A stretch of 64,000 bases of DNA, taken from the NCBI GenBank assembly GCA_017446095.1, contig JAFSRN010000011.1, positions 62,001 through 126,000 of the forward strand. The letters run 5' to 3'. Under the pieces are notes generated by a model. The model saw nothing but the letters and a program-made list of their open reading frames with translations. It ran no database searches and was not told the DNA's origin. Made by a program: the position numbers and the translations under genes. Of the stretch, positions 1 to 64,000 are shown in pieces; the first letter of the stretch is position 1; each line of letters opens with the position of its first letter. This DNA is from Eubacterium sp. (GTDB lineage Bacteria; Bacillota; Clostridia; Oscillospirales; Acutalibacteraceae).

Positions 1-66
1 CTCGGCAACGAAATCCGCAGTTATAACGAAAACGGCTCGGCATATGTCATTATTGCGTTCAGGTAA
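1..66 (+). CDS. C-terminal end of an unidentified protein (partial)
   Basis: Frame 1 is open from the window edge and ends at a TAA at 64-66, giving 21 residues that finish in SAYVIIAFR. The next gene has its own promoter directly behind this stop, so a gene end is plausible. Too little is present to name a family. Confidence 0.5.
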   Translation, partial: LGNEIRSYNENGSAYVIIAFR

Positions 67-74
67 AAAAATTC

Positions 75-103
75 TTTACATTAAGCCGTAAATATACTAT
101 AAT
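75..103 (+). promoter_or_regulatory. Sigma-A-type promoter of the DUF1015 gene
   Basis: A -35 box TTTACA (75-80) and a perfect -10 box TATAAT (98-103) are separated by 17 bp. Transcription would start near 110, giving a leader of about 36 nt before the AGAGGA ribosome site and ATG at 146. Confidence 0.75.
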
Positions 104-145
104 AAGTTGTCAAAAATAAACAACTGATGACAAGAGGACAGATTT

Positions 146-1384
146 ATGGCAGTATTTAAAGCATTTAAGGCGTTTCGCCCGTCTGTTAAAAATCAGGCGC
201 TCATCCCTGCGCTTCCCTACGATGTTATGAACACCGAGGAAGCAAGAGAAATGGTTAAGGGCAATCCCCTTTCCTTTTTGCACGTTGACAAAGCACAGAT
301 TGACTTTGCTCGCGGCTTTGACCAGTATTCCCACGAGGTTTACGAAAAAGCAAAGAGCAACCTGCTTGCACTTGAGGAAAGCGGCAATATGGTGCAAGAC
401 GAAAATCCCTGCCTTTACATCTACCGTCAGGTAATGAACGGCAGAGCGCAAACGGGTATTGTGGGCTGCGCTTCGATTGATGATTACAAAAACAACATCA
501 TCAAAAAGCACGAGCACACGCTTGCTAAAAAAGAGCAGGACAGAATTAACCACGTTAATATCTGCGACGCGAACACGGGTCCGATTTTCCTGACCTACCG
601 CGCTACTAACGAGATTAACGGTATGGTTTACGCGTGGACGAGAAGCCACGACGCTGTTTACGACTTTACGGCAGACGGCGTTAAGCAGACAATCTGGGTT
701 GTTGACGACGCAGAGGTTTGCGAAAAGCTGCAAAACGCATTTGCAGAGATTCCTGCGCTTTACATTGCAGACGGTCACCACCGCTGCGCGTCCGCCGTTA
801 AGGTTGGCGAAATGAGAAGGAAGAGCAACCCGAACTACACGGGCGACGAGGAGTTTAACTACTTCCTTGCCGTTGCTTTCCCCGACTGCGACCTTGAGAT
901 TATGGACTACAACAGAGTTGTAAAAGACCTCAACGCGTATTCGCTTGAAGGCTTTATTAAGAAAATCAGCGACAAGTTTGAAGTAAGCGAGCTTGACGAA
1001 TGCAGAAAGCCGACTGAAAAGCATACATTTTCAATGTACTGCGAGGGCAAGTGGTACAGGCTTAAGGCAAAGGACGGTACCTTTAACGAGGCTGACCCCG
1101 TTGCAAGGCTTGACGTATCCATTCTGCAAAACAACCTGCTTGCGCCGGTGCTTGGCATCGACAATCCAAAGACCAACGACCGCATTGAGTTTATCGGCGG
1201 TATCAGAGGTCTGGGCGAGCTTGAAAAACGCGCAAACAGCGATATGAAGATTGCATTTGCAATGTATCCGACTACTGTTGACGACCTTATGTCGATTGCC
1301 GACGCGGACAAGATTATGCCACCAAAATCAACGTGGTTTGAGCCAAAACTACTGTCAGGACTGTTTATACATCATTTATCATAA
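146..1384 (+). CDS. DUF1015 family protein
   Basis: A 412-residue protein of the DUF1015 family, a conserved cytosolic family of unknown biochemical function. The family signature IADGHHR lies at residues 207-213, followed by RCASAVKVGEMR. The C-terminal PPKSTWFEPKLLSGLF motif is the usual end of the family, so length and both termini look intact. An AGAGGA ribosome site 7 nt upstream supports the ATG at 146. In other Clostridia such genes often sit near serine biosynthesis genes, but no such gene is visible here; only the last residues of the upstream gene are in the window. A strong hairpin follows immediately, so the gene is probably transcribed alone. Family membership is confident; the molecular role is unknown. 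Confidence 0.9.
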   Translation: MAVFKAFKAFRPSVKNQALIPALPYDVMNTEEAREMVKGNPLSFLHVDKAQIDFARGFDQYSHEVYEKAKSNLLALEESGNMVQDENPCLYIYRQVMNGRAQTGIVGCASIDDYKNNIIKKHEHTLAKKEQDRINHVNICDANTGPIFLTYRATNEINGMVYAWTRSHDAVYDFTADGVKQTIWVVDDAEVCEKLQNAFAEIPALYIADGHHRCASAVKVGEMRRKSNPNYTGDEEFNYFLAVAFPDCDLEIMDYNRVVKDLNAYSLEGFIKKISDKFEVSELDECRKPTEKHTFSMYCEGKWYRLKAKDGTFNEADPVARLDVSILQNNLLAPVLGIDNPKTNDRIEFIGGIRGLGELEKRANSDMKIAFAMYPTTVDDLMSIADADKIMPPKSTWFEPKLLSGLFIHHLS

Positions 1385-1385
1385 T

Positions 1386-1412
1386 AAAAAACACCTTCGT
1401 TTGAAGGTGTTT
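1386..1412 (+). terminator. Intrinsic terminator hairpin after DUF1015 gene (first copy)
   Basis: An ACACCTTC/GAAGGTGT stem with a short GTTT-type loop lies 1 nt past the stop codon. The 24 bp at 1389-1412 recur exactly at 1688-1711, where the second copy carries the T-run. The first copy has lost its T-run to the sequence inserted at 1413. Confidence 0.75.
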
Positions 1413-1542
1413 CAGCGTGTCGAAAAACCCAAGAAACAAATTCGACACGCTGTGAGGATGAACGAAAAAGATGCAGAATCCCGTTTTCTTGCGAACTTTG
1501 CTGTACGACGGTACCGCTTGTGAGCAAAAAACGGGAAACGCC

Positions 1543-1577
1543 AAAACCCGCAGAAACTCAATGTTTCTGCGGGTTTT
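1543..1577. terminator. Perfect 15-bp hairpin, bidirectional terminator-like
   Basis: AAAACCCGCAGAAAC and GTTTCTGCGGGTTTT pair perfectly around a 5-nt loop. A- and T-runs at the two ends would let it act in either direction. It lies inside the inserted element. Confidence 0.6.
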
Positions 1578-1608
1578 CATAGATATTATTTATCAGGTAC
1601 TTCGCACG

Positions 1609-1635
1609 CGGAGCGTCGGGGTCGCCGCTCCCTAC
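1609..1635 (-). repeat. GTAGGG hairpin repeat, minus orientation
   Basis: On the minus strand this 27-nt unit begins GTAGGGAGCG and folds as a GGAGCG/CGCTCC stem. Its 27 nt are identical to the plus-strand copy at 54548-54574, about 53 kb away. Confidence 0.8.
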
Positions 1636-1687
1636 TATTTCTCCTAAATAGTATTTCGGCGTGGTTATGCACTTTTTCGACAGCCTC

Positions 1688-1716
1688 AAACACCTTCGTT
1701 TGAAGGTGTTTTTTTA
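1688..1716 (+). terminator. Second copy of the DUF1015 terminator with T-run
   Basis: Exact 24-bp repeat of 1389-1412 followed by a run of T. This is probably the original terminator now separated from its gene by the 1413-1687 element. Confidence 0.7.
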
Positions 1717-1734
1717 GTGAACAGTGGGCAGTTA
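1717..1734 (+). repeat. Short heptamer-iterated remnant
   Basis: GTGAACA and GTGGGCA heptamers followed by GTTA, matching the arm units of the larger element at 34150-34235. Only one arm is present, and it runs directly into a GTAGGG hairpin repeat. Confidence 0.4.
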
Positions 1735-1736
1735 TT

Positions 1737-1790
1737 GTAGGGGACGGCGTCCTCGACGTCCCGCGGCGCGATGAGGTTATCGCGCCCTAC
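1737..1790. repeat. Convergent pair of GTAGGG hairpin repeats
   Basis: A plus-strand unit (1737-1763, GGGACG/CGTCCC stem) abuts a minus-strand unit (1764-1790, GGCGCGAT/ATCGCGCC stem). The TAG inside the conserved GTAGGG start of the second unit is the stop codon of the alpha-galactosidase, so the repeat fixes the gene's end. Confidence 0.75.
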
Positions 1791-3859
1791 ATTTTTTCTA
1801 TACGCCAGATAACCGATTCAAGCGGGTATGCAAGGCGAATCGGGTGCGGCACATTCATAAGGTACGAGCCGCTGCGGATTTTTTCGCCCTCGGGCGTGTT
1901 AACCCTGTACGTTGCGTTTTCATCAAGCCCTTTGAGCAGCACCGTTTTGAACTGGCGGTTGAAGAACGAGGTTGCGGTTGAGCAGATAAACAGCACGCTC
2001 TGGCTCTTGTCTTCGCTCACATACTGGTTTGCGTACATACCGTCCGCGCGGTAGTTCTTAAGCCTGTAAAGCTTGCCGAACTGCACAAGCTCGCGTATAT
2101 CCTTGTAAAGCGCAATGTAATACTTGCACTTTTCTATATCCTCATCAGTATAATTCAGCAGGTTTGAGCCGATTGACAGCGAGCCCTGCATAGACACGTT
2201 GAACCTGAAGTCAAGCGAGGTCGGACGGCTGTGCGAGTTCCAGTCCGTTACCCACGCGCGCATACTCTTGCGCGGATAAAGCATGGAGAAGCCGCGCTGA
2301 ATCTCAAGCCTGTCAACTGGGTCGGTATTGTCCGAAGTCCACGCCATATCAAAGTGCTCAAGCGCACCGTATTCCGCCCTGCCGCCGCCTGACGAGCAAG
2401 CCTCAATCTGCAGGTAGGGATACTTCTCCTTAAGCTTATCGGCAACGTCGTACACGGCAAGCGTGTGCAGATACCACAAATCACGCTGATTTTCAAGGTT
2501 GGGCGCGCCGATTTCGGAAAACGGGCGGTTCATATCCCACTTGATGTATCTGATGTTGTGCGCCGCAAGCATTTTGTCCATAACGTCAAAAACGTACTGC
2601 TTAACCTCGGGCATTGTGAGGTTGAGCACAAGCTGATTGCGCAGCAGGCTTGGTTTGCGCTTGTCGTAGTGATAAGCCCATTCGGGGTGTTCGCGGTAGA
2701 GGTCGGAATCCTCGTTAACCATTTCAGGCTCAAACCACAGACCGAAGTCCATGCCGAGCGCATTTACGCCGTCAATGAGTTCGTCAATGCCGTTTGGGAA
2801 TTTTTCCTCATTAACGTACCAGTCGCCGAGTCCAGCGTGGTCATCCTTGCGCTGACCGAACCAGCCGTCGTCCATAACAAACAGCTCACAGCCGATATCA
2901 GCGGCAATCTTCGCAAGCTTAAGCTGACCTTCCACATTGACGTCAAAGCCCGTTGCTTCCCACGAATTATACAGAACGGGCAGCGGCTTTTTGGCAAAAC
3001 TCTTCGGCAGGATATTATTGACTGCAAAGTCGTTCATCTGGTTGCTCATTTCGGCAAAGCCGTTTGTGTAGCCTATGTACGCCTTGGGCGTGGTTATACT
3101 TTCGCCCGGGTGCAGAATTTTGGAAAAATCGAAGTCGTTAAGACCGATTGTAATACGCGTCATACCGATAAAATCGCGCTGCGCTTCCATCTTGAAGTTG
3201 CCGCCCCAGCCGAGCGCAACAAAGTACACGTCGCCAAAATCCTCGGTAGCGTTTTTAGACATAATCAAAAACGGCGAGTTAACGTGACCTGTGGTGCCGC
3301 GGTGCGTTTCAAACCTGATAGAGCCTGCCTTAAACGGCGAGGTTTCAAGCTGGAATTCGCCTGCCCACGAGCCGTTTGTGTTTGTGATATCGTAAATATC
3401 CTCCGACGGCAGCATAAGCTCTGCGCTCATCAGTTTTTCAATAGTAAGGTCGTGCTCGGACGCGTTGATTACTGTTGCATAGCGTGTGATGATATCGTCG
3501 TTGCCCGACCAGCGGTAGTGCAAAATAATGTCTATATCGTAAGCCTCGTCCGTGAGGGTGATATCAAGCATTCCGTCGTGCTGCTTTGCGTCCTTAAAGG
3601 TAAGCACAGTGTCGCGGCATTTGTCGTAATACTCGCACTTGAAGGCGCAGCTGCGGTAACGCGTGCCGCCGAAGGGCGAATACTCTTCAGAAATATAATC
3701 GAGTTCCGAGTGGTTTGAGTTGCGTTCCCACTCGGGCGACACATTGTAATCGTCCGCGCAGGCTTTTTTGCCCCAGTGAATGTGGCGCACAATGCCTTCG
3801 TTGCTGACGCCCATAACGTAGTGGGTGTTTTTAGTTTCAATTACAAAAATCTTTTCCAT
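1787..3859 (-). CDS. Alpha-galactosidase, GH36 family
   Basis: A 690-residue protein without signal peptide, so probably cytosolic, hydrolysing alpha-1,6-galactosides such as raffinose, stachyose or galactomannan side chains. An N-terminal beta-sandwich (about 1-290) precedes the barrel. The barrel carries VLYNSWEA (296-303), FVMDDGWFG (327-335), the nucleophile motif YIKWDMNR (Asp442) and the acid/base segment TSDNTDPVDRL (508-518). CSSGGGR at 488-494 is also typical. Length fits bacterial GH36. An AAGGGGCGA ribosome site supports the start. The stop codon lies in a GTAGGG hairpin repeat. It is transcribed alone from its own promoter, divergent from zapA. A second, unrelated alpha-galactosidase (GH27) is encoded at 16335-17624. 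Confidence 0.95.
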   Translation of the reverse strand: MEKIFVIETKNTHYVMGVSNEGIVRHIHWGKKACADDYNVSPEWERNSNHSELDYISEEYSPFGGTRYRSCAFKCEYYDKCRDTVLTFKDAKQHDGMLDITLTDEAYDIDIILHYRWSGNDDIITRYATVINASEHDLTIEKLMSAELMLPSEDIYDITNTNGSWAGEFQLETSPFKAGSIRFETHRGTTGHVNSPFLIMSKNATEDFGDVYFVALGWGGNFKMEAQRDFIGMTRITIGLNDFDFSKILHPGESITTPKAYIGYTNGFAEMSNQMNDFAVNNILPKSFAKKPLPVLYNSWEATGFDVNVEGQLKLAKIAADIGCELFVMDDGWFGQRKDDHAGLGDWYVNEEKFPNGIDELIDGVNALGMDFGLWFEPEMVNEDSDLYREHPEWAYHYDKRKPSLLRNQLVLNLTMPEVKQYVFDVMDKMLAAHNIRYIKWDMNRPFSEIGAPNLENQRDLWYLHTLAVYDVADKLKEKYPYLQIEACSSGGGRAEYGALEHFDMAWTSDNTDPVDRLEIQRGFSMLYPRKSMRAWVTDWNSHSRPTSLDFRFNVSMQGSLSIGSNLLNYTDEDIEKCKYYIALYKDIRELVQFGKLYRLKNYRADGMYANQYVSEDKSQSVLFICSTATSFFNRQFKTVLLKGLDENATYRVNTPEGEKIRSGSYLMNVPHPIRLAYPLESVIWRIEKM

Positions 3860-3891
3860 AACAATCGCCCCTTTGGTTGCAGTTCAGTTTT

Positions 3892-3920
3892 ATCATACTT
3901 TATTTGCAGGCAAATGACAA
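3892..3920 (-). promoter_or_regulatory. Promoter of the GH36 gene
   Basis: On the minus strand TTGTCA (3915-3920) and TATGAT (3892-3897) are 17 bp apart. Expected start point is near 3885, about 26 nt before the ATG. Confidence 0.6.
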
Positions 3921-3954
3921 GCAAAAAATAATATTATTATGCTATTAATTAACA

Positions 3955-3983
3955 TTGACAAGTATTTGCAAAATTGTTATACT
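3955..3983 (+). promoter_or_regulatory. Strong promoter of zapA
   Basis: A perfect -35 TTGACA (3955-3960), a 17-bp spacer and -10 TATACT (3978-3983). It rules out ATG codons near 3974 as the zapA start because they lie within the promoter. Confidence 0.85.
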
Positions 3984-4024
3984 TAATCTATATTGATATG
4001 TTATATAGTGAAAAGGTGAGATTT

Positions 4025-4375
4025 ATGGAAAAAAACAGAGTAAGTATTAAAATTTGCGGCTCAAGTTACACCATTGTTACCGAGGACGACCCTGCATACG
4101 TTGAGGAACTTGCAGAGCTTATAGACGAAGAGATGAAGTCCGTTGCACAGAGTTCCCCGAGCTTGTCCACCACGCAGTGCGCAGTGCTTGTAGCGCTTGA
4201 CCAGGCTGACGCGTGCAAAAAAGCCACCGCTTCTGCAGATAATCTGAGAGCACAGATTAAGGATTATCTTGAGGACAGCGCAAGAGCACGCATGGAAGTT
4301 GACGTTGCAAGGCGCGAGATTGAACGCCTTAACAGGGAAAACAGCAACCTGCGCAGCAGGCTTGCCGGCAAATAA
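4025..4375 (+). CDS. zapA: Cell division protein ZapA
   Basis: A 116-residue protein that binds FtsZ and promotes bundling of the Z-ring. The N-terminal half (MEKNRVSIKICGSSYTIVTEDDPAYVEELAELIDEEM region) is the ZapA globular head. Residues from about 60 to the end form a long coiled coil rich in Arg, Glu and Ala ending RENSNLRSRLAGK. The start at 4025 is chosen because AAAGGTGAG lies 7 nt upstream and the promoter overlaps any earlier ATG. The U32 peptidase gene begins 56 nt downstream, separated by a GTGCGGG/CCCGCAC hairpin that may only partly terminate; zapA-U32 adjacency is common in Firmicutes. Confidence 0.9.
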   Translation: MEKNRVSIKICGSSYTIVTEDDPAYVEELAELIDEEMKSVAQSSPSLSTTQCAVLVALDQADACKKATASADNLRAQIKDYLEDSARARMEVDVARREIERLNRENSNLRSRLAGK

Positions 4376-4431
4376 GAGATTACTTGGTGCGGGTGTTTTT
4401 TTGCCCGCACTATTATTATATAAGAGGAATT

Positions 4432-6432
4432 ATGGAACTTGAAATTCTTGCCCCCTGCGGCAGCGCGGAGAGTCTGACCGCCGCCGTAAGGTGCGGCGCA
4501 AACGCGGTTTACCTGGGCACAAAGGATATGAACGCCCGCCGCGGCGCGGACAATTTTGACGGCGAAAGCCTTAAAAATGCAATTGAATATGCGCACTCGC
4601 ACGGCGTTAAAGTGTATATAACGCTGAACACGCTTGTAAGCGATGACGAAATGGGCGCGGCTCACGCCATAGTGCTTGAAGCGCTGAAATGCGGCGCGGA
4701 CGCGTTTATTGTGCAGGATTTGGGCGTTGCAAAAATGATGCGCGACTGTTTCCCGACTGCCAAGCTGCACGCGTCAACACAGTGCAGCGTAAGCACGCCC
4801 GACGGCTTTAAGGCGCTTGAAAGTATGGGCTTTGCGCGCGCTGTTATTCCGCGCGAAATGAGCCTTGACGAGATTAAGGAAATCCGCCGCTCAACCGATA
4901 TGGAACTTGAAATGTTTGTGCACGGCGCGCTTTGTATGTGCGTCAGCGGACAGTGCTACCTGTCGGGTATGCTTGGCGGCAGAAGCGGCAACCGCGGACT
5001 TTGCGCACAGCCGTGCAGGCTTGCGTTCAGCGCGGATAACTCGGGCTCGTGCGACCTGTCGCTAAAGGATTTAAGCCTGATTTCGCACATAAAGGAGATT
5101 GAGGGCACAGGCGTGATTAGCCTTAAAATCGAGGGCAGAATGAAGCGCCCCGAGTACGTTGCGGCGGCTGTTACCGCCTGCAAAAAAGCGATTGATGGCG
5201 CCTATGTGCCCGATGACGAAGCGGTGCTTAAAAGCGTATTTTCGCGCTCGGGATTTACGGACGGATACTTTACGGGTACGCGCGCAGATATGTTCGGCAC
5301 AAGGCAGAAAGAGGACGTTGTTGCCGCGGCAGGCGTGCTTAAAGAGCTTGCACACCTTTACGATAACGAAAATCCCCTGCTGCCGATTGATATGGCGTTC
5401 ACCTGCCGCAAGGGCGAGCCCGTTACGCTGACGGCGAGCGCGCTCGGCAAAACGGTTACGGTAACGGGCGCAACGCCCGAAAAAGCGATAAACAAGCCGA
5501 TAACTGCAGAGAGCGTTACCGCAAGGCTTGAAAAGCTTGGCGGCACACAGTTTTACGCGCAGAATGTAAAGGTTGAGCTTGACGACGGTCTGATTGTGCC
5601 TGCAAGCGGCATAAATGCCCTGCGGCGCGACGCAATTGCAAAGCTAACTGCAAGTGAAAACACAGACGTTCCCTGCACAGAACACACGGCAAAACCACCG
5701 CGCGAAAAAGCGGCAAAGCCGTACTACACAGCGCGCTTTGCAAGCGCAGAGCAGATACCCGAAAACCACGGCTTTAAGCGCATTTTCCTGCCAATTTGGG
5801 AAAGTGACGAAGCGTTTGTTAAGCACGGCGCAGGCGTTGAGGTTCCGCGCGGACTTTTCGGCGCAGAAGCGCGGCTAAAAAGCGACCTTGCGCACCTTAA
5901 AGCAATCGGCGTTACAAAGGCGCTTTGCGGCAACCTCGGCGCGTACAAAACGGCGCAGGAACTCGGCTTTGAGGTGTACGGCGACTTCGGGCTCAACGTG
6001 TTTAACAGCGAGAGCGCGGCTATGTTCAACAGCCCGATTTTATCTTACGAACTCACGCTCAGGCAGGCAGGCAGAATCAACGCCGACGACATTGGCGTTA
6101 TCGGCTACGGCAAGCTGCCGCTTATGCTGACTCGCAACTGCCCCGTTAAAAACCGCACAGGCTGCGAAAAATGCAAAAAGCACGGCGTGCTGACAGACCG
6201 CAAGGGCTATGAGTTCAAGGTTAAATGTTCGCCCTACCCGTGCGTGGAAATTTACAATCCGCTGCCGGTTTATCTTGGCGACAGAATGGACGAAATCACC
6301 ACCGATTTTATACACTTTTACTTTACCGACGAGGCGAAAGAGGATATTATACATTTGGTGAACATGTATAAAAACGGCGATAAAATGTTTGATAATTACA
6401 CAAGAGGTCTATACTACAGAGGGGTAAAATAA
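4432..6432 (+). CDS. Peptidase U32 family protein (RlhA/TrhP-like)
   Basis: A 666-residue U32 protein. The N-terminal barrel opens with LEILAPCGSAESL and contains the family signature FVHGALCMCVSGQCYLSG at about residues 160-177, followed by GNRGLCAQPCR. The Cys residues of this region are typical of U32 enzymes such as RlhA and TrhP, which hydroxylate rRNA or tRNA; the older label 'collagenase' is not supported. The long C-terminal part holds a DUF3656-like segment and a second Cys cluster (NCPVKNRTGCEKCKKHG). The start at 4432 has AAGAGGAA upstream. Its stop is immediately followed by the maf ATG, so both are co-translated. An RNA-modification role is inferred from family; the substrate is unknown. 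Confidence 0.85.
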   Translation: MELEILAPCGSAESLTAAVRCGANAVYLGTKDMNARRGADNFDGESLKNAIEYAHSHGVKVYITLNTLVSDDEMGAAHAIVLEALKCGADAFIVQDLGVAKMMRDCFPTAKLHASTQCSVSTPDGFKALESMGFARAVIPREMSLDEIKEIRRSTDMELEMFVHGALCMCVSGQCYLSGMLGGRSGNRGLCAQPCRLAFSADNSGSCDLSLKDLSLISHIKEIEGTGVISLKIEGRMKRPEYVAAAVTACKKAIDGAYVPDDEAVLKSVFSRSGFTDGYFTGTRADMFGTRQKEDVVAAAGVLKELAHLYDNENPLLPIDMAFTCRKGEPVTLTASALGKTVTVTGATPEKAINKPITAESVTARLEKLGGTQFYAQNVKVELDDGLIVPASGINALRRDAIAKLTASENTDVPCTEHTAKPPREKAAKPYYTARFASAEQIPENHGFKRIFLPIWESDEAFVKHGAGVEVPRGLFGAEARLKSDLAHLKAIGVTKALCGNLGAYKTAQELGFEVYGDFGLNVFNSESAAMFNSPILSYELTLRQAGRINADDIGVIGYGKLPLMLTRNCPVKNRTGCEKCKKHGVLTDRKGYEFKVKCSPYPCVEIYNPLPVYLGDRMDEITTDFIHFYFTDEAKEDIIHLVNMYKNGDKMFDNYTRGLYYRGVK

Positions 6433-6975
6433 ATGATGATTCTTGCATCGCAAAGTCCGCGCAGGCGCGAGCTTTTAAAATACATAACAGACGATTTTGC
6501 CGTTAAGGTAAGCGACGTTGACGAAACCCTGCCAAACGGCGCTTCACCGAGCGCGGCGGTAGTATACCTTTCGCAAATCAAGGCGCGCCCGTTTGCTGCG
6601 GTGGGCGACACGGTTATCGGCGCGGACACGGTGGTTGCAATCGACGGCAAAATACTCGGCAAACCCACTGATAAAGCGGATGCAGCGGCAATGCTGCGCG
6701 AGCTCAGCGGCAAAACGCACAGCGTTTTTACGGGCGTTACGGTGATTAAGGACAATCATGAACGCTCGTTTTACTGCGAAACAAAGGTGAAGTTCTATCC
6801 CCTTACCGACAGTGAAATCGAGCGCTACATCGCCACGGGTGAGCCGCTTGACAAGGCAGGCGCATACGGCATACAGGGCTACGGCTCGCTACTCGTTGAG
6901 GGCATTGAGGGCGATTATTTTAACGTTGTGGGGCTGCCTGTAAGCCGTTTAAATCGGTTTTTAATGGAAATGTGA
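6433..6975 (+). CDS. maf: Maf family nucleoside triphosphate pyrophosphatase
   Basis: A 180-residue cytosolic Maf protein that hydrolyses dTTP/UTP or modified nucleotides to monophosphates (house-cleaning). It shows the N-terminal ASQSPRRRELL motif, the central IGADTVVAIDGKILGKP with catalytic Asp, and the AGAYGIQGYGSLLVEGIEGDYFNVVGLP C-terminal motif, so it is complete. Two tandem ATGs (6433 and 6436) are possible starts; GAGGGG 8 nt upstream fits the first. The gene starts directly after the U32 stop codon, implying translational coupling. Confidence 0.93.
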   Translation: MMILASQSPRRRELLKYITDDFAVKVSDVDETLPNGASPSAAVVYLSQIKARPFAAVGDTVIGADTVVAIDGKILGKPTDKADAAAMLRELSGKTHSVFTGVTVIKDNHERSFYCETKVKFYPLTDSEIERYIATGEPLDKAGAYGIQGYGSLLVEGIEGDYFNVVGLPVSRLNRFLMEM

Positions 6976-7014
6976 CGTTTATTTGTCTAAATTGCCGATT
7001 TGTTAAAAAAATCA

Positions 7015-7043
7015 TTGAATTATTGATTTTTATATGTTAAACT
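7015..7043 (+). promoter_or_regulatory. Promoter of the PHP gene
   Basis: TTGAAT (7015-7020), 17-bp spacer, TAAACT (7038-7043). It precedes GAAAGGAG and the ATG at 7095. Confidence 0.6.
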
Positions 7044-7094
7044 TATATTGAGGCAAATTTACATTCTTTATTATTTATTTGAAAGGAGTATGTT

Positions 7095-7979
7095 ATGGCA
7101 GCGGATTTACATTGTCACACAAAACTGAGCGACGGCTCTGTCGGTATTGAAGATCTGATCGTTATAGCACACAAAAGCGGAATTGATACCATTGCCATAA
7201 CAGACCACGACTGCATTGCAGGAACAGTACGCGGCCAGGTTATAGGCAAGCGCTACGGCGTTACGGTTATTCCGGGTGTTGAACTTTCTGCATTTGACAG
7301 CGACGCAGGTAAAAACGTGCATATTCTTGCATACCTTTCCGACGCACCGGACAGGCTTGAGGGCGTGTGCAAGCGCACCTCGGTTGCGCGCAAACGCGCA
7401 GGTCAGATTATGATGCTTAAGGTAGCGGCACGTTTTCCGATTACGAGCGACTTCATTATCTCGCACGCAAGCGGCTCGACAAACCTGTACAGGCAGCACA
7501 TTATGCACGCGCTGATGGACGCAGGCTACACGGACGAAATCTTTGGCGACCTGTTTAAAACCCTGTTTTCGGAGGACAGCGAGTCAAACGTGCTTGCACC
7601 TACGAAGTATCCTACTGTTAAGGAAGTTATTGACGAGGTTCACAACGCAGGCGGCATTGCAGTGCTTGCGTACCCCGCAAAGTTTGATAACTTTGACGAG
7701 ATTGAAACTTATATCGAAATGGGGCTTGACGGCGTAGAGGTATGGTCGCCGTACAATTCGGAAGAGCAGGTTAAAATGCTCACTTCCCTTTGCAAAAAGA
7801 AAAAGCTGCTTATGACAGGCGGCTCGGACTTCCACGGCATATACGGCGAACACACGGTAACAGTGGGCTCGTACACCACGCCGCAGGAGCATCTGGACAA
7901 GCTGCTTGGCTACAAGGCAAAGAAAAAAAGAGCGGCGCGCCGCAAGGAACGCGAAGCCGCAAAAAGAGAAGAAGCATAA
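7095..7979 (+). CDS. PHP domain phosphoesterase (RNase AM / nucleoside bisphosphate phosphatase-like)
   Basis: A 294-residue single-domain PHP protein. Metal ligands are visible as DLHCHTKLSDG (His6, His8, Asp13), ITDHD (35-39), IPGVELSAFD (about 60-69) and the late MTGGSDFHG. The layout matches the YciV/RnmA type that cleaves 3',5'-nucleoside bisphosphates or trims RNA 5' ends. The C-terminal 25 residues are a Lys/Arg/Glu-rich tail, suitable for nucleic acid binding but not diagnostic. GAAAGGAG supports the start. It has its own promoter and terminator. The exact substrate cannot be read from the sequence. Confidence 0.85.
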   Translation: MAADLHCHTKLSDGSVGIEDLIVIAHKSGIDTIAITDHDCIAGTVRGQVIGKRYGVTVIPGVELSAFDSDAGKNVHILAYLSDAPDRLEGVCKRTSVARKRAGQIMMLKVAARFPITSDFIISHASGSTNLYRQHIMHALMDAGYTDEIFGDLFKTLFSEDSESNVLAPTKYPTVKEVIDEVHNAGGIAVLAYPAKFDNFDEIETYIEMGLDGVEVWSPYNSEEQVKMLTSLCKKKKLLMTGGSDFHGIYGEHTVTVGSYTTPQEHLDKLLGYKAKKKRAARRKEREAAKREEA

Positions 7980-7982
7980 AGT

Positions 7983-8012
7983 AAGCGACACCGCACGGTG
8001 TCGCTTTAATTT
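7983..8012 (+). terminator. Intrinsic terminator of the PHP gene
   Basis: An AAGCGACACC/GGTGTCGCTT stem with a short loop followed by a T-rich stretch, 4 nt past the stop. Confidence 0.8.
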
Positions 8013-8036
8013 TGTGCATTAGTTTATTAAATCGTA

Positions 8037-9023
8037 TTACAGAATAGTCCAGTTTTCGACTTTGCAGCCGCCGTCAAGGTAAATGAACGCCTTGGCTTTT
8101 TTTGCTGCCGTTTTTTCCACAACAACGTTGTAAAAATCTTCGTCAATGCAAAGACGAGTCCAGACAACATTGTTCTTAATCGGCATAACGTCGTCCTCAT
8201 CGTCCCAGTTTGAGGAGTGAACGCTTGCGGTTAACTGCTTGTCGTCGTCATTGTCGTAGTAGCCTACATAGTAGAAGGTGTAGCCCTTTTCGCTGCACGC
8301 TGTGTCAAAGAACTTGGAATCCCACTCCGTGCCGTCAAAATTCTTTTTAACGGTGGCAGGATTAACTGACATGGAATCGGAATGCTTTGTGTAAATTCTG
8401 CTGTACGGACCGTATTCGTCTGTAATTCTGACGTGAACAAGAGTTGAATCGTTGTAGCATCTCGCAACATAAGTTCTGCCGAATGCGCTGAACTTTGCCG
8501 TATTGCCCGACTTGGTGTAGTTTACGGTCTTTTTCTTTTCGCTGTCCATGCCGTAAACATTAACCGTTACCTTGCCCTTGCCGTTAAAGCGGAACTCATA
8601 AATATCGTCGCCCGCGGCAATATAAGTGCTTACGTCGCGCCATGTGCCTTTGAGGTTTTTGTCAACATTAAGCACGGTTTTAACCTTAATGGCTTTGGTG
8701 TAATAGCTTGACGTTCTGCCCTTTTTGATAGCGCGAACGCGGAAATAATAGTACTTTTTAGCCTTGAGGTTTTTAACAGTTGCCGCCGTTGCGGAAACGT
8801 TAACCTTTTTGGCGTTTTTGAAGTTTTTGTTTAAGCTGTACTGAACCGTGTACTTTGCAGCGCCCTTAACCTTGCCCCACTTAACGCGAACGGAATTTGT
8901 GGTTGAGGTTACAACCTGCAGATTCTTCGGCGTTGCAAGCCTTGAAGCAGCAAGCGCTGTGGTAGGCGCAAGCATACAAATCGCCAGTACAAGACAGATA
9001 ATTGATTTTGTGATTTTTTTCAT
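8037..9023 (-). CDS. Secreted fibronectin type III domain protein
   Basis: A 328-residue exported protein with a Sec signal peptide (KKITKSIICLVLAICMLAPTTALAAS). One FN3 domain follows at about residues 30-117, with the typical VKWGKVKGAAKYTVQYS and YYYFRVRAIKKG strands. The remaining 210 residues are beta-rich and match no family I recognise. Its ATG overlaps the transketolase stop codon (TAATG), and an AAAGGAG site lies inside the end of the transketolase gene, so translation is probably coupled. The gene at 38871-40094 is a paralog with nearly the same signal peptide and FN3 domain but a different C-terminal half. The function may be surface adhesion or polymer binding; this is not shown by the sequence. 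Confidence 0.85.
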   Translation of the reverse strand: MKKITKSIICLVLAICMLAPTTALAASRLATPKNLQVVTSTTNSVRVKWGKVKGAAKYTVQYSLNKNFKNAKKVNVSATAATVKNLKAKKYYYFRVRAIKKGRTSSYYTKAIKVKTVLNVDKNLKGTWRDVSTYIAAGDDIYEFRFNGKGKVTVNVYGMDSEKKKTVNYTKSGNTAKFSAFGRTYVARCYNDSTLVHVRITDEYGPYSRIYTKHSDSMSVNPATVKKNFDGTEWDSKFFDTACSEKGYTFYYVGYYDNDDDKQLTASVHSSNWDDEDDVMPIKNNVVWTRLCIDEDFYNVVVEKTAAKKAKAFIYLDGGCKVENWTIL

Positions 9024-9964
9024 TATTTTACAAACTCCTTTGTTACATTAACAATATTTTCTGCCGAGAGACTGAACTGCTTGAGGAGGTCCTTTGCAGG
9101 GCCTGAATGACCGAACTCGTCGTTAACGCCGATGCGCTTAACGGGAGTCGGGCACTTTTCTGCGAGCGCCGAGCAAACAGCTTCGCCGAGACCGCCGATG
9201 ACATTGTGTTCCTCAACGGTGATAACCTTGCCCGTTTTCTTTGCCGAAGCGATGATTAAATCCTCGTCAAGTGGCTTGATTGTGGCAATGTTGATAACCT
9301 CGGCGCTGATGCCGTCAGCCTTAAGCTGCTCTGCCGCGCTGATAGCCTCGGCTACCATAAGGCCGTTTGCCACGATTGTAACGTCCGTACCCTCGCAGAT
9401 AACCTCGCCCTTGCCGATTTCAAACTTATAGTCGTCGCCGTGGAACACCGGCACAGCAAGCCTGCCGAAGCGAAGGTAAACAGGACCTTCGTGGTAGTAA
9501 GCAGCCTTGACAGCCTGGCGTGCCTCAACATCGTCAGCCGGGCAGATAACAACCATACCGGGGATTGAGCGCATAAGCGCAAAATCCTCGCAGCACTGGT
9601 GGCTTGCGCCGTCCTCGCCCACGCTGATACCTGCGTGAGTTGCGCCGATTTTTACGTTGAGATGAGGATAGCCGATAGAATTGCGAACCTGCTCGAACGC
9701 TCTGCCTGCTGCAAACATTGCAAAGCTTGACGCAAACGGCACAAAGCCCATAGTCGCAAAGCCTGCGGCGATACACATCATATCTGCCTCTGCAATACCG
9801 CAGTTTATGTGGCGTTCGGGGTACGCCTTTTTGAAAATGCCTGTTTTTGTAGCAGCAGAAAGGTCGGCGTCAAATACAACAAGCTTGTCCGCGCCCTCGC
9901 TGTAGAGTTCCTTGAGCGCGTTGCCGTAACTTTCGCGCGTTGCGATGTTCTTAACTTCTGCCAT
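9023..9964 (-). CDS. Transketolase, C-terminal subunit
   Basis: A 313-residue subunit of a split transketolase (pentose phosphate pathway, thiamine diphosphate-dependent transfer of two-carbon units). It contains the pyrimidine-binding domain (GIAEADMMCIAAGFATMGFVPFASSFA region) and the C-terminal domain with VEEHNVIGGLGEAV. It pairs with the N-terminal subunit encoded 3 nt upstream. Split transketolases are common in Clostridia, so this is not a frameshift. The stop codon overlaps the ATG of the secreted FN3 gene. Confidence 0.95.
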   Translation of the reverse strand: MAEVKNIATRESYGNALKELYSEGADKLVVFDADLSAATKTGIFKKAYPERHINCGIAEADMMCIAAGFATMGFVPFASSFAMFAAGRAFEQVRNSIGYPHLNVKIGATHAGISVGEDGASHQCCEDFALMRSIPGMVVICPADDVEARQAVKAAYYHEGPVYLRFGRLAVPVFHGDDYKFEIGKGEVICEGTDVTIVANGLMVAEAISAAEQLKADGISAEVINIATIKPLDEDLIIASAKKTGKVITVEEHNVIGGLGEAVCSALAEKCPTPVKRIGVNDEFGHSGPAKDLLKQFSLSAENIVNVTKEFVK

Positions 9965-9967
9965 ATC

Positions 9968-10810
9968 TTACGCCCCCAGTTCCTTAAGTTTAGCGGTGAG
10001 CTCGTCAACCGCGATTTTGTATTCGTCGTCGTTCGGCGCTTTGCCGTGCCAGTCAACCGCGTTTTCCATATACGAAACGCCGAGACCTTTAACCGTTTTC
10101 ATCACAATGCCGAACGGCTTGCCGCTGCTCTTATGGAACGCGTCAAACGCCTTTTCAAGCTCGTCAAAATCGTTGCCGTCAATCACAACAACGTCAAAAC
10201 CGAAGGCTCTCATCTTATCGTCAATCGGCTCTGCGCTCATTACATCTGCGCACGCGCCGTCAATCTGCAAGCCGTTTGAGTCGATAATAACGCAGAGGTT
10301 GTCAAGCTTATACTGAGCGGCAAACATCATTGCCTCCCAAACCTGACCTTCCTCAATTTCGCCGTCGCCGAGCAGGGTGTAAACGTTGATGTCCTTATCC
10401 ATAAACCTGGCAGCCTTTGCCATGCCTGCCGCAACGCTGATGCCCTGACCGAGCGAGCCCGTGCTCATATCAACGCCGGGAACGGTGTTCATATTCGGAT
10501 GTCCCTGAAGGTACGAGCCGATGTGGCGCAGCGTTTTTAAATCCTCAACGGGGAAAAAGCCCTTGTAAGCAAGCGCGCTGTAAAGTCCCGGCGCGCAGTG
10601 ACCTTTTGAGAGTACAAAGCGATCCCTGTCCTCCCACTTGGGCTCGTCTGTTTTATAGCGCATTTCGCTGCCGTAAAGGTAAGCAAAAACATCTGCAGCG
10701 GAAAGCGAGCCGCCCGGATGCCCTGCCTTTGCTGCGTGCGTACTTTCGATAATTCCCATACGAATCTGAGTTGCAAAAACCTGCAGCTCTTTCTTTTTAA
10801 TATTGTCCAT
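9968..10810 (-). CDS. Transketolase, N-terminal subunit
   Basis: A 280-residue subunit carrying the thiamine diphosphate-binding domain, with AGHPGGSLSAADVFAYLY near residue 30 and the ThDP motif GDGEIEEGQVWEAMMFA near 150. Together with the following gene it gives a complete transketolase of about 590 residues. AGGGGTGA is the ribosome site. It is the first gene of the tktN-tktC-FN3 unit. Confidence 0.95.
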   Translation of the reverse strand: MDNIKKKELQVFATQIRMGIIESTHAAKAGHPGGSLSAADVFAYLYGSEMRYKTDEPKWEDRDRFVLSKGHCAPGLYSALAYKGFFPVEDLKTLRHIGSYLQGHPNMNTVPGVDMSTGSLGQGISVAAGMAKAARFMDKDINVYTLLGDGEIEEGQVWEAMMFAAQYKLDNLCVIIDSNGLQIDGACADVMSAEPIDDKMRAFGFDVVVIDGNDFDELEKAFDAFHKSSGKPFGIVMKTVKGLGVSYMENAVDWHGKAPNDDEYKIAVDELTAKLKELGA

Positions 10811-10841
10811 CGGATTTCACCCCTTATAATTTGTCCTTTAT

Positions 10842-10870
10842 ATTGTAACAAAAAATCAAAAAAAGTGCAA
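10842..10870 (-). promoter_or_regulatory. Promoter of the transketolase operon
   Basis: Minus-strand TTGCAC (10865-10870) and TACAAT (10842-10847), spacing 17 bp. It is divergent from the M28 peptidase promoter 16 bp away. Confidence 0.65.
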
Positions 10871-10886
10871 TATTAATAAGTTTATA

Positions 10887-10915
10887 TTGAAATACTTTGT
10901 TAATTATGTTAAAAT
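10887..10915 (+). promoter_or_regulatory. Promoter of the M28 peptidase gene
   Basis: TTGAAA (10887-10892), 17-bp spacer, TAAAAT (10910-10915), followed by AGGAG at 10935-10940. Confidence 0.65.
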
Positions 10916-10949
10916 AAACCATATTATTTAATTACAGGAGATGTTTTTT

Positions 10950-12209
10950 ATGAAAATTGCTAACGAATATGCTCCGAGTTATGATGTCCAGAGCAATACC
11001 GATTTTTCGGTAGAGCAGATTACGGACATCTGTAATAACATCGGACCCCGTAAACCCGGCTCGCCCGAAGAGCTTAAGGCTCAGAAGTTTATGCAGGAAA
11101 CTCTGGATAAGCTTTGCGATAAGACCGAGATTGAAGATTTTACACTTCACCGTCAGGGCTTTATGGGCTTCATTCCGTTCACGGTATGTATGGGTGTTGC
11201 GTCGGTATTTGTTAACTGGTTCGGCAAACCGATTATCGCGTTTATTATGTGCATTCTTGCATTCGTTCCGCTTCTTCTTGAATTCCTTATGTACAAGGAA
11301 TTTGACGATTTTCTTTTCCCGAAGCAGACATCGCACAACCTTATCGGCACAAAGGCGCCCAAGGGCGAAACCAAGCAGAGAATCCTGCTTGTAGGTCACA
11401 GCGACAGCCAGTTTGAATGGCCGATTAACCTGCTGCTCGGCGGACTCAGGGCTAAACTGATGGTTGAGGTTCCCGCTGTTGTTGGTCTTGTTATTCAGAC
11501 AATCTTTGCACTTGTTTGCGCAATCGCAGGCAAGGGCGGCGCTGCAGGCGACATCACAAGCGCAACTTGGTTCTTCAAGCTGTTCTTCATCGTAAGCATC
11601 ATCTTTATTCCGTTTGAGATTTCGTTCATCTTCTTCCAGAGCTGGACAAAATCTGTTCCCGGCGCTTCAGACAACCTTTCCGGCTGCTATGTAGGTATCG
11701 GCACACTCAAAGCTCTGCGCGAGGCAGGCGTTGACCTTGAACAGACAGAAGTTCGCGTTATCTGCTCCGGTTCAGAGGAAGCAGGTCTGCGCGGTGCAAA
11801 GGCATACGCAAAGGCTCACGAAAAAGAGCTTAAGGACATTCCTACAATCTGCATCGGTCTTGACACTTTCAGAGACCTTGAGGATATGGCTGTTTACGAC
11901 CGCGACCTTTCCGGCACGCTGCAGCACGACTGGGGCGTAAAGAACCTTGTAAAGAACGCTGCTTCAAACTGCGGCTTTGACCTTAAGTTTGAGTCAATCT
12001 ACATCGGTGCTTGCGACGCTGCTGCATTTGAGCAGAAGGGTATCCCGTCAACAGGCTTTGCTGCTATGGATCCGGCACCTGCCGACTACTACCACACCCG
12101 CAAGGACAATCCGGAAAATCTTCGCCCCGAGGCTATCGCCGCTGCAATCGACATTATGATTGAAACCGTTTGCATGTACGATAAAGAAGGCCTTCCGAAA
12201 AAAGCATAA
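10950..12209 (+). CDS. Membrane-associated M28 family metallopeptidase
   Basis: A 419-residue zinc aminopeptidase-like protein with hydrophobic segments inserted in the M28 fold. Likely metal ligands are LLVGHSDSQ (first His), GASDNLSG (bridging Asp), SGSEEAGLRGAKAY (catalytic Glu-Glu), CIGLDTF and ADYYHTRKDN (last His). Hydrophobic stretches fall at about 65-105 and 165-230, suggesting four membrane spans. The ATG at 10950 is preferred over 10941 because AGGAG ends 1 nt before the earlier ATG. It is transcribed alone. Peptide substrates and orientation in the membrane are unknown. Confidence 0.85.
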   Translation: MKIANEYAPSYDVQSNTDFSVEQITDICNNIGPRKPGSPEELKAQKFMQETLDKLCDKTEIEDFTLHRQGFMGFIPFTVCMGVASVFVNWFGKPIIAFIMCILAFVPLLLEFLMYKEFDDFLFPKQTSHNLIGTKAPKGETKQRILLVGHSDSQFEWPINLLLGGLRAKLMVEVPAVVGLVIQTIFALVCAIAGKGGAAGDITSATWFFKLFFIVSIIFIPFEISFIFFQSWTKSVPGASDNLSGCYVGIGTLKALREAGVDLEQTEVRVICSGSEEAGLRGAKAYAKAHEKELKDIPTICIGLDTFRDLEDMAVYDRDLSGTLQHDWGVKNLVKNAASNCGFDLKFESIYIGACDAAAFEQKGIPSTGFAAMDPAPADYYHTRKDNPENLRPEAIAAAIDIMIETVCMYDKEGLPKKA

Positions 12210-12221
12210 ATCGACATTATT

Positions 12222-12252
12222 AAAAGGCTTGCCGCGGCAAGCCTTTTGTTTT
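12222..12252 (+). terminator. Intrinsic terminator of the M28 gene
   Basis: AAAAGGCTTGCC and GGCAAGCCTTTT pair around GC, followed by GTTTTTT. Confidence 0.85.
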
Positions 12253-12254
12253 TT

Positions 12255-12281
12255 GTAGGGAGCGCTGACCACAGCGCTCCG
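12255..12281 (+). repeat. GTAGGG hairpin repeat
   Basis: GTAGGGAGCGCTG...CAGCGCTCCG: the conserved 5' GTAGGG followed by a GGAGCGCTG/CAGCGCTCC stem. Confidence 0.75.
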
Positions 12282-12300
12282 TTTTTGCGCGTTCTTTTTA

Positions 12301-12329
12301 TTGACTACGATGATAAAAAATGCTACAAT
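12301..12329 (+). promoter_or_regulatory. Promoter of the structured leader / CFI-box gene
   Basis: TTGACT (12301-12306), 17-bp spacer, TACAAT (12324-12329). The predicted start (about 12336) coincides with the first base of the long inverted repeat. Confidence 0.75.
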
Positions 12330-12335
12330 GAAATT

Positions 12336-12505
12336 GCCAAATATATCACAAGTTAATATTTTTTCACTGATTACGTATGCTATTTTTATCTTTTTTGATA
12401 AAAATGCATGCTCTTATTTGCATACTAATCAGTGTATTATATGTGATATGTTTGGCGACAGTTGAGCTTGCGTTTTTTGCGTACAGCTTAGCTGTACGCT
12501 TTTTA
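12336..12505 (+). ncRNA. Candidate structured RNA or attenuator leader
   Basis: From the predicted transcription start the sequence folds as one long hairpin. The stems are GCCAAATATATCACA (12336-12350) with TGTGATATGTTTGGC (12442-12456), TAATA/TATTA, CACTGATTA(C)GTATGC (12365-12380) with GCATACTAATCAGTG (12420-12434), and ATTTTTATC/GATAAAAAT. A GCGTACAGC/GCTGTACGC terminator with T-run follows at 12479-12505. The next gene starts 20 nt later. This may be an independent small RNA or a terminator-controlled leader; no known riboswitch was recognised. Confidence 0.55.
12479..12505 (+). terminator. Intrinsic terminator between promoter and CFI-box gene
   Basis: GCGTACAGC TTA GCTGTACGC followed by TTTTTAT, only 6 nt before the AAGGAGG ribosome site. 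Transcription from 12336 must read through it to express the gene. Confidence 0.8.
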
Positions 12506-12525
12506 TATTTTAAGGAGGAATTATT

Positions 12526-13635
12526 TTGGCGTTAGTTCCGGCTAAATGCACTCAGTGTGGTGCTAATATTAATATTGATAATGAATTAGAAGCGGCTGTT
12601 TGCGAGCATTGCGGCACACCCTTTATTGTTGAAAAAGCAATAAATAATTATAATACTACAATAACTAACAATAACGATTTTTCGGGCGCAAATATTAATG
12701 TAGTCAGCGCGGATATTGATAATCTGTTAGAGTTAGCAGAAATGGCTATCGATGCTAAGAATGGTGATGAAGCGCTTGAGTATTCAAACAGAGCATTAGA
12801 AATTAACCCTAAGTCCTACAAAGCTTGGCTAATAAAAATGAAAACCGTAGAATATAGTTCTACTGTTGGAAACACAAAGAATAATGAGATTATTAAATAT
12901 GGTAATAAGGCAATCGAGAACAGCAACAACAATGAAGATGTTAAAAAAGAAGTGTATAAATACTATATAAACCGTGCAACAAATTTGTTGATGATTGGTA
13001 TTAATTCTTTAAAGGATACCGCAAAAGTTAAACAATTATTAGCAATCTCGCCGTCCGGTGTTGCAAAAGGTGATACCGCAACAAGAATACTATATTTAAA
13101 TCTTGGCAATGAAGCGTTAAAACTTAAAAGAGAAATTCCAAAGGAATATATTAAACAAGATAGCGAATTGCAAGAACGTATTGTTATATTAGCTAAATTA
13201 TATTCCAGTATGTGTGAAGCAGACGTTGAAAGAATATCTATCTATGGTTTAAAACTAAATCCCGCTGCATTGGAAACACGTGAAAAAGTATTATTAGGTT
13301 TTAAAGAGTATTTACCTGAAGAAAAAGCAGATGAAATAAAAAACGAAGCAGTAAAAAAGAATAATGAAGGCTGCTATGTTGCAACTGCGGTTTACGGCTC
13401 GTATGATTGCCCGCAGGTTTGGACGCTGCGTCGTTATCGTGACAATCAACTTGCACAGACTTGGTACGGCAGAGCGTTTATCCGCACATATTACGCAATC
13501 AGCCCGACCATCGTTAAATGGTTTGGAGAAACGAATTGGTTTAAGAGTATGTGGCGCGGCAAGCTTGACAGAATGGTAAATAACCTTAACTCAAACGGCG
13601 TTGACAACACGCCGTACAACGACAAAGAATGGTAA
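12526..13635 (+). CDS. Zinc-ribbon, TPR-like and CFI-box C-terminal protein
   Basis: A 369-residue protein starting with TTG behind a strong AAGGAGG site. Residues 8-29 form a zinc ribbon (CTQCG...CEHCG). Residues about 65-280 are helical with TPR-like repeats (NGDEALEYSNRALEINPKSYKAW). Residues 283-334 form a CFI-box-like C-terminal domain: CYVATAVYGSYDCPQ, LRRYRDNQL, WYGRAFIRTYYAISP. No signal peptide or membrane segment precedes the final part. The first three quarters are clearly more AT-rich than neighbouring genes, whereas the CFI-box part has the local composition, hinting at different origins. Expression probably depends on the leader terminator. Biological function is unknown. Confidence 0.75.
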   Translation: MALVPAKCTQCGANINIDNELEAAVCEHCGTPFIVEKAINNYNTTITNNNDFSGANINVVSADIDNLLELAEMAIDAKNGDEALEYSNRALEINPKSYKAWLIKMKTVEYSSTVGNTKNNEIIKYGNKAIENSNNNEDVKKEVYKYYINRATNLLMIGINSLKDTAKVKQLLAISPSGVAKGDTATRILYLNLGNEALKLKREIPKEYIKQDSELQERIVILAKLYSSMCEADVERISIYGLKLNPAALETREKVLLGFKEYLPEEKADEIKNEAVKKNNEGCYVATAVYGSYDCPQVWTLRRYRDNQLAQTWYGRAFIRTYYAISPTIVKWFGETNWFKSMWRGKLDRMVNNLNSNGVDNTPYNDKEW

Positions 13636-13646
13636 AAAACATAATA

Positions 13647-13813
13647 TAGGGGAGGATCTCCTGACCCTCCCATTAAACTTTAGGGCGGATTGGGAAATCC
13701 GCCCCTACAAATTGTTCTGCATTAACGGTTTTGAACTTGTAGGGGCGATTCACGAATCGCCCGCTATTTTTGTTCAAGCAACTTTTTTCGGGTCATTCGT
13801 GAATGACACCTAC
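13647..13813. repeat. Cluster of four GTAGGG hairpin repeats
   Basis: Units lie at 13647-13671 (plus; GGGAGG/CCTCCC), 13683-13708 (minus; GGGCGGATT/AATCCGCCC), 13738-13763 (plus; GGGCGATTC/GAATCGCCC) and 13790-13813 (minus; GTCATTC/GAATGAC, degenerate ACCTAC end). They form two convergent pairs filling the gap between convergent genes. Confidence 0.75.
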
Positions 13814-13817
13814 GTTT

Positions 13818-14768
13818 CTATTTAATCAAATCGTTCTCTTTAATGTAGTTAACTACCTCGTCAACCGTGGTGAACGCAAGCGCAACCGTGGTGTCTGCAG
13901 CGCCGTAGTAGATAGCGATTTTGCCGCTTTCCGCATCTGCAAGTGCAGAGCACGGGAACACTACATTCGGCACGTCGCCGACTGTTTCGTAAAGCTCGTG
14001 CGGTGCAAGCAGGAAGCTGTCTGCCCTGTGCAGTACCTTCCACGGCTCGTCCCTGTCGAGGATTGCAGCGCCCATGCTGTAGGTAAAGCCGTTGCAGCTT
14101 GTGAGCACGCCGTGGTAGAACATCAGCCAGCCCTCGTCAATCTCAATCGGTGTAGGACCTGCGCCGATTTTTGTTTTTTCCCAGAACTGCTCGGGCTTCA
14201 TAACAAATCTGTACTTGCCCCAGTATTCAAGGTCTTTGCTGCGCTCAATAAAGATGTCGCCGTACGGGGTGTGACCTCTGTCGCACGGGCGTACAAGCAG
14301 CATAAATTCGCCGTTTATCTTCTTCGGGAAAAGCACGCCGTTTCGCGCAACGGGATAAGTAGCGTCCTCAAACTGTTCCCACGTTTTAAAGTCCTCGGTA
14401 GCCGCAATGCCGATTGTGGTGCCGTTTGGGGTAAGGTTAACCCATGAAAGATAGTACTTGCCCTCAATTTCGCAAAGGCGCGGATCGTAGCCGTTAAAGA
14501 TAACCTTGTCGTCAAGCTCCCAGTTGATTGCGTCCTTGCTGTAACCCGTAACAATGTTGTGGTACCTTGTTACATCGTCCACGCGGAAAACGCCTGCAAA
14601 GCCGTCGCCGTAAGGAACAATTGCAGAGTTAAAAATACTGTTTGCCTTGTAGAGGTTATCCCTTGTGATAATCGGGTTTTCGTCGTAACGCCACACGGGA
14701 TATCTGTATCCCTCAGGCTTGTCCTGCCACGGGATATTAGGAATTGCCTCGCCAATAATCTTTGCCAT
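13818..14768 (-). CDS. GH130 beta-mannoside phosphorylase
   Basis: A 316-residue five-bladed propeller enzyme of family GH130, cytosolic, phosphorolysing beta-mannosides (mannooligosaccharides or mannosyl-glucose/GlcNAc) to mannose 1-phosphate. Typical motifs are ANSIFNSAIVPYGDGFAGVFRVDD (split about residues 42-65), FNGYDPRLCEIEG, RNGVLFP, KIGAGPTPIEIDEGWLMFYHGV and IYYGAADT. The length and start suggest subfamily 2, but exact specificity cannot be assigned. GAGGTG precedes the ATG. It is the last gene of the GH27-GH5-GH130 unit, pointing to breakdown of galactose-decorated mannans or glycans inside the cell. The 3' end touches the GTAGGG repeat cluster. Confidence 0.9.
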   Translation of the reverse strand: MAKIIGEAIPNIPWQDKPEGYRYPVWRYDENPIITRDNLYKANSIFNSAIVPYGDGFAGVFRVDDVTRYHNIVTGYSKDAINWELDDKVIFNGYDPRLCEIEGKYYLSWVNLTPNGTTIGIAATEDFKTWEQFEDATYPVARNGVLFPKKINGEFMLLVRPCDRGHTPYGDIFIERSKDLEYWGKYRFVMKPEQFWEKTKIGAGPTPIEIDEGWLMFYHGVLTSCNGFTYSMGAAILDRDEPWKVLHRADSFLLAPHELYETVGDVPNVVFPCSALADAESGKIAIYYGAADTTVALAFTTVDEVVNYIKENDLIK

Positions 14769-14787
14769 AATAACACCTCACTATAGT

Positions 14788-16254
14788 TTATTTAATATTT
14801 ATTGTTACGGTTTGCTCGCCTGCAGGCGTCTTAACGCTTATCAGGCTTGCGCCGCCGTCATACTCTTCAAGCACTTTGATTTTAGTACCGTCAGCAACCT
14901 CAAACGGCTTGTGAACATAGATAATGTTTTCGCCCTTGCCGCTTGCGTTAAAATTGAGCGTGAACACATTGTTCTGCCTGTCGTAGCCGTACTTGATGAT
15001 GTCGCCTGCAACCGCAACGGGGTGCGTTCTGCTGAGCATACCCATAAGCGGTGCGTCAAGGTCGTCGCCGTGGTAATCCCAGTACATCTGACCCCACTGC
15101 ATCTCGTCAAAAAAGTCAAGCAGCTCGTTTGCGTGGCCGAACCACGATGTGTCCGTATTGTCGCTGCAGCCGCCCCATTCGCCAACGATAACGGGAACGT
15201 CAAGGCGCAGCTGCGTTCTGCGCATTTCGCCAAAGAACGCCTTAACCCTGCTTGCGTTTGCGTACTGGTAAAGCGGCGTGTCAACCGCAAAGTCGTACGC
15301 GTGCGGACCGAAGCACTGATTTGCCTCGCGCTTGCCGTTAACGCTGATGGGCGACGCGGACTGCTTTACGCCGCTGTTGCAGATGTAGCTCTGTTCCATC
15401 ATAACAATACCGTTTTGCGTAACCTCGCGGATTGCGGCAGTAGTTTTGTTAAGGAACGGCGTGTATTTTTCCTGGTCAAACTGCTGTTCAACCTTATCAA
15501 TGCGGTAAACCGCGTCGCGGATAACGTCGCCGCCGATGCAGTCGAGCATTGTGCGTGTGTCGCGCTTAAGGGCAGATTTAAGCAGCTTGCCCCTGTTTAC
15601 CTTTTTGCTGAAGGCAACCGTTTTTGCAACGCCGCCAACAAGGCGGGCAAACATCTTGTTGCTGTACGAACCCGGGAACGGCTCGTTCATCAAATCAAAG
15701 CCGAACAGCGCAGGGCTGTCACCATAGCGCTTTGCGAGCATCTGCCACAGGTCGCAGTATCTGTCCTGCAGACCTCTGCCGGCAACCTCGGTGTTGTTCC
15801 AGAAATGGTCAAATTCTTTCCTTACCCATTTGCCGAAAAAGTAGCCGTCCGCCCACACGAATATCGGCATCCTCGGCTTTGCGCCGTCTGTAATAGCCGC
15901 CCAGGACGGTGCGCCGTCGCCAACGCATTCGCCGTCGTTTTGCGAGTACAGATCCTGGTGCATATCAAGCAGAATGTAAACGCCGTACTTTTCCGCAAGG
16001 GCAAAAATCTTATCAATCGACTCAAGGTAACTTTCGTTATATTTGCCCATTTCAGGCTCAAGGTTCTGCCACGTTACCGCAAGGCGGATGATATCAAAGC
16101 CGCGCGCCCTGTACTTTTTAAAGAATTCCTCGTCAAGATTGTAGCGAAACTCCGTGCAGTTAACAAGCTTATCGTCGATATTCATACCGTTGAACAGCCT
16201 TGTTCTGCCTTTTGAATCCACAAATCGCAGTTTGCTGGTTGTGATTTTTTCCAT
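14788..16254 (-). CDS. GH5 glycoside hydrolase, endoglycosylceramidase-like
   Basis: A 488-residue GH5 barrel protein with no signal peptide. It opens with GRTRLFNGMNIDDK, like endoglycosylceramidase-type GH5 enzymes. It carries YILLDMHQDLYSQ (93-105), the acid/base motif FGFDLMNEPFPG (Glu191) and the nucleophile motif VIVGEWGG (Glu359). The last 80 residues form a small beta domain. Being intracellular and co-transcribed with an alpha-galactosidase and a mannoside phosphorylase, it more likely cleaves an imported oligosaccharide or glycoside than a lipid in the membrane; the resemblance to endoglycosylceramidases is by eye. TGAGGAG is the ribosome site. A terminator-like hairpin separates it from GH27. 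Confidence 0.85.
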   Translation of the reverse strand: MEKITTSKLRFVDSKGRTRLFNGMNIDDKLVNCTEFRYNLDEEFFKKYRARGFDIIRLAVTWQNLEPEMGKYNESYLESIDKIFALAEKYGVYILLDMHQDLYSQNDGECVGDGAPSWAAITDGAKPRMPIFVWADGYFFGKWVRKEFDHFWNNTEVAGRGLQDRYCDLWQMLAKRYGDSPALFGFDLMNEPFPGSYSNKMFARLVGGVAKTVAFSKKVNRGKLLKSALKRDTRTMLDCIGGDVIRDAVYRIDKVEQQFDQEKYTPFLNKTTAAIREVTQNGIVMMEQSYICNSGVKQSASPISVNGKREANQCFGPHAYDFAVDTPLYQYANASRVKAFFGEMRRTQLRLDVPVIVGEWGGCSDNTDTSWFGHANELLDFFDEMQWGQMYWDYHGDDLDAPLMGMLSRTHPVAVAGDIIKYGYDRQNNVFTLNFNASGKGENIIYVHKPFEVADGTKIKVLEEYDGGASLISVKTPAGEQTVTINIK

Positions 16255-16264
16255 AATTTACTCC

Positions 16265-16312
16265 TCAAAAAATTTAAACAGTTCGTACATTTTGATTATA
16301 TACGAACTGTTT
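16265..16312 (-). terminator. Hairpin terminator between GH27 and GH5 genes
   Basis: A perfect 12-bp inverted repeat, AAACAGTTCGTA (16276-16287) and TACGAACTGTTT (16301-16312), is followed on the minus strand by a TTTTTT run just before the GH5 ribosome site. It may attenuate GH5-GH130 expression relative to GH27. Confidence 0.65.
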
Positions 16313-16334
16313 TGTTATTTCAATGAATAATTTA

Positions 16335-17624
16335 TTAATTATATTTAATTTTAAACAGCCGCGCGCCGTGCGGTGCAACCGCAGCCTTAAGCATATTTTT
16401 TGTGCTGCCGAGTTCTGCCTTTTGCCATATGTCGTAAACGGAAACCTCTGCGCCGTCGTCAAGCGGCATTGATATTTCCTGCTCTTTTTCGCCGGTGTTG
16501 AACAGCGCCGCGTAGGTGCAGCCGTCGCCGTTTGCAACCCAGATAACCTTGTCGCCGTCGCGGCAGAGTTCCTTTGCACCAAAGGAATTTTGGTTCATAT
16601 CCATATACTCGCTGTTTGTTAAGAGCGACAGAGTGAATTCATCGTTTTCGGGCAGGTTGCCGCCAATCATCAGCGGACTTCTGAAAATGCCCCAAAGCGT
16701 CATAAGCGTATAGTGCTCGGGCACGGTAAACTGGCTCATGCGGTTGTTTGCGCCGTAGTACGTGCTGTTTTTTGCAATCCTGCCGATTGGCAGCATATCG
16801 CAGTCGGGGAAGTTGCCGGGCGCGGTCACGCCTTCCCACTCCTTGCACCTGTCAAACATATCGTAAAGCTTATCCCATTTATCCCAAAAATCGCCCGTAA
16901 GCCGCCACATATTGGCATTGTCGCAAAGGTGCTGTGCCTTGTCGCGAAGCGCAGGACCGGGAGAGAGCGAAAGCACGATTTTTCTGCCGCAGTTATCAAT
17001 GGCTTTGCGCAGCATCTCAATCTCATAATCCGCGCTGTAGGGGTTATCCCACTTACGGAATTCCGTAACGCAGATATCATCGCACTTGATAAAATCAACG
17101 CCCCACGCAGCATACATATTAATAATTGAGTTGTAGTATTCCTGCGCAGCCTCACAGTTTTTTACACCGTACATATCGGTGTTCCACGAACATACGGAAA
17201 AGTGGTGCGCAATCTCGCGGCAGGTGGATTTGCTGCCGTAAATCGGGCAGTTTTGCGCCACAGCCTGACGCGGAACGCCGCGCATAATGTGGATGCCGAA
17301 CTTGAGCCCAAGCGAGTGAACGTACTCTGCAAGAGCAGTGAATCCCCTGCCGTCCTTCGCGCTCGGAAAGCGGTTTGGCGCAGGCATAAGTCTGCCGTAG
17401 CCGTCCATTTCAAGCTCGGCAAAATTGTTGTAGTCGTTGCTGTACGCCTTAGGCTCGTACCACTGGATGTCGCAAACAACGTACTCCCAGCCGTACTGCT
17501 TTAGGTTTTGCGCCATATAGTCGGCATTTTCTCGTATCTGCTGCTCTGTTACCGCTGCGCCGAAGCAATCCCAGCTGTTCCAGCCGAGCGGCGGTTTTTC
17601 TGCCCATTTTTTAAACTGCGTCAT
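16335..17624 (-). CDS. Alpha-galactosidase, GH27 family
   Basis: A 429-residue GH27 retaining enzyme releasing terminal alpha-galactose. It shows PPLGWNSWDCFG (11-22), the nucleophile segment VDFIKCDDI (Asp182) and the acid/base segment RLTGDFWDKWD (Asp245). The C-terminal beta-sandwich ends in VAPHGARLFKIKYN, so it is complete. No signal peptide. AGGGGG lies 12 nt before the ATG. It leads the three-gene glycosidase operon and is preceded by a promoter covered by a palindrome. It is not homologous in order to the GH36 enzyme at 1787-3859; the genome therefore has two alpha-galactosidase types. Confidence 0.93.
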   Translation of the reverse strand: MTQFKKWAEKPPLGWNSWDCFGAAVTEQQIRENADYMAQNLKQYGWEYVVCDIQWYEPKAYSNDYNNFAELEMDGYGRLMPAPNRFPSAKDGRGFTALAEYVHSLGLKFGIHIMRGVPRQAVAQNCPIYGSKSTCREIAHHFSVCSWNTDMYGVKNCEAAQEYYNSIINMYAAWGVDFIKCDDICVTEFRKWDNPYSADYEIEMLRKAIDNCGRKIVLSLSPGPALRDKAQHLCDNANMWRLTGDFWDKWDKLYDMFDRCKEWEGVTAPGNFPDCDMLPIGRIAKNSTYYGANNRMSQFTVPEHYTLMTLWGIFRSPLMIGGNLPENDEFTLSLLTNSEYMDMNQNSFGAKELCRDGDKVIWVANGDGCTYAALFNTGEKEQEISMPLDDGAEVSVYDIWQKAELGSTKNMLKAAVAPHGARLFKIKYN

Positions 17625-17634
17625 ATCATTTTAC

Positions 17635-17683
17635 CCCCTGCGTTTTATGTGGATATTATACCACACGCAGGGGCAAAAGTCCA
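17635..17683 (-). promoter_or_regulatory. Promoter with overlapping palindromic operator, GH27-GH5-GH130 operon
   Basis: Minus strand: -35 TGGACT (17678-17683), 17-bp spacer, extended -10 TGGTATAAT (-10 at 17655-17660). An inverted repeat CCCCTGCG/CGCAGGGG (17635-17642 and 17666-17673) flanks the -10, with an inner GTGG/CCAC repeat. This placement suits repressor binding; the regulator is not in the window. Confidence 0.6.
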
Positions 17684-17688
17684 TTGTT

Positions 17689-19455
17689 TTATGAGGCTGC
17701 AAGGCTGTCCTCCTGCGCTTCGCTCTGCGCGCTGCCAACGCGTTCGGCAAGCCTGTAGCCTGCGGCGGCACACGTAATCGGGTTAAATATCGGCAGGGTG
17801 TCGTTAACGGTTATAACCGCGTCAAACCGTGTGAACTCGTCCTCAATGCTCTCGGTTGTGAACAGCACAATTTTTGCGCCGAGCGTTTGCAGGCGGTTGA
17901 GGTAAACGTCGGTAAAAATGCCCTTTTCCTTTGATGTTTCAAACACAAGCACGGCGGAGTTGAGCAGAAGCTCTGCAGGGTAGTTCACAAGCTCTGACAG
18001 CGGCACGGCGGCGCAATCCTTTTTTGCAACGCGGCGGATTTTATCCGCAGTTTCAAGCGCTGTGGGATAGTCGGTTGCGTTTGCGCAGGCGTACACATTT
18101 TTGCACTGCACAACTATATTTGCCGCGGCGGCGAAGGCGGTGTTATCCTTAACTGCAGAGGCGATTTTGCCCGACAGCAGTTCCGCCATTTTGAGCGCCA
18201 TTGTATAGTACATATCGGTTACAACGTCGTCCTTAACGCCGATGTGCAGCGCGAGCAGCGCAAGCGACATACCGCTGTAAATAAACGGGCGAAAAAGCGA
18301 ATTGTCGTAGTAGTCGCTGTCCGTGGCGAAAGTGCGTTCACAGAGCAGCGCAAGCGATGATGTTTTTGCACTTGTGACGGCAAGAGTCTGCGCCTGTGCA
18401 GCGGCAGCGCGACGTACGCAGCACAGCACGTCGTCCGTTTCGCCCCTGTGCGACACGGCGATTACAAGGGTGCTTTTGTCAAGCACGCACTTGGATAGTT
18501 TGAACTCGCCGCTGCGGTACGCCGCGCAGGGTATGTCTGTCATCATTTCAAACAGGCTGCACGCGAGCAGGGCGGCGTGGTACGACGTTCCCTCGCCCAC
18601 AAGAATAATGCGCGAAAGGCGCTCAACAAAGCGTTTTGAGAGTTTGAGCGAGTCAAAATTAAGTTCGCCGTTTTTAACAAAATTGCTGTAAACCTCGCGC
18701 GCCGCCTGCGCGCAGTAGTGGATTTCGTCGCTGAGCGTTACGGGATTTTCCACATACACCCTGCCCGCAACGGGACTGAAAACCTTTTTGATTTTGCGGC
18801 ATTTTTCGTCGTAAAACACGGCTTTGTCGGCACGCAGGCGTGCAGTTTCGCCACTCTGCAAAACGGCGTATTTGTCGCAGTAAAGCAAGAGTGCGGAAAG
18901 TTCATCGGCAACAAAAACGCCGATTTTACCCACCCCTACAAAAAGCATATTTCTGCCTGCGTGAGCGTAAACAGCATTTTCGCCGCTTGGGATAAACACA
19001 AAGCCCGGCTCGTTTGCAAGCGCGGCGGCAACTGCGGCGGCAAGCTCAATCTTGTTTTCGCGGTGCGAGATGCAAAGGCACGCAAGCAGCAGGTCGTCGT
19101 CCGTGGAAATCTGCACGGGCGAGCGCGCCCACCTTTTAAGCGATTCAAAGTTAGCAATGCTGCCGCTGCAGGCAACGGCGTAATGCCTGTTAGCCGCAGG
19201 CACGGTAGAGGCGGCGCCGAGGCAGCGCAGCCGGATATCCGTTTTTGCAATTCCGCAGCAGCCGTCGGGCAAAAATTCGCTGTTGTCCTCCGTAAGTCTG
19301 GCGACTGTGCCAACCGTTTTTGCCGTGGCAAAGCCGTCCTTGTCGGCAATTGCAATGCCGTTAACCTCACCACCGCGGTGCTGAAGCGCGGACAGTCCGC
19401 TCAGCAGTATCTCCTTTGGCTTTTCCTTGCCCGCAAAGGCAAAAATTCCACTCAT
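17689..19455 (-). CDS. GlmS-like protein lacking catalytic residues (pseudoenzyme)
   Basis: A 588-residue protein with the full layout of glucosamine-6-phosphate synthase: N-terminal glutaminase-like domain (about 1-220) and two SIS domains (about 240-570). Key residues are changed. The N-terminal nucleophile Cys of MCGIFGY is Ser (MSGIFAFAG); HRGYDSAG is HRGGEVNG; the HNG oxyanion motif is CSGSIANF. In the SIS part GCGTSYHA is GEGTSYHA, SQSGET is SHRGET, the ASTKAFT stretch is replaced, and the C-terminal KPRNLAKSVTVE is absent. Glutaminase and isomerase activities are therefore unlikely, while sugar-phosphate binding may persist. The start at 19455 follows AGGTGG; it begins 9 nt after the spoIIE stop, so the two genes are co-transcribed. 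The role is unknown, possibly regulatory. Confidence 0.8.
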   Translation of the reverse strand: MSGIFAFAGKEKPKEILLSGLSALQHRGGEVNGIAIADKDGFATAKTVGTVARLTEDNSEFLPDGCCGIAKTDIRLRCLGAASTVPAANRHYAVACSGSIANFESLKRWARSPVQISTDDDLLLACLCISHRENKIELAAAVAAALANEPGFVFIPSGENAVYAHAGRNMLFVGVGKIGVFVADELSALLLYCDKYAVLQSGETARLRADKAVFYDEKCRKIKKVFSPVAGRVYVENPVTLSDEIHYCAQAAREVYSNFVKNGELNFDSLKLSKRFVERLSRIILVGEGTSYHAALLACSLFEMMTDIPCAAYRSGEFKLSKCVLDKSTLVIAVSHRGETDDVLCCVRRAAAAQAQTLAVTSAKTSSLALLCERTFATDSDYYDNSLFRPFIYSGMSLALLALHIGVKDDVVTDMYYTMALKMAELLSGKIASAVKDNTAFAAAANIVVQCKNVYACANATDYPTALETADKIRRVAKKDCAAVPLSELVNYPAELLLNSAVLVFETSKEKGIFTDVYLNRLQTLGAKIVLFTTESIEDEFTRFDAVITVNDTLPIFNPITCAAAGYRLAERVGSAQSEAQEDSLAAS

Positions 19456-19464
19456 AGTAACCAC

Positions 19465-21576
19465 CTAATTCCTTTCCAATTTTGCAAAAATAATGCTCAT
19501 ATCGTCGTGCTTTTTCCCCTCGTATTCACCAAGCGCCCTTGTTAAAACAGCGTCCGCGGTTTCCTGCACACCCAAGCCGCGCAGGGAATTAAGCGTTCCC
19601 TCAACCCAATCCTTGCCGAGGTCGCTTATGCCGTCGCTCATAAGCACCACGCTGTCGTCGCAGCCGATAACCGCGGTGCGCTTTGCAAACTCAATACCGC
19701 GCAGTATCCCTGCAGGCATGGACGTGAGTTCGCATTTTGTGATGCTGTTGTTTTTGATAATATAACTCGCAGGCGCACCTGCCTTAAAAATCTCGCACTT
19801 ACCCGTGTACAGGTCAATGCTGATGATGTCAAGTGTGGCAAGGCTTTCATCGTTGCTTTTAACAAGCAGAGCGCAATTGACAACCTTTAGCGCAATATCA
19901 AAGCCGAAGCCTGCGCTGATGAGCTTGGAAATCAGCCCTGCGCCCATTGCGCCGTCAAGCGCGGCGCGCGAGCCCTTGCCCATACCGTCGCTGATAATAA
20001 GTATGCTGTGCCCCCTGCCGTCCTGTAGCACCTTAACCGTGTCGCCGCACAGGTTGCCCTCCGCGCTGTGCTGCGCAAAGCCAACTGTAAGGCGGTAGTT
20101 CGGGCGTTCCGTGTAGGCAATCATTGTTTCGTTTTTAAAGTTTGCGGTGCGCGGCATATCGAAGTATCTGCCGAGGATTTTGCCGATTTCGTTAGTCAGC
20201 TTTTCGCTGTTTGCGCTGTCCGCGTCACCGTCCGTCAGCACCTCAACGCGTATGCGGGAGAACTTGTCTTCAATAACGGAAACGTTGGATGGAAATATAT
20301 TGTAGTCGCCGAGCAGCCTGCGGATTTTTGCGGCGGACGCGGTGTCAAAAATCTCCGCCTCGTCAAACTCAAACGCCAAGTCCTCAAGCATATCGGAAAT
20401 GGAAAAAAACTGGTCGCTTGCCACCATTCTGATTTGGTTAGTTTTTTCAAGCACAATTTCGCGGCGTATGTATTCCTCCTCGGTCAGCGCCTGCCTGTCG
20501 TAGTCGTTCTTTTTGCGCGCAAGCTCGTTAATGCGCTCGCGCACCGCGTCCACGCTCTCGCTGATAGCCGCCATTGCGGATGAAGCAAAGCGCAGTTTTA
20601 AAACAAGGTTCTGGCGCAGTGAGCCGTCCGGCGCTTCGTTTTCGCCAAACGCAAACACCTGCTCAAGCCTGTCGCTCACGCCCTGCGGAATAAGCACAAA
20701 CACCGCCGTTGCAATCAGCGTTTCTATAAAAAACGCAAGCGAAAGTTCGCTGTCCGCCGCCGCGGCAAAAAAGCTGCCTGCGCACAAAAACGCAAACCCG
20801 GACGAAAATGCCGAAATTCCGCGAAACAACAACGCCACAAGCGCAGAGAACGCCAGCGCGCCCACAATAAACAGCGCGCCGCTGCTTGAAATTGAAAGCG
20901 AAAACCCGAGCGACAGCGCAAGTATCAGCGCCCTTTTATCGCCCGAATACCTGACGGCGCACAGGATTAGCAGCATTGCCGCAATTCGCGCAGGGCAAAC
21001 TCTGCCGATGCAGACTGACGACAGATTCATCATCACTATCCCTGCCGAAATCACAACGCACCCGACGTCCGAAATCGGCAGCGCCCGAAAGCGCAGCCGC
21101 TTGTAGCTTGCGTTAATCGTCCTGTAAAAAAAGTACGTGCCGCCGCAGCAAAGCAGCGCTTCGCTTGCCACGGTAACGTAGTCGGACGCAGTGCCTTCAA
21201 GGTTGAGGCACAGGATAAATCCGCTTGCAAAATCCGCCAAAAACGCCACCGTCATCACAAACGCAGGACGGTGGTAAAGTTCAAAAGCGGCGGCGGCAAG
21301 CGAGCCTATCAGCGCAAGGCTGATACCTGCAAGGTACCTTGCAGAGCGAGGGTTAATGCCGCCTGTAATCGTGCCGATAAGCGCACCTGCCGCCGCATAG
21401 GAAAAGTAGCGTTTAGGCGCCGCCGCGGTTATTGAAATGCCAAACGGCGTGACATCCCCCACCGCTTTGCCGAAGCTAAGCGCAAACCCCGCGGCAAAAT
21501 AAGCGGCAAACAAGCCGTATTTTTTTAAAGCAAGTTTTTGACTATTACTGTTATTAATCCTTTGTAAAACTGCCAT
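19465..21576 (-). CDS. spoIIE: Stage II sporulation protein E
   Basis: A 703-residue PP2C-type serine phosphatase of the forespore septum that dephosphorylates SpoIIAA and releases sigma-F. The first 300 residues hold about ten hydrophobic membrane segments, followed by a linker/regulatory region (about 310-500) and a C-terminal PP2C domain with IISDGMGKGSRAA, GAPASYII and VVLMSDGISD, ending KKHDDMSIIFAKLERN. Domain order and length are normal. The start at 21576 (MAVLQRINNS) has GAGGACA upstream; earlier in-frame codons lack a ribosome site. The downstream neighbour is the GlmS-like pseudoenzyme, an unusual arrangement. Presence of this gene indicates an endospore-forming organism. Confidence 0.95.
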   Translation of the reverse strand: MAVLQRINNSNSQKLALKKYGLFAAYFAAGFALSFGKAVGDVTPFGISITAAAPKRYFSYAAAGALIGTITGGINPRSARYLAGISLALIGSLAAAAFELYHRPAFVMTVAFLADFASGFILCLNLEGTASDYVTVASEALLCCGGTYFFYRTINASYKRLRFRALPISDVGCVVISAGIVMMNLSSVCIGRVCPARIAAMLLILCAVRYSGDKRALILALSLGFSLSISSSGALFIVGALAFSALVALLFRGISAFSSGFAFLCAGSFFAAAADSELSLAFFIETLIATAVFVLIPQGVSDRLEQVFAFGENEAPDGSLRQNLVLKLRFASSAMAAISESVDAVRERINELARKKNDYDRQALTEEEYIRREIVLEKTNQIRMVASDQFFSISDMLEDLAFEFDEAEIFDTASAAKIRRLLGDYNIFPSNVSVIEDKFSRIRVEVLTDGDADSANSEKLTNEIGKILGRYFDMPRTANFKNETMIAYTERPNYRLTVGFAQHSAEGNLCGDTVKVLQDGRGHSILIISDGMGKGSRAALDGAMGAGLISKLISAGFGFDIALKVVNCALLVKSNDESLATLDIISIDLYTGKCEIFKAGAPASYIIKNNSITKCELTSMPAGILRGIEFAKRTAVIGCDDSVVLMSDGISDLGKDWVEGTLNSLRGLGVQETADAVLTRALGEYEGKKHDDMSIIFAKLERN

Positions 21577-21666
21577 TTTACTGTCCTCATATCTGTCATT
21601 CGCTATGATTATATAAAAGTGAAAACGCAAAATGTGTCTTATTGTGTAAGGCTTTAAAAAACTGTC

Positions 21667-21695
21667 TTGTAACGCCGGTTAATATATGTTATAAT
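21667..21695 (+). promoter_or_regulatory. Promoter of the GH3 gene
   Basis: TTGTAA (21667-21672), 17-bp spacer, TATAAT (21690-21695), about 30 nt before the ATG. Confidence 0.7.
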
Positions 21696-21726
21696 CGTTT
21701 TAAATTACAGAAAATAAGGTGGTAGC

Positions 21727-24150
21727 ATGGGTTTGATTGATAAGGTAAAAAGCAAAATCAGTGAGGCTGCAAGCGACGTATCCTCGCTTTCTCAGGTTGA
21801 AAATTCAGGCGCGGAGGCTACAGGCGAAATCTGTGAAGAGATGAAGCGCCTTTGCAGAAAAGCAGCGGCAGAGGGCATTGTGCTTGTTAAAAACGACGGC
21901 ACTTTACCGCTTGAAAAAGGCACTGTTGTATCGCTGTTTTCGCGCACGCAGATTGACTGGTTTTTTGTTGGTTACGGCTCGGGCGGCGACGTAAACTGCC
22001 CGGAAAAAACCAACCTTGTTGACGGAATCAGAAACTGCGAAGAGCTTGAACTTAACGAAAAGCTTGCAGAGGTTTACGCAAATTGGGTTAAAAACAGCCC
22101 GCCAAACCACGGCGTGTGGGGACAGTGGCCTTACAGCCAGAAGGAAATGCCGCTTGACATCATCGCGCTGCAGTCCGCAAAGGGCAATAGCGACACGGCG
22201 GTTGTTACAATCGGCAGAGCCGCAGGCGAGGACAGGGATTCCGCTTACGAAAACGGCTGCTACCTGCTCAAAAAAAGCGAAGTTAATATGCTTGACCTTG
22301 TGACAAACAGCTTTGACAAGGTTATTGTTCTGCTCAACACGGGCGGAATTATGGATATGTCGTGGATGAAGAAGTACGGCGACAAAATTTCCGCAGTGCT
22401 TTATGTGTTCCAGGGCGGTATGGAAAGCGGCAACGCGATTGCCGATGTTCTGTGCGGCAAGGTTAACCCCAGCGGCAGACTGGTTGACACCGTTGCAAGA
22501 AGCTACTTTGACTACCCGTCGAGCGAAAATTTCGGCGGCAGAAACTTCAACAACTACGAAGAGGACATCTTTGTAGGCTACCGCTATTTTGAGAGCTTTG
22601 ACAAAGCAAACGTTGTGTTCCCCTTCGGCTACGGCTTAAGCTACACCGATTTTGAAATCAAATACACAGATACCGAAGCCTTTGACGACGGCTTTGAAAT
22701 CACCGCAAAAGTTACCAACACCGGCAAGAGAAGCGGCAGGCAGGTTGTTCAGCTTTATGCTGAAAAGCCGTGCGGCAAGCTCGGCAACCCTGCGCGCGAA
22801 CTTGTGGCGTTTACAAAGACCAAAGACCTCGCACCTAAAGAGAGCGAAGAGGTTAAGCTCTGGGTAAGCGAATATCAGTTGACCTCATACGACGACTGCG
22901 GCTCAACAAACCACGCAGGAGCATACGTTGCAGAGCAGGGCGAGTACTCATTCTACCTCGGCGAAAACGTGCGCGAGGCGAAAAAGGTATTCTCCTACTT
23001 CCAGGAGGAAACCGAGGTTTACGAGCAGCTGCGTCAGGCTGCGGCACCGCAGAATCATTTTGAAGTGCTGCACGCGGAGATTATTGACGGCAAAACCGTG
23101 CTGCGCAAAAAGGCAGTTGCAAAGCAGAAGTACGACCTTGCAACGCGTATAAACAACCACCTGCCCGAGGATATTGAGATGACGGGCGACCGCGGACTCA
23201 AGCTGATTGACGTTAAAAACGGCAAATGCACAATGAAAGAATTTGTGGCGCAACTTGACCTTGACGAGCTTGAAGCTATTACACGCGGCGACTACACAAT
23301 GGACAGTCCGCTTGGCGCAAAGGGCAACGCAGGCGCATTCGCAGGCGTGCTTGAATCGCTGCGCGACAAGGGCGTGCCTGCAGTTATCACTACCGACGGC
23401 CCTTCAGGCATACGCCTTTTTGCATACTGCTCGCTTATCCCGATAGGCACACTGCTTGCCTGCACGTTTGACACAGAACTTGTTGAGGCTATCCACGTTG
23501 AACTCGGTAAAGAGATGAAGGATCGCGGTACAGATGTTCTGCTTGCACCGGGTATGAATATTCACCGCAATCCGCTTTGCGGCAGAAACTTTGAGTACTA
23601 CAGCGAGGACCCGTACATCACGGGCAAGATGGCAGCCGCTGCCGTGAAGGGCGTGCAGAGCCAGGGCGTTTCCGCCTGCCCGAAGCATTTTGCCTGCAAC
23701 AATCAGGAGATGCGCCGCACAAAGTGCGACAGCCGCCTGTCAGAAAGAGCCCTGCGTGAAATCTACCTTAAGGGCTTTGAAATCTGCATAAGAGAAGCGC
23801 AGCCGAAGAACATTATGACTTCATACAACCGCATTAACGGCGTTTACGGTCACTACAACTACGACCTTTGCACCACAATCCTGCGCGGCGAGTGGGGCTA
23901 CGAGGGCAACGTTATGACCGACTGGTGGCTGATGAGCGAAAAGAGCCCGGAAAATCCTGCGGTCAAAGACCAGGCTTACCGCGTGAGAGCGCAGATTGAC
24001 CTGTTTATGCCCGGCGGACCGAGAGTTACAAAACGCAAGCCCGACGGCACGCTGCTGTCATCCTACGGCAAACCGTTCGGCATTACGCTTGGCGAAATTC
24101 AGCGCAGCGCAATGAATGTGCTTAAATGCGCAATGGAATTAAAATTATAA
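21727..24150 (+). CDS. GH3 beta-glucosidase with swapped domain order
   Basis: An 807-residue cytosolic GH3 enzyme. Unlike the common order, the alpha/beta sandwich domain is first (AAEGIVLVKNDGTLPL at 47-62, NPSGRLVDTVARSYFDYP about 250-267). It is followed by the FN3-like domain (about 300-420, YGLSYTDFEIKY). The (beta/alpha) barrel is last (TDGPSGIR, GRNFEYYSEDPYITGKMA, KHFACNNQE, nucleophile VMTDWW with Asp732). The circularly swapped form is known from Ruminococcus and Butyrivibrio enzymes. It hydrolyses short beta-glucosides; exact linkage cannot be told. An AAGGTGGTAG site precedes the ATG. A GC-rich hairpin without T-run follows and the next small gene may be co-transcribed. Confidence 0.92.
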   Translation: MGLIDKVKSKISEAASDVSSLSQVENSGAEATGEICEEMKRLCRKAAAEGIVLVKNDGTLPLEKGTVVSLFSRTQIDWFFVGYGSGGDVNCPEKTNLVDGIRNCEELELNEKLAEVYANWVKNSPPNHGVWGQWPYSQKEMPLDIIALQSAKGNSDTAVVTIGRAAGEDRDSAYENGCYLLKKSEVNMLDLVTNSFDKVIVLLNTGGIMDMSWMKKYGDKISAVLYVFQGGMESGNAIADVLCGKVNPSGRLVDTVARSYFDYPSSENFGGRNFNNYEEDIFVGYRYFESFDKANVVFPFGYGLSYTDFEIKYTDTEAFDDGFEITAKVTNTGKRSGRQVVQLYAEKPCGKLGNPARELVAFTKTKDLAPKESEEVKLWVSEYQLTSYDDCGSTNHAGAYVAEQGEYSFYLGENVREAKKVFSYFQEETEVYEQLRQAAAPQNHFEVLHAEIIDGKTVLRKKAVAKQKYDLATRINNHLPEDIEMTGDRGLKLIDVKNGKCTMKEFVAQLDLDELEAITRGDYTMDSPLGAKGNAGAFAGVLESLRDKGVPAVITTDGPSGIRLFAYCSLIPIGTLLACTFDTELVEAIHVELGKEMKDRGTDVLLAPGMNIHRNPLCGRNFEYYSEDPYITGKMAAAAVKGVQSQGVSACPKHFACNNQEMRRTKCDSRLSERALREIYLKGFEICIREAQPKNIMTSYNRINGVYGHYNYDLCTTILRGEWGYEGNVMTDWWLMSEKSPENPAVKDQAYRVRAQIDLFMPGGPRVTKRKPDGTLLSSYGKPFGITLGEIQRSAMNVLKCAMELKL

Positions 24151-24204
24151 AAATAACGGCACTGCTTAATTGCGGTGCCGCCTTGCCATAAAGGTGGGAT
24201 TATA

Positions 24205-24612
24205 TTGAAAAAGTTAAACGAAAAATCGGCAAAATACGCAATGATTGTTTACGCTGCGGTGTGGGCGATCTGCTTTGTGGCAATACTGCTGTCGCCGCAC
24301 GATGACGGCGGTGTGGCGTTCATCACAATTTACATCGCCCTGCCGATTGCATCCGTGTGCACCTGCGCTGTGGTGGGCTATGTGAGCAAAAAGCCGCTTA
24401 AGTGGCTGACCGCGCTGTTTTGCGGCGTGATGAATCTGCTGTGCGCGGCGGCTTTCCCGATACTGAACAGCGGATTTAAGGTTAAGGAAATCGTAACTTA
24501 CTACGACCTTGCAGACCTGCCGATGCTGATATTTTTCAGCACCGCGGCGCTGTTCGGACTGCTGTTCGGCCACGTTAAAATGAAAAAAGAAGAACGCAAA
24601 GCGCAAAAATAA
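24205..24612 (+). CDS. Small membrane protein, unknown function
   Basis: A 135-residue protein starting with TTG; AAAGGTGGG lies 7 nt upstream, whereas no site precedes earlier codons. Four hydrophobic segments (about residues 10-28, 38-55, 63-82 and 100-122) are followed by a basic tail KMKKEERKAQK. No family recognised. It follows the GH3 gene by 54 nt in the same direction and ends in a shared terminator. Confidence 0.7.
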   Translation: MKKLNEKSAKYAMIVYAAVWAICFVAILLSPHDDGGVAFITIYIALPIASVCTCAVVGYVSKKPLKWLTALFCGVMNLLCAAAFPILNSGFKVKEIVTYYDLADLPMLIFFSTAALFGLLFGHVKMKKEERKAQK

Positions 24613-24640
24613 CCTTCCAATCGGAAGGTTATTTTTTTAG
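24611..24640. terminator. Bidirectional terminator
   Basis: AACCTTCC and GGAAGGTT pair around AATC, followed by ATTTTTTT on the plus strand and an A-rich flank giving T on the minus strand. It serves the small membrane protein and the convergent LCP gene. Confidence 0.8.
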
Positions 24641-26001
24641 TCTATTTGTGTGTAGAACGCGTTGAGCACCGTCTGCATAAGGAAGTCCTTATCCGGGTAG
24701 AACTCTGCGTAAACAAAATCAGGAAAGTCGGGGTCGGGTACCGGCGACGACTTCATCTCGCCCTTAAGGGTTGTACCCGTGAAATCGCGTATATTCTTCT
24801 GCAGCAGCAGCGACGCGATATACGTTGCGTTTGAGAGCGAGAGATTTGTTTTTGAATAATTTTTTGACGTGTTGTACAGCCTTGAAACCGTGGAGAAATC
24901 GCGCACTACCGCAGGAAGCGACTGCGCGGCAAACGCTTTGACGTACTGCATCTGGCGCTCGGTACGGTTAAGCGAAGCCTCAAGGTAATCGTTATCACGC
25001 GTTCTGACATATTTTTCCGCCATTTCGCCCTTAAGCGTTACGGGGTCGCCGATGCGAATACCCTCATCGGGGAACGCGTAGAGCGAGCTTGGAATATCCA
25101 CGCCGCCGATTGCGTCGTTGAGCGGTGCGATGCCGTCAAGGTCAAGCACAAAGTACTTTTGAATTGGCACGTTGTTGAGGATTCTGCTCATTGCGTCCAC
25201 CGTGTTCTGGCAGCTCAGCACATCGCCGTCGGCGTGCGCATACGCAAGGCAGAGCTGCGTGGTTTTGCTGCTGATAAGCAGTCCCGTATCCGCGCTGTAG
25301 ATATCAACATCCACCATTGTGTCACGAGGAATTGCAATAACGTTTGTTTTGCCGGTGTTGGTGTCAACCGCGATAACGATGTCCGCGTCGGCGCAGCCTA
25401 CAAAGTCCGTTTCGGCAGAGGTTTCAAGCGTGCGCTGGTCAACGCCGATGAACGCAAGCGCAACAACATCCTCGTTAAATTTATACTTGTGCCCGTTGTA
25501 TTCAATAATTTCCTCGTACTTAACTTCGCCCGAGGTTGCGGGCATAATGTCCTTTTTGCCCTTGTAGCGCAGGTAAACGAAGGTGCCGAAAACCGTGCTG
25601 ATTGCAAGCGCAAGAACAAGGAAAATTATCAGCGCAATCTTGAGCGCGGTGGGCAGCTTCTTTTTATCCTTTTTACTTTTTTTGCCCTTTTTGCCGCTTT
25701 TTGACGACGAGTGGTGCGAGGACGAGCCGGAGGAATGGTGGTGATGGCGGTGGCGGTGACGGTGATGATGATGGTGGTGATGGTGGTGTTCCTCACTCTT
25801 TTCACGCTCTGCCTCCGCGCGCGCTTCCTGATAGCTCTTGATATCCTCTTTCAGTTCGTGGAAATCGTCCTGCGCTTCCTGCGGTTCAGGTGCCAAAGCC
25901 GGCGCAGGCGACACCGCGGCAGCAGGCTTTTCGCCGCCTAAGCTGCTTAAAATATCGTCGTTATCAAGCCCGGAAAGGTTGGGGTCAATTTGTCTTTTCA
26001 T
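24637..26001 (-). CDS. LytR-CpsA-Psr (LCP) family protein with poly-His cytoplasmic region
   Basis: A 454-residue type II membrane protein. LCP enzymes attach undecaprenyl-linked teichoic acid or capsule chains to peptidoglycan. The N-terminal cytoplasmic part (1-115) is acidic, then has nine His in a row plus a His/Arg alternation (72-89), a Ser/His patch and a Lys-rich stretch; a membrane segment follows at 118-143. The extracellular LCP domain shows FIGVDQR, DADIVIAVDTNTGKTNVIAIPRDTMVDV, LDGIAPLNDAIGGVDI and VRTRDNDYLEASLNRTERQ. It overlaps the sortase gene by 17 nt. The His tract suggests metal binding or pH sensing, which is inference. It fits the surface-polymer genes found elsewhere in the window. 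Confidence 0.9.
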   Translation of the reverse strand: MKRQIDPNLSGLDNDDILSSLGGEKPAAAVSPAPALAPEPQEAQDDFHELKEDIKSYQEARAEAEREKSEEHHHHHHHHHRHRHRHHHHSSGSSSHHSSSKSGKKGKKSKKDKKKLPTALKIALIIFLVLALAISTVFGTFVYLRYKGKKDIMPATSGEVKYEEIIEYNGHKYKFNEDVVALAFIGVDQRTLETSAETDFVGCADADIVIAVDTNTGKTNVIAIPRDTMVDVDIYSADTGLLISSKTTQLCLAYAHADGDVLSCQNTVDAMSRILNNVPIQKYFVLDLDGIAPLNDAIGGVDIPSSLYAFPDEGIRIGDPVTLKGEMAEKYVRTRDNDYLEASLNRTERQMQYVKAFAAQSLPAVVRDFSTVSRLYNTSKNYSKTNLSLSNATYIASLLLQKNIRDFTGTTLKGEMKSSPVPDPDFPDFVYAEFYPDKDFLMQTVLNAFYTQID

Positions 26002-26797
26002 CTTTAATCAATACTCCGCATACTAAATATCTGTTGCTTCTTTGATTTGTAAAGCAGGTGGACAGCACCACGATTTTGTCGTTAGGCGTGAGCACCCTGC
26101 CAAGCTGTTTCCTGACGTTTTTGTTGGTTGTGTCAGGCGACTGAATCATCTTAAGAAAATCCTTGTAAACATTAGTATCGTTAAAATCAAAGCAGTTCAG
26201 CAGATGCCTGTCGTCAAACTTGAAGGCAGACACAATCTGATATGTCAGCTTGCGCTGCGGCATATAGATGTAAAACTGTTCGTGCTTGTTGAAGAAATCC
26301 GCCGACTCAAAGTTGTGCAGCGTGGTAAACATTGTGTCGCCGTAGCCGTTGTGACCGTACAGCACGGTAACCCTGTCCCTGAAAGTTCTGGTGTTGCCAA
26401 GCTCTGCATAAACGGCGCCGCTCGAACTCCAGTTTTTACCGTACGCCTCGTGCTTAAGGTAAAAATAATCGTCCGCAGGGTTTTGCACAACGGGATAATC
26501 AACCTTTGTGCCGGGCACTTTAATCCAGGCATAAATGTCGCTGTTGCTGCTCTGCAGTGAATCAAAGTCAATCGGGTTCTGTGCAACATGCTCGTCCACC
26601 GCCTGCGTTGTTGCGGCTATTCTGGAAGCATATTCGTCGTGCTGGCGCGCATCGTACTGCGTGTAAAGATAGTAGCCAAGATAAACAGAGCCGATAAGCA
26701 CAAGCACAATAATCAAAAACAGAATCAGCGCCCTGCTTTTTTTCCTGCTGTCGTCCTCGTTATTATCGTTATTAACGTTTTTTGTTTCTTCACTCAT
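25985..26797 (-). CDS. Class B-type sortase
   Basis: A 270-residue membrane-anchored transpeptidase that cleaves a C-terminal sorting signal and links the protein to the wall. A charged N-terminal tail and a membrane segment (22-44) precede the catalytic domain: His149 in VLYGHNGYG, Cys248 in VVLSTCFT and Arg256 in QRSNRYLVCG. DIYAWIKVPGTKVDYPVVQ is typical of class B. Its probable substrate, with an SPKTG signal, is encoded just upstream, and an LCP protein overlaps its 3' end. Confidence 0.93.
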   Translation of the reverse strand: MSEETKNVNNDNNEDDSRKKSRALILFLIIVLVLIGSVYLGYYLYTQYDARQHDEYASRIAATTQAVDEHVAQNPIDFDSLQSSNSDIYAWIKVPGTKVDYPVVQNPADDYFYLKHEAYGKNWSSSGAVYAELGNTRTFRDRVTVLYGHNGYGDTMFTTLHNFESADFFNKHEQFYIYMPQRKLTYQIVSAFKFDDRHLLNCFDFNDTNVYKDFLKMIQSPDTTNKNVRKQLGRVLTPNDKIVVLSTCFTNQRSNRYLVCGVLIKDEKTN

Positions 26798-26822
26798 ATA
26801 ATCACACTCTAAAGAAATTAAA

Positions 26823-26848
26823 TAAAGCCCGTTTCCACGGGCTGTTAT
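26823..26848 (-). terminator. Terminator after the SPKTG protein gene
   Basis: AGCCCGT/ACGGGCT stem followed on the minus strand by TTTATTT, between the surface protein and sortase genes. It would make the surface protein more abundant than the sortase. Confidence 0.7.
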
Positions 26849-26855
26849 TTAATTA

Positions 26856-27359
26856 TTAGTCATTTCTCTTTTTAAGAGCTGCAAGAACTGCAATACCTGC
26901 GCCTGCTACCGCAACTGCTGTTGCTGTTGCCGCACCGGTTTTGGGTGATTTGTTGTTGCCGTTCGGTTTCGGTTGCTGGCTGGTAGTTGTTTCGCCTTTC
27001 TTTTCCTTAACAATAGCGTTTGCAACTACATCGCCGTCGTAATCATTAATAAGCTGGATTGTAATTGAATTACCGTCCTGCGAAATTATGATGTAATCCT
27101 CGCCTTCAACCATGCCCGGGAATTCCCAGCCTGTAAGCTCGCCGTCACCTGTGTAGGTGAAGGTGATTTTGGTTGGGTCCTGAGGATCCCTTTCATAAAC
27201 AACGTCCGAAGTTTCGTTACCGTTAACCTGAACAGTGATGTTGCTGCTCGGTTTGGTTGGTTTTTCCGGGCTTACAACTGCTGCGTAAGCCGAAACAGAC
27301 ATTGCGCAAAGTGCAATAACCATTACGAGGGAAAGAAGGATTGAAGTAACTTTTTTCAT
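26856..27359 (-). CDS. Sortase-anchored surface protein with SPKTG signal
   Basis: A 167-residue secreted protein. The signal peptide is MKKVTSILLSLVMVIALCAMSVSAYA. A small beta-rich middle part (about 30-125) is followed by a Lys/Gln/Pro/Asn linker and a sorting signal SPKTG, a hydrophobic stretch (TATAVAVAGAGIAVLAAL) and KKRND tail. The start at 27359 has AGAGGTG 6 nt upstream. It is the only clear sortase substrate here and lies directly upstream of the sortase. Binding function is unknown. Confidence 0.88.
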   Translation of the reverse strand: MKKVTSILLSLVMVIALCAMSVSAYAAVVSPEKPTKPSSNITVQVNGNETSDVVYERDPQDPTKITFTYTGDGELTGWEFPGMVEGEDYIIISQDGNSITIQLINDYDGDVVANAIVKEKKGETTTSQQPKPNGNNKSPKTGAATATAVAVAGAGIAVLAALKKRND

Positions 27360-27412
27360 TTTAAACACCTCTAAATATATTTTTAGATATTTGTATCATT
27401 ATAATCAAATAG

Positions 27413-27441
27413 ATTATAGCACGAATATACTGTTTTGTAAA
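27413..27441 (-). promoter_or_regulatory. Promoter of the SPKTG protein-sortase-LCP unit
   Basis: Minus-strand TTTACA (27436-27441), 17-bp spacer, TATAAT (27413-27418). Confidence 0.7.
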
Positions 27442-27521
27442 GTGTTTTTGCAATAAATTTTTCTGCTGCCAAAACGCACCAAAATATGGTGCCTGCGGCA
27501 GTTTGCGGCACAATATCGCGG

Positions 27522-29378
27522 TTACGAAAGCTGCGCCTTGCCTGTGCAGAGCTCGTAGTACCTGCCCTTTTGGTTAAGCAGGTCGGCGTGGTCGCCGCGC
27601 TCGATAATCTCGCCGTGCTCAAGCACCATAATGGCATTTGAGTTGCGCACGGTGGAAAGTCTGTGCGCGATAACGAACACCGTTCTGCCGATCATCAGTC
27701 TGTCCATACCGTGCTCGATATGCGCTTCCGTACGCGTATCGACGGACGAAGTAGCCTCGTCAAGAATCATAACAGGCGGATCTGCAACAGCGGCGCGCGC
27801 GATTGCGAGAAGCTGCCTCTGCCCCTGCGAAAGGTTTGAGCCGTCACCCGTAATCTCGGTATCATAGCCGTCGGGCAGGTGGCGTATAAACGAGTGCGCC
27901 GAAGCGAGCTTGGATGCGGCGATACACTCCTCGTCCGTAGCGTCAAGCCTGCCGTAGCGGATGTTATCCATAATCGTGCCGGTGAACAGGTGCGTATCCT
28001 GCAGCACTATTGCAAGCGAGCGGCGAAGGTCGCTCTTTTTAATACGCTTTATGTCGATGCCGTCATAAGTGATAGCACCCTGCTGTATGTCGTAAAAGCG
28101 GTTAATCAGGTTGGTAATCGTAGTTTTACCTGCGCCTGTTGAGCCGACAAACGCGATTTTTTGCGACGGTTTTGCGTAAAGGTTGATGTCCTTAAGCACC
28201 ACCTTGCCCTCAACATAAGAGAACGTAACGTCGTCAAAAACAACCTTGCCTTCAACGGGAATCCTGTTTTCGCCGTCAACCCAGAACCACTTTTTGCCCT
28301 CGTCACACTTAACCTCTTCAAGCGTTACGGTACCCTCGTCAACCTCGGGTGCGGTGTCCATAATCTCAAACACTCGCTCGGCACCTGCAAGGGCGGAAAA
28401 GATGTTGTTCATCTGGTTCATAATCTGGTTAATCGGCTGCGTAAACTGCCTTGAATAGCCTAAAAATGCAAAGAACGTGCCGATATCAAGCATAGCCGGC
28501 GCGAGCAACACAAGCATACCGCCGACAAGCGTAACCGTGGCATAGGAAGCATTGTTTATGCCCGTTGAGCACGGCCCCATAATGCCCGAATAGAAGTTTG
28601 CTTTTTTGGCAACAACGCGGTAATTTTCGTTAAGAACGTCAAATTCATCCTTGGCAACTTCCTCGTGGTTAAAGACCTTAACGACCTTCATGCCCTCCAT
28701 AGTTTCCTCAATATTGCCGTTCATTTTACCGAGCGCCGCCTGCTGCGCCTTGTAGTACTTCTTAGTCTTTTTTGCGATGAATATGGAGTTCCATACCATA
28801 ATAATCAGGAACACAAGTGCAACAAGGAACAACTGCCATTTGAGGTAAATCATCATAATTATGATGCTGACAAAGCTGAACACGGACGAAACAAGCTGAA
28901 CAATCGTCTGTTCAAGCATCATCTGGATGTTATCAACATCGTTTGTAAAGCGGCTCATAACCTCGCCGTGAGTCTGCGCGTCAAAGAATTTAAGCGGCAG
29001 AGTCTGCAGGTGGTCAAACAAATCCTTGCGGATAATATTTGTCGTCTTATAGGCGATATGCACCATGATTTTTGCCTGAATAAAGCTGAAAAGCGACGCG
29101 CCGATGTAAAATGACGAAACAATAATTAGGTTTTTAATCAGCAGCTTTATGCCGACCGTGGCAAAGTTGTTTGCCTTGATTGAATCCGCAACGTCGTTGA
29201 GAATCGGCTTTAGCCAGTACGACGCGCCCATCTGGCACAGCGTGCCGAGGATGAGCATAAGCAGAACCACCAGCAAAAAGTACTTGCTTTTGCCGATGTA
29301 TTCCACAATGCGCAAAAGGGATTTTTTAGTGTCCTTGGGTTTAACGATACCCGGGTTTCTTCCTCCTCCAGGTGGCAT
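27522..29378 (-). CDS. ABC exporter half-transporter, catalytically complete Walker B subunit
   Basis: A 618-residue half-transporter with six membrane segments and an ATPase domain. Walker A is GSTGAGKTT, Walker B VMILDEATSSVD keeps the catalytic Glu, and the switch His is present (FVIAHRLSTV). The signature is LSQGQ rather than LSGGQ. The ATG overlaps the stop of the partner gene (TAATG), so both are translated together. The asymmetry with the partner indicates a heterodimeric exporter with one degenerate ATP site. Cargo (drug, lipid or peptide) is unknown. Confidence 0.93.
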   Translation of the reverse strand: MPPGGGRNPGIVKPKDTKKSLLRIVEYIGKSKYFLLVVLLMLILGTLCQMGASYWLKPILNDVADSIKANNFATVGIKLLIKNLIIVSSFYIGASLFSFIQAKIMVHIAYKTTNIIRKDLFDHLQTLPLKFFDAQTHGEVMSRFTNDVDNIQMMLEQTIVQLVSSVFSFVSIIIMMIYLKWQLFLVALVFLIIMVWNSIFIAKKTKKYYKAQQAALGKMNGNIEETMEGMKVVKVFNHEEVAKDEFDVLNENYRVVAKKANFYSGIMGPCSTGINNASYATVTLVGGMLVLLAPAMLDIGTFFAFLGYSRQFTQPINQIMNQMNNIFSALAGAERVFEIMDTAPEVDEGTVTLEEVKCDEGKKWFWVDGENRIPVEGKVVFDDVTFSYVEGKVVLKDINLYAKPSQKIAFVGSTGAGKTTITNLINRFYDIQQGAITYDGIDIKRIKKSDLRRSLAIVLQDTHLFTGTIMDNIRYGRLDATDEECIAASKLASAHSFIRHLPDGYDTEITGDGSNLSQGQRQLLAIARAAVADPPVMILDEATSSVDTRTEAHIEHGMDRLMIGRTVFVIAHRLSTVRNSNAIMVLEHGEIIERGDHADLLNQKGRYYELCTGKAQLS

Positions 29379-31117
29379 TATTCAAGCACCCCCTTCTGCT
29401 GTGTTTCGTAGATTTCGCGGTAAATTTCGCTGTTTTGCATAAGGTGTTCGTGGTTGCCGACAGCTTCTATTTTGCCGTCGTCAAGCACAATAATTTCGTC
29501 CGCTTCTTTTACGGAAGATATGCGCTGCGCGATAATAATAACCGTTGTGTCTTTAAGCTCGTTGTAAAAGCTCCGGCGGATTTTCGCCTCTGTCGCGGTG
29601 TCGACCGCCGAGGTTGAATCATCGAGAATAAGGATTTTCGGATTTTTGAGCATTGCCCTTGCGATACAAAGGCGCTGCTTCTGTCCGCCGGACAGGTTAA
29701 GTCCGCCCTGCGAAAGGTCGGTGTCATACCCGTCTGGCTGTTCCATAATAAAGTCGTGCGCCTGCGCGGCTTTGCAGACAGCGATAACTTCCTCGTCAGT
29801 AGCGTCGCCCTTGCCCCAGCACACATTTTCCTTAATCGTGCCGGAAAACAGCACGTTTTTCTGCAGCACCACGCCTGTCATATCTCGCAGCGCCGTGAGG
29901 TCGTAATCCCTTACGTCAACGCCGTCAACAAGCACCGCGCCGCCCGTAACGTCGTAAAGACGCGGAATAAGGTTGACAAGGCTTGTTTTGCCGCAGCCCG
30001 TTGAGCCGATAACGCCCACAATGCTGCCTGCGTCCGCCTTGAAGGAGATATTTTCAAGCACGTTATCGCCCTCGTGGTAGCCGAAGTTTACGTCCTTAAA
30101 TTCAATCGCACCCTTGGGCTCGTCGGGGATAAACGGATTTTCGGGGTTAACGATATCAACCTCTGTGTCAAGCACCTCGATTACACGGTCGCCGCAAGCC
30201 TTTGCACGCGTAATCTGCAGCATTAGGATTGACACCATCATGATATTCATAAGCACCTGAATTATGTACGACGCGAGCACGGAAATCTGACCGACGTCCA
30301 TATCGCCTGCCACTGCGCTTTTTGAACCCTTGTAGTAGATGAACACGATTACGATATTCATCAAAAACATCATAATCGGCAGCACCGTTACAACCAGTCC
30401 CGAAGCCCTTGAACCCATTGCAGCAAGCTCGTCTGAGGCGTTGTGGAACTTATCCTTTTCCCTGTCCTCGCGCACAAACGCCTTAACCACGCGGATACCA
30501 ATCAGGTTTTCCTGCACAACGCGGTTGACGTTATCAATCTTCTTCTGCATCTTCTGGAACATCGGGAAGCCGAACTTCAGCACGATTGCAACAATAACAA
30601 GAATAATCGGCAGCATTACCAGAAGAATTGACGAAATGCGGTGGTTTATGCTGAACGCAAACACAGCCGCCACAACAAGCAGCGCAGGGGCGCGCACAAG
30701 TATGCGCAGCACCATCATAAGCGTGTTTTGCAGCATTGTAACGTCGTTAGTCATTCGCGTTGTGAGCGACGACGTGGAAAACGCGTCGAGGTTCTTGAAC
30801 GAAAACGAACTGATTTTTTCGTACATATGCTTGCGCAGACGGTACGAAAAGCGCTGGCTTACAACAGACGACGCCTTCATCGTGGCAAGACCGCCTGCAA
30901 GACCGAGCAGCGCCATACCGAACATTGCAAGCCCGATAAGGATAACGTAATGTGCAACATTTTCGCCCGTTTCAGCAGCAGCGGACACCTTTTTGTACAC
31001 GCTGTTTGCGATGGTCGGCAGCGACATTTCGCACATTGCTTCAATAATCATACCTGCGGCGCTGATGGCGCAGAGCCACCATAAACCCGACAGATATTTG
31101 GAAAGCTTTTTAATCAT
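29378..31117 (-). CDS. ABC exporter half-transporter, degenerate ATP-site subunit
   Basis: A 579-residue half-transporter. Six membrane segments precede the ATPase domain with Walker A GSTGCGKTS and the canonical signature LSGGQKQRL. Walker B ILILDDSTSAVD has Asp in place of the catalytic Glu, and the switch His is Gln (IIIAQRISSV). Combined with the LSQGQ signature of the partner this makes one non-hydrolysing site, as in TM287/288- and LmrCD-type heterodimers. AGAGG precedes the ATG. Confidence 0.93.
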   Translation of the reverse strand: MIKKLSKYLSGLWWLCAISAAGMIIEAMCEMSLPTIANSVYKKVSAAAETGENVAHYVILIGLAMFGMALLGLAGGLATMKASSVVSQRFSYRLRKHMYEKISSFSFKNLDAFSTSSLTTRMTNDVTMLQNTLMMVLRILVRAPALLVVAAVFAFSINHRISSILLVMLPIILVIVAIVLKFGFPMFQKMQKKIDNVNRVVQENLIGIRVVKAFVREDREKDKFHNASDELAAMGSRASGLVVTVLPIMMFLMNIVIVFIYYKGSKSAVAGDMDVGQISVLASYIIQVLMNIMMVSILMLQITRAKACGDRVIEVLDTEVDIVNPENPFIPDEPKGAIEFKDVNFGYHEGDNVLENISFKADAGSIVGVIGSTGCGKTSLVNLIPRLYDVTGGAVLVDGVDVRDYDLTALRDMTGVVLQKNVLFSGTIKENVCWGKGDATDEEVIAVCKAAQAHDFIMEQPDGYDTDLSQGGLNLSGGQKQRLCIARAMLKNPKILILDDSTSAVDTATEAKIRRSFYNELKDTTVIIIAQRISSVKEADEIIVLDDGKIEAVGNHEHLMQNSEIYREIYETQQKGVLE

Positions 31118-31151
31118 TGCTTTAACCTCTTAACATTTTTACTAATGAACT

Positions 31152-31180
31152 ATTTTATCATAAAAACTTTTTTTATTCAA
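31152..31180 (-). promoter_or_regulatory. Promoter of the ABC exporter operon
   Basis: Minus-strand TTGAAT (31175-31180), 17-bp spacer, TAAAAT (31152-31157). Confidence 0.65.
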
Positions 31181-31199
31181 TATTACAATACTAAAATTA

Positions 31200-31228
31200 T
31201 TGAAATCGACTTAAATATATGATATAAT
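31200..31228 (+). promoter_or_regulatory. Promoter of ksgA
   Basis: TTGAAA (31200-31205), 17-bp spacer, TATAAT (31223-31228), followed by GAGGAAGGG before the ATG at 31260. Confidence 0.75.
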
Positions 31229-31259
31229 TTTAGTCCATAATGTATGAGGAAGGGCTGCT

Positions 31260-32117
31260 ATGTCTTACGATTTGTGCGATTACAACACCGTGAACGCCCT
31301 GCTTAAAAGGCACGGATTCACATTTTCAAAGGCGCTCGGTCAGAATTTTCTGATTGACAGCAGCGTGTGTCCTGCTATGGCGGCGGAACTCGGCGCTGAC
31401 GAAAATACCGGCGTTATTGAAATCGGCCCCGGCATAGGCGTGCTTACAAAAGAGCTCTGCCTCACCGCAGGCAAGGTTGTTGCAATCGAGCTTGACAGCA
31501 GGCTCTACCCCGTTCTTGAGGAAACGCTTGGCGAATTTGACAACTTTGAACTCGTCTGCGGCGATGTTATGAAAACCGACTTAACTGCGCTGATTAACGA
31601 AAAGTTTGCAAGCTTTGACAGCGTAAAGGTATGCGCAAACCTGCCTTACTACATCACCTCGCCCGTGATTATGATGCTGCTTGAAAGTGAAGCGCCGATT
31701 GACGAAATCGTTGTTATGGTGCAAAAGGAAGCAGCAGAGCGCCTGTGCGCGGAAATGGGCACGCGGCAGGCAGGTGCAGTAACCGCAGCTGTGCGTTACT
31801 ATGCGGACGCTCAAATGCTGTTTGAAATTGGGCGCGAAAGCTTTATGCCGTCGCCCAAGGTTGACAGCGAGGTAATACGCCTCACTCTGCACAAGGAACA
31901 GCGCTACGATATATCGGACAAGGCAGGCTTTTTCCGCCTTGTAAAAGCGGCGTTCGCACAAAGGCGCAAAACGCTTGTCAACACAGTTTCGTCCTCGCTT
32001 GCAATACCGAAAAGCGACATAACCTCCGCGCTCAAATCGCTTGGAATAAGCGAAAGCATAAGGGCGGAAAATCTTACTATGGGGGAATTTGCGGCACTGG
32101 CAAACATACTTTTTTAG
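31260..32117 (+). CDS. rsmA: 16S rRNA dimethyladenosine transferase KsgA/RsmA
   Basis: A 285-residue SAM-dependent enzyme that dimethylates two adjacent adenosines near the 3' end of 16S rRNA during small-subunit assembly. It shows ALGQNFLID (25-33), the SAM motif VIEIGPGIGVLT, VVAIELDSRL and the catalytic motif ANLPYYITSP. The C-terminal domain (FMPSPKVDSEV, FAQRRKTLVN) is complete. It is followed after 20 nt by the MATE gene, probably in one transcript. Confidence 0.95.
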   Translation: MSYDLCDYNTVNALLKRHGFTFSKALGQNFLIDSSVCPAMAAELGADENTGVIEIGPGIGVLTKELCLTAGKVVAIELDSRLYPVLEETLGEFDNFELVCGDVMKTDLTALINEKFASFDSVKVCANLPYYITSPVIMMLLESEAPIDEIVVMVQKEAAERLCAEMGTRQAGAVTAAVRYYADAQMLFEIGRESFMPSPKVDSEVIRLTLHKEQRYDISDKAGFFRLVKAAFAQRRKTLVNTVSSSLAIPKSDITSALKSLGISESIRAENLTMGEFAALANILF

Positions 32118-32137
32118 CCGCAAACCACAATATATAT

Positions 32138-33562
32138 ATGGCAAAAAAAGATAACACACTCGTTTTCAGCTCATACAGTATACCAAAGGCGGTAGCCGCG
32201 CTTGCGCTGCCGAGTATGCTGGGCATGCTGATTAACATAGTTTACAACCTTGCGGACACATTTTTCGTTGGGCAGACAGGCAACGCAAATCAGGTTTCGG
32301 CAGTGTCGCTGTCGATGCCGCTGTTTTTGCTGTTCATCGCGCTGGGCAACCTGTTCGGCGTGGGCGGCTGTGCGTTTGTAAGCCGTTCGCTCGGCGAGGG
32401 TAACCGCGATATAATCAAATCGATTTCCGCGTTCTGCATTTACGGCGGAATCGCGGCAGGCGTGCTGCTCGGCGGTGCGTTCCTGATTTTCAGGGAACCG
32501 CTGCTTTACCTCATCGGCGCGTCTGACGACAGTATCGGCTTTGCCTGCGACTACCTTAAGTGGGTGTCGCTCGGCTCGCCGTTTATAGTTACAGGCATCA
32601 CCGTGGGCAACCTCATCCGCGGCGAGGGCGCGGCAAAGGCGTCCGTTACGGGCATGATTATCGGTCAGCTTGCAAACATTGTGCTCGACCCGATTTTTAT
32701 CCTCGGACGCGGCGACAGAATCCTGTTTTTCCACCTGCCGTTCGGCTTTGATATGGGCGTTGCGGGCGCGGCAATCGCAACGGTGCTGGGCAACATAATC
32801 AGCGTGGCGTACTTCCTTGTGTACTTTTTGCGCGGCAAGTCGATTCTTTCTATCACGCCGCGGCGCTTTTCCGTTAAAAACGGCATTGCAAGGGGCGTTA
32901 TCAGCGTTGGTATGCCGGCGGCGCTTAACAATCTGCTGATGAGTCTGTCGAACATCGTAATAAATATGTTCCTGTCGCACTACGGCGACACAGCGGTTGC
33001 GGCAATGGGCGTTGCGATGAAGGCAAATATGCTTGTTGTAATGCTGCAGCTCGGCTTGGCGCAGGGTATTCAGCCGCTTATCGGCTACTGCTACGGCGCA
33101 AAGAATTATACAAGGATGAAAAAAAGTATGCGCTTTGGCATACTGTGTAATATAATCATCGGTGCTACTATGACGGCGGTTTACATCTTCTTCCGCAGGC
33201 AGGTTATCAGTATGTTTATTGATAACGCCGAGGTTGTGGATTACGGCGTTAAAATGCTCACCGCGCTTATGAGCTCGGGCGTATTCCTCGGCACGATGTT
33301 TATAATCAACTTCTCGTTCCAGGGCATGGGCAAGGGTATGCAGTCGCTGCTGCTTGCAATCGGACGGCAGGGGCTTATTTTCCTACCGCTGCTGTTTATA
33401 ATGGACAGATTAATCGGACTCGAAGGCATTATATGGGCTCAGCCTGCGGCTGACTATGTGTGCATAGTTATGAGCATAATAATGCTGTATGTTGTTATTA
33501 AGAAATTAGAAAAACAAACTATAGGAGATGCAGAAAATGCTACTCAAAAACCTCAAGGATAA
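32138..33562 (+). CDS. MATE family efflux transporter
   Basis: A 474-residue membrane protein with about twelve hydrophobic segments in two repeats. The N-terminal half has ALALPSMLGMLINIVYNLADTFFVGQ (in two stretches) and the second half GMPAALNNLLMSLSNIVINMFLS, as in the DinF/NorM-type MATE exporters coupled to Na+ or H+. No good ribosome site is visible before the ATG at 32138, so translation may rely on read-on from rsmA. The 3' end overlaps the next gene by 26 nt. Substrate unknown. Confidence 0.92.
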   Translation: MAKKDNTLVFSSYSIPKAVAALALPSMLGMLINIVYNLADTFFVGQTGNANQVSAVSLSMPLFLLFIALGNLFGVGGCAFVSRSLGEGNRDIIKSISAFCIYGGIAAGVLLGGAFLIFREPLLYLIGASDDSIGFACDYLKWVSLGSPFIVTGITVGNLIRGEGAAKASVTGMIIGQLANIVLDPIFILGRGDRILFFHLPFGFDMGVAGAAIATVLGNIISVAYFLVYFLRGKSILSITPRRFSVKNGIARGVISVGMPAALNNLLMSLSNIVINMFLSHYGDTAVAAMGVAMKANMLVVMLQLGLAQGIQPLIGYCYGAKNYTRMKKSMRFGILCNIIIGATMTAVYIFFRRQVISMFIDNAEVVDYGVKMLTALMSSGVFLGTMFIINFSFQGMGKGMQSLLLAIGRQGLIFLPLLFIMDRLIGLEGIIWAQPAADYVCIVMSIIMLYVVIKKLEKQTIGDAENATQKPQG

Positions 33563-34118
33563 GGACATTCGCAAGTTAAGCGAAATTATGGCGCCCAAAA
33601 TCTGCGAACACAGGTTATTTAAGTTTATGTGTCCGGAGGACAGCGAGCGTCAGGCATTTGCACAGGCTTACCTGCGATACAATATTCCGCGCTGGCTTGA
33701 GCGCCACGATTATATTCTGACGGATGCAAATTTTGATGTGCTTATTGTGCTTGCAAGCCCGCGGCGCTCGTCGCACAAGTTCCACGGCAAGGGCGCAAAG
33801 CAGATGAAGAAGTTTAAATCCGCGCAGACAGTATTCTTTTACCGCGGCAATCTGTCGTACATAGTTCACCTTACCGCGCCGCGCAACAAGCGCATTAAGG
33901 TTATGTCCATTTTTGCAGATAACGAGCACGACGACGTTGTGTTTGACCTTGTGGACGAAGCAATTGCGCTGTCCAACAACCGCGATTTTAACCTGCTGTA
34001 CAACACGCTTACGCGCCGCCTGATTGAACAGATGAAGGAAAAGGATTTTGTTGTTACATATCAAAAGGCGTTTGCCTCCACAGGTTTTGTGCAAACACTT
34101 ATGATGCTTGAGAAATAA
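33537..34118 (+). CDS. GNAT-like acetyltransferase family protein (tentative)
   Basis: A 193-residue protein. Its opening MLLKNLKDKDIRKLSEIMAP, the middle RQAFAQAYLRYNIPRWLERHDYILTD and the late QKAFASTGFVQTLMMLEK resemble a divergent GNAT family of Clostridia, but the acetyl-CoA loop is not clear and DNA-binding or other roles are possible. The start at 33537 is chosen because AGGAG ends directly before the earlier ATG at 33528. It overlaps the MATE gene by 26 nt and ends in a strong terminator, so it belongs to the rsmA-MATE transcript. Confidence 0.6.
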   Translation: MLLKNLKDKDIRKLSEIMAPKICEHRLFKFMCPEDSERQAFAQAYLRYNIPRWLERHDYILTDANFDVLIVLASPRRSSHKFHGKGAKQMKKFKSAQTVFFYRGNLSYIVHLTAPRNKRIKVMSIFADNEHDDVVFDLVDEAIALSNNRDFNLLYNTLTRRLIEQMKEKDFVVTYQKAFASTGFVQTLMMLEK

Positions 34119-34119
34119 A

Positions 34120-34149
34120 AAATGACACTCGCCGGAGTGTCATTTTTTA
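34120..34149 (+). terminator. Terminator of the rsmA operon
   Basis: AATGACACTC and GAGTGTCATT pair around GCCG, followed by TTTT. Confidence 0.85.
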
Positions 34150-34235
34150 GTGGACAGAGGACAGTGGATAGTGGACAGTTATATGCTATCAGCGAGTTAA
34201 AAGCCTGCCCATACTGTTCACTGTTCACTGTCAAC
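34150..34235. repeat. Heptamer-arm element, GTGGACA/GTGAACA type
   Basis: The left arm iterates GTGGACA-like 7-mers four times. The right arm, read as reverse complement, iterates GTGAACA. The core contains AGCGAGTTAA. This is one of several elements with the same plan but different arm units. Confidence 0.6.
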
Positions 34236-34260
34236 AAAAAAGCCCCAAGGGGCTTTTTTT
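34236..34260. terminator. Bidirectional terminator, LRR protein gene
   Basis: A perfect palindrome AAAAAGCCCC/GGGGCTTTTT with A- and T-runs. It ends the LRR gene on the minus strand. Confidence 0.8.
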
Positions 34261-35746
34261 AATTCGTCTTAATTGTCTTAACTGCCGACCACTTGGAGTA
34301 AGACTTTTTCTTATTAACTACTTTGTATGCGCGCACGCGGACAAAGTATTTTTTCTTTGCCTTAAGCTTGCTTACTGTAGCTTTGGTATTCTTTGAACCC
34401 TTGACTGTTACGGTCTTTTTGTTCTTTGTAAATCCCTTGTCTGTTGCGCACTGAATCTGATAGCCCGATACGTTTGCGCTCTTTTTGTACGTTGCCGTGA
34501 ACGCCTTTCTGCCTGCGGTAAGCTTGTTAATTTTTGTGCCGGTAAGCTTATCTGCAGGAACGTTTGCGTTTGTCATTCCGCACACAGAGCAGGTTGCGGT
34601 CTTTTTGCCTGCCTTGGTGAAGGTTGAAGTGCACTTCTTCGTTACCCATTTATGCTTGTGCTCTTTATAGTTGAAGTGATTCTTTACTTCATCAGTCGTC
34701 CACGTGTGCTTTGTAAAAATGATACCTGATGAATCGAAATTGTCAAGATATCCCTCTTCTTCAAGATCCTCAAAAGATATTTTTTTGTGGTTTGCTTTTG
34801 TGCAGGCATACCAAAGATTTATCTTCTTTTTTGAGTTACAGAATTGTGCACGTACATCTTTTACGCTTGCAGGGATAATAATGTTCTGAATATTATTGCA
34901 GCCTGTAAATACGTCATTTGAAATTGTTTTTAACTGATTTGGTAACTTTACATAGTAAAGGCTTGTGCAATCCTCAAACGCATTGTACGCGATTATTTTT
35001 ACGCTATTGGGGAAGGTAATTGTTCTGATTCCGGAACAGCTAAACGCGCGTGCACCGACTTTTGTTACACTGTTTGGAATAGTGATGCCTGTTAATCCTA
35101 TGCAACCGTAAAACGCATCCATTCCAATTGATTTAACATCACTCGGGATTTTTGTTTTTTTACAGCCTGCAACCAACACGGCGCCGTTCTTTTTAATAAT
35201 AGCATTGCAGTTCTTTCTGCTGTCGTATGTTGCATTTTTTGAACTAACCTTAATTGTGGTAAGATTATCGCAAAATGCAAACACGCTGCCGTCAATTTCT
35301 TTAACACTTTCGGGAATGGTAATTGACGTTAACTTGAGGCAGCCTTCAAACGCGCCTGCATAAATGGTAGTAACGCTGTTAGGTATTTTAATGCTTGCTA
35401 ACTGCGCACAATCCACAAAAGCATAGCCGCCGATTTCCTCTAACGTATTCGGCAATTTTACGCTTGTAACAGCTTTGCACATTGAAAATACCTCAGTTCC
35501 GATTTCGGTAATACCCGACTTGATTTCGATAGTTTTGATATCGGTGCTGCCTGCAAAGCCGTCAAAATAATCCCTGATTATACCCGTACCGCTGATAACA
35601 AGCGCACCTGTGCTGCTGTCAAACGTATAAGTAGCGCTGTCGCCGCAATCGCCGCTTGCAGGAAGCGCATGTGCGGTAAACGGCAGAGCCGCCAGAGTGG
35701 TAATTATCATAATTAACGATAATACGATTGATAATGATTTTTTCAT
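34259..35746 (-). CDS. Secreted BspA-type leucine-rich repeat protein with FN3 domain
   Basis: A 495-residue exported protein. Signal peptide MKKSLSIVLSLIMIITTLAA... is followed by a beta segment (TYTFDSSTGALVISGTG). About eight LRR_5 repeats (65-310) then carry the pattern SVKxIxxxAFxxCxxLxxIxIPxSV. A linker with CxxC pairs (CTSTF, CSVCGM) leads to a C-terminal FN3 domain (about 405-495, GYQIQCATDKGFTKNKKTVTV, RVRAYKVVNKKKSYSKWS). BspA-like proteins mediate adhesion to host or other cells; this is family-level inference. The FN3 domain resembles those of the genes at 8037, 38871 and 47590. Confidence 0.9.
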   Translation of the reverse strand: MKKSLSIVLSLIMIITTLAALPFTAHALPASGDCGDSATYTFDSSTGALVISGTGIIRDYFDGFAGSTDIKTIEIKSGITEIGTEVFSMCKAVTSVKLPNTLEEIGGYAFVDCAQLASIKIPNSVTTIYAGAFEGCLKLTSITIPESVKEIDGSVFAFCDNLTTIKVSSKNATYDSRKNCNAIIKKNGAVLVAGCKKTKIPSDVKSIGMDAFYGCIGLTGITIPNSVTKVGARAFSCSGIRTITFPNSVKIIAYNAFEDCTSLYYVKLPNQLKTISNDVFTGCNNIQNIIIPASVKDVRAQFCNSKKKINLWYACTKANHKKISFEDLEEEGYLDNFDSSGIIFTKHTWTTDEVKNHFNYKEHKHKWVTKKCTSTFTKAGKKTATCSVCGMTNANVPADKLTGTKINKLTAGRKAFTATYKKSANVSGYQIQCATDKGFTKNKKTVTVKGSKNTKATVSKLKAKKKYFVRVRAYKVVNKKKSYSKWSAVKTIKTN

Positions 35747-35786
35747 AAATTTACCCCTTTCATATTATAAATGGTTTAACATTAAT

Positions 35787-35816
35787 ATTATAGCATACGG
35801 GCAATTGCGCCGTCAA
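35787..35816 (-). promoter_or_regulatory. Promoter of the LRR protein gene
   Basis: Minus-strand TTGACG (35811-35816), 18-bp spacer, TATAAT (35787-35792). Confidence 0.65.
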
Positions 35817-35859
35817 CAATTTAAACGCAAAAAAGACGGGTTAAAACCCGCCTTTGCTT

Positions 35860-37734
35860 TTATACCATTAAATCGACTATGCTGTCCGCAAGCTCGGTGG
35901 GATTGTCAACCGTGAGCCCTGCAATAAGCCGTGCCTGATTGTAAAGGATTTTTGTGTACTTTTCAAGCGTTGCGTCATCCGCATTTGCAAGCTTGTCTGC
36001 AATCGGATGGGACGAGCTGATTTCCAGCACGAGCTGCGCTTTTACCTGCTCGTTTGCGCCGGGCATCTGCGCAAATACCTTTGCCATTTCAAGGCTCATA
36101 TAGCCCTCTGCCGCAAGCGAAACCGCGTGGCTGCCGAGCTTGTTGGTGAGCTTAACCGCCGTTACCTCGTCGCCGAGCAGATCCTTCATCTTGCCGAGCC
36201 ACTCTTTTGAGTCCTCGTTCTTCTTTTGCATTTCCTCTTTTTCCGCGTCGGTGGAAATGTCAAAGTCGTCCTTAAGGATATTTGCAAAGTGCTTGCCGTC
36301 GTATTCCATAAGCATCTGGATTGCAAACTCGTCCACATCGTCGGTGAAGAACAGCACCTCGTAGCCCTTTTCCTTAACAGCCTCACACTGCGGAAGCAGG
36401 GCGATTTTATCCTCATTTTCGCCGCACGCGTAGTAGATTGTATCCTGCGAATCAGCCATTCTGTCGCGGTACTCTTTGAGGGTTGCGTAGCCGCCGTTTG
36501 ACGATTTGAACAGTAGCAAATCCTTGAGTCCGTCCTTGTTCATACCGTAGTCGGCATAAACGCCCCACTTAATCTGCACGCCGAAGGTTTTCCAGATTTC
36601 CTCATACTTTTCGCGCTCTTTGCGCAGCAGCTTTGTGAGCTCGGACTTAATCTTTTTGTCAATCGCCTTTGCGATGATTTTAAGCTGGTGGTCGTGCTGC
36701 AGAATTTCGCGCGAGATGTTGAGCGACAGGTCTGCGCTGTCCACCAAACCCTTAACGAAGCTGAAGTAATCGGGCAGCAGGTCGGCACACTTGTCCATAA
36801 TCAGAACGCCGTTTGAGTAGAGCTGCAAGCCCTTTTCGTACTCTTTTGAGTAAAAGTCGAACGGTGCGTTTTTCGGCACGAACATCAGCGCGTCGAACGT
36901 CGCCTGACCTTCGGTTTTTGAGTGAATAACAAGCGCAGGTTCAGTGTAATCGTAGAACTTCTGCTTGTAGAATTCGTTGTAGTCCTCGTCGGTGATTTCA
37001 CTCTTGCTCTTGCGCCAGATCGGCACCTGCGAGTTAAGCACCTCGTCGTTAACCTCTGTGATGTACTCGCCCTCATTGTCAGGGTCGGGCACCTGCGAAG
37101 TCATCTCCATAACAATCGGGTAGCGGATGTAATCGCTGTACTTTTTAACAAGCTCCTGAATCTTGTACTGCTCAAGATATTGGTCGTAGTCGTCGTTTTC
37201 GGTGTTTTCTTTGATATGCAGTTTAATCACGGTGCCGATTGCATCCTTTTCGCAAGGCTCAATCGTGTAGCCGTCCGCGCCTTCGCTCGTCCACTTTGCA
37301 GCCTCGTCGCTGCCGAGCGCCTTTGACACAACCTCAACCTTGTCGGCAACCATAAACGAGGAGTAGAAGCCTACGCCGAACTGACCGATGACCTCAATAT
37401 TTTCCATATTCTCGTCGCCTTCGTTGTCGTTTTTGAAGTTGAGAGAGTCGGATTTTGCAATCGTGCCGAGGTTCTTTTCAAGCTCGTCGGGAGTCATACC
37501 GATACCGTTGTCTGAAATGGTAATCGTGCGCGCGTCCTTATCAAGCTCAATGCGGATATCAAGCTTGTCGGTGGCAATGCTTGTGTCCGTAAGCGATTTG
37601 AAGTAGAGCTTGTCCGTTGCGTCGCTCGCGTTGGAGATAAGCTCGCGCAAAAAGATTTCCTTGTGTGTGTAAATCGAATTTATCATCATATCAAGGAGTT
37701 TTTTTGATTCTGCTTTAAACTGTTTTTTTCTCAA
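35860..37734 (-). CDS. htpG: Chaperone protein HtpG (Hsp90)
   Basis: A 624-residue Hsp90 chaperone (ATP-dependent folding of client proteins in the cytosol). The ATP domain carries FKAESKKLLDMMINSIYTHKEIFLRELISNASDA (spread over residues 4-37), DNGIGMTPDEL and IGQFGVGFYSSFMVADKV. The middle and C-terminal dimerisation domains are complete. The start is taken as TTG at 37734, 5 nt after AAGGTGA, giving the usual MRKKQFKAES; an ATG at 37749 would add five residues and lacks a ribosome site. Transcription is governed by a CIRCE operator, implying HrcA heat-shock control. Confidence 0.95.
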   Translation of the reverse strand: MRKKQFKAESKKLLDMMINSIYTHKEIFLRELISNASDATDKLYFKSLTDTSIATDKLDIRIELDKDARTITISDNGIGMTPDELEKNLGTIAKSDSLNFKNDNEGDENMENIEVIGQFGVGFYSSFMVADKVEVVSKALGSDEAAKWTSEGADGYTIEPCEKDAIGTVIKLHIKENTENDDYDQYLEQYKIQELVKKYSDYIRYPIVMEMTSQVPDPDNEGEYITEVNDEVLNSQVPIWRKSKSEITDEDYNEFYKQKFYDYTEPALVIHSKTEGQATFDALMFVPKNAPFDFYSKEYEKGLQLYSNGVLIMDKCADLLPDYFSFVKGLVDSADLSLNISREILQHDHQLKIIAKAIDKKIKSELTKLLRKEREKYEEIWKTFGVQIKWGVYADYGMNKDGLKDLLLFKSSNGGYATLKEYRDRMADSQDTIYYACGENEDKIALLPQCEAVKEKGYEVLFFTDDVDEFAIQMLMEYDGKHFANILKDDFDISTDAEKEEMQKKNEDSKEWLGKMKDLLGDEVTAVKLTNKLGSHAVSLAAEGYMSLEMAKVFAQMPGANEQVKAQLVLEISSSHPIADKLANADDATLEKYTKILYNQARLIAGLTVDNPTELADSIVDLMV

Positions 37735-37767
37735 AATAGTCACCTTCATAACATAATTTTTGTAAAG

Positions 37768-37794
37768 TTAGCACTCTCTTGCCTTGAGTGCTAA
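37768..37794. promoter_or_regulatory. CIRCE operator (HrcA binding site)
   Basis: Perfect TTAGCACTC-N9-GAGTGCTAA inverted repeat (37768-37776 and 37786-37794) beginning 5 bp downstream of the htpG -10 box, covering the transcription start. Confidence 0.97.
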
Positions 37795-37798
37795 CTAT

Positions 37799-37826
37799 AT
37801 TATAGTCTTTATTTTCCATTTGTCAA
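37799..37826 (-). promoter_or_regulatory. Promoter of htpG
   Basis: Minus-strand TTGACA (37821-37826), 16-bp spacer, TATAAT (37799-37804), directly upstream of CIRCE. Confidence 0.85.
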
Positions 37827-37838
37827 TAGTATTGTTTG

Positions 37839-37867
37839 TTGAATTTTTGCCAAATATATGTTATATT
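37839..37867 (+). promoter_or_regulatory. Promoter of the GT2 gene
   Basis: TTGAAT (37839-37844), 17-bp spacer, TATATT (37862-37867). Confidence 0.65.
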
Positions 37868-37898
37868 GTTATTACATTTATAAAGGACAGATAAAACT

Positions 37899-38840
37899 AT
37901 GGATTTATCATTTGTTATCCCCTGCTACAACGAGCAGGGCAATGTTGAAAAGTTTTTTGAGGAGAGCGAAAAGGCTTTTGCGCTGACAGGCATAAAGTAC
38001 GAATACGTTTTTGTAAACGACGGCAGCACCGACAAAACGGGCGAAAAGCTGAAGGCTCTGTTTAACGCAAACACGACGAAGAACATCAGCGTTATTGATT
38101 TTTCGCGCAACTTCGGTAAGGAGAGCGCAATCTATGCAGGCTTGCAGCACGCGTGCGGCGACTGCATCTGCATTATTGACGCAGACCTGCAGCAGCGCCC
38201 CGAAACCGCGCTTGAGATGTACAAATTCATAATGCAAAACCGCGACTTCGACTGCGTTTGCGCATATCAGAAAGACCGCGGCGAAAGCAAGGCGATGAGC
38301 GGAATGAAATCCGCGTTTTACAAGATAATGAACACGCTTGTTGAAACGGAATTCAAGGACGGCGCAAGCGACTTCCGCCTGTTTAACACCAAGGTGCGCG
38401 ACGCGATTTTGTCGCTTGGCGAATACCACCGATTTTCAAAGGGTATTTTCAGCTGGGTGGGCTTTAACGTGCATTATATGGAATACAAGGCGGATGAGCG
38501 CAACAGCGGCGAAACGAAGTGGGGCTTCGGCAAGCTTGTGCGCTATGCGATATCTGGCATTGTGGCGTTTTCCACCGCACCGCTTAAGCTGGCGGTTTAC
38601 ATCGGCTCGTTTGCAACCGTGTTCTCCGTAATCTACCTGATTATCACGATAATCCGCAAGCTGACCTCGCACATCAATGTGGACGGCTTTACGCAGCTTG
38701 TAATACTGATTTCGTTCTTCGCAGGCATAACGCTGGTGATACTCGGCATCATAGGCGAATACATTGCAAAAATCTACCAGCAGGTTAAAAACCGACCGAT
38801 TTATATTGCAAAAGATGTGCTGAAACGTAACGACAAATAA
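37899..38840 (+). CDS. GT2 glycosyltransferase, DPM1/GtrB-like
   Basis: A 313-residue membrane-bound transferase that probably moves a sugar from a nucleotide sugar to undecaprenyl phosphate. The GT2 domain has SFVIPCYNEQGNVE, VFVNDGSTDKT, the DADLQQRPE metal motif (about 88-96) and SDFRLF. Two membrane segments (about 230-252 and 265-288) follow, as in GtrB/ArnC-like proteins. AAGGACAG precedes the ATG. Downstream by 30 nt lies a secreted FN3 protein gene. The sugar and acceptor are unknown. Confidence 0.92.
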   Translation: MDLSFVIPCYNEQGNVEKFFEESEKAFALTGIKYEYVFVNDGSTDKTGEKLKALFNANTTKNISVIDFSRNFGKESAIYAGLQHACGDCICIIDADLQQRPETALEMYKFIMQNRDFDCVCAYQKDRGESKAMSGMKSAFYKIMNTLVETEFKDGASDFRLFNTKVRDAILSLGEYHRFSKGIFSWVGFNVHYMEYKADERNSGETKWGFGKLVRYAISGIVAFSTAPLKLAVYIGSFATVFSVIYLIITIIRKLTSHINVDGFTQLVILISFFAGITLVILGIIGEYIAKIYQQVKNRPIYIAKDVLKRNDK

Positions 38841-38870
38841 TTATTTAATTAAGAAAGAAGGATATTAAAA

Positions 38871-40094
38871 TTGAAACACATTGCAAAAAACTTAATTTGC
38901 ATCTTACTTGCTGTATGTATGCTCACGCCAACAACAGCGTTAGCTGCATCAAAACTGAAAACCCCAACAGGATTAAAGCTTGTTTCAACCACGTCAAATT
39001 CCATTAGCATAAAATGGAACAAAGTCAGCGGCGCAAAAAAATATACCGTGCAGTATTCCGCTTACAAAAATTTTAAAGATACTAAAAAAATCAATGTTTC
39101 GGGCACAAAGGCGACAGTAAAAAAGCTGACACCTAACAAAACGTATTATTTACGCGTGCGTTCAATTAAAAAAGGTGTAACTTCAAGCAAATACACAAAA
39201 GCAATCCGTGCAAAAACAAAAAAGACTGTGGAACAGACTGTCAAGGGTCTGATATCGGGACACTATCTGTACTGGAAATATCAATCAGACAGCAGCGATA
39301 TTTATGAATACGCTTTTGCAAAAGACGGTACTTTTACGGAAAAAGGGCTGCTGTTCAACGGAAATTCCGTGACTGAAACTCTTAGTCTTAACGGCACATA
39401 CACCGTCAAAGGCAACGAGGTGCTTTTGAATATAAAAAGCGGAACTGTCAACGGCAGCAGCATTTCCCCGTATAAGAGAATTCTGTACTATGCCGGGAAC
39501 AAAAAATTTGCAAGCGACTTATACGTCAAAGATAAAAAAACCTTCGGTCGTATCCATCATTATCAAAAAAACAAACTTACCGAAGCAAATCTTAAAAGCT
39601 ATTGTAACAGTCTGAAAAACAACGAAGTTTCGCAAATAACAAAAAAGGATTACTATTCATTTGATTCCGTGCTGGATAGTTATTTTTACTCAAACACCGA
39701 AAACCATTATGCAGACGTTTACTATAACTACCTTGTTTTGAATACAAAATACGGCAAAAAGAAAGCGCTTGTAGTTACTACATATATGTCTGCATATCTG
39801 CAAAACAGCATAGTATACGCTATGAAAAGCGACGGCAAATTGGTAAAAATCCAGCGACTTCCCGGTCAGATCACCCGATATACCAAGGACAGAAAAACTA
39901 TACTGACATATAATTATGCAGGTTCGGGTGACGGTCAGTTCAACATTATGAATTACAGCAGCAAAAACGGTAAGTATCAAACCGGCACAAAATACGCATT
40001 TAATATGTCAACGCGTGATTCCGTATACAGCAAGGTCGAAAACAAAACAAAGAATTTTGTATCATTCGACGCGACAAAACACAAACTATTATAA
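38871..40094 (+). CDS. Secreted fibronectin type III domain protein (paralog)
   Basis: A 407-residue exported protein starting with TTG; AGAAAGAAGGA lies upstream. The signal peptide (LICILLAVCMLTPTTALAAS) and FN3 domain (about 30-118, ISIKWNKVSGAKKYTVQYS) closely match those of the protein at 8037-9023. The following 290 residues differ, with a repeated beta pattern (YEYAFAKDGTFTEKG, SLNGTYTVKGNEVLLNIKSG) resembling lipocalin-like or DUF sandwich folds; no family is assigned. Base composition is more AT-rich than the upstream GT2 gene. Probably a surface or extracellular binding protein. Confidence 0.82.
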   Translation: MKHIAKNLICILLAVCMLTPTTALAASKLKTPTGLKLVSTTSNSISIKWNKVSGAKKYTVQYSAYKNFKDTKKINVSGTKATVKKLTPNKTYYLRVRSIKKGVTSSKYTKAIRAKTKKTVEQTVKGLISGHYLYWKYQSDSSDIYEYAFAKDGTFTEKGLLFNGNSVTETLSLNGTYTVKGNEVLLNIKSGTVNGSSISPYKRILYYAGNKKFASDLYVKDKKTFGRIHHYQKNKLTEANLKSYCNSLKNNEVSQITKKDYYSFDSVLDSYFYSNTENHYADVYYNYLVLNTKYGKKKALVVTTYMSAYLQNSIVYAMKSDGKLVKIQRLPGQITRYTKDRKTILTYNYAGSGDGQFNIMNYSSKNGKYQTGTKYAFNMSTRDSVYSKVENKTKNFVSFDATKHKLL

Positions 40095-40102
40095 AACGAA
40101 AT

Positions 40103-40409
40103 AAGAGTAAGGCAAAGCCCACCTGTGCTAAAGGATAATAAGTCTCAGTTCTTATTCTTTTGCACAATAACATCGTTAAAATAAATAACCAAGGCGACAG
40201 CCTTGGTTATTATTTATGCCTTGTTCTTGCACAAAATCATTAAGAATGAGGTGCGAAGCAGTTTAAATCGTTCGATTTTGTTCAGATTGGTGATTACAAA
40301 ATTGTTCGCATACTCGCGTATTCGGGCGATTTTTAATCGCCAAGGTGGGCGAAAGCGGGCGATTTAAACCTTGTTCTCCTTTAGTACAGGTGGGCAACGC
40401 CTTACTCTT
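40103..40409. mobile_element. 307-bp MITE-like element with 33-bp terminal inverted repeats
   Basis: The left end (40103-40135) and the reverse complement of the right end (40377-40409) match at 29 of 33 positions, both starting AAGAGTAAGGC and including GCCCACCTGT. No coding capacity is seen. Inside lies a TAACCAAGGC/GCCTTGGTTA hairpin (about 40187-40210). The right end supplies the last codons and stop of the KdsC-like gene. No clear target duplication was found. Confidence 0.65.
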
Positions 40410-40878
40410 TTTCATTCAGTTCGATAACGTATTCCGCGGCTTCGCGGACTGCGCCTTCGCCGCCTTTTTTGGTGAGCACCACATCAACCTTTGGTTGAAT
40501 CTGCTTCATCGCGTCGTTGGGGCAGAAGGTCAAGCCCACCAAATCCATCATCTTCAGGTCGTTAATATCGTCGCCGAGGTACGCAACCTCGCTGTAATCA
40601 ATGCCCGTGCGCTGCAGGATTTCCGCCAGCACTTCGGGCTTATTTTTTGCGCCCTGATGGAATTCGTCAATCTTGAGTTTTGTTGCACGGCGTTCGAGCA
40701 GCGGTGTATTTTCGCTGCTGATTATGCCCGTGAGCACGCCGCTGTTGCGCAGCATCTCAAAGCCCATACCGTCGCGTGCGTTGAACTTTTTCCACTCGTT
40801 GCCGAGGTTATCGTAATACATACCGCCGTCGGTCATACAACCGTCGCAGTCGGTAATAAAAAGTTTTATTTTAGCCAT
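40402..40878 (-). CDS. KdsC-like HAD phosphatase, likely nonulosonate 9-phosphate phosphatase
   Basis: A 158-residue HAD phosphatase without cap domain. Motifs are FITDCDGCMTDGG (DxDG), ISSENTPLLERRATKLKI and YLGDDINDLKMM. The stretch TDGGMYYDNLGNEWKKFN recalls, from memory, the KDN-9-phosphate phosphatase of Bacteroides thetaiotaomicron more than true KdsC. It lies 3 nt after a CMP-sugar synthetase and follows a NeuB-like synthase, giving a synthase-phosphatase-cytidylyltransferase set. Its final codons and stop lie in the right end of the MITE-like element, so the C-terminus may be altered. Confidence 0.82.
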   Translation of the reverse strand: MAKIKLFITDCDGCMTDGGMYYDNLGNEWKKFNARDGMGFEMLRNSGVLTGIISSENTPLLERRATKLKIDEFHQGAKNKPEVLAEILQRTGIDYSEVAYLGDDINDLKMMDLVGLTFCPNDAMKQIQPKVDVVLTKKGGEGAVREAAEYVIELNEKE

Positions 40879-40881
40879 AGG

Positions 40882-41565
40882 TTAACCCTGCTTTGCATTA
40901 AGTAGGTTTTCGATAATAATCCAGTCGGACGGCTCATCGATTTCAAAATACGTTTCCTCCGCCATAACGACTGCGCCGATTTTGCCGGAAATTCTGTTGC
41001 CCGTTTCAAGCAGGCGCTCTTTTGACGTGATGTAAAACGCGCCGTTTTCCACAAGATAGCCGTCAAATTCCTGACGTCTGGGGCGGTGGAAATGGTCGTA
41101 GTTTGCGGACTTAACGCCGCCGTTTCCGTCCTCTTCCCAGATAAAGCGCTTTTGCTCAACGAGGGAGATAATACTGTCGCACTCGCCGTATTTGTCAAAG
41201 CCCTTCTGGATATCCTCTGCGGTGAGCAGCGGGCTTGTTGCCTGAACAAGAACGATATTTTCAAAATCGTAGTTGTTTGCAAATTCAAGCATTGCGGATT
41301 CGGTTGAAGCGGTGTCGTTTGCAGTTTCCGCGCTGCGCGAAATAACCTCTACCTTCTCCGCGCCCTCGCCTGCGTAGGTCTGCGCAACCTCCTTGATTTT
41401 ATCCGAATCGGTGGAAACGTAAACCTTGTCGATTGAAGCGCACTTTGCGGCAGCCTCGATAGTCCAGAGGACGAGCGGCTTGCCTGCGATTGGCTTGATA
41501 TTTTTAAACGGAATCGACTTGCTTCCGCCCCTTACGGGGATAAAAGCAACATTTTTGTCAGCCAT
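40882..41565 (-). CDS. CMP-nonulosonate cytidylyltransferase (NeuA-like)
   Basis: A 227-residue enzyme that activates a nonulosonic acid with CTP. It shows the N-terminal IPVRGGSKSIPFKNIKPIAGKPLVLWTIEAA (in parts), VYVSTDSDKI, the VLVQATSPLL motif and ENGAFYITSKERL. The length equals single-domain NeuA. It lies between the NeuB-like synthase (14 nt upstream) and the phosphatase (3 nt downstream). Whether the product is CMP-KDN or CMP-Neu5Ac cannot be read from the enzyme alone. Confidence 0.9.
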   Translation of the reverse strand: MADKNVAFIPVRGGSKSIPFKNIKPIAGKPLVLWTIEAAAKCASIDKVYVSTDSDKIKEVAQTYAGEGAEKVEVISRSAETANDTASTESAMLEFANNYDFENIVLVQATSPLLTAEDIQKGFDKYGECDSIISLVEQKRFIWEEDGNGGVKSANYDHFHRPRRQEFDGYLVENGAFYITSKERLLETGNRISGKIGAVVMAEETYFEIDEPSDWIIIENLLNAKQG

Positions 41566-41579
41566 TTGCTATCTCCTTA

Positions 41580-42443
41580 TTACCACTTTAACTTCTTTCT
41601 CTGAACTTCCTCGATGTCAAGCACTTCTACTGCTTTGTAGGTAAGTGCCTCGTGAACAGCGTTGAGGTCGCGCACGAGCTTGCGCATTCCCTCGGGCTCA
41701 AGAGAAGCAGCGTGGTCTGTACCCTTCCACGTTCTGTCAAGAGTATAATGTCTTTCAATAGTAGTTGCGCCGAGAGTGTAAGCCGCAACGTCTACAGCGA
41801 TGCCGAGGTGGTGACCGGAGAAGCCGATTTCCTTAACTCTGTCGCCGTATTTTTCCTGCAGGTTGCAGATTTCAAGCAGGCAAACATCCTTAAACGGAAC
41901 GGGGTAGCCTGATGTGCAGTTGTAGAGAACGAGGTCCTTATTTCTGCCTTTTCTCTCAAAGAGTTCAACGATATCGTCGGTTTCCTTAGAGGTGGTCATA
42001 CCTGTTGAAATGTGAACTTCGCCGTCGTAATTATCGCAAAGCCACTCAAGCATTTCAAGGTTGGTGTTGCAGGCAGACGGAATTTTGATAAGCTCGGGCT
42101 TGAGGTCTGCAATCTCCTGCGCGGAAACCATATCCCACACAGATGTGCTCCATACAATACCGATGCTTTCGCAATATTCCTTGAGCTCTCTGTTCTGCTC
42201 TTTGTCAAATTCAAGGGCTTCCCTGTGCTCTCTGTAAGTGTGACCGTAAGCGTTAATCGGGTTCGGGTGAGGCGCGTTGTAAAGCTCGGGATATCTGTCT
42301 ACCCAAGTCTGAACGTGGCGCTTCTGGAACTTAACAACATCAGCGTTGCAGTAGTTCTTTGCAACATCGATGAGTTTTTTAGCAATTTCCATATCACCTT
42401 TGTGGTTACAACCGATTTCGGCAATGACTCTTGGTTTTTTCAT
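41580..42443 (-). CDS. NeuB-like nonulosonate synthase lacking the SAF domain
   Basis: A 287-residue phosphoenolpyruvate-dependent synthase barrel. Typical residues: VIAEIGCNHKGDMEIAKKLID, ADVVKFQKR, IKIPSACNTN, ISTGMTT, YNCTSGYPVP, IGFSGHHLG and ERHYTLDR. The protein stops at about residue 287, whereas NeuB/NANS proteins have a further SAF (antifreeze-like) domain of about 60 residues that contributes to recognition of the N-acetyl group. The loss, plus the absence of an epimerase gene, favours a KDN-type product from mannose 6-phosphate; this is inference. AAAGGAGATAG is the ribosome site. Confidence 0.85.
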   Translation of the reverse strand: MKKPRVIAEIGCNHKGDMEIAKKLIDVAKNYCNADVVKFQKRHVQTWVDRYPELYNAPHPNPINAYGHTYREHREALEFDKEQNRELKEYCESIGIVWSTSVWDMVSAQEIADLKPELIKIPSACNTNLEMLEWLCDNYDGEVHISTGMTTSKETDDIVELFERKGRNKDLVLYNCTSGYPVPFKDVCLLEICNLQEKYGDRVKEIGFSGHHLGIAVDVAAYTLGATTIERHYTLDRTWKGTDHAASLEPEGMRKLVRDLNAVHEALTYKAVEVLDIEEVQRKKLKW

Positions 42444-42461
42444 AAATCTATCTCCTTTAGG

Positions 42462-45400
42462 TTATTTGGTTTCCTTTAATTTTTCGTTAGCATAATTATA
42501 CTCTATTTCAACTTTATTTGCAAATACTTTTTCTGCAAATATTTTAAAAGTGCTCGGCTCGGTTTCGGGGCTGTCGATTAACTTTTGGTAAACCTCAAGC
42601 GCTTTTTCGTAATCGCCCTGCTCGTTGAGCGCCTTCATTTTGTAGTAAGCGGTGAGCGGGTCACGGTCAAGCACGGTGAAACTGAGCAGCATAAGTTCCT
42701 CAATCTTTTTATGCTCATACAGGTACTTGATGAAGTTCAGGCGCACCGTGTAGCCGATAAACGGCTTGAGGTAATCGTACATCCTCTTTTCCTTAAGCAG
42801 TTCCGCCTTCTTGTTTTTGGCAAGAATGTAGCCGAGGTAGTTTGTGATATGCTCAAACGCCTTGCTCTGCCTGCCCATATTCAGGTAGCGGATAGCCGTG
42901 TAGTACTCGTAATCCTCCTTAGCCTCGTCGTGCAGGTAGGTAAAGTTTTCGATTTCCAAATATCTGTGGTTGCGGAACAGCCAGTCGAAGTAGAAATCGA
43001 GCAGGATTTTATCCTTTTTCGCCTTTTCGATATTGGCAGGGTTGTTGAAGTAATCGCTTTCGATTTCGTCAAACTTTTCGTTAAGCAGTTTGCCGATACC
43101 CACGCCTGCGTACGGGTCAAAGTTTTCCAGAATCTCTACGCAGCCGGACAAATCAAGTTCGTTGCCCATGCAGCGGTTGATATACACCTTTTCCTGCATA
43201 ACGGCGTTGAACTTATTGTACGCCTTTTTCCACTTGCGGTACTCTTCCGACTTATAGTGGTAAAGCTTTGCCGTGTCGAGATATTTTTCAAAATCGAGGT
43301 AGTCGAGTTTGAAGAAGCCCGTGTAGCGCAGGTTCGGGATAATAAGCTTTTTGTTGACCATTTCAAAAATATCAACAACGTAAGGCGAACACGGTTTGTC
43401 GAAGTTATAAAATTCCTTTTTAATAAACGTTTTGTCAACAGGCCTGAACTCAAGCGGCTTGTCCATAACGTCCTTAAAGTCAACAAGCACGCCGCTTTCT
43501 GCAAGCTCGTCGTACGCGTCGCGCACGCGGTTTGTCCTGATATCAAACACGTCGTCCGAATCAAAGCCGCCGATAAGCATAAGCGGCATATTCATTGCAA
43601 TCGCGTCAATAAACGCCGTACTCCACATCGTAATCATTGCGTCGTATTGCGGCAGAATTTCCTCAAGAATAAGCGGCTCGTTAATAAGAACGAGGTTATC
43701 GGGAACATCCTCAAGGTAATTGTACAGGTGCTCGGACACGGTGTGAATACTCTTAACCGAATTGTCCAGCATATAGCGCGGCTTGATGTGAATTTCCTTA
43801 TCAGGATTGGTTTTTGCCATATTCACAAGCAGGTCTGCAAGCTGCTGCTTACCCTTGTCGCCGCACGGATACGCACCCTGCTCGAGGAACAGAATCTTCT
43901 TTATATCCTCGTTTGCGATATCTGGTCGCCTGTTTTCAACAAGGCTGTCGTACTGCGGGTTGCCCGCTGCAATGAGGTTGTAGCGCAGGTAGTTATCGTC
44001 AAACTCTTTGAACTTGTTTTCGCCGATAGTGATTACCGCGTCGCCTGCAACGCGCATTGTGATGGACGAAAACAGGGTGGAGAATGTGTAGGTGAAAAGA
44101 CCTAACTTATTAATCTCGCGGTAGAGCTTGCGGAAGCGGCGGAACTGGATTGGCGAGGAAACCACAAAATCGTACTCGCCGAGGCTGGTGTAATCAAAGT
44201 TTTCGATTGAAACTATGTTCGGGTTGCCTGCAAACATAAGGTTGTTAGCCTCGTCGTCCAGATCGCGGATAAGTATTTTGTAAAGGTGGCCGCGTTTTTC
44301 AAGTTCCTTAAGCACGTTCACAAACACATAGTTTGTGGAGTCAAAGCAGGCAATAAACAGGATTTTAAGCGGCATATCCATATTGAGGATATAGTCAAAA
44401 ATATTGTCCTTTTTATCATCTATCTTTTTGATTTCAACGCGGCTGTCGCCAAGCGAGTCGCACTTAACGTCGTTGCCCTCAAGCAGCACAATCTTTTTGT
44501 AGGGGTACTTGCACAAATCGCTTATAAGGTTCTTTGTGTAGTACTTGCTGTCTACGTAGATAATATGCTCGCTGTCCGTCTGCGTTTCAAGCATTTTGCG
44601 GAATACGGGCATATGGCTTGCAAAGTTTACGATTATATCAAACTTGCATTTGCCGAGGTTGCGCTGATACTCGCGCTCGTAAATATTGATGGCGTTGGGG
44701 CCGAAAACCTTTTTGTTAACCGCTTCGGTAATAGTGTAAGACGTGGGCGGAAGCGTGGTGATATAGCGGATTCCGCTGCACGCTTCGTCAAACATCATAC
44801 GCTGTTTTTCAAAATAATTGCCGAAGAGGAAAACGTTGTATTTTTCGGTATCAATGCTCTTGAGGTAATCAATAACGCACTTGGCAAGCGACTCCTTGCC
44901 CATCTTTGTGCCGACGTGAACAAGTATGCTCTTCTTTTTGATAGCAGGCTGATAAAGCGCGTCTGAATCCTTGCCGCCGAAGATGATATCCACCACGCGC
45001 TGCGTTGAGCCGCCGTCGTCCTTATATGCAAACTTTTCAAGGAAGTTATTGTATTTTTCGTCGTAGCTGTACTCGCCTGCATTGATTTGCTCAAGACTTT
45101 CCACAACCTCTTTCTCCGTGTCGCAAAGTCTGCCCGGCACCTCGTCAAGCGAAAAGAGGAAGCCGCGCTCGCCCTCGTACTTTTCCCTGTCATAGGTGAA
45201 GAAGATAATCGGGCGTTTTGTGCGCAGATAGTCGAAGAATACGGACGAATAGTCGGTAATCAGTACGTCCGTTACGGACAGCACCTTGTTTGTTTCAAAA
45301 TCGTCAAACAGGAATAAGTCGGTAATCTTGCTGTTGTCCTTAAAGTACGCAATCAGGTTGCTGTGCGCCTTGAAGAACATAACATAGTTATCCGGCATAT

Positions 45401-46199
45401 TGTCAACGATGTGCTGAATGTACTCGCAGATTTCGTCGGAATTATCGATGTGCTTTTTGGCATACGACATCTCGCTGCGGAAGGTCGGCGCGTAAAGGAT
45501 AATCTTTTTGCCGTCGAGGGAAGTACCTGTTTTTTCCTCAAGGCGCTTAATCATCTCGTCCCTGTCGGTGTTTGCAACAAGGTCGATGCGCGGATAGCCC
45601 TCCTCAATAACGTTGCCCCTGAACGCGTCCCTGATATCGTAATGCTCCATAAGGATATCCGTGGTGTAGCGGTTGGGCATTACAAGGTAATCGGCGCAAA
45701 GGAAGTTGCGCTGCGCGCTCATAATCGGGCGGCGGTTTGCAGTTTTGTCAAACTTACCGAGTCCCTTAAGCGGCGTGCCGTGCCAGGTGTTGATGTAAAC
45801 CTGGTCGTCCTTTTTGATGTAGTATGACGGCCACGCGGCGTTGTTTACAAGGTACTGCGCGGTGCAAAGCGCCTTAAGCGCCTCGTCAGAGCCATCCATA
45901 ACAAAACGAACTCTGTCGTGATTTGCATACTTTGCAACATCAGGGTACTTGAGTATGGATTTATCCTTGATAATCCAGATGTGCTTTAAGTGCGAATACT
46001 CGGGATTTTCTATAAGATTAAGGAAAATCGCATACGGGTTGCCGGCAAGAATTTTGTTTGCGTACGCCTGGTACAAAACCGTGCCGGGCTCAACCTTGCA
46101 GTCCTTAAAGTAGTTGATATAGGTAACGTTTCTCGGTTTGGTAACAATGTTTTTGTTAACAAACTTTTTGCCCTTTTTGATAATACGTTTTGCCTTCAT
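42462..46199 (-). CDS. Giant multi-domain CDP-glycerol glycerophosphotransferase-like protein
   Basis: A 1245-residue cytosolic-face protein. Residues about 30-405 form a TagF-like transferase with NTWHGTPLKGLG (137-148), EEGYPRIDL and DVLITDYSSVFFDY (311-324). Residues about 420-590 resemble a second nucleotide-sugar binding half (KKSILVHVGTKMGKESLAK). Residues about 600-960 form another GT-B-like unit (LKILFIACFDSTNYVFVNVLKEL, AGNPQYDSL, MWSTAFIDAIAMNMPLML). The C-terminal 250 residues are helical with TPR-like repeats. It is thus two or three transferase modules in one chain, larger than normal TagF (about 400-750). It lies 18 nt upstream of the NeuB-like gene and 16 nt after another CDP-glycerol transferase gene, so it may add both polyol phosphate and nonulosonate units. 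Exact acceptor unknown. Confidence 0.8.
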   Translation of the reverse strand: MKAKRIIKKGKKFVNKNIVTKPRNVTYINYFKDCKVEPGTVLYQAYANKILAGNPYAIFLNLIENPEYSHLKHIWIIKDKSILKYPDVAKYANHDRVRFVMDGSDEALKALCTAQYLVNNAAWPSYYIKKDDQVYINTWHGTPLKGLGKFDKTANRRPIMSAQRNFLCADYLVMPNRYTTDILMEHYDIRDAFRGNVIEEGYPRIDLVANTDRDEMIKRLEEKTGTSLDGKKIILYAPTFRSEMSYAKKHIDNSDEICEYIQHIVDNMPDNYVMFFKAHSNLIAYFKDNSKITDLFLFDDFETNKVLSVTDVLITDYSSVFFDYLRTKRPIIFFTYDREKYEGERGFLFSLDEVPGRLCDTEKEVVESLEQINAGEYSYDEKYNNFLEKFAYKDDGGSTQRVVDIIFGGKDSDALYQPAIKKKSILVHVGTKMGKESLAKCVIDYLKSIDTEKYNVFLFGNYFEKQRMMFDEACSGIRYITTLPPTSYTITEAVNKKVFGPNAINIYEREYQRNLGKCKFDIIVNFASHMPVFRKMLETQTDSEHIIYVDSKYYTKNLISDLCKYPYKKIVLLEGNDVKCDSLGDSRVEIKKIDDKKDNIFDYILNMDMPLKILFIACFDSTNYVFVNVLKELEKRGHLYKILIRDLDDEANNLMFAGNPNIVSIENFDYTSLGEYDFVVSSPIQFRRFRKLYREINKLGLFTYTFSTLFSSITMRVAGDAVITIGENKFKEFDDNYLRYNLIAAGNPQYDSLVENRRPDIANEDIKKILFLEQGAYPCGDKGKQQLADLLVNMAKTNPDKEIHIKPRYMLDNSVKSIHTVSEHLYNYLEDVPDNLVLINEPLILEEILPQYDAMITMWSTAFIDAIAMNMPLMLIGGFDSDDVFDIRTNRVRDAYDELAESGVLVDFKDVMDKPLEFRPVDKTFIKKEFYNFDKPCSPYVVDIFEMVNKKLIIPNLRYTGFFKLDYLDFEKYLDTAKLYHYKSEEYRKWKKAYNKFNAVMQEKVYINRCMGNELDLSGCVEILENFDPYAGVGIGKLLNEKFDEIESDYFNNPANIEKAKKDKILLDFYFDWLFRNHRYLEIENFTYLHDEAKEDYEYYTAIRYLNMGRQSKAFEHITNYLGYILAKNKKAELLKEKRMYDYLKPFIGYTVRLNFIKYLYEHKKIEELMLLSFTVLDRDPLTAYYKMKALNEQGDYEKALEVYQKLIDSPETEPSTFKIFAEKVFANKVEIEYNYANEKLKETK

Positions 46200-46215
46200 T
46201 TGCTCTCTCCTAAGC

Positions 46216-47463
46216 TTACTTAATCAATCTGTGCACAACGCGCTCGCTCGCGTGCCCGTCGTCCAGATAATTGAACTTTCCGTTGAAATTCCTGTACTTT
46301 TCGTCGTACGTGAAATCCTTGGAAAGGTTGCCGATTTGTTCAAGGAGCTCATCCTCGGTTTTAACTATAGGTCCGGGCAGCTCGTCAATGTCGATGTAAA
46401 ATCCCCTCATCTCGTTTTTGTACATTTCAAAATCGTACATAAAAAACAGAATCGGGCGCTTGATCAGCGCATAGTCAAAGAACACGCTGGAATAATCGGT
46501 AATCAGCATATCGGACACAACGTACAGCTCGTTTATGTCGTCAAGCGTGGACACGTTGTAAACAAAACCTTCGTACTTGGCGAAGTCGAACGCGTTTGAC
46601 ACAAAGTAGTGCGCTCTGAACAGAATGACGTATTCACTACCGAGTTCCTTTTGCAGGCGGTCAAAGTCAACCTCTGTTTTGTAGGTGTAGCCGCCGATAT
46701 CCGTGTTGAACTGATTGTCGCGCCAGGTCGGAGCGTAAAGGATAACCTTTTTGCCCTCGGGTATGCCGAGCTCCGCCTTAATGCGTGCAACGTCCGCTGC
46801 GGTGTAGTTCATAAGGAAGTCGTTGCGCGGATAGCCCTCCTCAACGATTATATCCTCCTTGCCAAGTGATTTAAGCTGAAATGCGGAAATAAACTTTTCG
46901 CTCGCAAAGGCAGACGGTGAAAGGAAGTAAGTGTACTTCTTCGCGTCGGTAACGTAGATGTCCACAAGCTCTCTGCGCGTGAAAGCGTCGTTGTCCGAAA
47001 TCTCTATATCATTGCCGAGCCTTTTAAGCGGCGTGCCGTGCCAGGTCTGGATAAAAACCTGCTTGTCCGTCGGCGCGCGGTGCATTGAAACACGGTGATT
47101 CAGCACCCAGTACTTTGCTGTTGCAAACGCAACCTCGCACTCTTTTGATGCCTGCTTAACCACGGTTGTGTTGCGGTTTTTTGTAAGGAAATCGTAGTTC
47201 TGCGGCTGCGTGAACACCCACACAAACTTATAGTCCTTATACTCGTCGCTGTTCACCATATATTCGTAAATCGCACGCGGCGAGTCGGCATATTTCCTGC
47301 CCGTAAAGCTTGAAAAAACAACCTTTTTTTCGTCAACGCTTTTGCCTGCGCCGCGCAGCTTGTAACGCCAGTAGCGGTATTGATACGACGCCTTGCGTAT
47401 AACCTTCCTCAAAACGGTGGTTTTTACGGAAATGCCTGTAACAATGGTTTTTACGCTTTTCAT
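46216..47463 (-). CDS. CDP-glycerol glycerophosphotransferase family protein
   Basis: A 415-residue TagB/TagF-like transferase that moves glycerol phosphate (or ribitol phosphate) from a CDP-polyol onto a wall polymer or its linkage unit. The motifs are IQTWHGTPLKRLG, EEGYPRNDFL, VILYAPTWRDNQ and DMLITDYSSVFFDYALIKRPILFF, ending FNYLDDGHASERVV. A basic N-terminus suggests association with the membrane surface. It is the first gene of a five-gene unit running to the KdsC-like phosphatase. Confidence 0.93.
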   Translation of the reverse strand: MKSVKTIVTGISVKTTVLRKVIRKASYQYRYWRYKLRGAGKSVDEKKVVFSSFTGRKYADSPRAIYEYMVNSDEYKDYKFVWVFTQPQNYDFLTKNRNTTVVKQASKECEVAFATAKYWVLNHRVSMHRAPTDKQVFIQTWHGTPLKRLGNDIEISDNDAFTRRELVDIYVTDAKKYTYFLSPSAFASEKFISAFQLKSLGKEDIIVEEGYPRNDFLMNYTAADVARIKAELGIPEGKKVILYAPTWRDNQFNTDIGGYTYKTEVDFDRLQKELGSEYVILFRAHYFVSNAFDFAKYEGFVYNVSTLDDINELYVVSDMLITDYSSVFFDYALIKRPILFFMYDFEMYKNEMRGFYIDIDELPGPIVKTEDELLEQIGNLSKDFTYDEKYRNFNGKFNYLDDGHASERVVHRLIK

Positions 47464-47494
47464 ACTAATATCCTAAATTAATTATTTTCATACT

Positions 47495-47523
47495 ATTATA
47501 ACATTAATCATCATTTGTTGCAA
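47495..47523 (-). promoter_or_regulatory. Promoter of the surface polymer operon
   Basis: Minus-strand TTGCAA (47518-47523), 17-bp spacer, TATAAT (47495-47500). Confidence 0.7.
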
Positions 47524-47568
47524 TACATATTTTCGCACACTATATATTGTGGTTTTGCTGTTCAGGGC

Positions 47569-47603
47569 AAAACAAAACAGGACCGCCCTTCAGGACAGCC
47601 CTG
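47569..47603 (-). terminator. Terminator of the secreted hydrolase gene
   Basis: On the minus strand CAGGGCTGTCC and GGGCGGTCCTG pair (with G-U pairs) around TGAA, followed by TTTTGTTTT. The stop codon lies in the loop. Confidence 0.7.
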
Positions 47604-48798
47604 CCGTCAGTTTAGACTGTTTGGTTGTAACAACCTGAACCTTCGACCACTTGCTGTAGCTCTTTTTGCCGTACAGCGTGCGGTAAGCCCTTATTCTTAC
47701 GTAATAAGTCTTGTTTGCTTTGAGGTTTTTAATAGTTTTTTTCGAGGTCTTTTTATTTGTGATAAACACCGCCTTGCTCGCTTTTGCAGCAAACTTTTTG
47801 TCAGTGGAATACTGCAGCTGATAGCCTGCGGCGTTGCCCACGGTTTTCCACGCAGCCTTGATGCTGCTTGCACCTGCTTTTACTGTTGTAAAATCGGTCT
47901 TTTTGCAGTAGAGCTTGCGCCTGTAATCCTGCATTTTGCTGCTTGTTTTGAGCTCGGGCGACTTGCCGATAAACGCCTTTGCAGCGGTTTTGTTGCCGCA
48001 GAGCTTGTAAGCAAACCACGCAATCATATAGGGGTGAGTCTGCATAATGCTGTCCGCGTGCTCAACGTCCTTCATACGCGCCATAATTACCTCGCCGCTG
48101 AGTTTTGCAAACGCGGGGCGCAGGCTTGTTTCAATCGGGGAGATAAACGCGTTATCCGTTGCGCCCGTGCCGGAAATCATAAGCGTGGGCAGCGATACAA
48201 GCGACGCGTCGTAAGGGCAGTTCTGAATCGGTGACGCCTCAAGCTGCGGCGTGGGAAGCGAGCAGGCGTAAATCGCCTTAAAGTACTTGCGGTTTGCATA
48301 GTTGCCCTTGCTTGCCAGATTCAGGCAGCAGGTTGCGCCCTGCGAGTGACCTGCCAGACCAACCTTATTGAGGTTAAGCTTGTTGTACAGTTTGTGATTT
48401 TTCTTTTTGTTGAACCTGATGAGCGCGTCCATACCTGCGTTCATACTCGTGCCCATACCCGTATTTTCGTCGGTGTTCGTAAGGCACACAAAGCCGTGCG
48501 AAGCCGCTTTTTTAAGGTACTTAACCGTGTCGGGCGATTTGATGTAGTTTGAGCTTGTGCCGTTGCAGTAAAGAATTACGGGACGTTTTGACATTTTTGC
48601 AATGTCTTTGGGATACCAAACCTTGTAGGTAAAATCGTTATCCTTAAGCTTGAAGGTAAACGAGCTTACCTTGTGCGAGCCGGATTTTGAATACTTATCC
48701 CACACGGGCGTGCTGCTTTTTGCATACGCAAACGCAGGCGTAAGCACGGTAAAGAGCATAATCACCGTCAGGAATAAGGAAACAACTCTCTTTTTCAT
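47590..48798 (-). CDS. Secreted alpha/beta hydrolase with C-terminal FN3 domain
   Basis: A 402-residue exported protein with signal peptide MKKRVVSLFLTVIMLFTVLTPAFAYA. The hydrolase domain (about 45-300) has RPVILYCNGTSSN, the nucleophile elbow GLAGHSQGAT and the likely catalytic His in MKDVEHADSIM; the general form resembles cutinase/PETase-like or dienelactone-type esterases. An FN3 domain (about 315-400) follows, like those of the other secreted proteins here. The start at 48798 follows AAAGGAG; upstream in-frame codons lack a site. It lies between two CDP-glycerol transferase genes, so it may act on ester groups of the surface polymer (for example D-alanyl or acetyl), which is inference. 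Confidence 0.85.
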   Translation of the reverse strand: MKKRVVSLFLTVIMLFTVLTPAFAYAKSSTPVWDKYSKSGSHKVSSFTFKLKDNDFTYKVWYPKDIAKMSKRPVILYCNGTSSNYIKSPDTVKYLKKAASHGFVCLTNTDENTGMGTSMNAGMDALIRFNKKKNHKLYNKLNLNKVGLAGHSQGATCCLNLASKGNYANRKYFKAIYACSLPTPQLEASPIQNCPYDASLVSLPTLMISGTGATDNAFISPIETSLRPAFAKLSGEVIMARMKDVEHADSIMQTHPYMIAWFAYKLCGNKTAAKAFIGKSPELKTSSKMQDYRRKLYCKKTDFTTVKAGASSIKAAWKTVGNAAGYQLQYSTDKKFAAKASKAVFITNKKTSKKTIKNLKANKTYYVRIRAYRTLYGKKSYSKWSKVQVVTTKQSKLTAGLS

Positions 48799-48871
48799 AT
48801 ACTTTACTCCTTTTGTATATTTTTGTGTTTTCATTATACTGCATAGCGTGCAAAAAATAAAGCCTTTTTTC

Positions 48872-48901
48872 AAAAAAATACGGCTCGCCGCAGCAAGCCG
48901 T
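48872..48901 (-). terminator. Terminator of the third CDP-glycerol transferase gene
   Basis: Minus-strand ACGGCTTGC/GCGAGCCGT stem with TGCG loop followed by ATTTTTTT. Confidence 0.85.
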
Positions 48902-48906
48902 AATAA

Positions 48907-50241
48907 TTATATCTCTTCTATCACCGCTTCGGCTACGCGTTTTGCAGCCGAGCCGTCGTCAAGATAGTTGAACTTCGGGCGGAAGGCAGGGTACGATTTT
49001 TCAAAATCAAAGCCGTCAAAATCGATTGACTTAATCTCCGCAATAAGGTCGTCCGTAGTCTTGACAATCCTGCCCGGAATCTCGGAAATATCAATGTAAA
49101 ATCCGCGAATGTTGTTTGCGTACGCGTCGAAGTCGTACATATAAAACGCCATCGGTCTGCCGAGGTTTGCGTAGTCAAAGAACACGCTTGAATAGTCGGT
49201 AATCAGCATATCCGCGGCGATGTACAGGCGGTTGATATCCGCAACGCCGGAAACATCCCATACAAAGCCCTTGTACTTTTCAAAATTAAAGCTGTTTGCC
49301 ACAAGGTAATGCGCCCTGAAAAGTATGATATACTCATCCGCCAACGCGTTGCGCAGCTTGTCAAAATCAGCCTCGGGCTCATAGACATAGCCAAGCTCGC
49401 TGTCGTGCTGATTATCGCGCCACGTCGGTGCGTAAAGAATAATCTTTTTGCCGTCGGGCAGGTCAAGCTCTTCCTTGATTTTCTGCACGTCAGCGTCGGT
49501 AAAATTCTTGAGGAAGTCGTTGCGCGGATAACCTGCAACAAGCACGGTATCCTCCTTGCCGATAGCCTTAAGGTTCCACGCGGATGCAAACTTTTCGCCT
49601 GCAAAATCGCTTGGCGCAAGGATGTATTTGAACTTTGCGGAGTCAATGTCGTACTTCTCGCGGATTTCCTTTTGCGAATTCATAACATTGTCGGAAATCG
49701 CGATGTCGTAGCCCAGCCTTTTAAGCGGCGTGCCGTGCCAGAGTTGCACATAAACCTGGTCGTCCTTGGGGTAGATGTAGTCGGCAATGCGGTAGTTGTA
49801 AAGCCAGTATTTTGCCGTGGCGCACACCAAATCGTACTGCGGCGTGGCAGGCTGAACAAAGTATGTGTTTTTGTTTTCAAGCAAAAACTTGAAGTCTTTG
49901 GGCGAGCGAAACGCCCACACAAAGGTGTAATCGTCAAAGCGGCTGTCGGTGAGCATATACTCATAAATCGCCTTTGGGCTGTCGCCGTACGACCTGCCGT
50001 CGAAGGTGGAAAACAGAATAACTTTAGGGTCTGTTTTGATGTCCTTTGTGCGCTTTTCGTACGCCATTTTGCGCTTTAAATTGAGTGCGTCGCGCGAAGC
50101 TTTGCGGAATAGCGCGCTCTTTTTTGCAACGTCAAGAGCAAGCGCCTTAACCTTGCTGTCCTGCTTTGTAAGATGCGAAAAGTCAGGCAGACTGTCAAGC
50201 TTATCAATATCGTTTTTACCGTACCAGATCATAGTAATCAT
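48907..50241 (-). CDS. CDP-glycerol glycerophosphotransferase family protein
   Basis: A 444-residue TagB/TagF-like transferase similar to the protein at 46216-47463. Motifs are VQLWHGTPLKRLGYD, VAGYPRNDFLKNF, IILYAPTWRDNQ and DMLITDYSSVFFDYANLGRP, ending FNYLDDGSAAKRV. The N-terminal 60 residues are an extra helical, charged stretch. The ribosome site is weak, so the start could also be the ATG four codons later. It has its own promoter, embedded next to a heptamer-arm repeat, and a strong terminator. Confidence 0.92.
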   Translation of the reverse strand: MITMIWYGKNDIDKLDSLPDFSHLTKQDSKVKALALDVAKKSALFRKASRDALNLKRKMAYEKRTKDIKTDPKVILFSTFDGRSYGDSPKAIYEYMLTDSRFDDYTFVWAFRSPKDFKFLLENKNTYFVQPATPQYDLVCATAKYWLYNYRIADYIYPKDDQVYVQLWHGTPLKRLGYDIAISDNVMNSQKEIREKYDIDSAKFKYILAPSDFAGEKFASAWNLKAIGKEDTVLVAGYPRNDFLKNFTDADVQKIKEELDLPDGKKIILYAPTWRDNQHDSELGYVYEPEADFDKLRNALADEYIILFRAHYLVANSFNFEKYKGFVWDVSGVADINRLYIAADMLITDYSSVFFDYANLGRPMAFYMYDFDAYANNIRGFYIDISEIPGRIVKTTDDLIAEIKSIDFDGFDFEKSYPAFRPKFNYLDDGSAAKRVAEAVIEEI

Positions 50242-50244
50242 TCC

Positions 50245-50365
50245 AAGTTATAAATTATGAATTATTAATTATGAATCGATGTTTCTCGCTGTGCTCATTC
50301 AATTAAATCAGGTGCGGACAGAGTCCGCCCGAAATTCATCATTCATCATTTATAATTCATCATTT
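50245..50365. repeat. Heptamer-arm element, TTATGAA/GATGAAT type
   Basis: The left arm iterates TTATAAA, TTATGAA, TTATTAA, TTATGAA. The right arm iterates ATTCATC several times. The core, read on the minus strand, runs GGACTCTGTCC...CACCTGATT...AATTG...TGAGCACAGCGAG and matches the core of the element at 53405-53517 almost base for base, although the arms are unrelated. Confidence 0.7.
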
Positions 50366-50395
50366 ATTGTATTATATATCATAACCATTTGTCAA
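50366..50395 (-). promoter_or_regulatory. Promoter of the third CDP-glycerol transferase gene
   Basis: Minus-strand TTGACA (50390-50395), 18-bp spacer, TACAAT (50366-50371). The whole repeat element lies in the 5' leader of this gene. Confidence 0.6.
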
Positions 50396-50410
50396 CATAA
50401 TAAATTTCAT

Positions 50411-50439
50411 TTGACAAATGCAACCCGCGGTGCTATTAT
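50411..50439 (+). promoter_or_regulatory. Promoter of the T-box-thrS transcript
   Basis: TTGACA (50411-50416), 17-bp spacer, TATTAT (50434-50439). Confidence 0.75.
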
Positions 50440-50449
50440 ATGGTTAATA

Positions 50450-50666
50450 ATTAAGGCAATGACGGGAACACGGCAGTTTGCCGCAGCGTTTAAGAGAGTG
50501 CTTGGTTGGTGAAAAAGCACACGCTGACAGATTGTCACCGCCCCCGAGCCGCACACAGGAAATGGTGTGCCGTACACCTGCGTTAAAGGTTTTGAGTGAT
50601 ACCGCACGCGGTATAATTCAGGTGGAACCGTGTATTTTTGCACCCTGAAATTCAGGGTGTTTTTAT
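50450..50666 (+). promoter_or_regulatory. T-box leader controlling thrS
   Basis: A tRNA-sensing leader. Stem I features are AGAGAG (50493-50498) and the GGTTGGTG distal region (about 50504-50511). The T-box sequence is AGGTGGAACCG (50620-50630). An ACC codon (Thr) at 50537-50539 lies in the expected specifier region. The terminator is GCACCCTGAA/TTCAGGGTG followed by TTTTTATTTTTT. Uncharged tRNA-Thr would stabilise the antiterminator and allow thrS transcription. The specifier assignment is by eye. Confidence 0.9.
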
Positions 50667-50687
50667 TTTTTCAAGGAGGAAATGAAG

Positions 50688-52625
50688 ATGAAGATTACTC
50701 TTAAAGACGGCGCTGTTCTTGAATACAACGAGGCTAAAACTGCTGCCGACATCACAAAAGACATCTCTATGGGACTTTACCGCAACGCTACGTCCTGCAA
50801 AATCAACGGCGAGGTTGCTGACCTGCGCACCGTTATTGACGGCGACTGCGATTTTGAAGTGCTGACCTTTGACGATGAGGACGGCAAAAAGACGTTTAAC
50901 CACACCGCTTCGCACATTATGGCGCAGGCTGTTAAGCGCCTGTATCCGGATGCGAAGCTGACTATCGGCCCTGCTATCACAGACGGCTTTTACTACGATT
51001 TTGACGTTGAAAAATCCTTCTCACCCGACGACCTCACAAAGATTGAGGGCGAGATGAAGAAGATTGTTAAGGAAAATCCTGCGATTGAACGCTTTGAACT
51101 TCCTGTTGACGAGGCTATCGCACTTATGGAAGAAAAGAATGAGCCGTACAAAATCGAACTCATCAAGGAGCACGCCGACAAGGGCGAGGCTATCAGCTTT
51201 TACAAGCAGGGCGAATTCACCGAGCTTTGCGCAGGCCCTCACCTTATGGATATGAAGGTGGTTAAGGCGTTCAAGCTCACGCAGTGCACAGGTGCTTACT
51301 GGCGCGGCGATGAGAAAAACAAGATGCTCTGCCGCGTTTACGGCACAGCGTTCCCGAAGGCGTCAATGCTTGAAGAACACCTTGCCGCAATTGAGGAAGC
51401 AAAAAAGCGCGACCACAACAAGCTCGGCAGAGAACTTGAGCTGTTTACAACGGTTGACTACATCGGTCAGGGACTGCCGATTATGCTGCCCAAGGGCGCA
51501 AAGATTATTCAGATTCTGCAGCGCTGGGTTGAGGACGAGGAAGCAAAGCGCGGCTGGCAGCTCACAAAAACGCCGTTTATGGCAAAGAGCGACCTTTACA
51601 AAATCAGCGGACACTGGGATCACTATCAGGACGGTATGTTCGTTCTCGGCGACCCCGAAAAGGACAAGGAAGTGTTTGCACTTCGTCCGATGACCTGCCC
51701 GTTCCAGTATCAGGCTTACCTTGCAAAGGCGCGCTCATACCGCGACCTTCCGCTGCGTTACGACGAAACCTCAACGCTGTTCCGCAACGAGGCTTCGGGC
51801 GAGATGCACGGCTTAATCCGCGTGCGCCAGTTCACAATCAGCGAAGGCCACCTTATGTGCCGCCCCGACCAGCTTGAGGATGAGTTCAGAAAGTGCCTTG
51901 ACCTGTGCGAATATATGCTCAAAACGCTCGGTCTTTACGAGGACGTATCGTTCCGCTTCTCACAGTGGGACCCGAACAACCGCGAAAAGTATATCGGCAC
52001 CGAAGAGCAGTGGGACGAGGCACAGGGTGTGATGAAGAACATCCTTGACGACCTCGGACTCGACTACAAAATCGGCATCGGCGAGGCTGCGTTCTACGGA
52101 CCGAAGCTTGACATCCAGATTAAAAATGTGTTCGGCAAAGAGGACACGCTCATCACAATCCAGATTGACCAGATGCTTGCCGAAACATTTGGTATGGAAT
52201 ACGTTGACTCCGATGGACAGAAAAAGAATCCTTACATCATCCACCGCACATCAATCGGCTGCTACGAGCGAACGCTTGCCCTGCTGATTGAAAAGTACGC
52301 AGGCGCGTTCCCGACCTGGATGGCACCCGTACAGGTTAAGTTTCTGCCAATCGCAGACAGGCATCAGGACTACGCACGCGAGATGATTGCAAAGCTGCAG
52401 GCAGTCGGCGTTCGCTGCGAGCTTGACGACAGAAGCGAAAAAATCGGCTTTAAGATCCGCAGCGCGCAGATGGAAAAAATCCCGTATATGATTCTTGTCG
52501 GCGACAAGGACATTGAGGCAGGCACAATCTCCGTACGTTCACGCAAGAACGGCGACGAGGGCGCAACCTCAATAGATGACTTTATCGCAAGAATCACCGA
52601 GGAAATCGACAGCAAAGCGAGATAA
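50688..52625 (+). CDS. thrS: Threonyl-tRNA synthetase
   Basis: A 645-residue class II synthetase that charges tRNA-Thr. Domains in order: TGS (1-62, MKITLKDGAVLEYNEAKTAADI), editing domain with HTASHIMAQAVKRLYP and AGPHLMD (about 65-240), catalytic core with MRPMTCPFQYQ-type motif, RNEASGEMHGLIRVRQF and HRTSIGCYERTLALLIE, and anticodon-binding domain (about 540-645). The start is put at 50688, 7 nt after AAGGAGGA; the ATG at 50682 is too close. Expression is T-box-controlled, and a strong terminator follows. Confidence 0.97.
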   Translation: MKITLKDGAVLEYNEAKTAADITKDISMGLYRNATSCKINGEVADLRTVIDGDCDFEVLTFDDEDGKKTFNHTASHIMAQAVKRLYPDAKLTIGPAITDGFYYDFDVEKSFSPDDLTKIEGEMKKIVKENPAIERFELPVDEAIALMEEKNEPYKIELIKEHADKGEAISFYKQGEFTELCAGPHLMDMKVVKAFKLTQCTGAYWRGDEKNKMLCRVYGTAFPKASMLEEHLAAIEEAKKRDHNKLGRELELFTTVDYIGQGLPIMLPKGAKIIQILQRWVEDEEAKRGWQLTKTPFMAKSDLYKISGHWDHYQDGMFVLGDPEKDKEVFALRPMTCPFQYQAYLAKARSYRDLPLRYDETSTLFRNEASGEMHGLIRVRQFTISEGHLMCRPDQLEDEFRKCLDLCEYMLKTLGLYEDVSFRFSQWDPNNREKYIGTEEQWDEAQGVMKNILDDLGLDYKIGIGEAAFYGPKLDIQIKNVFGKEDTLITIQIDQMLAETFGMEYVDSDGQKKNPYIIHRTSIGCYERTLALLIEKYAGAFPTWMAPVQVKFLPIADRHQDYAREMIAKLQAVGVRCELDDRSEKIGFKIRSAQMEKIPYMILVGDKDIEAGTISVRSRKNGDEGATSIDDFIARITEEIDSKAR

Positions 52626-52626
52626 G

Positions 52627-52655
52627 AAAAGCCGCCCGTTGGGCGGCTTTTCAGT
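52627..52655 (+). terminator. Terminator of thrS
   Basis: GAAAAGCCGCCC and GGGCGGCTTTTC pair around GTT. Confidence 0.85.
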
Positions 52656-52746
52656 TTGCCGTTAGCCGTGTGCCGTTAGCAGTCTTATTGTCCGGGCGTA
52701 GCGAGTAACCGACAACTGCAAACTGTTGACTGCTAACTGCTAACTG
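52656..52746. repeat. Heptamer-arm element, GTTAGCA type
   Basis: The left arm has GCCGTTA and GTTAGCA units, and the right arm iterates CTGCTAA/CTAACTG. The core TTGTCCGGGCGTAGCGAGTA continues ACCGA and matches the right half of the core at 53480-53505. Confidence 0.65.
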
Positions 52747-52747
52747 A

Positions 52748-52783
52748 CGAAATATACCACCTGAATAACAGTGGTATATTTCG
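52748..52783. repeat. Perfect 13-bp inverted repeat
   Basis: CGAAATATACCAC and GTGGTATATTTCG face each other around a 10-nt spacer. There is no T-run; it could be an operator or a small hairpin repeat. Confidence 0.6.
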
Positions 52784-52847
52784 ACTACAAGTCCTTGTGT
52801 TTATTTATTAACAGATTGTAAATCTCGCAAATCTAAATCACAAGATA

Positions 52848-52876
52848 TTGAAAGTTTAAGCGAAATATGGTATAAT
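52848..52876 (+). promoter_or_regulatory. Promoter of the nfeD-SPFH operon
   Basis: TTGAAA (52848-52853), 17-bp spacer, TATAAT (52871-52876). The roughly 90-nt leader can pair CATATGGA (52885-52892) with TCCATATG (52941-52948), with a smaller AT stem between them. Confidence 0.7.
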
Positions 52877-52973
52877 AGGCACGACATATGGAAAGAGAGA
52901 AATGTGGGCAGCACAATATAATATGTATATATTATTATCCTCCATATGAATAATATAATAGGGAGAAAACGGT

Positions 52974-53405
52974 ATGGCAGATGTAAAGATGTATGTTGTC
53001 TGGGCGGCGCTGATTGTGGCGTTTTGCGTGCTTGAAGGCATTACGGCTCAGCTTGTATCCATCTGGTTTGTTATCGGTGCGATTGCAGCGCTTATTGCGC
53101 AGTTGTGCGGCGCGTCGCTGATAATTCAGATAGTTGTGTTTATAGCCGTGAGCATAGTTGCACTGCTTGTCACCCGTCCGATTGTTAAAAAGAAGCTGAA
53201 CACCAAGACCGAAAAAACTAACGCAGACCGATGTATCGGAATGCAGGGCGTTGTCACCGAGGATATTGACAACCTCGCCCCGTCAGGTCAGGTAAAAGTT
53301 GACGGCAAGGTGTGGACAGCGCGCTCGTCCGCGGGCGAAAACATACCCGAGGGCGCAGTAGTAACCGTTGAAAAAATCGACGGAGTAAAATTAATAGTTA
53401 AATAG
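52974..53405 (+). CDS. NfeD-like membrane protein
   Basis: A 143-residue NfeD-family protein of the short type: two to three membrane segments (about 5-25, 28-44, 47-68) and a soluble OB-fold domain (80-143, RCIGMQGVVTEDIDNLAPSGQVKVDGKVWTARS in parts). Such proteins partner stomatin/SPFH proteins in membrane microdomains. The SPFH gene follows after a repeat element. GGGAGAAAACGGT precedes the ATG. Confidence 0.9.
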   Translation: MADVKMYVVWAALIVAFCVLEGITAQLVSIWFVIGAIAALIAQLCGASLIIQIVVFIAVSIVALLVTRPIVKKKLNTKTEKTNADRCIGMQGVVTEDIDNLAPSGQVKVDGKVWTARSSAGENIPEGAVVTVEKIDGVKLIVK

Positions 53406-53517
53406 AGGTGTTAAGAGTTAAGTATTAAGTTTTAAGCTTAATGGTGGACTCCGTCCACACCCGATTATAATTGTTTGAGCAAAGCGAGTAACCGAAAGCT
53501 TAACACTCAACACGCAA
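53405..53517. repeat. Heptamer-arm element, GTRTTAA type, inside the nfeD-SPFH operon
   Basis: The left arm iterates GTGTTAA, GAGTTAA, GTATTAA, GTTTTAA. The right arm has TTAACAC and TCAACAC. The core contains GTGGACTCCGTCCAC, CACCCGATTATAATTG and TGAGCAAAGCGAGTAACCGA and matches the cores at 50245-50365 (minus strand) and 52656-52746. Confidence 0.7.
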
Positions 53518-53543
53518 AACATAAAACCAAAAGGAGATTTACT

Positions 53544-54470
53544 ATGGGACCACTGGCAATTGTAATTATTTTACTTATCATCGCAGTATTTGCACTTGTA
53601 TTTGCAAACATCAGGATTGTGCCGCAGTCAAAGGCATTTGTAATTGAAAGACTCGGCGCATACTCAACCACATGGGAAACGGGACTGCACGTAAAAATCC
53701 CGTTTATCGAGAGGGTTGCAAAAACCGTTTCGCTCAAAGAGCAGGTTGTTGACTTCAAGCCGCAGCCGGTTATCACAAAGGATAACGTAACAATGCAGAT
53801 TGACACGGTTGTATTCTTCCAGATTACAGACCCCAAGTTGTACTGCTACGGCGTTGAAAGCCCGATTTCGGCAATCGAAAATCTGTCGGCAACCACGCTG
53901 CGTAACATCATCGGCGAGCTCGAGCTCGACTCAACGCTCACCTCGCGCGACACAATTAACGCGAAAATCCGCGTAATCCTTGACGAAGCAACCGACCCGT
54001 GGGGCATCAAGGTTAACCGCGTTGAGCTTAAGAACATCATTCCGCCGCGCGAGATTCAGGACGCGATGGAAAAGCAGATGAAGGCAGAGCGTGAGCGCCG
54101 TGAGGCAATCCTTCGCGCAGAGGGTGAAAAGCAGTCGAGAATCCTTGTAGCAGAAGGTCACAAGGAGTCAAAAATCCTCGAGGCAGAGGCAGAAAAGCAG
54201 TCTGCAATCCTGCGCGCAGAGGCTGTTAAAGAAGCTAAAATCCGCGAGGCTGAGGGTGAAGCAGAAGCAATCGAAAAGGTACAGAAAGCGTCCGCAGACG
54301 CAATCAAGATGCTCAACGATGCAAACGCAAACGACTCGGTGCTCAAGCTCAAGGCAATGGAAGCGTTTTCAAGAGCTGCAAACGGACAGGCAACAAAGAT
54401 TATTATCCCGTCCGAAATCCAGTCAATCGCCGGCCTTGCAGAAGGCGTTGTAGAAGCAGTTAAAAAGTAA
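53544..54470 (+). CDS. SPFH/stomatin-like protein (QmcA-type)
   Basis: A 308-residue membrane-anchored SPFH protein. One N-terminal membrane segment (about 3-22) precedes IVPQSKAFVIERLGAYSTTWETGLHVKIPFIERV and the SPFH core (DNVTMQIDTVVFFQI, DPWGIKVNRVELKNI). A long Glu/Ala/Lys coiled coil (about 180-275) leads to a C-terminal IIIPSEIQSIAGL. It forms a partner pair with the NfeD-like protein. The start at 53544 has AAGGAG 8 nt upstream. The role in membrane organisation or protease control is family-based inference. Confidence 0.93.
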   Translation: MGPLAIVIILLIIAVFALVFANIRIVPQSKAFVIERLGAYSTTWETGLHVKIPFIERVAKTVSLKEQVVDFKPQPVITKDNVTMQIDTVVFFQITDPKLYCYGVESPISAIENLSATTLRNIIGELELDSTLTSRDTINAKIRVILDEATDPWGIKVNRVELKNIIPPREIQDAMEKQMKAERERREAILRAEGEKQSRILVAEGHKESKILEAEAEKQSAILRAEAVKEAKIREAEGEAEAIEKVQKASADAIKMLNDANANDSVLKLKAMEAFSRAANGQATKIIIPSEIQSIAGLAEGVVEAVKK

Positions 54471-54510
54471 TTATGCAGGGCGCGATGCCCCAATCGTGCC
54501 GCTAACTCAA

Positions 54511-54540
54511 GTAGGGGCGGATATCATCCGCCCTTTTTTC
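54511..54540 (+). repeat. GTAGGG hairpin repeat acting as terminator
   Basis: GTAGGGGCGGATATCATCCG... with a GGGCGGAT/ATCCGCCC stem followed by TTTTTT. Its first 23 nt are identical to the minus-strand copy at 55618-55640. It probably terminates the nfeD-SPFH transcript. Confidence 0.75.
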
Positions 54541-54547
54541 ACAAATT

Positions 54548-54574
54548 GTAGGGAGCGGCGACCCCGACGCTCCG
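54548..54574 (+). repeat. GTAGGG hairpin repeat
   Basis: Identical over 27 nt to the reverse complement of 1609-1635. No T-run follows. Confidence 0.75.
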
Positions 54575-54614
54575 AGGGAAAACAATTAATTATAATATTA
54601 TCAAGGACGATTAA

Positions 54615-55595
54615 ATGAGAACCGAATTTAACGTATTTGGACAGACTTACAAACCCAAAAACAAAGTTCAGGGCGTTTTCGTAAGTGTTTTGTTTGTTCT
54701 GTTTTTTGTGGGAGTTATTTATTCGTTCATTGTGTTAGGACTATATACCAACAATATAAAGGATTACAGTCACACCCACAATGAACTAAATACATATGCC
54801 CCTATTTCTAACGTGGCATACAATGAAGAAACGCAGCTTGTATATGTGTTTTTCGAGGAAGCTAACGCTGTTAATGCTTATAATACGAGCGGTGATTTTC
54901 AGTGGTCGGTAAGCATTCCGAAGCAAAGAAACGGTTCGACACAGTTTTACCTTGATAACGACAAATTATATCTTATTTGGAACGATACATATATCTACAA
55001 TGCCAAAACGGGTGAGTTTATTGAAACACACGAGTGCACCAGTGGCGAGCTTGACAAGGCTGACGATTTTGAAGAAAACTATTCCCTTGAAGGTACGGGC
55101 GTGGATCATGATATAATAGATGTCTATACCGTTGACAAAGAAGGATATGTAAAAAGCTACATTGTCAACAGACCGGAATACTATATTCTTTTAAACCCGA
55201 TTGCAGGCTGGCTCATAAGCTTTACAAGCGGTATAATTATTTCTGCTCTGGCGATTTTCGGGGCACTTAATTCAACAAAAAAACGCAAGGTCAATAAAGA
55301 GAATTGCAGAATGTCTGCAAAGCTTTTTACTGCCTGGTATAAGCTTTTGACAATAATCACTGCAATCTATGCCGTTGCAAATATTGTTTTGCTTTTTTGC
55401 TCACCGATTGTAATACTGCACGGTATCGCTCCTATTGGCATTCTGTTTATTGTCAGCGGGTGGGTTTATACCTTTGTTCATAAGCGTTTTAATACAGATG
55501 AAAAAAATGCTGTGCGCTTATGGGCTATCAGATGCGTTATCGCCTTTGGTGCTGCTTTTTTCAGCACGCTCATAGGTGTTGCTGCATTTGAATAA
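54615..55595 (+). CDS. Membrane protein of unknown function
   Basis: A 326-residue protein. One membrane segment (about 20-43) is followed by about 150 residues outside that look like part of a beta-propeller or PQQ-like repeat (VAYNEETQLVYVFFEE, TSGDFQWSVSIPKQ, DNDKLYLIWNDTYIYNAKTGEFIE). Four more membrane segments follow (about 195-218, 240-262, 265-287, 303-323). AAGGA lies upstream of the ATG. The coding sequence is more AT-rich than trmB or the SPFH gene and it is boxed in by GTAGGG repeats on both sides, suggesting an accessory insertion. No family recognised. Confidence 0.75.
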   Translation: MRTEFNVFGQTYKPKNKVQGVFVSVLFVLFFVGVIYSFIVLGLYTNNIKDYSHTHNELNTYAPISNVAYNEETQLVYVFFEEANAVNAYNTSGDFQWSVSIPKQRNGSTQFYLDNDKLYLIWNDTYIYNAKTGEFIETHECTSGELDKADDFEENYSLEGTGVDHDIIDVYTVDKEGYVKSYIVNRPEYYILLNPIAGWLISFTSGIIISALAIFGALNSTKKRKVNKENCRMSAKLFTAWYKLLTIITAIYAVANIVLLFCSPIVILHGIAPIGILFIVSGWVYTFVHKRFNTDEKNAVRLWAIRCVIAFGAAFFSTLIGVAAFE

Positions 55596-55617
55596 AATAA
55601 AAGTAATACGAATTTGC

Positions 55618-55640
55618 GGGCGGATGATATCCGCCCCTAC
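55618..55640 (-). repeat. GTAGGG hairpin repeat, minus orientation
   Basis: Reverse complement is identical to 54511-54533. On the plus strand CCCTACATTTTTTT gives a terminator-like T-run for the membrane protein gene. Confidence 0.75.
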
Positions 55641-55649
55641 ATTTTTTTG

Positions 55650-55678
55650 TTGCAATGGGCGGCGAAATGGTTTATAAT
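55650..55678 (+). promoter_or_regulatory. Promoter of trmB
   Basis: TTGCAA (55650-55655), 17-bp spacer, TATAAT (55673-55678), only 17 nt before the ATG, so the leader is very short. Confidence 0.6.
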
Positions 55679-55695
55679 TTTTTCGGTGATGACAA

Positions 55696-56367
55696 ATGAG
55701 ACCAAGACATAAGAAAAATCTGGACAGCAGGCTCGAGGCGGTGGGCGATTATCTGATTACGCTGCGCAACGACAGCCTGAATTTTGAGGATGCGAAAAAA
55801 GAAAGCCACCTGCTTGATTTGCAGGCGCTTTTCGGCAACGACAACCCCATTCATCTTGAAATCGGCGGCGGCAAGGGAACCTTTGCTACCACGCTTGCCG
55901 AGCAAAATCCCGACATCAACGTGCTCTGCGTTGAAAAGGTGCGCGACGTAATAGTTGTGGGCTGCGAAACAGCGAAGGAAAAGGGGCTCACTAACATCAA
56001 GTTCCTCGACTGCGCGGCGGAATATCTGCCGTCGTACATACCCGAAAAGTCGATTGAGCTGCTGTATCTCAACTTCTCCTGCCCGTACCCGAAAAAGAGC
56101 TACGCATCGCACAGGCTGACGCACGAGCGCTTTTTGAACATATACAAAACGCTGCTCAGGAACGGCGCGCCGATTTACCAGAAAACGGACAATATGCACT
56201 TTTTTGAGTTTTCGATTGAAGAATTTTCAAAGTGCGGCTTTGTGCTGTCAAACATCTCGCTCGACTTGCACAACAGCGACTTTGAGGGCAACATAGTCAC
56301 AGAGTACGAGGCAAGATTTTCCTCGCAGGGCTTCCCTATCTATAGGTTAGAAGCTCGGTTAAAATAA
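55696..56367 (+). CDS. trmB: tRNA (guanine-N7-)-methyltransferase TrmB
   Basis: A 223-residue SAM-dependent enzyme that methylates G46 of tRNAs. The SAM motif LEIGGGKGTFATTLAEQNP is at about 55-73; later motifs are LYLNFSCPYPKKSYASHRLTHERFL and the C-terminal TEYEARFSSQGFPIYRLEA, matching the family from end to end. The ribosome site is weak (GGTGAT) and the predicted leader is short. A strong terminator follows. Confidence 0.95.
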   Translation: MRPRHKKNLDSRLEAVGDYLITLRNDSLNFEDAKKESHLLDLQALFGNDNPIHLEIGGGKGTFATTLAEQNPDINVLCVEKVRDVIVVGCETAKEKGLTNIKFLDCAAEYLPSYIPEKSIELLYLNFSCPYPKKSYASHRLTHERFLNIYKTLLRNGAPIYQKTDNMHFFEFSIEEFSKCGFVLSNISLDLHNSDFEGNIVTEYEARFSSQGFPIYRLEARLK

Positions 56368-56371
56368 CAAC

Positions 56372-56401
56372 AAAACGGACGGAATTATCCGTCCGTTTTT
56401 T
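56372..56401 (+). terminator. Terminator of trmB
   Basis: AACGGACGGA/TCCGTCCGTT stem followed by TTTT. Confidence 0.85.
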
Positions 56402-56429
56402 CTGAAAACTGAACACTGAAAACTGATAA
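56402..56429. repeat. One-armed heptamer remnant, CTGAAAA type
   Basis: CTGAAAA, CTGAACA, CTGAAAA, CTGATAA in a row, followed by CCGCAGG. No right arm is visible. Confidence 0.5.
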
Positions 56430-56436
56430 CCGCAGG

Positions 56437-56787
56437 TTACTTCAAGATCCCGCCTTTTTTAGCGTCCTTATAGCATTTATCGCACACAAATACAACCGAA
56501 CCGAGTCCGTTTTTGTAGTAATACGTTGCCTTTTTACCGCAGAGCATACATTTTGACGCACAGGTTTCGCACACATAGGCGGTGTTTTCGTCATCCTTTT
56601 TACTGCCCTTTTCGCGAAAGGCGGCAACCGGATTTTTACCGCAGTAATCGCACTTGTGTTCTTCATCCGTAAACTTAAATTCCTGCACAGGCATTGCGCC
56701 GCCCATCGGGTAAACCTTGGCACCGCAGCCCGTGAAAACTGCCATTATCATCAAACACGCCAGAAGCGCAACAAACAATCTTTTCAT
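56437..56787 (-). CDS. Small zinc-ribbon lipoprotein
   Basis: A 116-residue exported lipoprotein with a lipobox VFTGC (Cys at about residue 21). The mature part has four Cys pairs: CDYCG, CETC, CMLCG and CDKC, which can form two zinc ribbons. AGGAGG precedes the ATG. No family name is recognised. Zinc ribbons on the outer face of the membrane are unusual in an otherwise normal lipoprotein; metal sensing or thiol chemistry is possible but not shown. Confidence 0.8.
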   Translation of the reverse strand: MKRLFVALLACLMIMAVFTGCGAKVYPMGGAMPVQEFKFTDEEHKCDYCGKNPVAAFREKGSKKDDENTAYVCETCASKCMLCGKKATYYYKNGLGSVVFVCDKCYKDAKKGGILK

Positions 56788-56913
56788 AATCAGACCTCCT
56801 TTTGTTTATTATATCACCTGCTGCAAATTCCGTCAACTTATATTGTGGCGCACCGCTTTTTGCCGCACTTTTTGTGTATATGTGCAAAAAATGGGCTTTG
56901 TAAAAAGTAAGTG

Positions 56914-56942
56914 TTGAAATTAAAGCAATATAGTGTTATTAT
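56914..56942 (+). promoter_or_regulatory. Promoter of the MMSDH gene
   Basis: TTGAAA (56914-56919), 17-bp spacer, TATTAT (56937-56942). Confidence 0.65.
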
Positions 56943-56991
56943 AAACGCGATAAATATTATAATCATTTTAATGAAAGGTAAGGACTAAACT

Positions 56992-58497
56992 ATGGAAAAA
57001 CTCAAGTATTTTGTAAACGGTGAGTTCAAGGAATCCAAAACTGACGTCTGGTACGACCTTCACAACCCGTCAACAGGCGAGGTTACAGGTCAGGCACCGT
57101 GCTGCACGAACGACGAAGTTCTTGAAGCAATCGAGGCTGCAGACAAGGCTTATCCCGCTTGGCGCAACACACCGGCAAGAAAAAGAGCAGCAATTCTCTT
57201 CAAGGTAAGAGAACTCCTTATTGAGCATATGGACGAGCTTACAATGCTTGTTTGCGAAGAAAACGGCAAGACCTGGGCAGAGGCTGCAGGCGATGTCGGC
57301 AAAGCACAGGAAGGCACAGAACTTGCTACACAGGCACCGTCGCTCATGATGGGCGAGAGCCTTATGGACGCTTCCACAGGCTTTGACACGGTTAAGTACC
57401 GTGAGGCTATGGGCGTTTTCGCAGGTATCGTACCTGTTAACTTCCCTGCTATGATTCCGTTTGGCTGGATGGCGCCCGTTTGCGTTGCCTGCGGTAACAC
57501 AATGGTGCTTAAGGCTGCTTCCCTCACACCGAGAACGGCTATGAGAATTGCCGAGCTTTACAAGGAAGCCGGCGTTCCGGACGGCGTTATCAACGTTGTA
57601 ACCTGCTCGAGAAACGAGATTAACACTATCCTTGAGCATCCGGCAGTAAAGGGTATCACCTTTGTTGGTTCCACACCTGTCGGTCTTAAGATTTACGAAA
57701 AGGCTGCTGCAAACGGCAAGAGATGCCAGGCACTCTGCCAGGCAAAGAACCACGCGCTTGTTCTTGAGGACTGCGCTCTTGAGAGAACTGTAGCAGGCGT
57801 TATCAACTCCGCATTCGGCTGCGGCGGTCAGAGATGTATGGCACTTTCCGCCTGCGTTGTACAGGAGAGCATTGCAGACAAATTTGTTGCAGAACTCAAA
57901 AAGCAGATTGCTTCCGTTAACTGCGGTCCTGCATGGGATAAGAGCACACGCCTTGGCCCGATTACTTACGAAAAGCATTATCACGAAGTTATCGCCGATA
58001 TCGAAAAAGGTATCCGCGAAGGCGCAGAGCTTGTTGTTGACGGCAGAAATCCTGAAGTTCCTGCAGGTTACGAAAACGGCTACTTTGTAGGTCCTACAGT
58101 ATTCGACCACGTTACACCCGATATGACAATCGGCGACGAGGAAGTATTTGGCCCCGTACTCTGCATTAAGAGAGTTAAGGACTTTGACGAAGGTCTTGCA
58201 CTTATGAACGCTAACCCGTATGCAAACGGTTCGGTTATCTACACGCAGAGCGGCTACTATGCACGCCAGTTTGCAAGATACACCGACGGCGGCCAGGTTG
58301 GTATCAACGTTGGTATTCCTGTACCGGTTGGCTTTGTACCGTTCAGCGGACACAAGCAGTCATTCTTCGGCGACCTTCACTGCCTTGGCAAGGACGCATA
58401 CCGTTTCTTCACAGAGAGCAAGTCTGTAACACAGCACTGGTTTGATGAGGAAGAGATGAAGGCTAAAGAAGTAGACACCTGGGACGGCTTACTCTAA
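56992..58497 (+). CDS. mmsA: CoA-acylating methylmalonate-semialdehyde dehydrogenase
   Basis: A 501-residue aldehyde dehydrogenase of the MmsA/IolA type, oxidising malonate or methylmalonate semialdehyde to acetyl- or propionyl-CoA (valine, beta-alanine or inositol breakdown). It shows PVNFPAMIPFGW, FVGSTPVG and the catalytic Cys282 in GCGGQRCMALS. The segment QAKNHALVLED replaces the general-base Glu region of hydrolytic dehydrogenases, as expected for CoA-dependent members. GAAAGGTAAGGA precedes the ATG. No inositol or valine genes are nearby, so the pathway is uncertain. A GTAGGG hairpin with T-run terminates it. Confidence 0.9.
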   Translation: MEKLKYFVNGEFKESKTDVWYDLHNPSTGEVTGQAPCCTNDEVLEAIEAADKAYPAWRNTPARKRAAILFKVRELLIEHMDELTMLVCEENGKTWAEAAGDVGKAQEGTELATQAPSLMMGESLMDASTGFDTVKYREAMGVFAGIVPVNFPAMIPFGWMAPVCVACGNTMVLKAASLTPRTAMRIAELYKEAGVPDGVINVVTCSRNEINTILEHPAVKGITFVGSTPVGLKIYEKAAANGKRCQALCQAKNHALVLEDCALERTVAGVINSAFGCGGQRCMALSACVVQESIADKFVAELKKQIASVNCGPAWDKSTRLGPITYEKHYHEVIADIEKGIREGAELVVDGRNPEVPAGYENGYFVGPTVFDHVTPDMTIGDEEVFGPVLCIKRVKDFDEGLALMNANPYANGSVIYTQSGYYARQFARYTDGGQVGINVGIPVPVGFVPFSGHKQSFFGDLHCLGKDAYRFFTESKSVTQHWFDEEEMKAKEVDTWDGLL

Positions 58498-58507
58498 TTA
58501 AATAACC

Positions 58508-58540
58508 GTAGGGGCGGGTTTCCTAACCCGCCCGTTTTTT
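58508..58540 (+). repeat. GTAGGG hairpin repeat acting as terminator
   Basis: GTAGGGGCGGGTT...AACCCGCCCG, a 9-bp stem with TCCT loop followed by TTTTTT, 10 nt after the mmsA stop. Confidence 0.8.
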
Positions 58541-58600
58541 ACTGTTCAAAACAGAATATCCTGATCTGGCGGTTTCGATTGTGCTGTTTGTATACTTTTA

Positions 58601-58666
58601 CCTACTATTTCGGTAGGCTTTTGGGTAAATTGTAACAAAACTCTGAAAACCTATTGACATAGTAGG
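58601..58666. promoter_or_regulatory. Two operator-like sites upstream of the sulfur operon
   Basis: CCTACTATTTCGGTAGG (58601-58617) and, in opposite orientation, CCTATTGACATAGTAGG (58650-58666) agree at 14 of 17 positions when aligned. Each is itself an imperfect palindrome. The second contains the -35 box, so binding would block RNA polymerase. An Rrf2-type (CymR/IscR-like) cysteine regulator is a plausible binder; none is encoded here. Confidence 0.6.
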
Positions 58667-58682
58667 CAATCAACGCTATAAT
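58654..58682 (+). promoter_or_regulatory. Promoter of the metY-cysK operon
   Basis: Perfect TTGACA (58654-58659), 17-bp spacer, perfect TATAAT (58677-58682). Such a consensus promoter would need repression, in line with the overlapping site. Confidence 0.9.
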
Positions 58683-58720
58683 GAGCACAACAACAAACGA
58701 ACCGACAAGGGGATGACACT

Positions 58721-58792
58721 ATGAAACATAACCTTATATATGCTTCACTCTTTGAAATGCGAATGTGCAGTAACTCACGATGTTGCAGATAA
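58721..58792 (+). CDS. Cysteine-rich leader peptide of the sulfur operon
   Basis: A 23-codon ORF with its own AAGGGGA ribosome site 8 nt upstream. The encoded peptide is MKHNLIYASLFEMRMCSNSR followed by CCR. Three of its last eight residues are Cys, and it lies between the promoter and the O-acetylhomoserine sulfhydrylase gene (36 nt downstream). By analogy with known cysteine-codon leader ORFs, ribosome stalling when Cys-tRNA is scarce could raise expression of the operon. No intrinsic terminator is visible after it, so control would be translational or Rho-based. The annotation rests on position, ribosome site and Cys content. Confidence 0.7.
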   Translation: MKHNLIYASLFEMRMCSNSRCCR

Positions 58793-58828
58793 ACCAAAAA
58801 CCACATTTACATTTTTAAGGAGATTATT

Positions 58829-60109
58829 ATGAGCTATAAATTTGAAACATTACAATTACACGTCGGTCAGGAACAGGCTGACCCGGCTACAGATTCAAGA
58901 GCTGTACCGATTTACCAGACCACATCATACGTTTTTCATGATTCACAGCACGCTGCAGACAGATTCGGCCTTGCAGACGCAGGCAACATCTACGGCAGGC
59001 TGACAAACACCACACAGGACGTTTTTGAAAAAAGAGTTGCCGCACTTGAAGGCGGCAGCGCGGCGCTTGCACTTGCATCGGGCGCGGCTGCAATCACCTA
59101 CACTATTGAAGCACTTGCAGCAAACGGCGGCCACATCGTAGCGCAAAAGACAATCTACGGCGGCAGCTACAACCTGCTTTCGCACACACTTCCGCAATAC
59201 GGAATTGAAACCACATTTGTTGACGCGCACGACCTTGCAGAGGTTGAAGGCGCAATCAAGGATAACACCCGTGCGATTTACCTTGAAACACTCGGCAACC
59301 CGAACAGCGATATTCCGAATATCGACGCTATTGCAGAGATTGCACACCGCTACGGTATCCCGGTAGTTGTTGACAACACGTTCGGCACGCCGTACTTTAT
59401 CAGACCTATTGAACACGGCGCGGACATAGTTGTTCATTCGGCAACGAAGTTCCTCGGCGGTCACGGCACAACGCTTGGCGGCATAATCATTGAGTCGGGC
59501 AAATTCGACTGGAGTGCAAGCGGCAAGTACCCGAACATCGCTGCACCTAACCCGAGCTACCACGGCGTATCGTTTTACGAGGCAGTCGGCAGCGCGGCGT
59601 TTGTAACATACATCAGGGCAATCCTGCTGCGCGACACAGGCGCAACGCTTTCCCCGTTCAACGCATTCCTGCTGCTGCAGGGCGTGGAAACACTTTCCCT
59701 CCGCCTTGAACGCCATGCGGAAAACACGGCAAAAGTGGTTGAATACCTTGCAAATCATCCGCTTGTGGAAAAGGTTAACCACCCGTCGCTGCCCGACCAC
59801 CCCGACCACGAGCTTTACAGCAAGTACTTCCCGAACGGCGGCGGCTCAATCTTCACTTTCCAGATTAATGGCGGCAGAGAGGAAGCGTGGAAGTTCATCG
59901 ACAATCTTAAAATCTTCTCCCTGCTCGCAAACGTTGCAGACGTTAAGAGCCTTGTAATTCACCCTGCGTCAACAACTCACTCGCAGCTTTCCGCAGAAGA
60001 GCTTGCAGAACAGGGTATATTTGAAAACACAATCCGCCTTTCCATAGGCACAGAGCATATTGACGACATCATCGGCGACCTTGACGGCGCTTTTAAGGAG
60101 GTAAAATAA
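58829..60109 (+). CDS. metY: O-acetylhomoserine aminocarboxypropyltransferase (sulfhydrylase)
   Basis: A 426-residue PLP enzyme of the Cys/Met metabolism family that makes homocysteine from O-acetylhomoserine and sulfide (or methionine from methanethiol). It shows YQTTSYVF (29-36), [20 protein letters not shown] (55-74), the PLP Lys207 in [13 protein letters not shown] and [13 protein letters not shown] near the end. The length (about 430) fits O-acetylhomoserine sulfhydrylase rather than the shorter cystathionine enzymes. TAAGGAG precedes the ATG. The cysK gene starts 1 nt after its stop codon. Confidence 0.95.
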
Positions 60110-60110
60110 A

Positions 60111-61043
60111 ATGTCAAAGATTTACAAAGGTACACTCGGACTTATCGGTAACACACCGCTTGTAGAAGTTACAAATATTGAAAAAGAGCTTGGACTTGAA
60201 GCCACGGTTCTTGTTAAGCTTGAATACTTTAACCCCGCAGGCAGCGTTAAGGACAGAATCGCAAAGGCGATGATTGAGGACGCTGAACAGAGCGGCAAAC
60301 TCACAGAAGGCTCTGTAATCATTGAGCCTACATCGGGCAACACAGGTATCGGTCTTGCTGCAATCGCAGCGGCTAAAGGCTACAAAATCATCCTCACAAT
60401 GCCGGAAACAATGAGCGTTGAGCGCAGGAATATCCTTAAAGCATACGGCGCGGAAATCGTGCTTACGGAAGGCGCAAAGGGTATGAAGGGCGCAATTGCA
60501 AAGGCAGAGGAACTTGCTGCCGAAACACCGAACAGCTTTATCCCCGGTCAGTTTGTGAACCCTGCAAACCCTGCAATCCACAAGGCAACCACGGGCCCTG
60601 AAATCTGGGAGGACACAGACGGCAAGGTTGACATCTTTATCGCAGGCGTAGGCACAGGCGGCACGGTAACAGGCACGGGCGAATACCTTAAAGAGCAGAA
60701 CGCTGCGGTTAAGGTTGTTGCAGTTGAGCCGGAAACCTCGCCCGTACTTTCAAAGGGTACGCCCGGTGCGCACAAGATTCAGGGTATCGGCGCAGGCTTT
60801 GTTCCCGACGTGCTTGACACAGAGGTTTACGACGAGGTTATCACCTCCTCCAACGAGGCGGCGTTTGAAGCTGCAAAACTCCTTGCAAAGAAGGAAGGTA
60901 TTTCAGTTGGTATCTCCTCGGGCGCGGCGCTCAACACCGCAATTGAGCTAGCAAAGAAGCCCGAAAACAAGGGCAAAACAATCGTTGCTCTCCTCCCCGA
61001 CAGCGGCGACAGATATTACTCCACCCCTCTCTTTACCGAATAA
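60111..61043 (+). CDS. cysK: Cysteine synthase A
   Basis: A 310-residue PLP enzyme that makes cysteine from O-acetylserine and sulfide. The motifs are GNTPLVEV (13-20), PLP Lys47 in NPAGSVKDR, the substrate loop PTSGNTGIG, and [12 protein letters not shown] for phosphate binding. The C-terminus [15 protein letters not shown] is normal. The gene follows metY after 1 nt, with AAGGAGG at the end of metY as ribosome site; together they turn sulfide into homocysteine and cysteine. A strong terminator follows. Confidence 0.97.
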
Positions 61044-61050
61044 CACAAGA

Positions 61051-61086
61051 AAAAGCAGAATTGCGTTTTTGCAATTCTGCTTTTAA
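61051..61086 (+). terminator. Terminator of the metY-cysK operon
   Basis: AAAAGCAGAATTGC and GCAATTCTGCTTTT pair perfectly around GTTTTT. Confidence 0.9.
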
Positions 61087-61189
61087 TATGTGATAGGGTC
61101 TGTCACCATAAAAAGTATATTTTCCAATATAATAATTAAATGTAGAAAATACCTATTTTATCCTGTCACATGGTGTCACATTTTAATAT
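61081..61189. mobile_element. Mini-element flanked by 9-bp direct repeats
   Basis: TTTTAATAT occurs at 61081-61089 and 61181-61189. The 91 bp between have imperfect inverted sequences (TGTCACCAT near the left, ATGGTGTCA near the right; GTATATTTTC and GAAAATAC inside). The right copy holds the stop codon of the LUD gene. It may be a small palindromic insertion; evidence is modest. Confidence 0.35.
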
Positions 61190-61827
61190 CCCAAGTCCTC
61201 GTTTACGATAATTACCTTGATTCTGTCCTTATGGCGCTGCTTTGCGGTTACAACGTAGTTGCAGCAGATGCGGCTGTCAAGCGCGCAGCCGTCGCACATA
61301 AACGGGTCGTCAAGCTTGAGCGATACGCAGGAACCGAGCTTTGCGCACGGATTTGCAAGGTTGAGTCGCACGCAGTTTGGCGGTGCGGCTTTTTCCTTTA
61401 CACGCCTGATAGCGGCGTTGATATCCGGCACAATTTTGTTTTTGCCCACAACCATAACAACCTGGCGCGGACCGTAAACTATGCACGCCACGCGGTTTGA
61501 GTTGCCGTCAACATTGTACAGCTCGCCGCGCTCGGTAACTGCGTTTGACGAGCAGAAGTAAGTATCGCAGCCGAAGGCTCTGATGTACGCCTCGCGCACT
61601 GCTTCGCCCTCAAGCCCCGTGCGGTCAATAAAGTCATAGTTGCCGTTTTTGATGATGTCAAACACGCCGCACTGCTTAAGCGTTTCCGAACCGCCGTTGG
61701 AGATGCTTTCGCCCTCCTTGATAAGCGACTTTACGATGTCCGCAACCTCATCCTTTGTTTCGCAGTAAAACGGTTTTATGCCGTTTTTCTCGAGGTTTTT
61801 CATCGTGGTTTCAATGTATTTTTCCAT
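61183..61827 (-). CDS. LUD domain protein (DUF162 family)
   Basis: A 214-residue protein of the LUD family, related to LutC/LutB domains of lactate utilisation enzymes. Motifs: SISNGGSETLKQCGVFD (about 42-58), FCSSNAVTERGELYNVDGNSNRVA and PRQVVMVVGKNKIV. The last 60 residues hold a Cys cluster (CAKLGSC, CDGCALDSRICC) that could bind an iron-sulfur cluster, as often seen in the stand-alone clostridial members. No lutA/lutB genes are next to it, so the substrate is unknown. The convergent cysK gene ends 140 bp away. Confidence 0.88.
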   Translation of the reverse strand: MEKYIETTMKNLEKNGIKPFYCETKDEVADIVKSLIKEGESISNGGSETLKQCGVFDIIKNGNYDFIDRTGLEGEAVREAYIRAFGCDTYFCSSNAVTERGELYNVDGNSNRVACIVYGPRQVVMVVGKNKIVPDINAAIRRVKEKAAPPNCVRLNLANPCAKLGSCVSLKLDDPFMCDGCALDSRICCNYVVTAKQRHKDRIKVIIVNEDLGY

Positions 61828-61842
61828 AGCATCCTCCTTGTT

Positions 61843-62697
61843 TTACTTTTTAGGTCTTGCCTTGTTGTAGTCCATTTTGATGTGCAGCACGGGCGAAAGT
61901 CCGTAGCTGCCGTATGTTGCGCCGAAGTACTTGCTGTAGCTTTTTGCCTGGGCGAAAAGCGGGTCGTAAACCTTGCCGTTTATCTCGCACCACGAATGTC
62001 CCTGCGCGCCGAGTCCGTTTGAATCGTTGCAAACGTAAACGTTCTTAAAGCCGATGGCGACCGCCATATACGCAATTGCCGAACCGTCCGCGTGGCAGTC
62101 GCCGCCGCGGCGCTTAAAGTGGTCGTTAGCGTAGGTTGCAGGCCAATAATCGGTTGGATAAAACTTTCTGTAAGTAACGTAAGGCTTTGCCATAACCCAG
62201 TCGAAGCACACCTTAAACTTTTCCTTTTTGCTCATGTCGTCTGTGGTGATTTCCTCAACAATGCGCTCGGCGGTGAGGCGTGTTTTCCAGTCCTCGGTTT
62301 CGGCAACAGTCATCTCCTTGCCGCCGTTTTTGTAGTAAACGCCGTCCCTTTTGTACGCCCTTACCTTTCCGCTGTTTGCAACGTAGTAAACCGTTTTGCC
62401 GATTTTGAACGCCCTGCCTGTTACAAGGAATCCCTTTTTGGTAAAGCAGTACCTTGCTTTGCCGATTTTTTTGCTTTTGTTTTTAACCACCTTTCCGTTA
62501 ACGTAGTAGCGTTTTCTGCCGGTTTTGGTGGTTTTCCAGCCTGTGTACGGCTTTTTTTCGTCTGCCTTTTGCTGCATAGTTACGCTCACCGGCGCAGGTG
62601 CAGGCGCCTCCTTGGCAAAGGCAAGCGCGGCTTCGGATGTGAACACAACCGACAACGCCAACATCATACTGATTAAAGAAATAACTAACTTTTTCAT
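61843..62697 (-). CDS. Secreted transglutaminase-like protein with cell-wall-binding-like repeats
   Basis: A 284-residue exported protein with signal peptide MKKLVISLISMMLALSVVFT.... Residues 50-125 contain short aromatic/Gly repeats (GWKTTKTGRKRYYVNGKVV, GKARYCFTKKGFLVTG, GKTVYYVANSGKV) similar to choline/cell-wall-binding repeats. The transglutaminase/protease-like domain follows with Cys201 in RGGDCHADGSA, His234 in QGHSWCEING and Asp245 in VYDPLF. It probably acts at the cell surface as a peptidase or cross-linking enzyme. AAAGGATAGGGG precedes the ATG. Confidence 0.88.
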   Translation of the reverse strand: MKKLVISLISMMLALSVVFTSEAALAFAKEAPAPAPVSVTMQQKADEKKPYTGWKTTKTGRKRYYVNGKVVKNKSKKIGKARYCFTKKGFLVTGRAFKIGKTVYYVANSGKVRAYKRDGVYYKNGGKEMTVAETEDWKTRLTAERIVEEITTDDMSKKEKFKVCFDWVMAKPYVTYRKFYPTDYWPATYANDHFKRRGGDCHADGSAIAYMAVAIGFKNVYVCNDSNGLGAQGHSWCEINGKVYDPLFAQAKSYSKYFGATYGSYGLSPVLHIKMDYNKARPKK

Positions 62698-62725
62698 AAT
62701 CCCCTATCCTTTCATATGCAAAAAT

Positions 62726-64000
62726 TTATTTGTAAAATCTGTCCAGATTGCGGTACTGTATCGCTTCGGCAACGTGGTCAAGCTCAATATTTTCGCTGCC
62801 CTCAAGGTCGGCAATCGTGCGCGAAATACGCAAAATTTTGTCGTACGCGCGCGGCGACATACCGAGTGCGTCAAAGCTCTCTTTAAGCAGGCTGTCCGCT
62901 TCCTCACTTAATACGCAGTAGCGGCGCGTCAGGCGCGGCGTCATCTTGGCGTTGCACTTGACGTTTGTGCCTTTAAAGCGCTCTGTCTGTATGGCACGCG
63001 CTCTGTTTACGCGCTCGCGGATAACCTCGCTCGTTTCTTCCTTCCTGTCACCGCGAAGCTGCTCGTAGTTCACCGGCGCAACCTCGATATGTATATCAAT
63101 CCTGTCAAGCACAGGGCCGGAAATCTTGTCGTTATACCTCTTGCGTGCCGCCTCGGAACAGGTACATTGAATCTTTGGATGCCCTGCATATCCGCACGGG
63201 CAGGGGTTCATAGCAGCCACAAGCATAATATCGCTGGGGTAAGTCACCGAGCCCGAAGCACGCGTTATTGTAACCACACCGTCCTCAAGCGGCTGGCGCA
63301 GCGACTCTTTTGCACGGCGGTCAAATTCCGGGAACTCATCCATAAACAGCACGCCGTTGTGCGCAAGGCTGATTTCCCCGGGCTTGGGGGAAGCGCCGCC
63401 GCCCGTGAGCCCCTGTGCGCTGACCGTGTGGTGCGGCGAACGGAACGGACGTTTTGCAATAAGCCGCGCGTCGCTCGGCAGTTCGCCTGCAACGGAATAA
63501 ATTTTAGTGGTTTCTATCTGCTCGTCAAAAGTCATCTCCGGCAAAATCGAGCCGAGGCGCTTTGCCATCATCGACTTACCTGTGCCGGGCGTACCGATCA
63601 TTATGCAGTTGTGGCCGCCTGCCGCCGCAATTTCAAGCGCGCGCTTAACCTTGCCCTGACCTTTTACGTCAAAAAAGTCAAGCGTTTCGCTGACAACGCT
63701 GCCCTCGTCAAGTTCTTTGTATGCAGGCTCAATCAGTCTGTCGCCGCTCAGGTGGGCGATCACTTGTGTAACATTCTTTGCAGGAAGCACGTCAATGCCG
63801 CTTACAACAGAGCCTTCGTCCGCGTTACCCCAAGGGATAAACACCGCGCCCACGCCGTCCTCTTTTGCCTGCAGCACCATCGGCAGAATGCCGTTAACGG
63901 GGCGGATTTCGCCGTCGAGCGACAGTTCGCCGATGAACGCATAGTCGTCAAGATTCGTTTTGATTTGCGAACTCGCCTTGAGCAGCGCCGCAAAAATCGG
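62726..64000 (-). CDS. YifB/ComM-like Mg chelatase-family AAA+ ATPase (partial, N-terminus beyond window)
   Basis: The frame is open to the window edge; residues AFIGELSLDGEIRPVNGILP precede the internal Met at 63880, so the gene continues past 64000. The 424 residues present include the end of the N-terminal Lon-like domain, Walker A IGTPGTGKSMMAKRL, Walker B GVLFMDEFPEF, a zinc-type CPCGYAG...CTCS motif and the C-terminal helical domain. ComM is a hexameric helicase assisting branch migration in natural transformation; in Clostridia the role is less clear. Roughly 85 N-terminal residues are missing. Confidence 0.95.
   Translation of the reverse strand, partial: PIFAALLKASSQIKTNLDDYAFIGELSLDGEIRPVNGILPMVLQAKEDGVGAVFIPWGNADEGSVVSGIDVLPAKNVTQVIAHLSGDRLIEPAYKELDEGSVVSETLDFFDVKGQGKVKRALEIAAAGGHNCIMIGTPGTGKSMMAKRLGSILPEMTFDEQIETTKIYSVAGELPSDARLIAKRPFRSPHHTVSAQGLTGGGASPKPGEISLAHNGVLFMDEFPEFDRRAKESLRQPLEDGVVTITRASGSVTYPSDIMLVAAMNPCPCGYAGHPKIQCTCSEAARKRYNDKISGPVLDRIDIHIEVAPVNYEQLRGDRKEETSEVIRERVNRARAIQTERFKGTNVKCNAKMTPRLTRRYCVLSEEADSLLKESFDALGMSPRAYDKILRISRTIADLEGSENIELDHVAEAIQYRNLDRFYK

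Follow-up and report, generated by a model that had tools for sequence, protein, structure and literature searches.

The 64-kb window analysed here (C5:62001-126000 of a 2.09-Mb genome in 22 contigs) holds four small intergenic elements and two one-armed remnants, all present where the original prediction had put them. An uninterrupted element reads arm, small hairpin, AT-rich middle, inverted hairpin, arm. The arms are tandem heptamers, and the core consists of two half-cores, mutually inverted around the AT-rich middle. Half-cores come in four types: P (GGTGTGGACGAAGTCCACC-like), Q (GAGCGNAGCGAGTAACC or GAGGCGAAGCCGAGTAACC), R (GCCGTGCGCAGCACC) and T (GGAGCGAAGCGACC).

Table 1. Elements and one-armed remnants in the 64-kb window, in window coordinates.
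Feature	Position	Strand	Arms	Core	Family triplet	Setting
One-armed remnant	1717..1736	.	AGTGAACAGTGGGCAGTT		GTC	Terminator-like hairpin upstream, GTAG-tagged palindrome downstream
Element 1	34149..34235	.	Left AGTGGAC, ~34149-34179; right ACTGTTC, 34213-34231	At most a decayed core left (34150-34235)	GTC	Adjoins, directly downstream, a terminator-like hairpin with T run
Element 2	50246..50364	-	50246-50276 and 50334-50364; complete, 119 bp	Q then P half-core	CAT	
Element 3	52652..52746	+	Left GTTAGC type, ~52652-52682; right 52714-52746	Q half-core only (pattern 52694-52710), without P half-core	GCT/GCA	Directly behind a terminator-like hairpin
Element 4	53406..53527	+	Left array 53410-53436; right arm to ~53527	P hairpin, Q half-core (pattern 53477-53493)	TAA	Between an NfeD-like gene and an SPFH-like gene
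One-armed remnant	56402..56430	.	CTGAAAA		GAA	Directly behind a terminator-like hairpin

RNA folding z-scores against dinucleotide shuffles, given as plus/minus strand, were -4.7/-3.0 for 34145-34240, -4.5/-5.8 for 50245-50370 and -3.3/-2.4 for 53403-53527; the stretch 52650-52750 scored weakly against shuffled sequence (-2.3/-1.9). The arms thus pair better than shuffled sequence, weakly so at this last stretch. A scan of the whole window against Rfam gave no match above the gathering score at the elements. Its only match was a T-box leader at 50450-50650 (104.7 bits), upstream of a 647-aa ORF at 50682. A degenerate 33-bp tandem repeat of 3.6 copies (54106-54225) lies within the reading frame downstream of element 4.

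Dispersal and placement in the genome

The elements are dispersed across the genome. The right part of the core, GAGCNNAGCGAGNAACC, matched 79 times genome-wide with up to 2 mismatches, compared with 13 matches of the reversed control, so the core is genome-wide, as the original prediction required. A few of the 74 core copies inspected fall in genes, and these look like chance. We counted 137 period-7 tracts with a score of at least 12 in an 839,855-bp sample, composed of the window and stretches of five contigs partly chosen for size and known core matches, and 0 after block shuffling. Other periods from 4 to 13 gave at most 13 tracts each; the 7, 13 and 10 tracts at periods 6, 9 and 12 are as expected in genes. 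The arrays are head-to-tail 7-nt units lying between genes, and neighbouring arrays no more than 500 bp apart carried inverted heptamers (distance up to 2) in 42 of 63 cases, compared with 19% of random pairs. The proposal that period, inversion and core persist while arm sequence varies is borne out genome-wide.

Element length is near-fixed, and placement follows gene ends. Both arms are complete in 21 elements, of which 13 have a length of 115-121 bp (about 118 bp) and 8, which contain inserts, one of 166-201 bp. Direct repeats at the ends of these 21 were no more frequent than in a shuffled control, giving no sign of target site duplication. We rejected 7-base target duplications as the source of the heptamers, the arms being inverted and no duplication seen. 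For 32 elements gene neighbours were found, and these are co-directional in 25; in 23 of the 25, the beginning of the first array falls within -24 to +40 of the upstream stop codon.

Arms and half-cores

The arms are built on a four-plus-three plan. We read 150 oriented arms outward from the core; no orientation could be assigned to 72 further arrays. A full arm comprises four heptamers plus 4 nt, that is 32 nt or 4.5 heptamers, and each heptamer joins a 4-nt linker (AATT, CATT, AACT, CACT or AGCT; AAYT/CAYT) to a 3-nt family triplet. Linkers are near-constant, and the triplet is near-uniform inside one element and varies from element to element. By arm, the triplet families are CAT (38), TAA (36), CTC (22), CCG (13), GAA (12), GAG (11), GTC (4), GCA (4) and CAA (3), with six more arms. 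The arms do vary from copy to copy, as predicted, but their heptamers are drawn from this limited set of recurring families. Across the 75 arms of AATT-type families, triplets agreed in 53% of comparisons within an arm versus 20% between arms, and linkers in 45% versus 42%. Over all 150 arms the corresponding values were 59% versus 11% for triplets and 39% versus 16% for linkers, and because of the latter AATT-type and AACT-type families are seen to differ in linker.

Linkers are ordered along the arm. In 55 complete CAT, CTC and CCG arms, the variant linker AACT occupied unit 3 17 times, as opposed to 1, 2, 4 and 1 times for units 1, 2, 4 and 5. With triplets left free, 80 genomes of the genus gave 168 matches with central AACT, in 19 genomes (reversed control, 1), versus 21 with AACT in unit 2, in 8 genomes, where one longer array can match both patterns. 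Different triplet families therefore share an ordered skeleton. Such order counts against slippage or copying of one arm from another, because either would erase linker differences. The string CTCTTAACTCTTAA, serving as a reversed control, matched in genus genomes G070, G002, G072, G007, G062, G098, G060 and G012. Since that string is itself a heptamer on the plan (AACT plus CTT), the triplet sets kept differ between species.

The two arms of an element are matched by family and mismatched by rule. Both arms belonged to the same family in 37 of 49 two-armed elements (shuffle mean 10.9, maximum 21 in 2000). The suggestion that arms within a copy always match thus holds for these 37 but not for the other 12, two of which (L029 and C3:114008) are parser misassignments. 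In 33 of the 37 same-family pairs one arm has A-start linkers and the other C-start linkers: units 2-4 contain 0 C-start linkers on one side versus 2-3 on the other, and the 37 pairs never show 0 on both sides or 2 and more on both. The first linker base was paired in 5% of cases in unit 2 and 8% in unit 3, compared with 48% and 47% when right arms were permuted within families. The kept mismatch is confined to the inner part of the arm, because in unit 4 that base pairs in 43% versus 56% of shuffled cases. The remaining positions of units 1 and 2 are paired in 76-100%. Protection against hairpin nucleases, or a role in recognition, may explain the mismatch. A relation between A/C-arm orientation and transcription (15 versus 6, 4 unassigned) was too weak to keep.

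Between the arms lie two interchangeable half-cores. The core shared among copies is conserved genome-wide, as first proposed, but it is not one core. The two half-cores of an element were alike in type in 7 of 49 two-armed elements, versus 21.4 expected. P adjoined the A-start arm in 19 of 25 P/Q pairs and Q in 6, and core orientation relative to the A and C arms is biased, not fixed. Of 83 P half-cores, 61 were scored as triloop hairpins, with a GNA loop in 33 of the 61; in DNA, a GNA triloop with a closing C-G pair has unusually high stability. P stem pairs vary on both sides: the second pair is GC in 33 and AT in 27, and the fifth is TA in 35, AT in 10, CG in 6 and GC in 4. GTAG-tagged palindromes are often nested in the element middle, and because of them spacers vary from 52 to 196 bp (52-66 bp in 28 of 49 elements). 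Some orthologous elements have arms of the same family and one half-core different (C13:134035, L019).

Relatives and distant phyla

Elements are patchy within the genus. Core matches occurred in 11 of 60 genomes including the source genome: 11 of 37 in the genus and 0 of 23 in the rest of the order. Period-7 tracts per Mb numbered 163 in the source genome, 63 in G034, 18 in G036 and 175 in G086, the G034 and G086 samples being partly chosen for known matches. The site of element 4 was compared at 30 loci, leaving out one that had no readable SPFH gene. It is occupied in the source genome, where the arms are of family TAA, and in G006 and G034, where they are CAT; the other 26 of the 29 loci read show a short gap that lacks an element.

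Sites are shared with G034 above chance, mostly with other arms. Of 653 gene gaps, 197 were comparable, and an array was also present in G034 at 15 of 48 gaps occupied here versus 7 of 149 unoccupied (odds ratio 9.2, Fisher p 4e-6); the other 33 of the 48 were empty there. For 61 element sites a comparison was possible, and G034 was flagged as occupied at 21 of them, 3 of which we judged spurious (nos. 5, 69 and 95). At the remaining 18, both arm families were equal at 2 (nos. 30 and 109, each with one half-core different), one arm was equal at 3 (nos. 65, 74 and 87) and 13 differed. In the comparison with G086, 5 of 8 comparable sites were occupied, 4 of them by another family, and in that with G036, 4 of 23 sites were flagged. 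Insertion hot spots, selection on the site or replacement of elements could each account for shared sites. In G034, gaps syntenic with C2:92151, C2:117327 and C3:32534 contain a repeat of about 200-270 bp with a Q-like half-core next to GGCGCCCCTGYTAAGGGGAG... and without heptamer arms. That repeat occupies the same gaps as heptamer elements in the source genome.

The rnc|smc gap was the best candidate site for a change of arms and looked decisive at first, but recurrence or loss is the likelier history there. In the source genome and G034 a Q half-core is fused into the end of rnc, with a CAT arm in the former versus a TAA arm in the latter; G071 has a decayed Q with a TAA arm. The gap is empty in G036, G086, G069 and G006, and smc identity to the source is 84-89% in these versus 81-82%. 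Over sampled pieces, median identity to the source is 84% for G086 (19 pieces only), 81% for G036 and 78% for G034. We do not claim arm switching at a fixed element here, since relatives closer by sequence have no element; recurrent insertion or loss explains the pattern at least as well as change in place. The earlier idea that one copy changes its arms was accordingly not borne out: the limited families recur in relatives, and half-cores are exchanged too. As a side observation, the final codon and the stop of the gene read as rnc come from the Q half-core (...VRA-stop in place of ...VRR-stop) both here (C3:104042, L076:4042) and in G034 (L200).

Arms on the 32-nt plan, with triplets left free, recur in several distant phyla. 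A scan of species genomes with AATTNNNAATTNNNAACTNNNAATTNNNAATT matched at least 117 stretches, 80 of which we read. Among the 83 matches listed, four triplets were identical in 32, three in 15, two in 30 and none in 6; the two-equal and none-equal groups probably include chance matches. The 32 all-identical matches among those listed include Cyanobacteria, Bacteroidota, Bacillota, Akkermansia, Fibrobacter, Pyrinomonadaceae and Chloroflexi, and in 25 of these 32 the periodic tract ends within about 2 bases of 32 nt. Of the 47 listed matches in which at least three of the four triplets are equal, 16 had an inverted partner within 450 bp under a loose rule. The order arm, hairpin, spacer, hairpin, arm was read at one Akkermansia locus. 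In the genomes behind 32 of the 80 loci read, among the matches listed, central AACT gave 187 matches (32 of them the selecting ones themselves) versus 86 for AACT in unit 2, and the reversed controls gave 12 and 13; unit 2 is the preferred place in some genomes. We therefore rejected a universal rule of central AACT: the preference is strong in the genus, weak elsewhere and reversed in some genomes.

Mobility and its alternatives

Bacterial heptamer arrays have repeatedly been described with no mechanism attached; in the present case such arrays form the ends of a defined unit that obeys rules. GGGAATC arrays of Xanthomonas form convergent inverted pairs, 70 and 75 in two genomes (PMC4692102), and the class 3 sites of Geobacter metallireducens, MTYCTGA, are five tandem heptanucleotides paired on opposite strands (PMC2700814). 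Both resemble the present elements in tandem heptamers and inverted pairs, and rotation of MTYCTGA would give an AATT-like linker followed by CTG; they differ in that we saw no linker/triplet split, A-arm/C-arm mismatch, two-hairpin core or several families per genome reported there. TAACTGA direct repeats occur between genes in Beggiatoaceae, Cyanobacteria and Bacteroidetes in 2-6 copies, and in the genome studied most of them lie a short way ahead of start codons (PMC4679880). They fit linker AACT plus GAT and are likewise intergenic and spread over distant phyla, but are mainly direct repeats placed before start codons, with one heptamer in focus. Tandem heptamers, inverted pairs and spread over phyla were thus known before in pieces, and the original view that no named family behaves this way is only partly upheld, tandem heptamers in inverted pairs being on record. 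The four-plus-three plan, the A-arm/C-arm rule, the two-hairpin core and the shared skeleton were not found in the literature searched, which covered few subscription papers; a search with six heptamer strings returned unrelated papers only. Small dispersed repeats of Nostoc are reportedly often embedded in heptameric repeats (Elhai 2008). By that account they share small hairpin units within tandem heptamers and nested insertions with the present elements, and differ in being 21-27 nt units of Cyanobacteria. Like MITEs, the present elements are short (about 118 bp), intergenic and numerous and have terminal inverted repeats, the arms pairing except at the kept mismatch. They differ from MITEs in showing no target duplication, in tandem-heptamer ends of several families and in that no parent transposon was found in the roughly 40% of the genome sampled.

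We interpret the elements, at about an even level of confidence, as a family of small non-autonomous mobile elements working as structured DNA, REPIN-like in mechanism and not assigned as a REPIN member. This reading is favoured because copies are genome-wide and near-fixed in length, arms match by family and follow the A-arm/C-arm rule, the mismatch is kept, P stems change on both sides, most comparable sites are empty in G034 and orthologous elements differ in one half-core. With one strand exposed, the arms would pair as a stem topped by the two hairpins. A putative trans-acting enzyme, most likely a single-strand HUH/Y1-type transposase, would recognise hairpins and arm ends and move the unit. 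Triplet families may then be separate lineages that share common insertion sites and exchange half-cores by recombination. In HUH-type transposition of IS200/IS605 the enzyme binds a subterminal hairpin on a single strand, cuts at the end and makes no target duplication; such transposition fits because no target duplication was seen and because hairpins are subterminal and arms paired. The likeness to IS200/IS605 is one of anatomy.

The search for a partner enzyme gave no linkage. Of 80 genus genomes, 38 have a Y1 match, but the one Y1 gene of the source genome has no bordering heptamer arms, none of six Y1 loci read in relatives has a period-7 array, and G034 has elements but no Y1 match. No longer autonomous copy or parent transposon with the same ends was seen in about 40% of the source genome. 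The 41 unpaired arms in the sample include two facing same-family pairs, 3.7 and 6.3 kb apart, which we rejected as autonomous copies; by translation they enclose ordinary genes (sortase-like plus dihydroxy-acid dehydratase; HrcA, GrpE, DnaK and DnaJ). It counts against mobility that neither excision nor fresh insertion was observed. Any genome can be screened for the rules of these elements.

A resident regulatory role is unlikely, though it has a basis in placement. The elements could act as RNA hairpins at gene ends, in stability or attenuation, or the arms as sites for a nucleoid or regulator protein. The start of first arrays close to stop codons favours this, and selection for an in-place function would also account for the above-chance sharing of sites with G034. 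Published proposals name IHF/HU or a global regulator (PMC2700814) and a translational regulator (PMC4679880). Against such a role stand the patchy distribution of core and central-AACT arms in the genus, the differing families at most shared sites, and the short gap at most loci orthologous to that of element 4.

Slippage alone is improbable. AATT-N3-AATT seeds would expand by polymerase slippage, with inverted pairs arising by chance or by hairpin-templated copying. Heptamers are reported as the commonest class of long repeats, with slippage as the process proposed (Mrazek 2007, as cited by PMC4679880 and PMC4692102), and some arrays here are longer or merge, for example C13:148092-148165. 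However, arm and element length are fixed, arm-to-arm copying would erase the kept mismatch, slippage would homogenise the variant linker concentrated in unit 3 of three triplet families, and conserved paired hairpins lie between the arms. Neither slippage alone nor arm-to-arm copying suffices, because the four-plus-three plan, fixed length, A-arm/C-arm rule and two hairpins occur together.

It is doubtful, though conceivable, that the triplet is a written address. Machinery serving at least 7 phyla would make or rewrite arms by placing the same three letters in every unit of both arms on a fixed skeleton, perhaps through telomerase-like repeated copying of a short template, and the triplet would pick the partner arm or enzyme.

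True REP doublets moved by the Y1 (RAYT) transposases of the genus are very improbable. REPINs and GTAG REPs with RAYTs (PMC3733652; see also PMC3116915) are likewise small, non-autonomous, intergenic inverted hairpin pairs with no parent gene inside, but the present elements have long heptamer arms outside the hairpins, and no linked RAYT was found. Half-cores P, Q, R and T do form two close inverted palindromic units that look like REP doublets, GTAG-tagged palindromes are nested in many cores, and several element-rich relatives, for example G070 and G002, have Y1 genes with open frames of about 250 aa. Set against this, the half-cores as defined here carry no GTAG tag, which in the copies read occurs only in nested inserts; three of four Y1 genes with flanks read have unrelated inverted ends; no element units flank the source genome's Y1 gene or the six Y1 loci in relatives; and G036 and G089, like G034, have arms and no Y1 match. 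We therefore rejected a RAYT as partner enzyme, there being no linkage to the elements at the loci read.

The source genome's only Y1 transposase-like ORF (L090:1072-1806, G000:C22) has GTAG-tagged palindromes within its reading frame. The Y1 genes of G070 and G002 (L275, L276 and L277) are flanked by unrelated inverted ends such as TTCAATTGGGGACTGTCCCCAATTGAAC.
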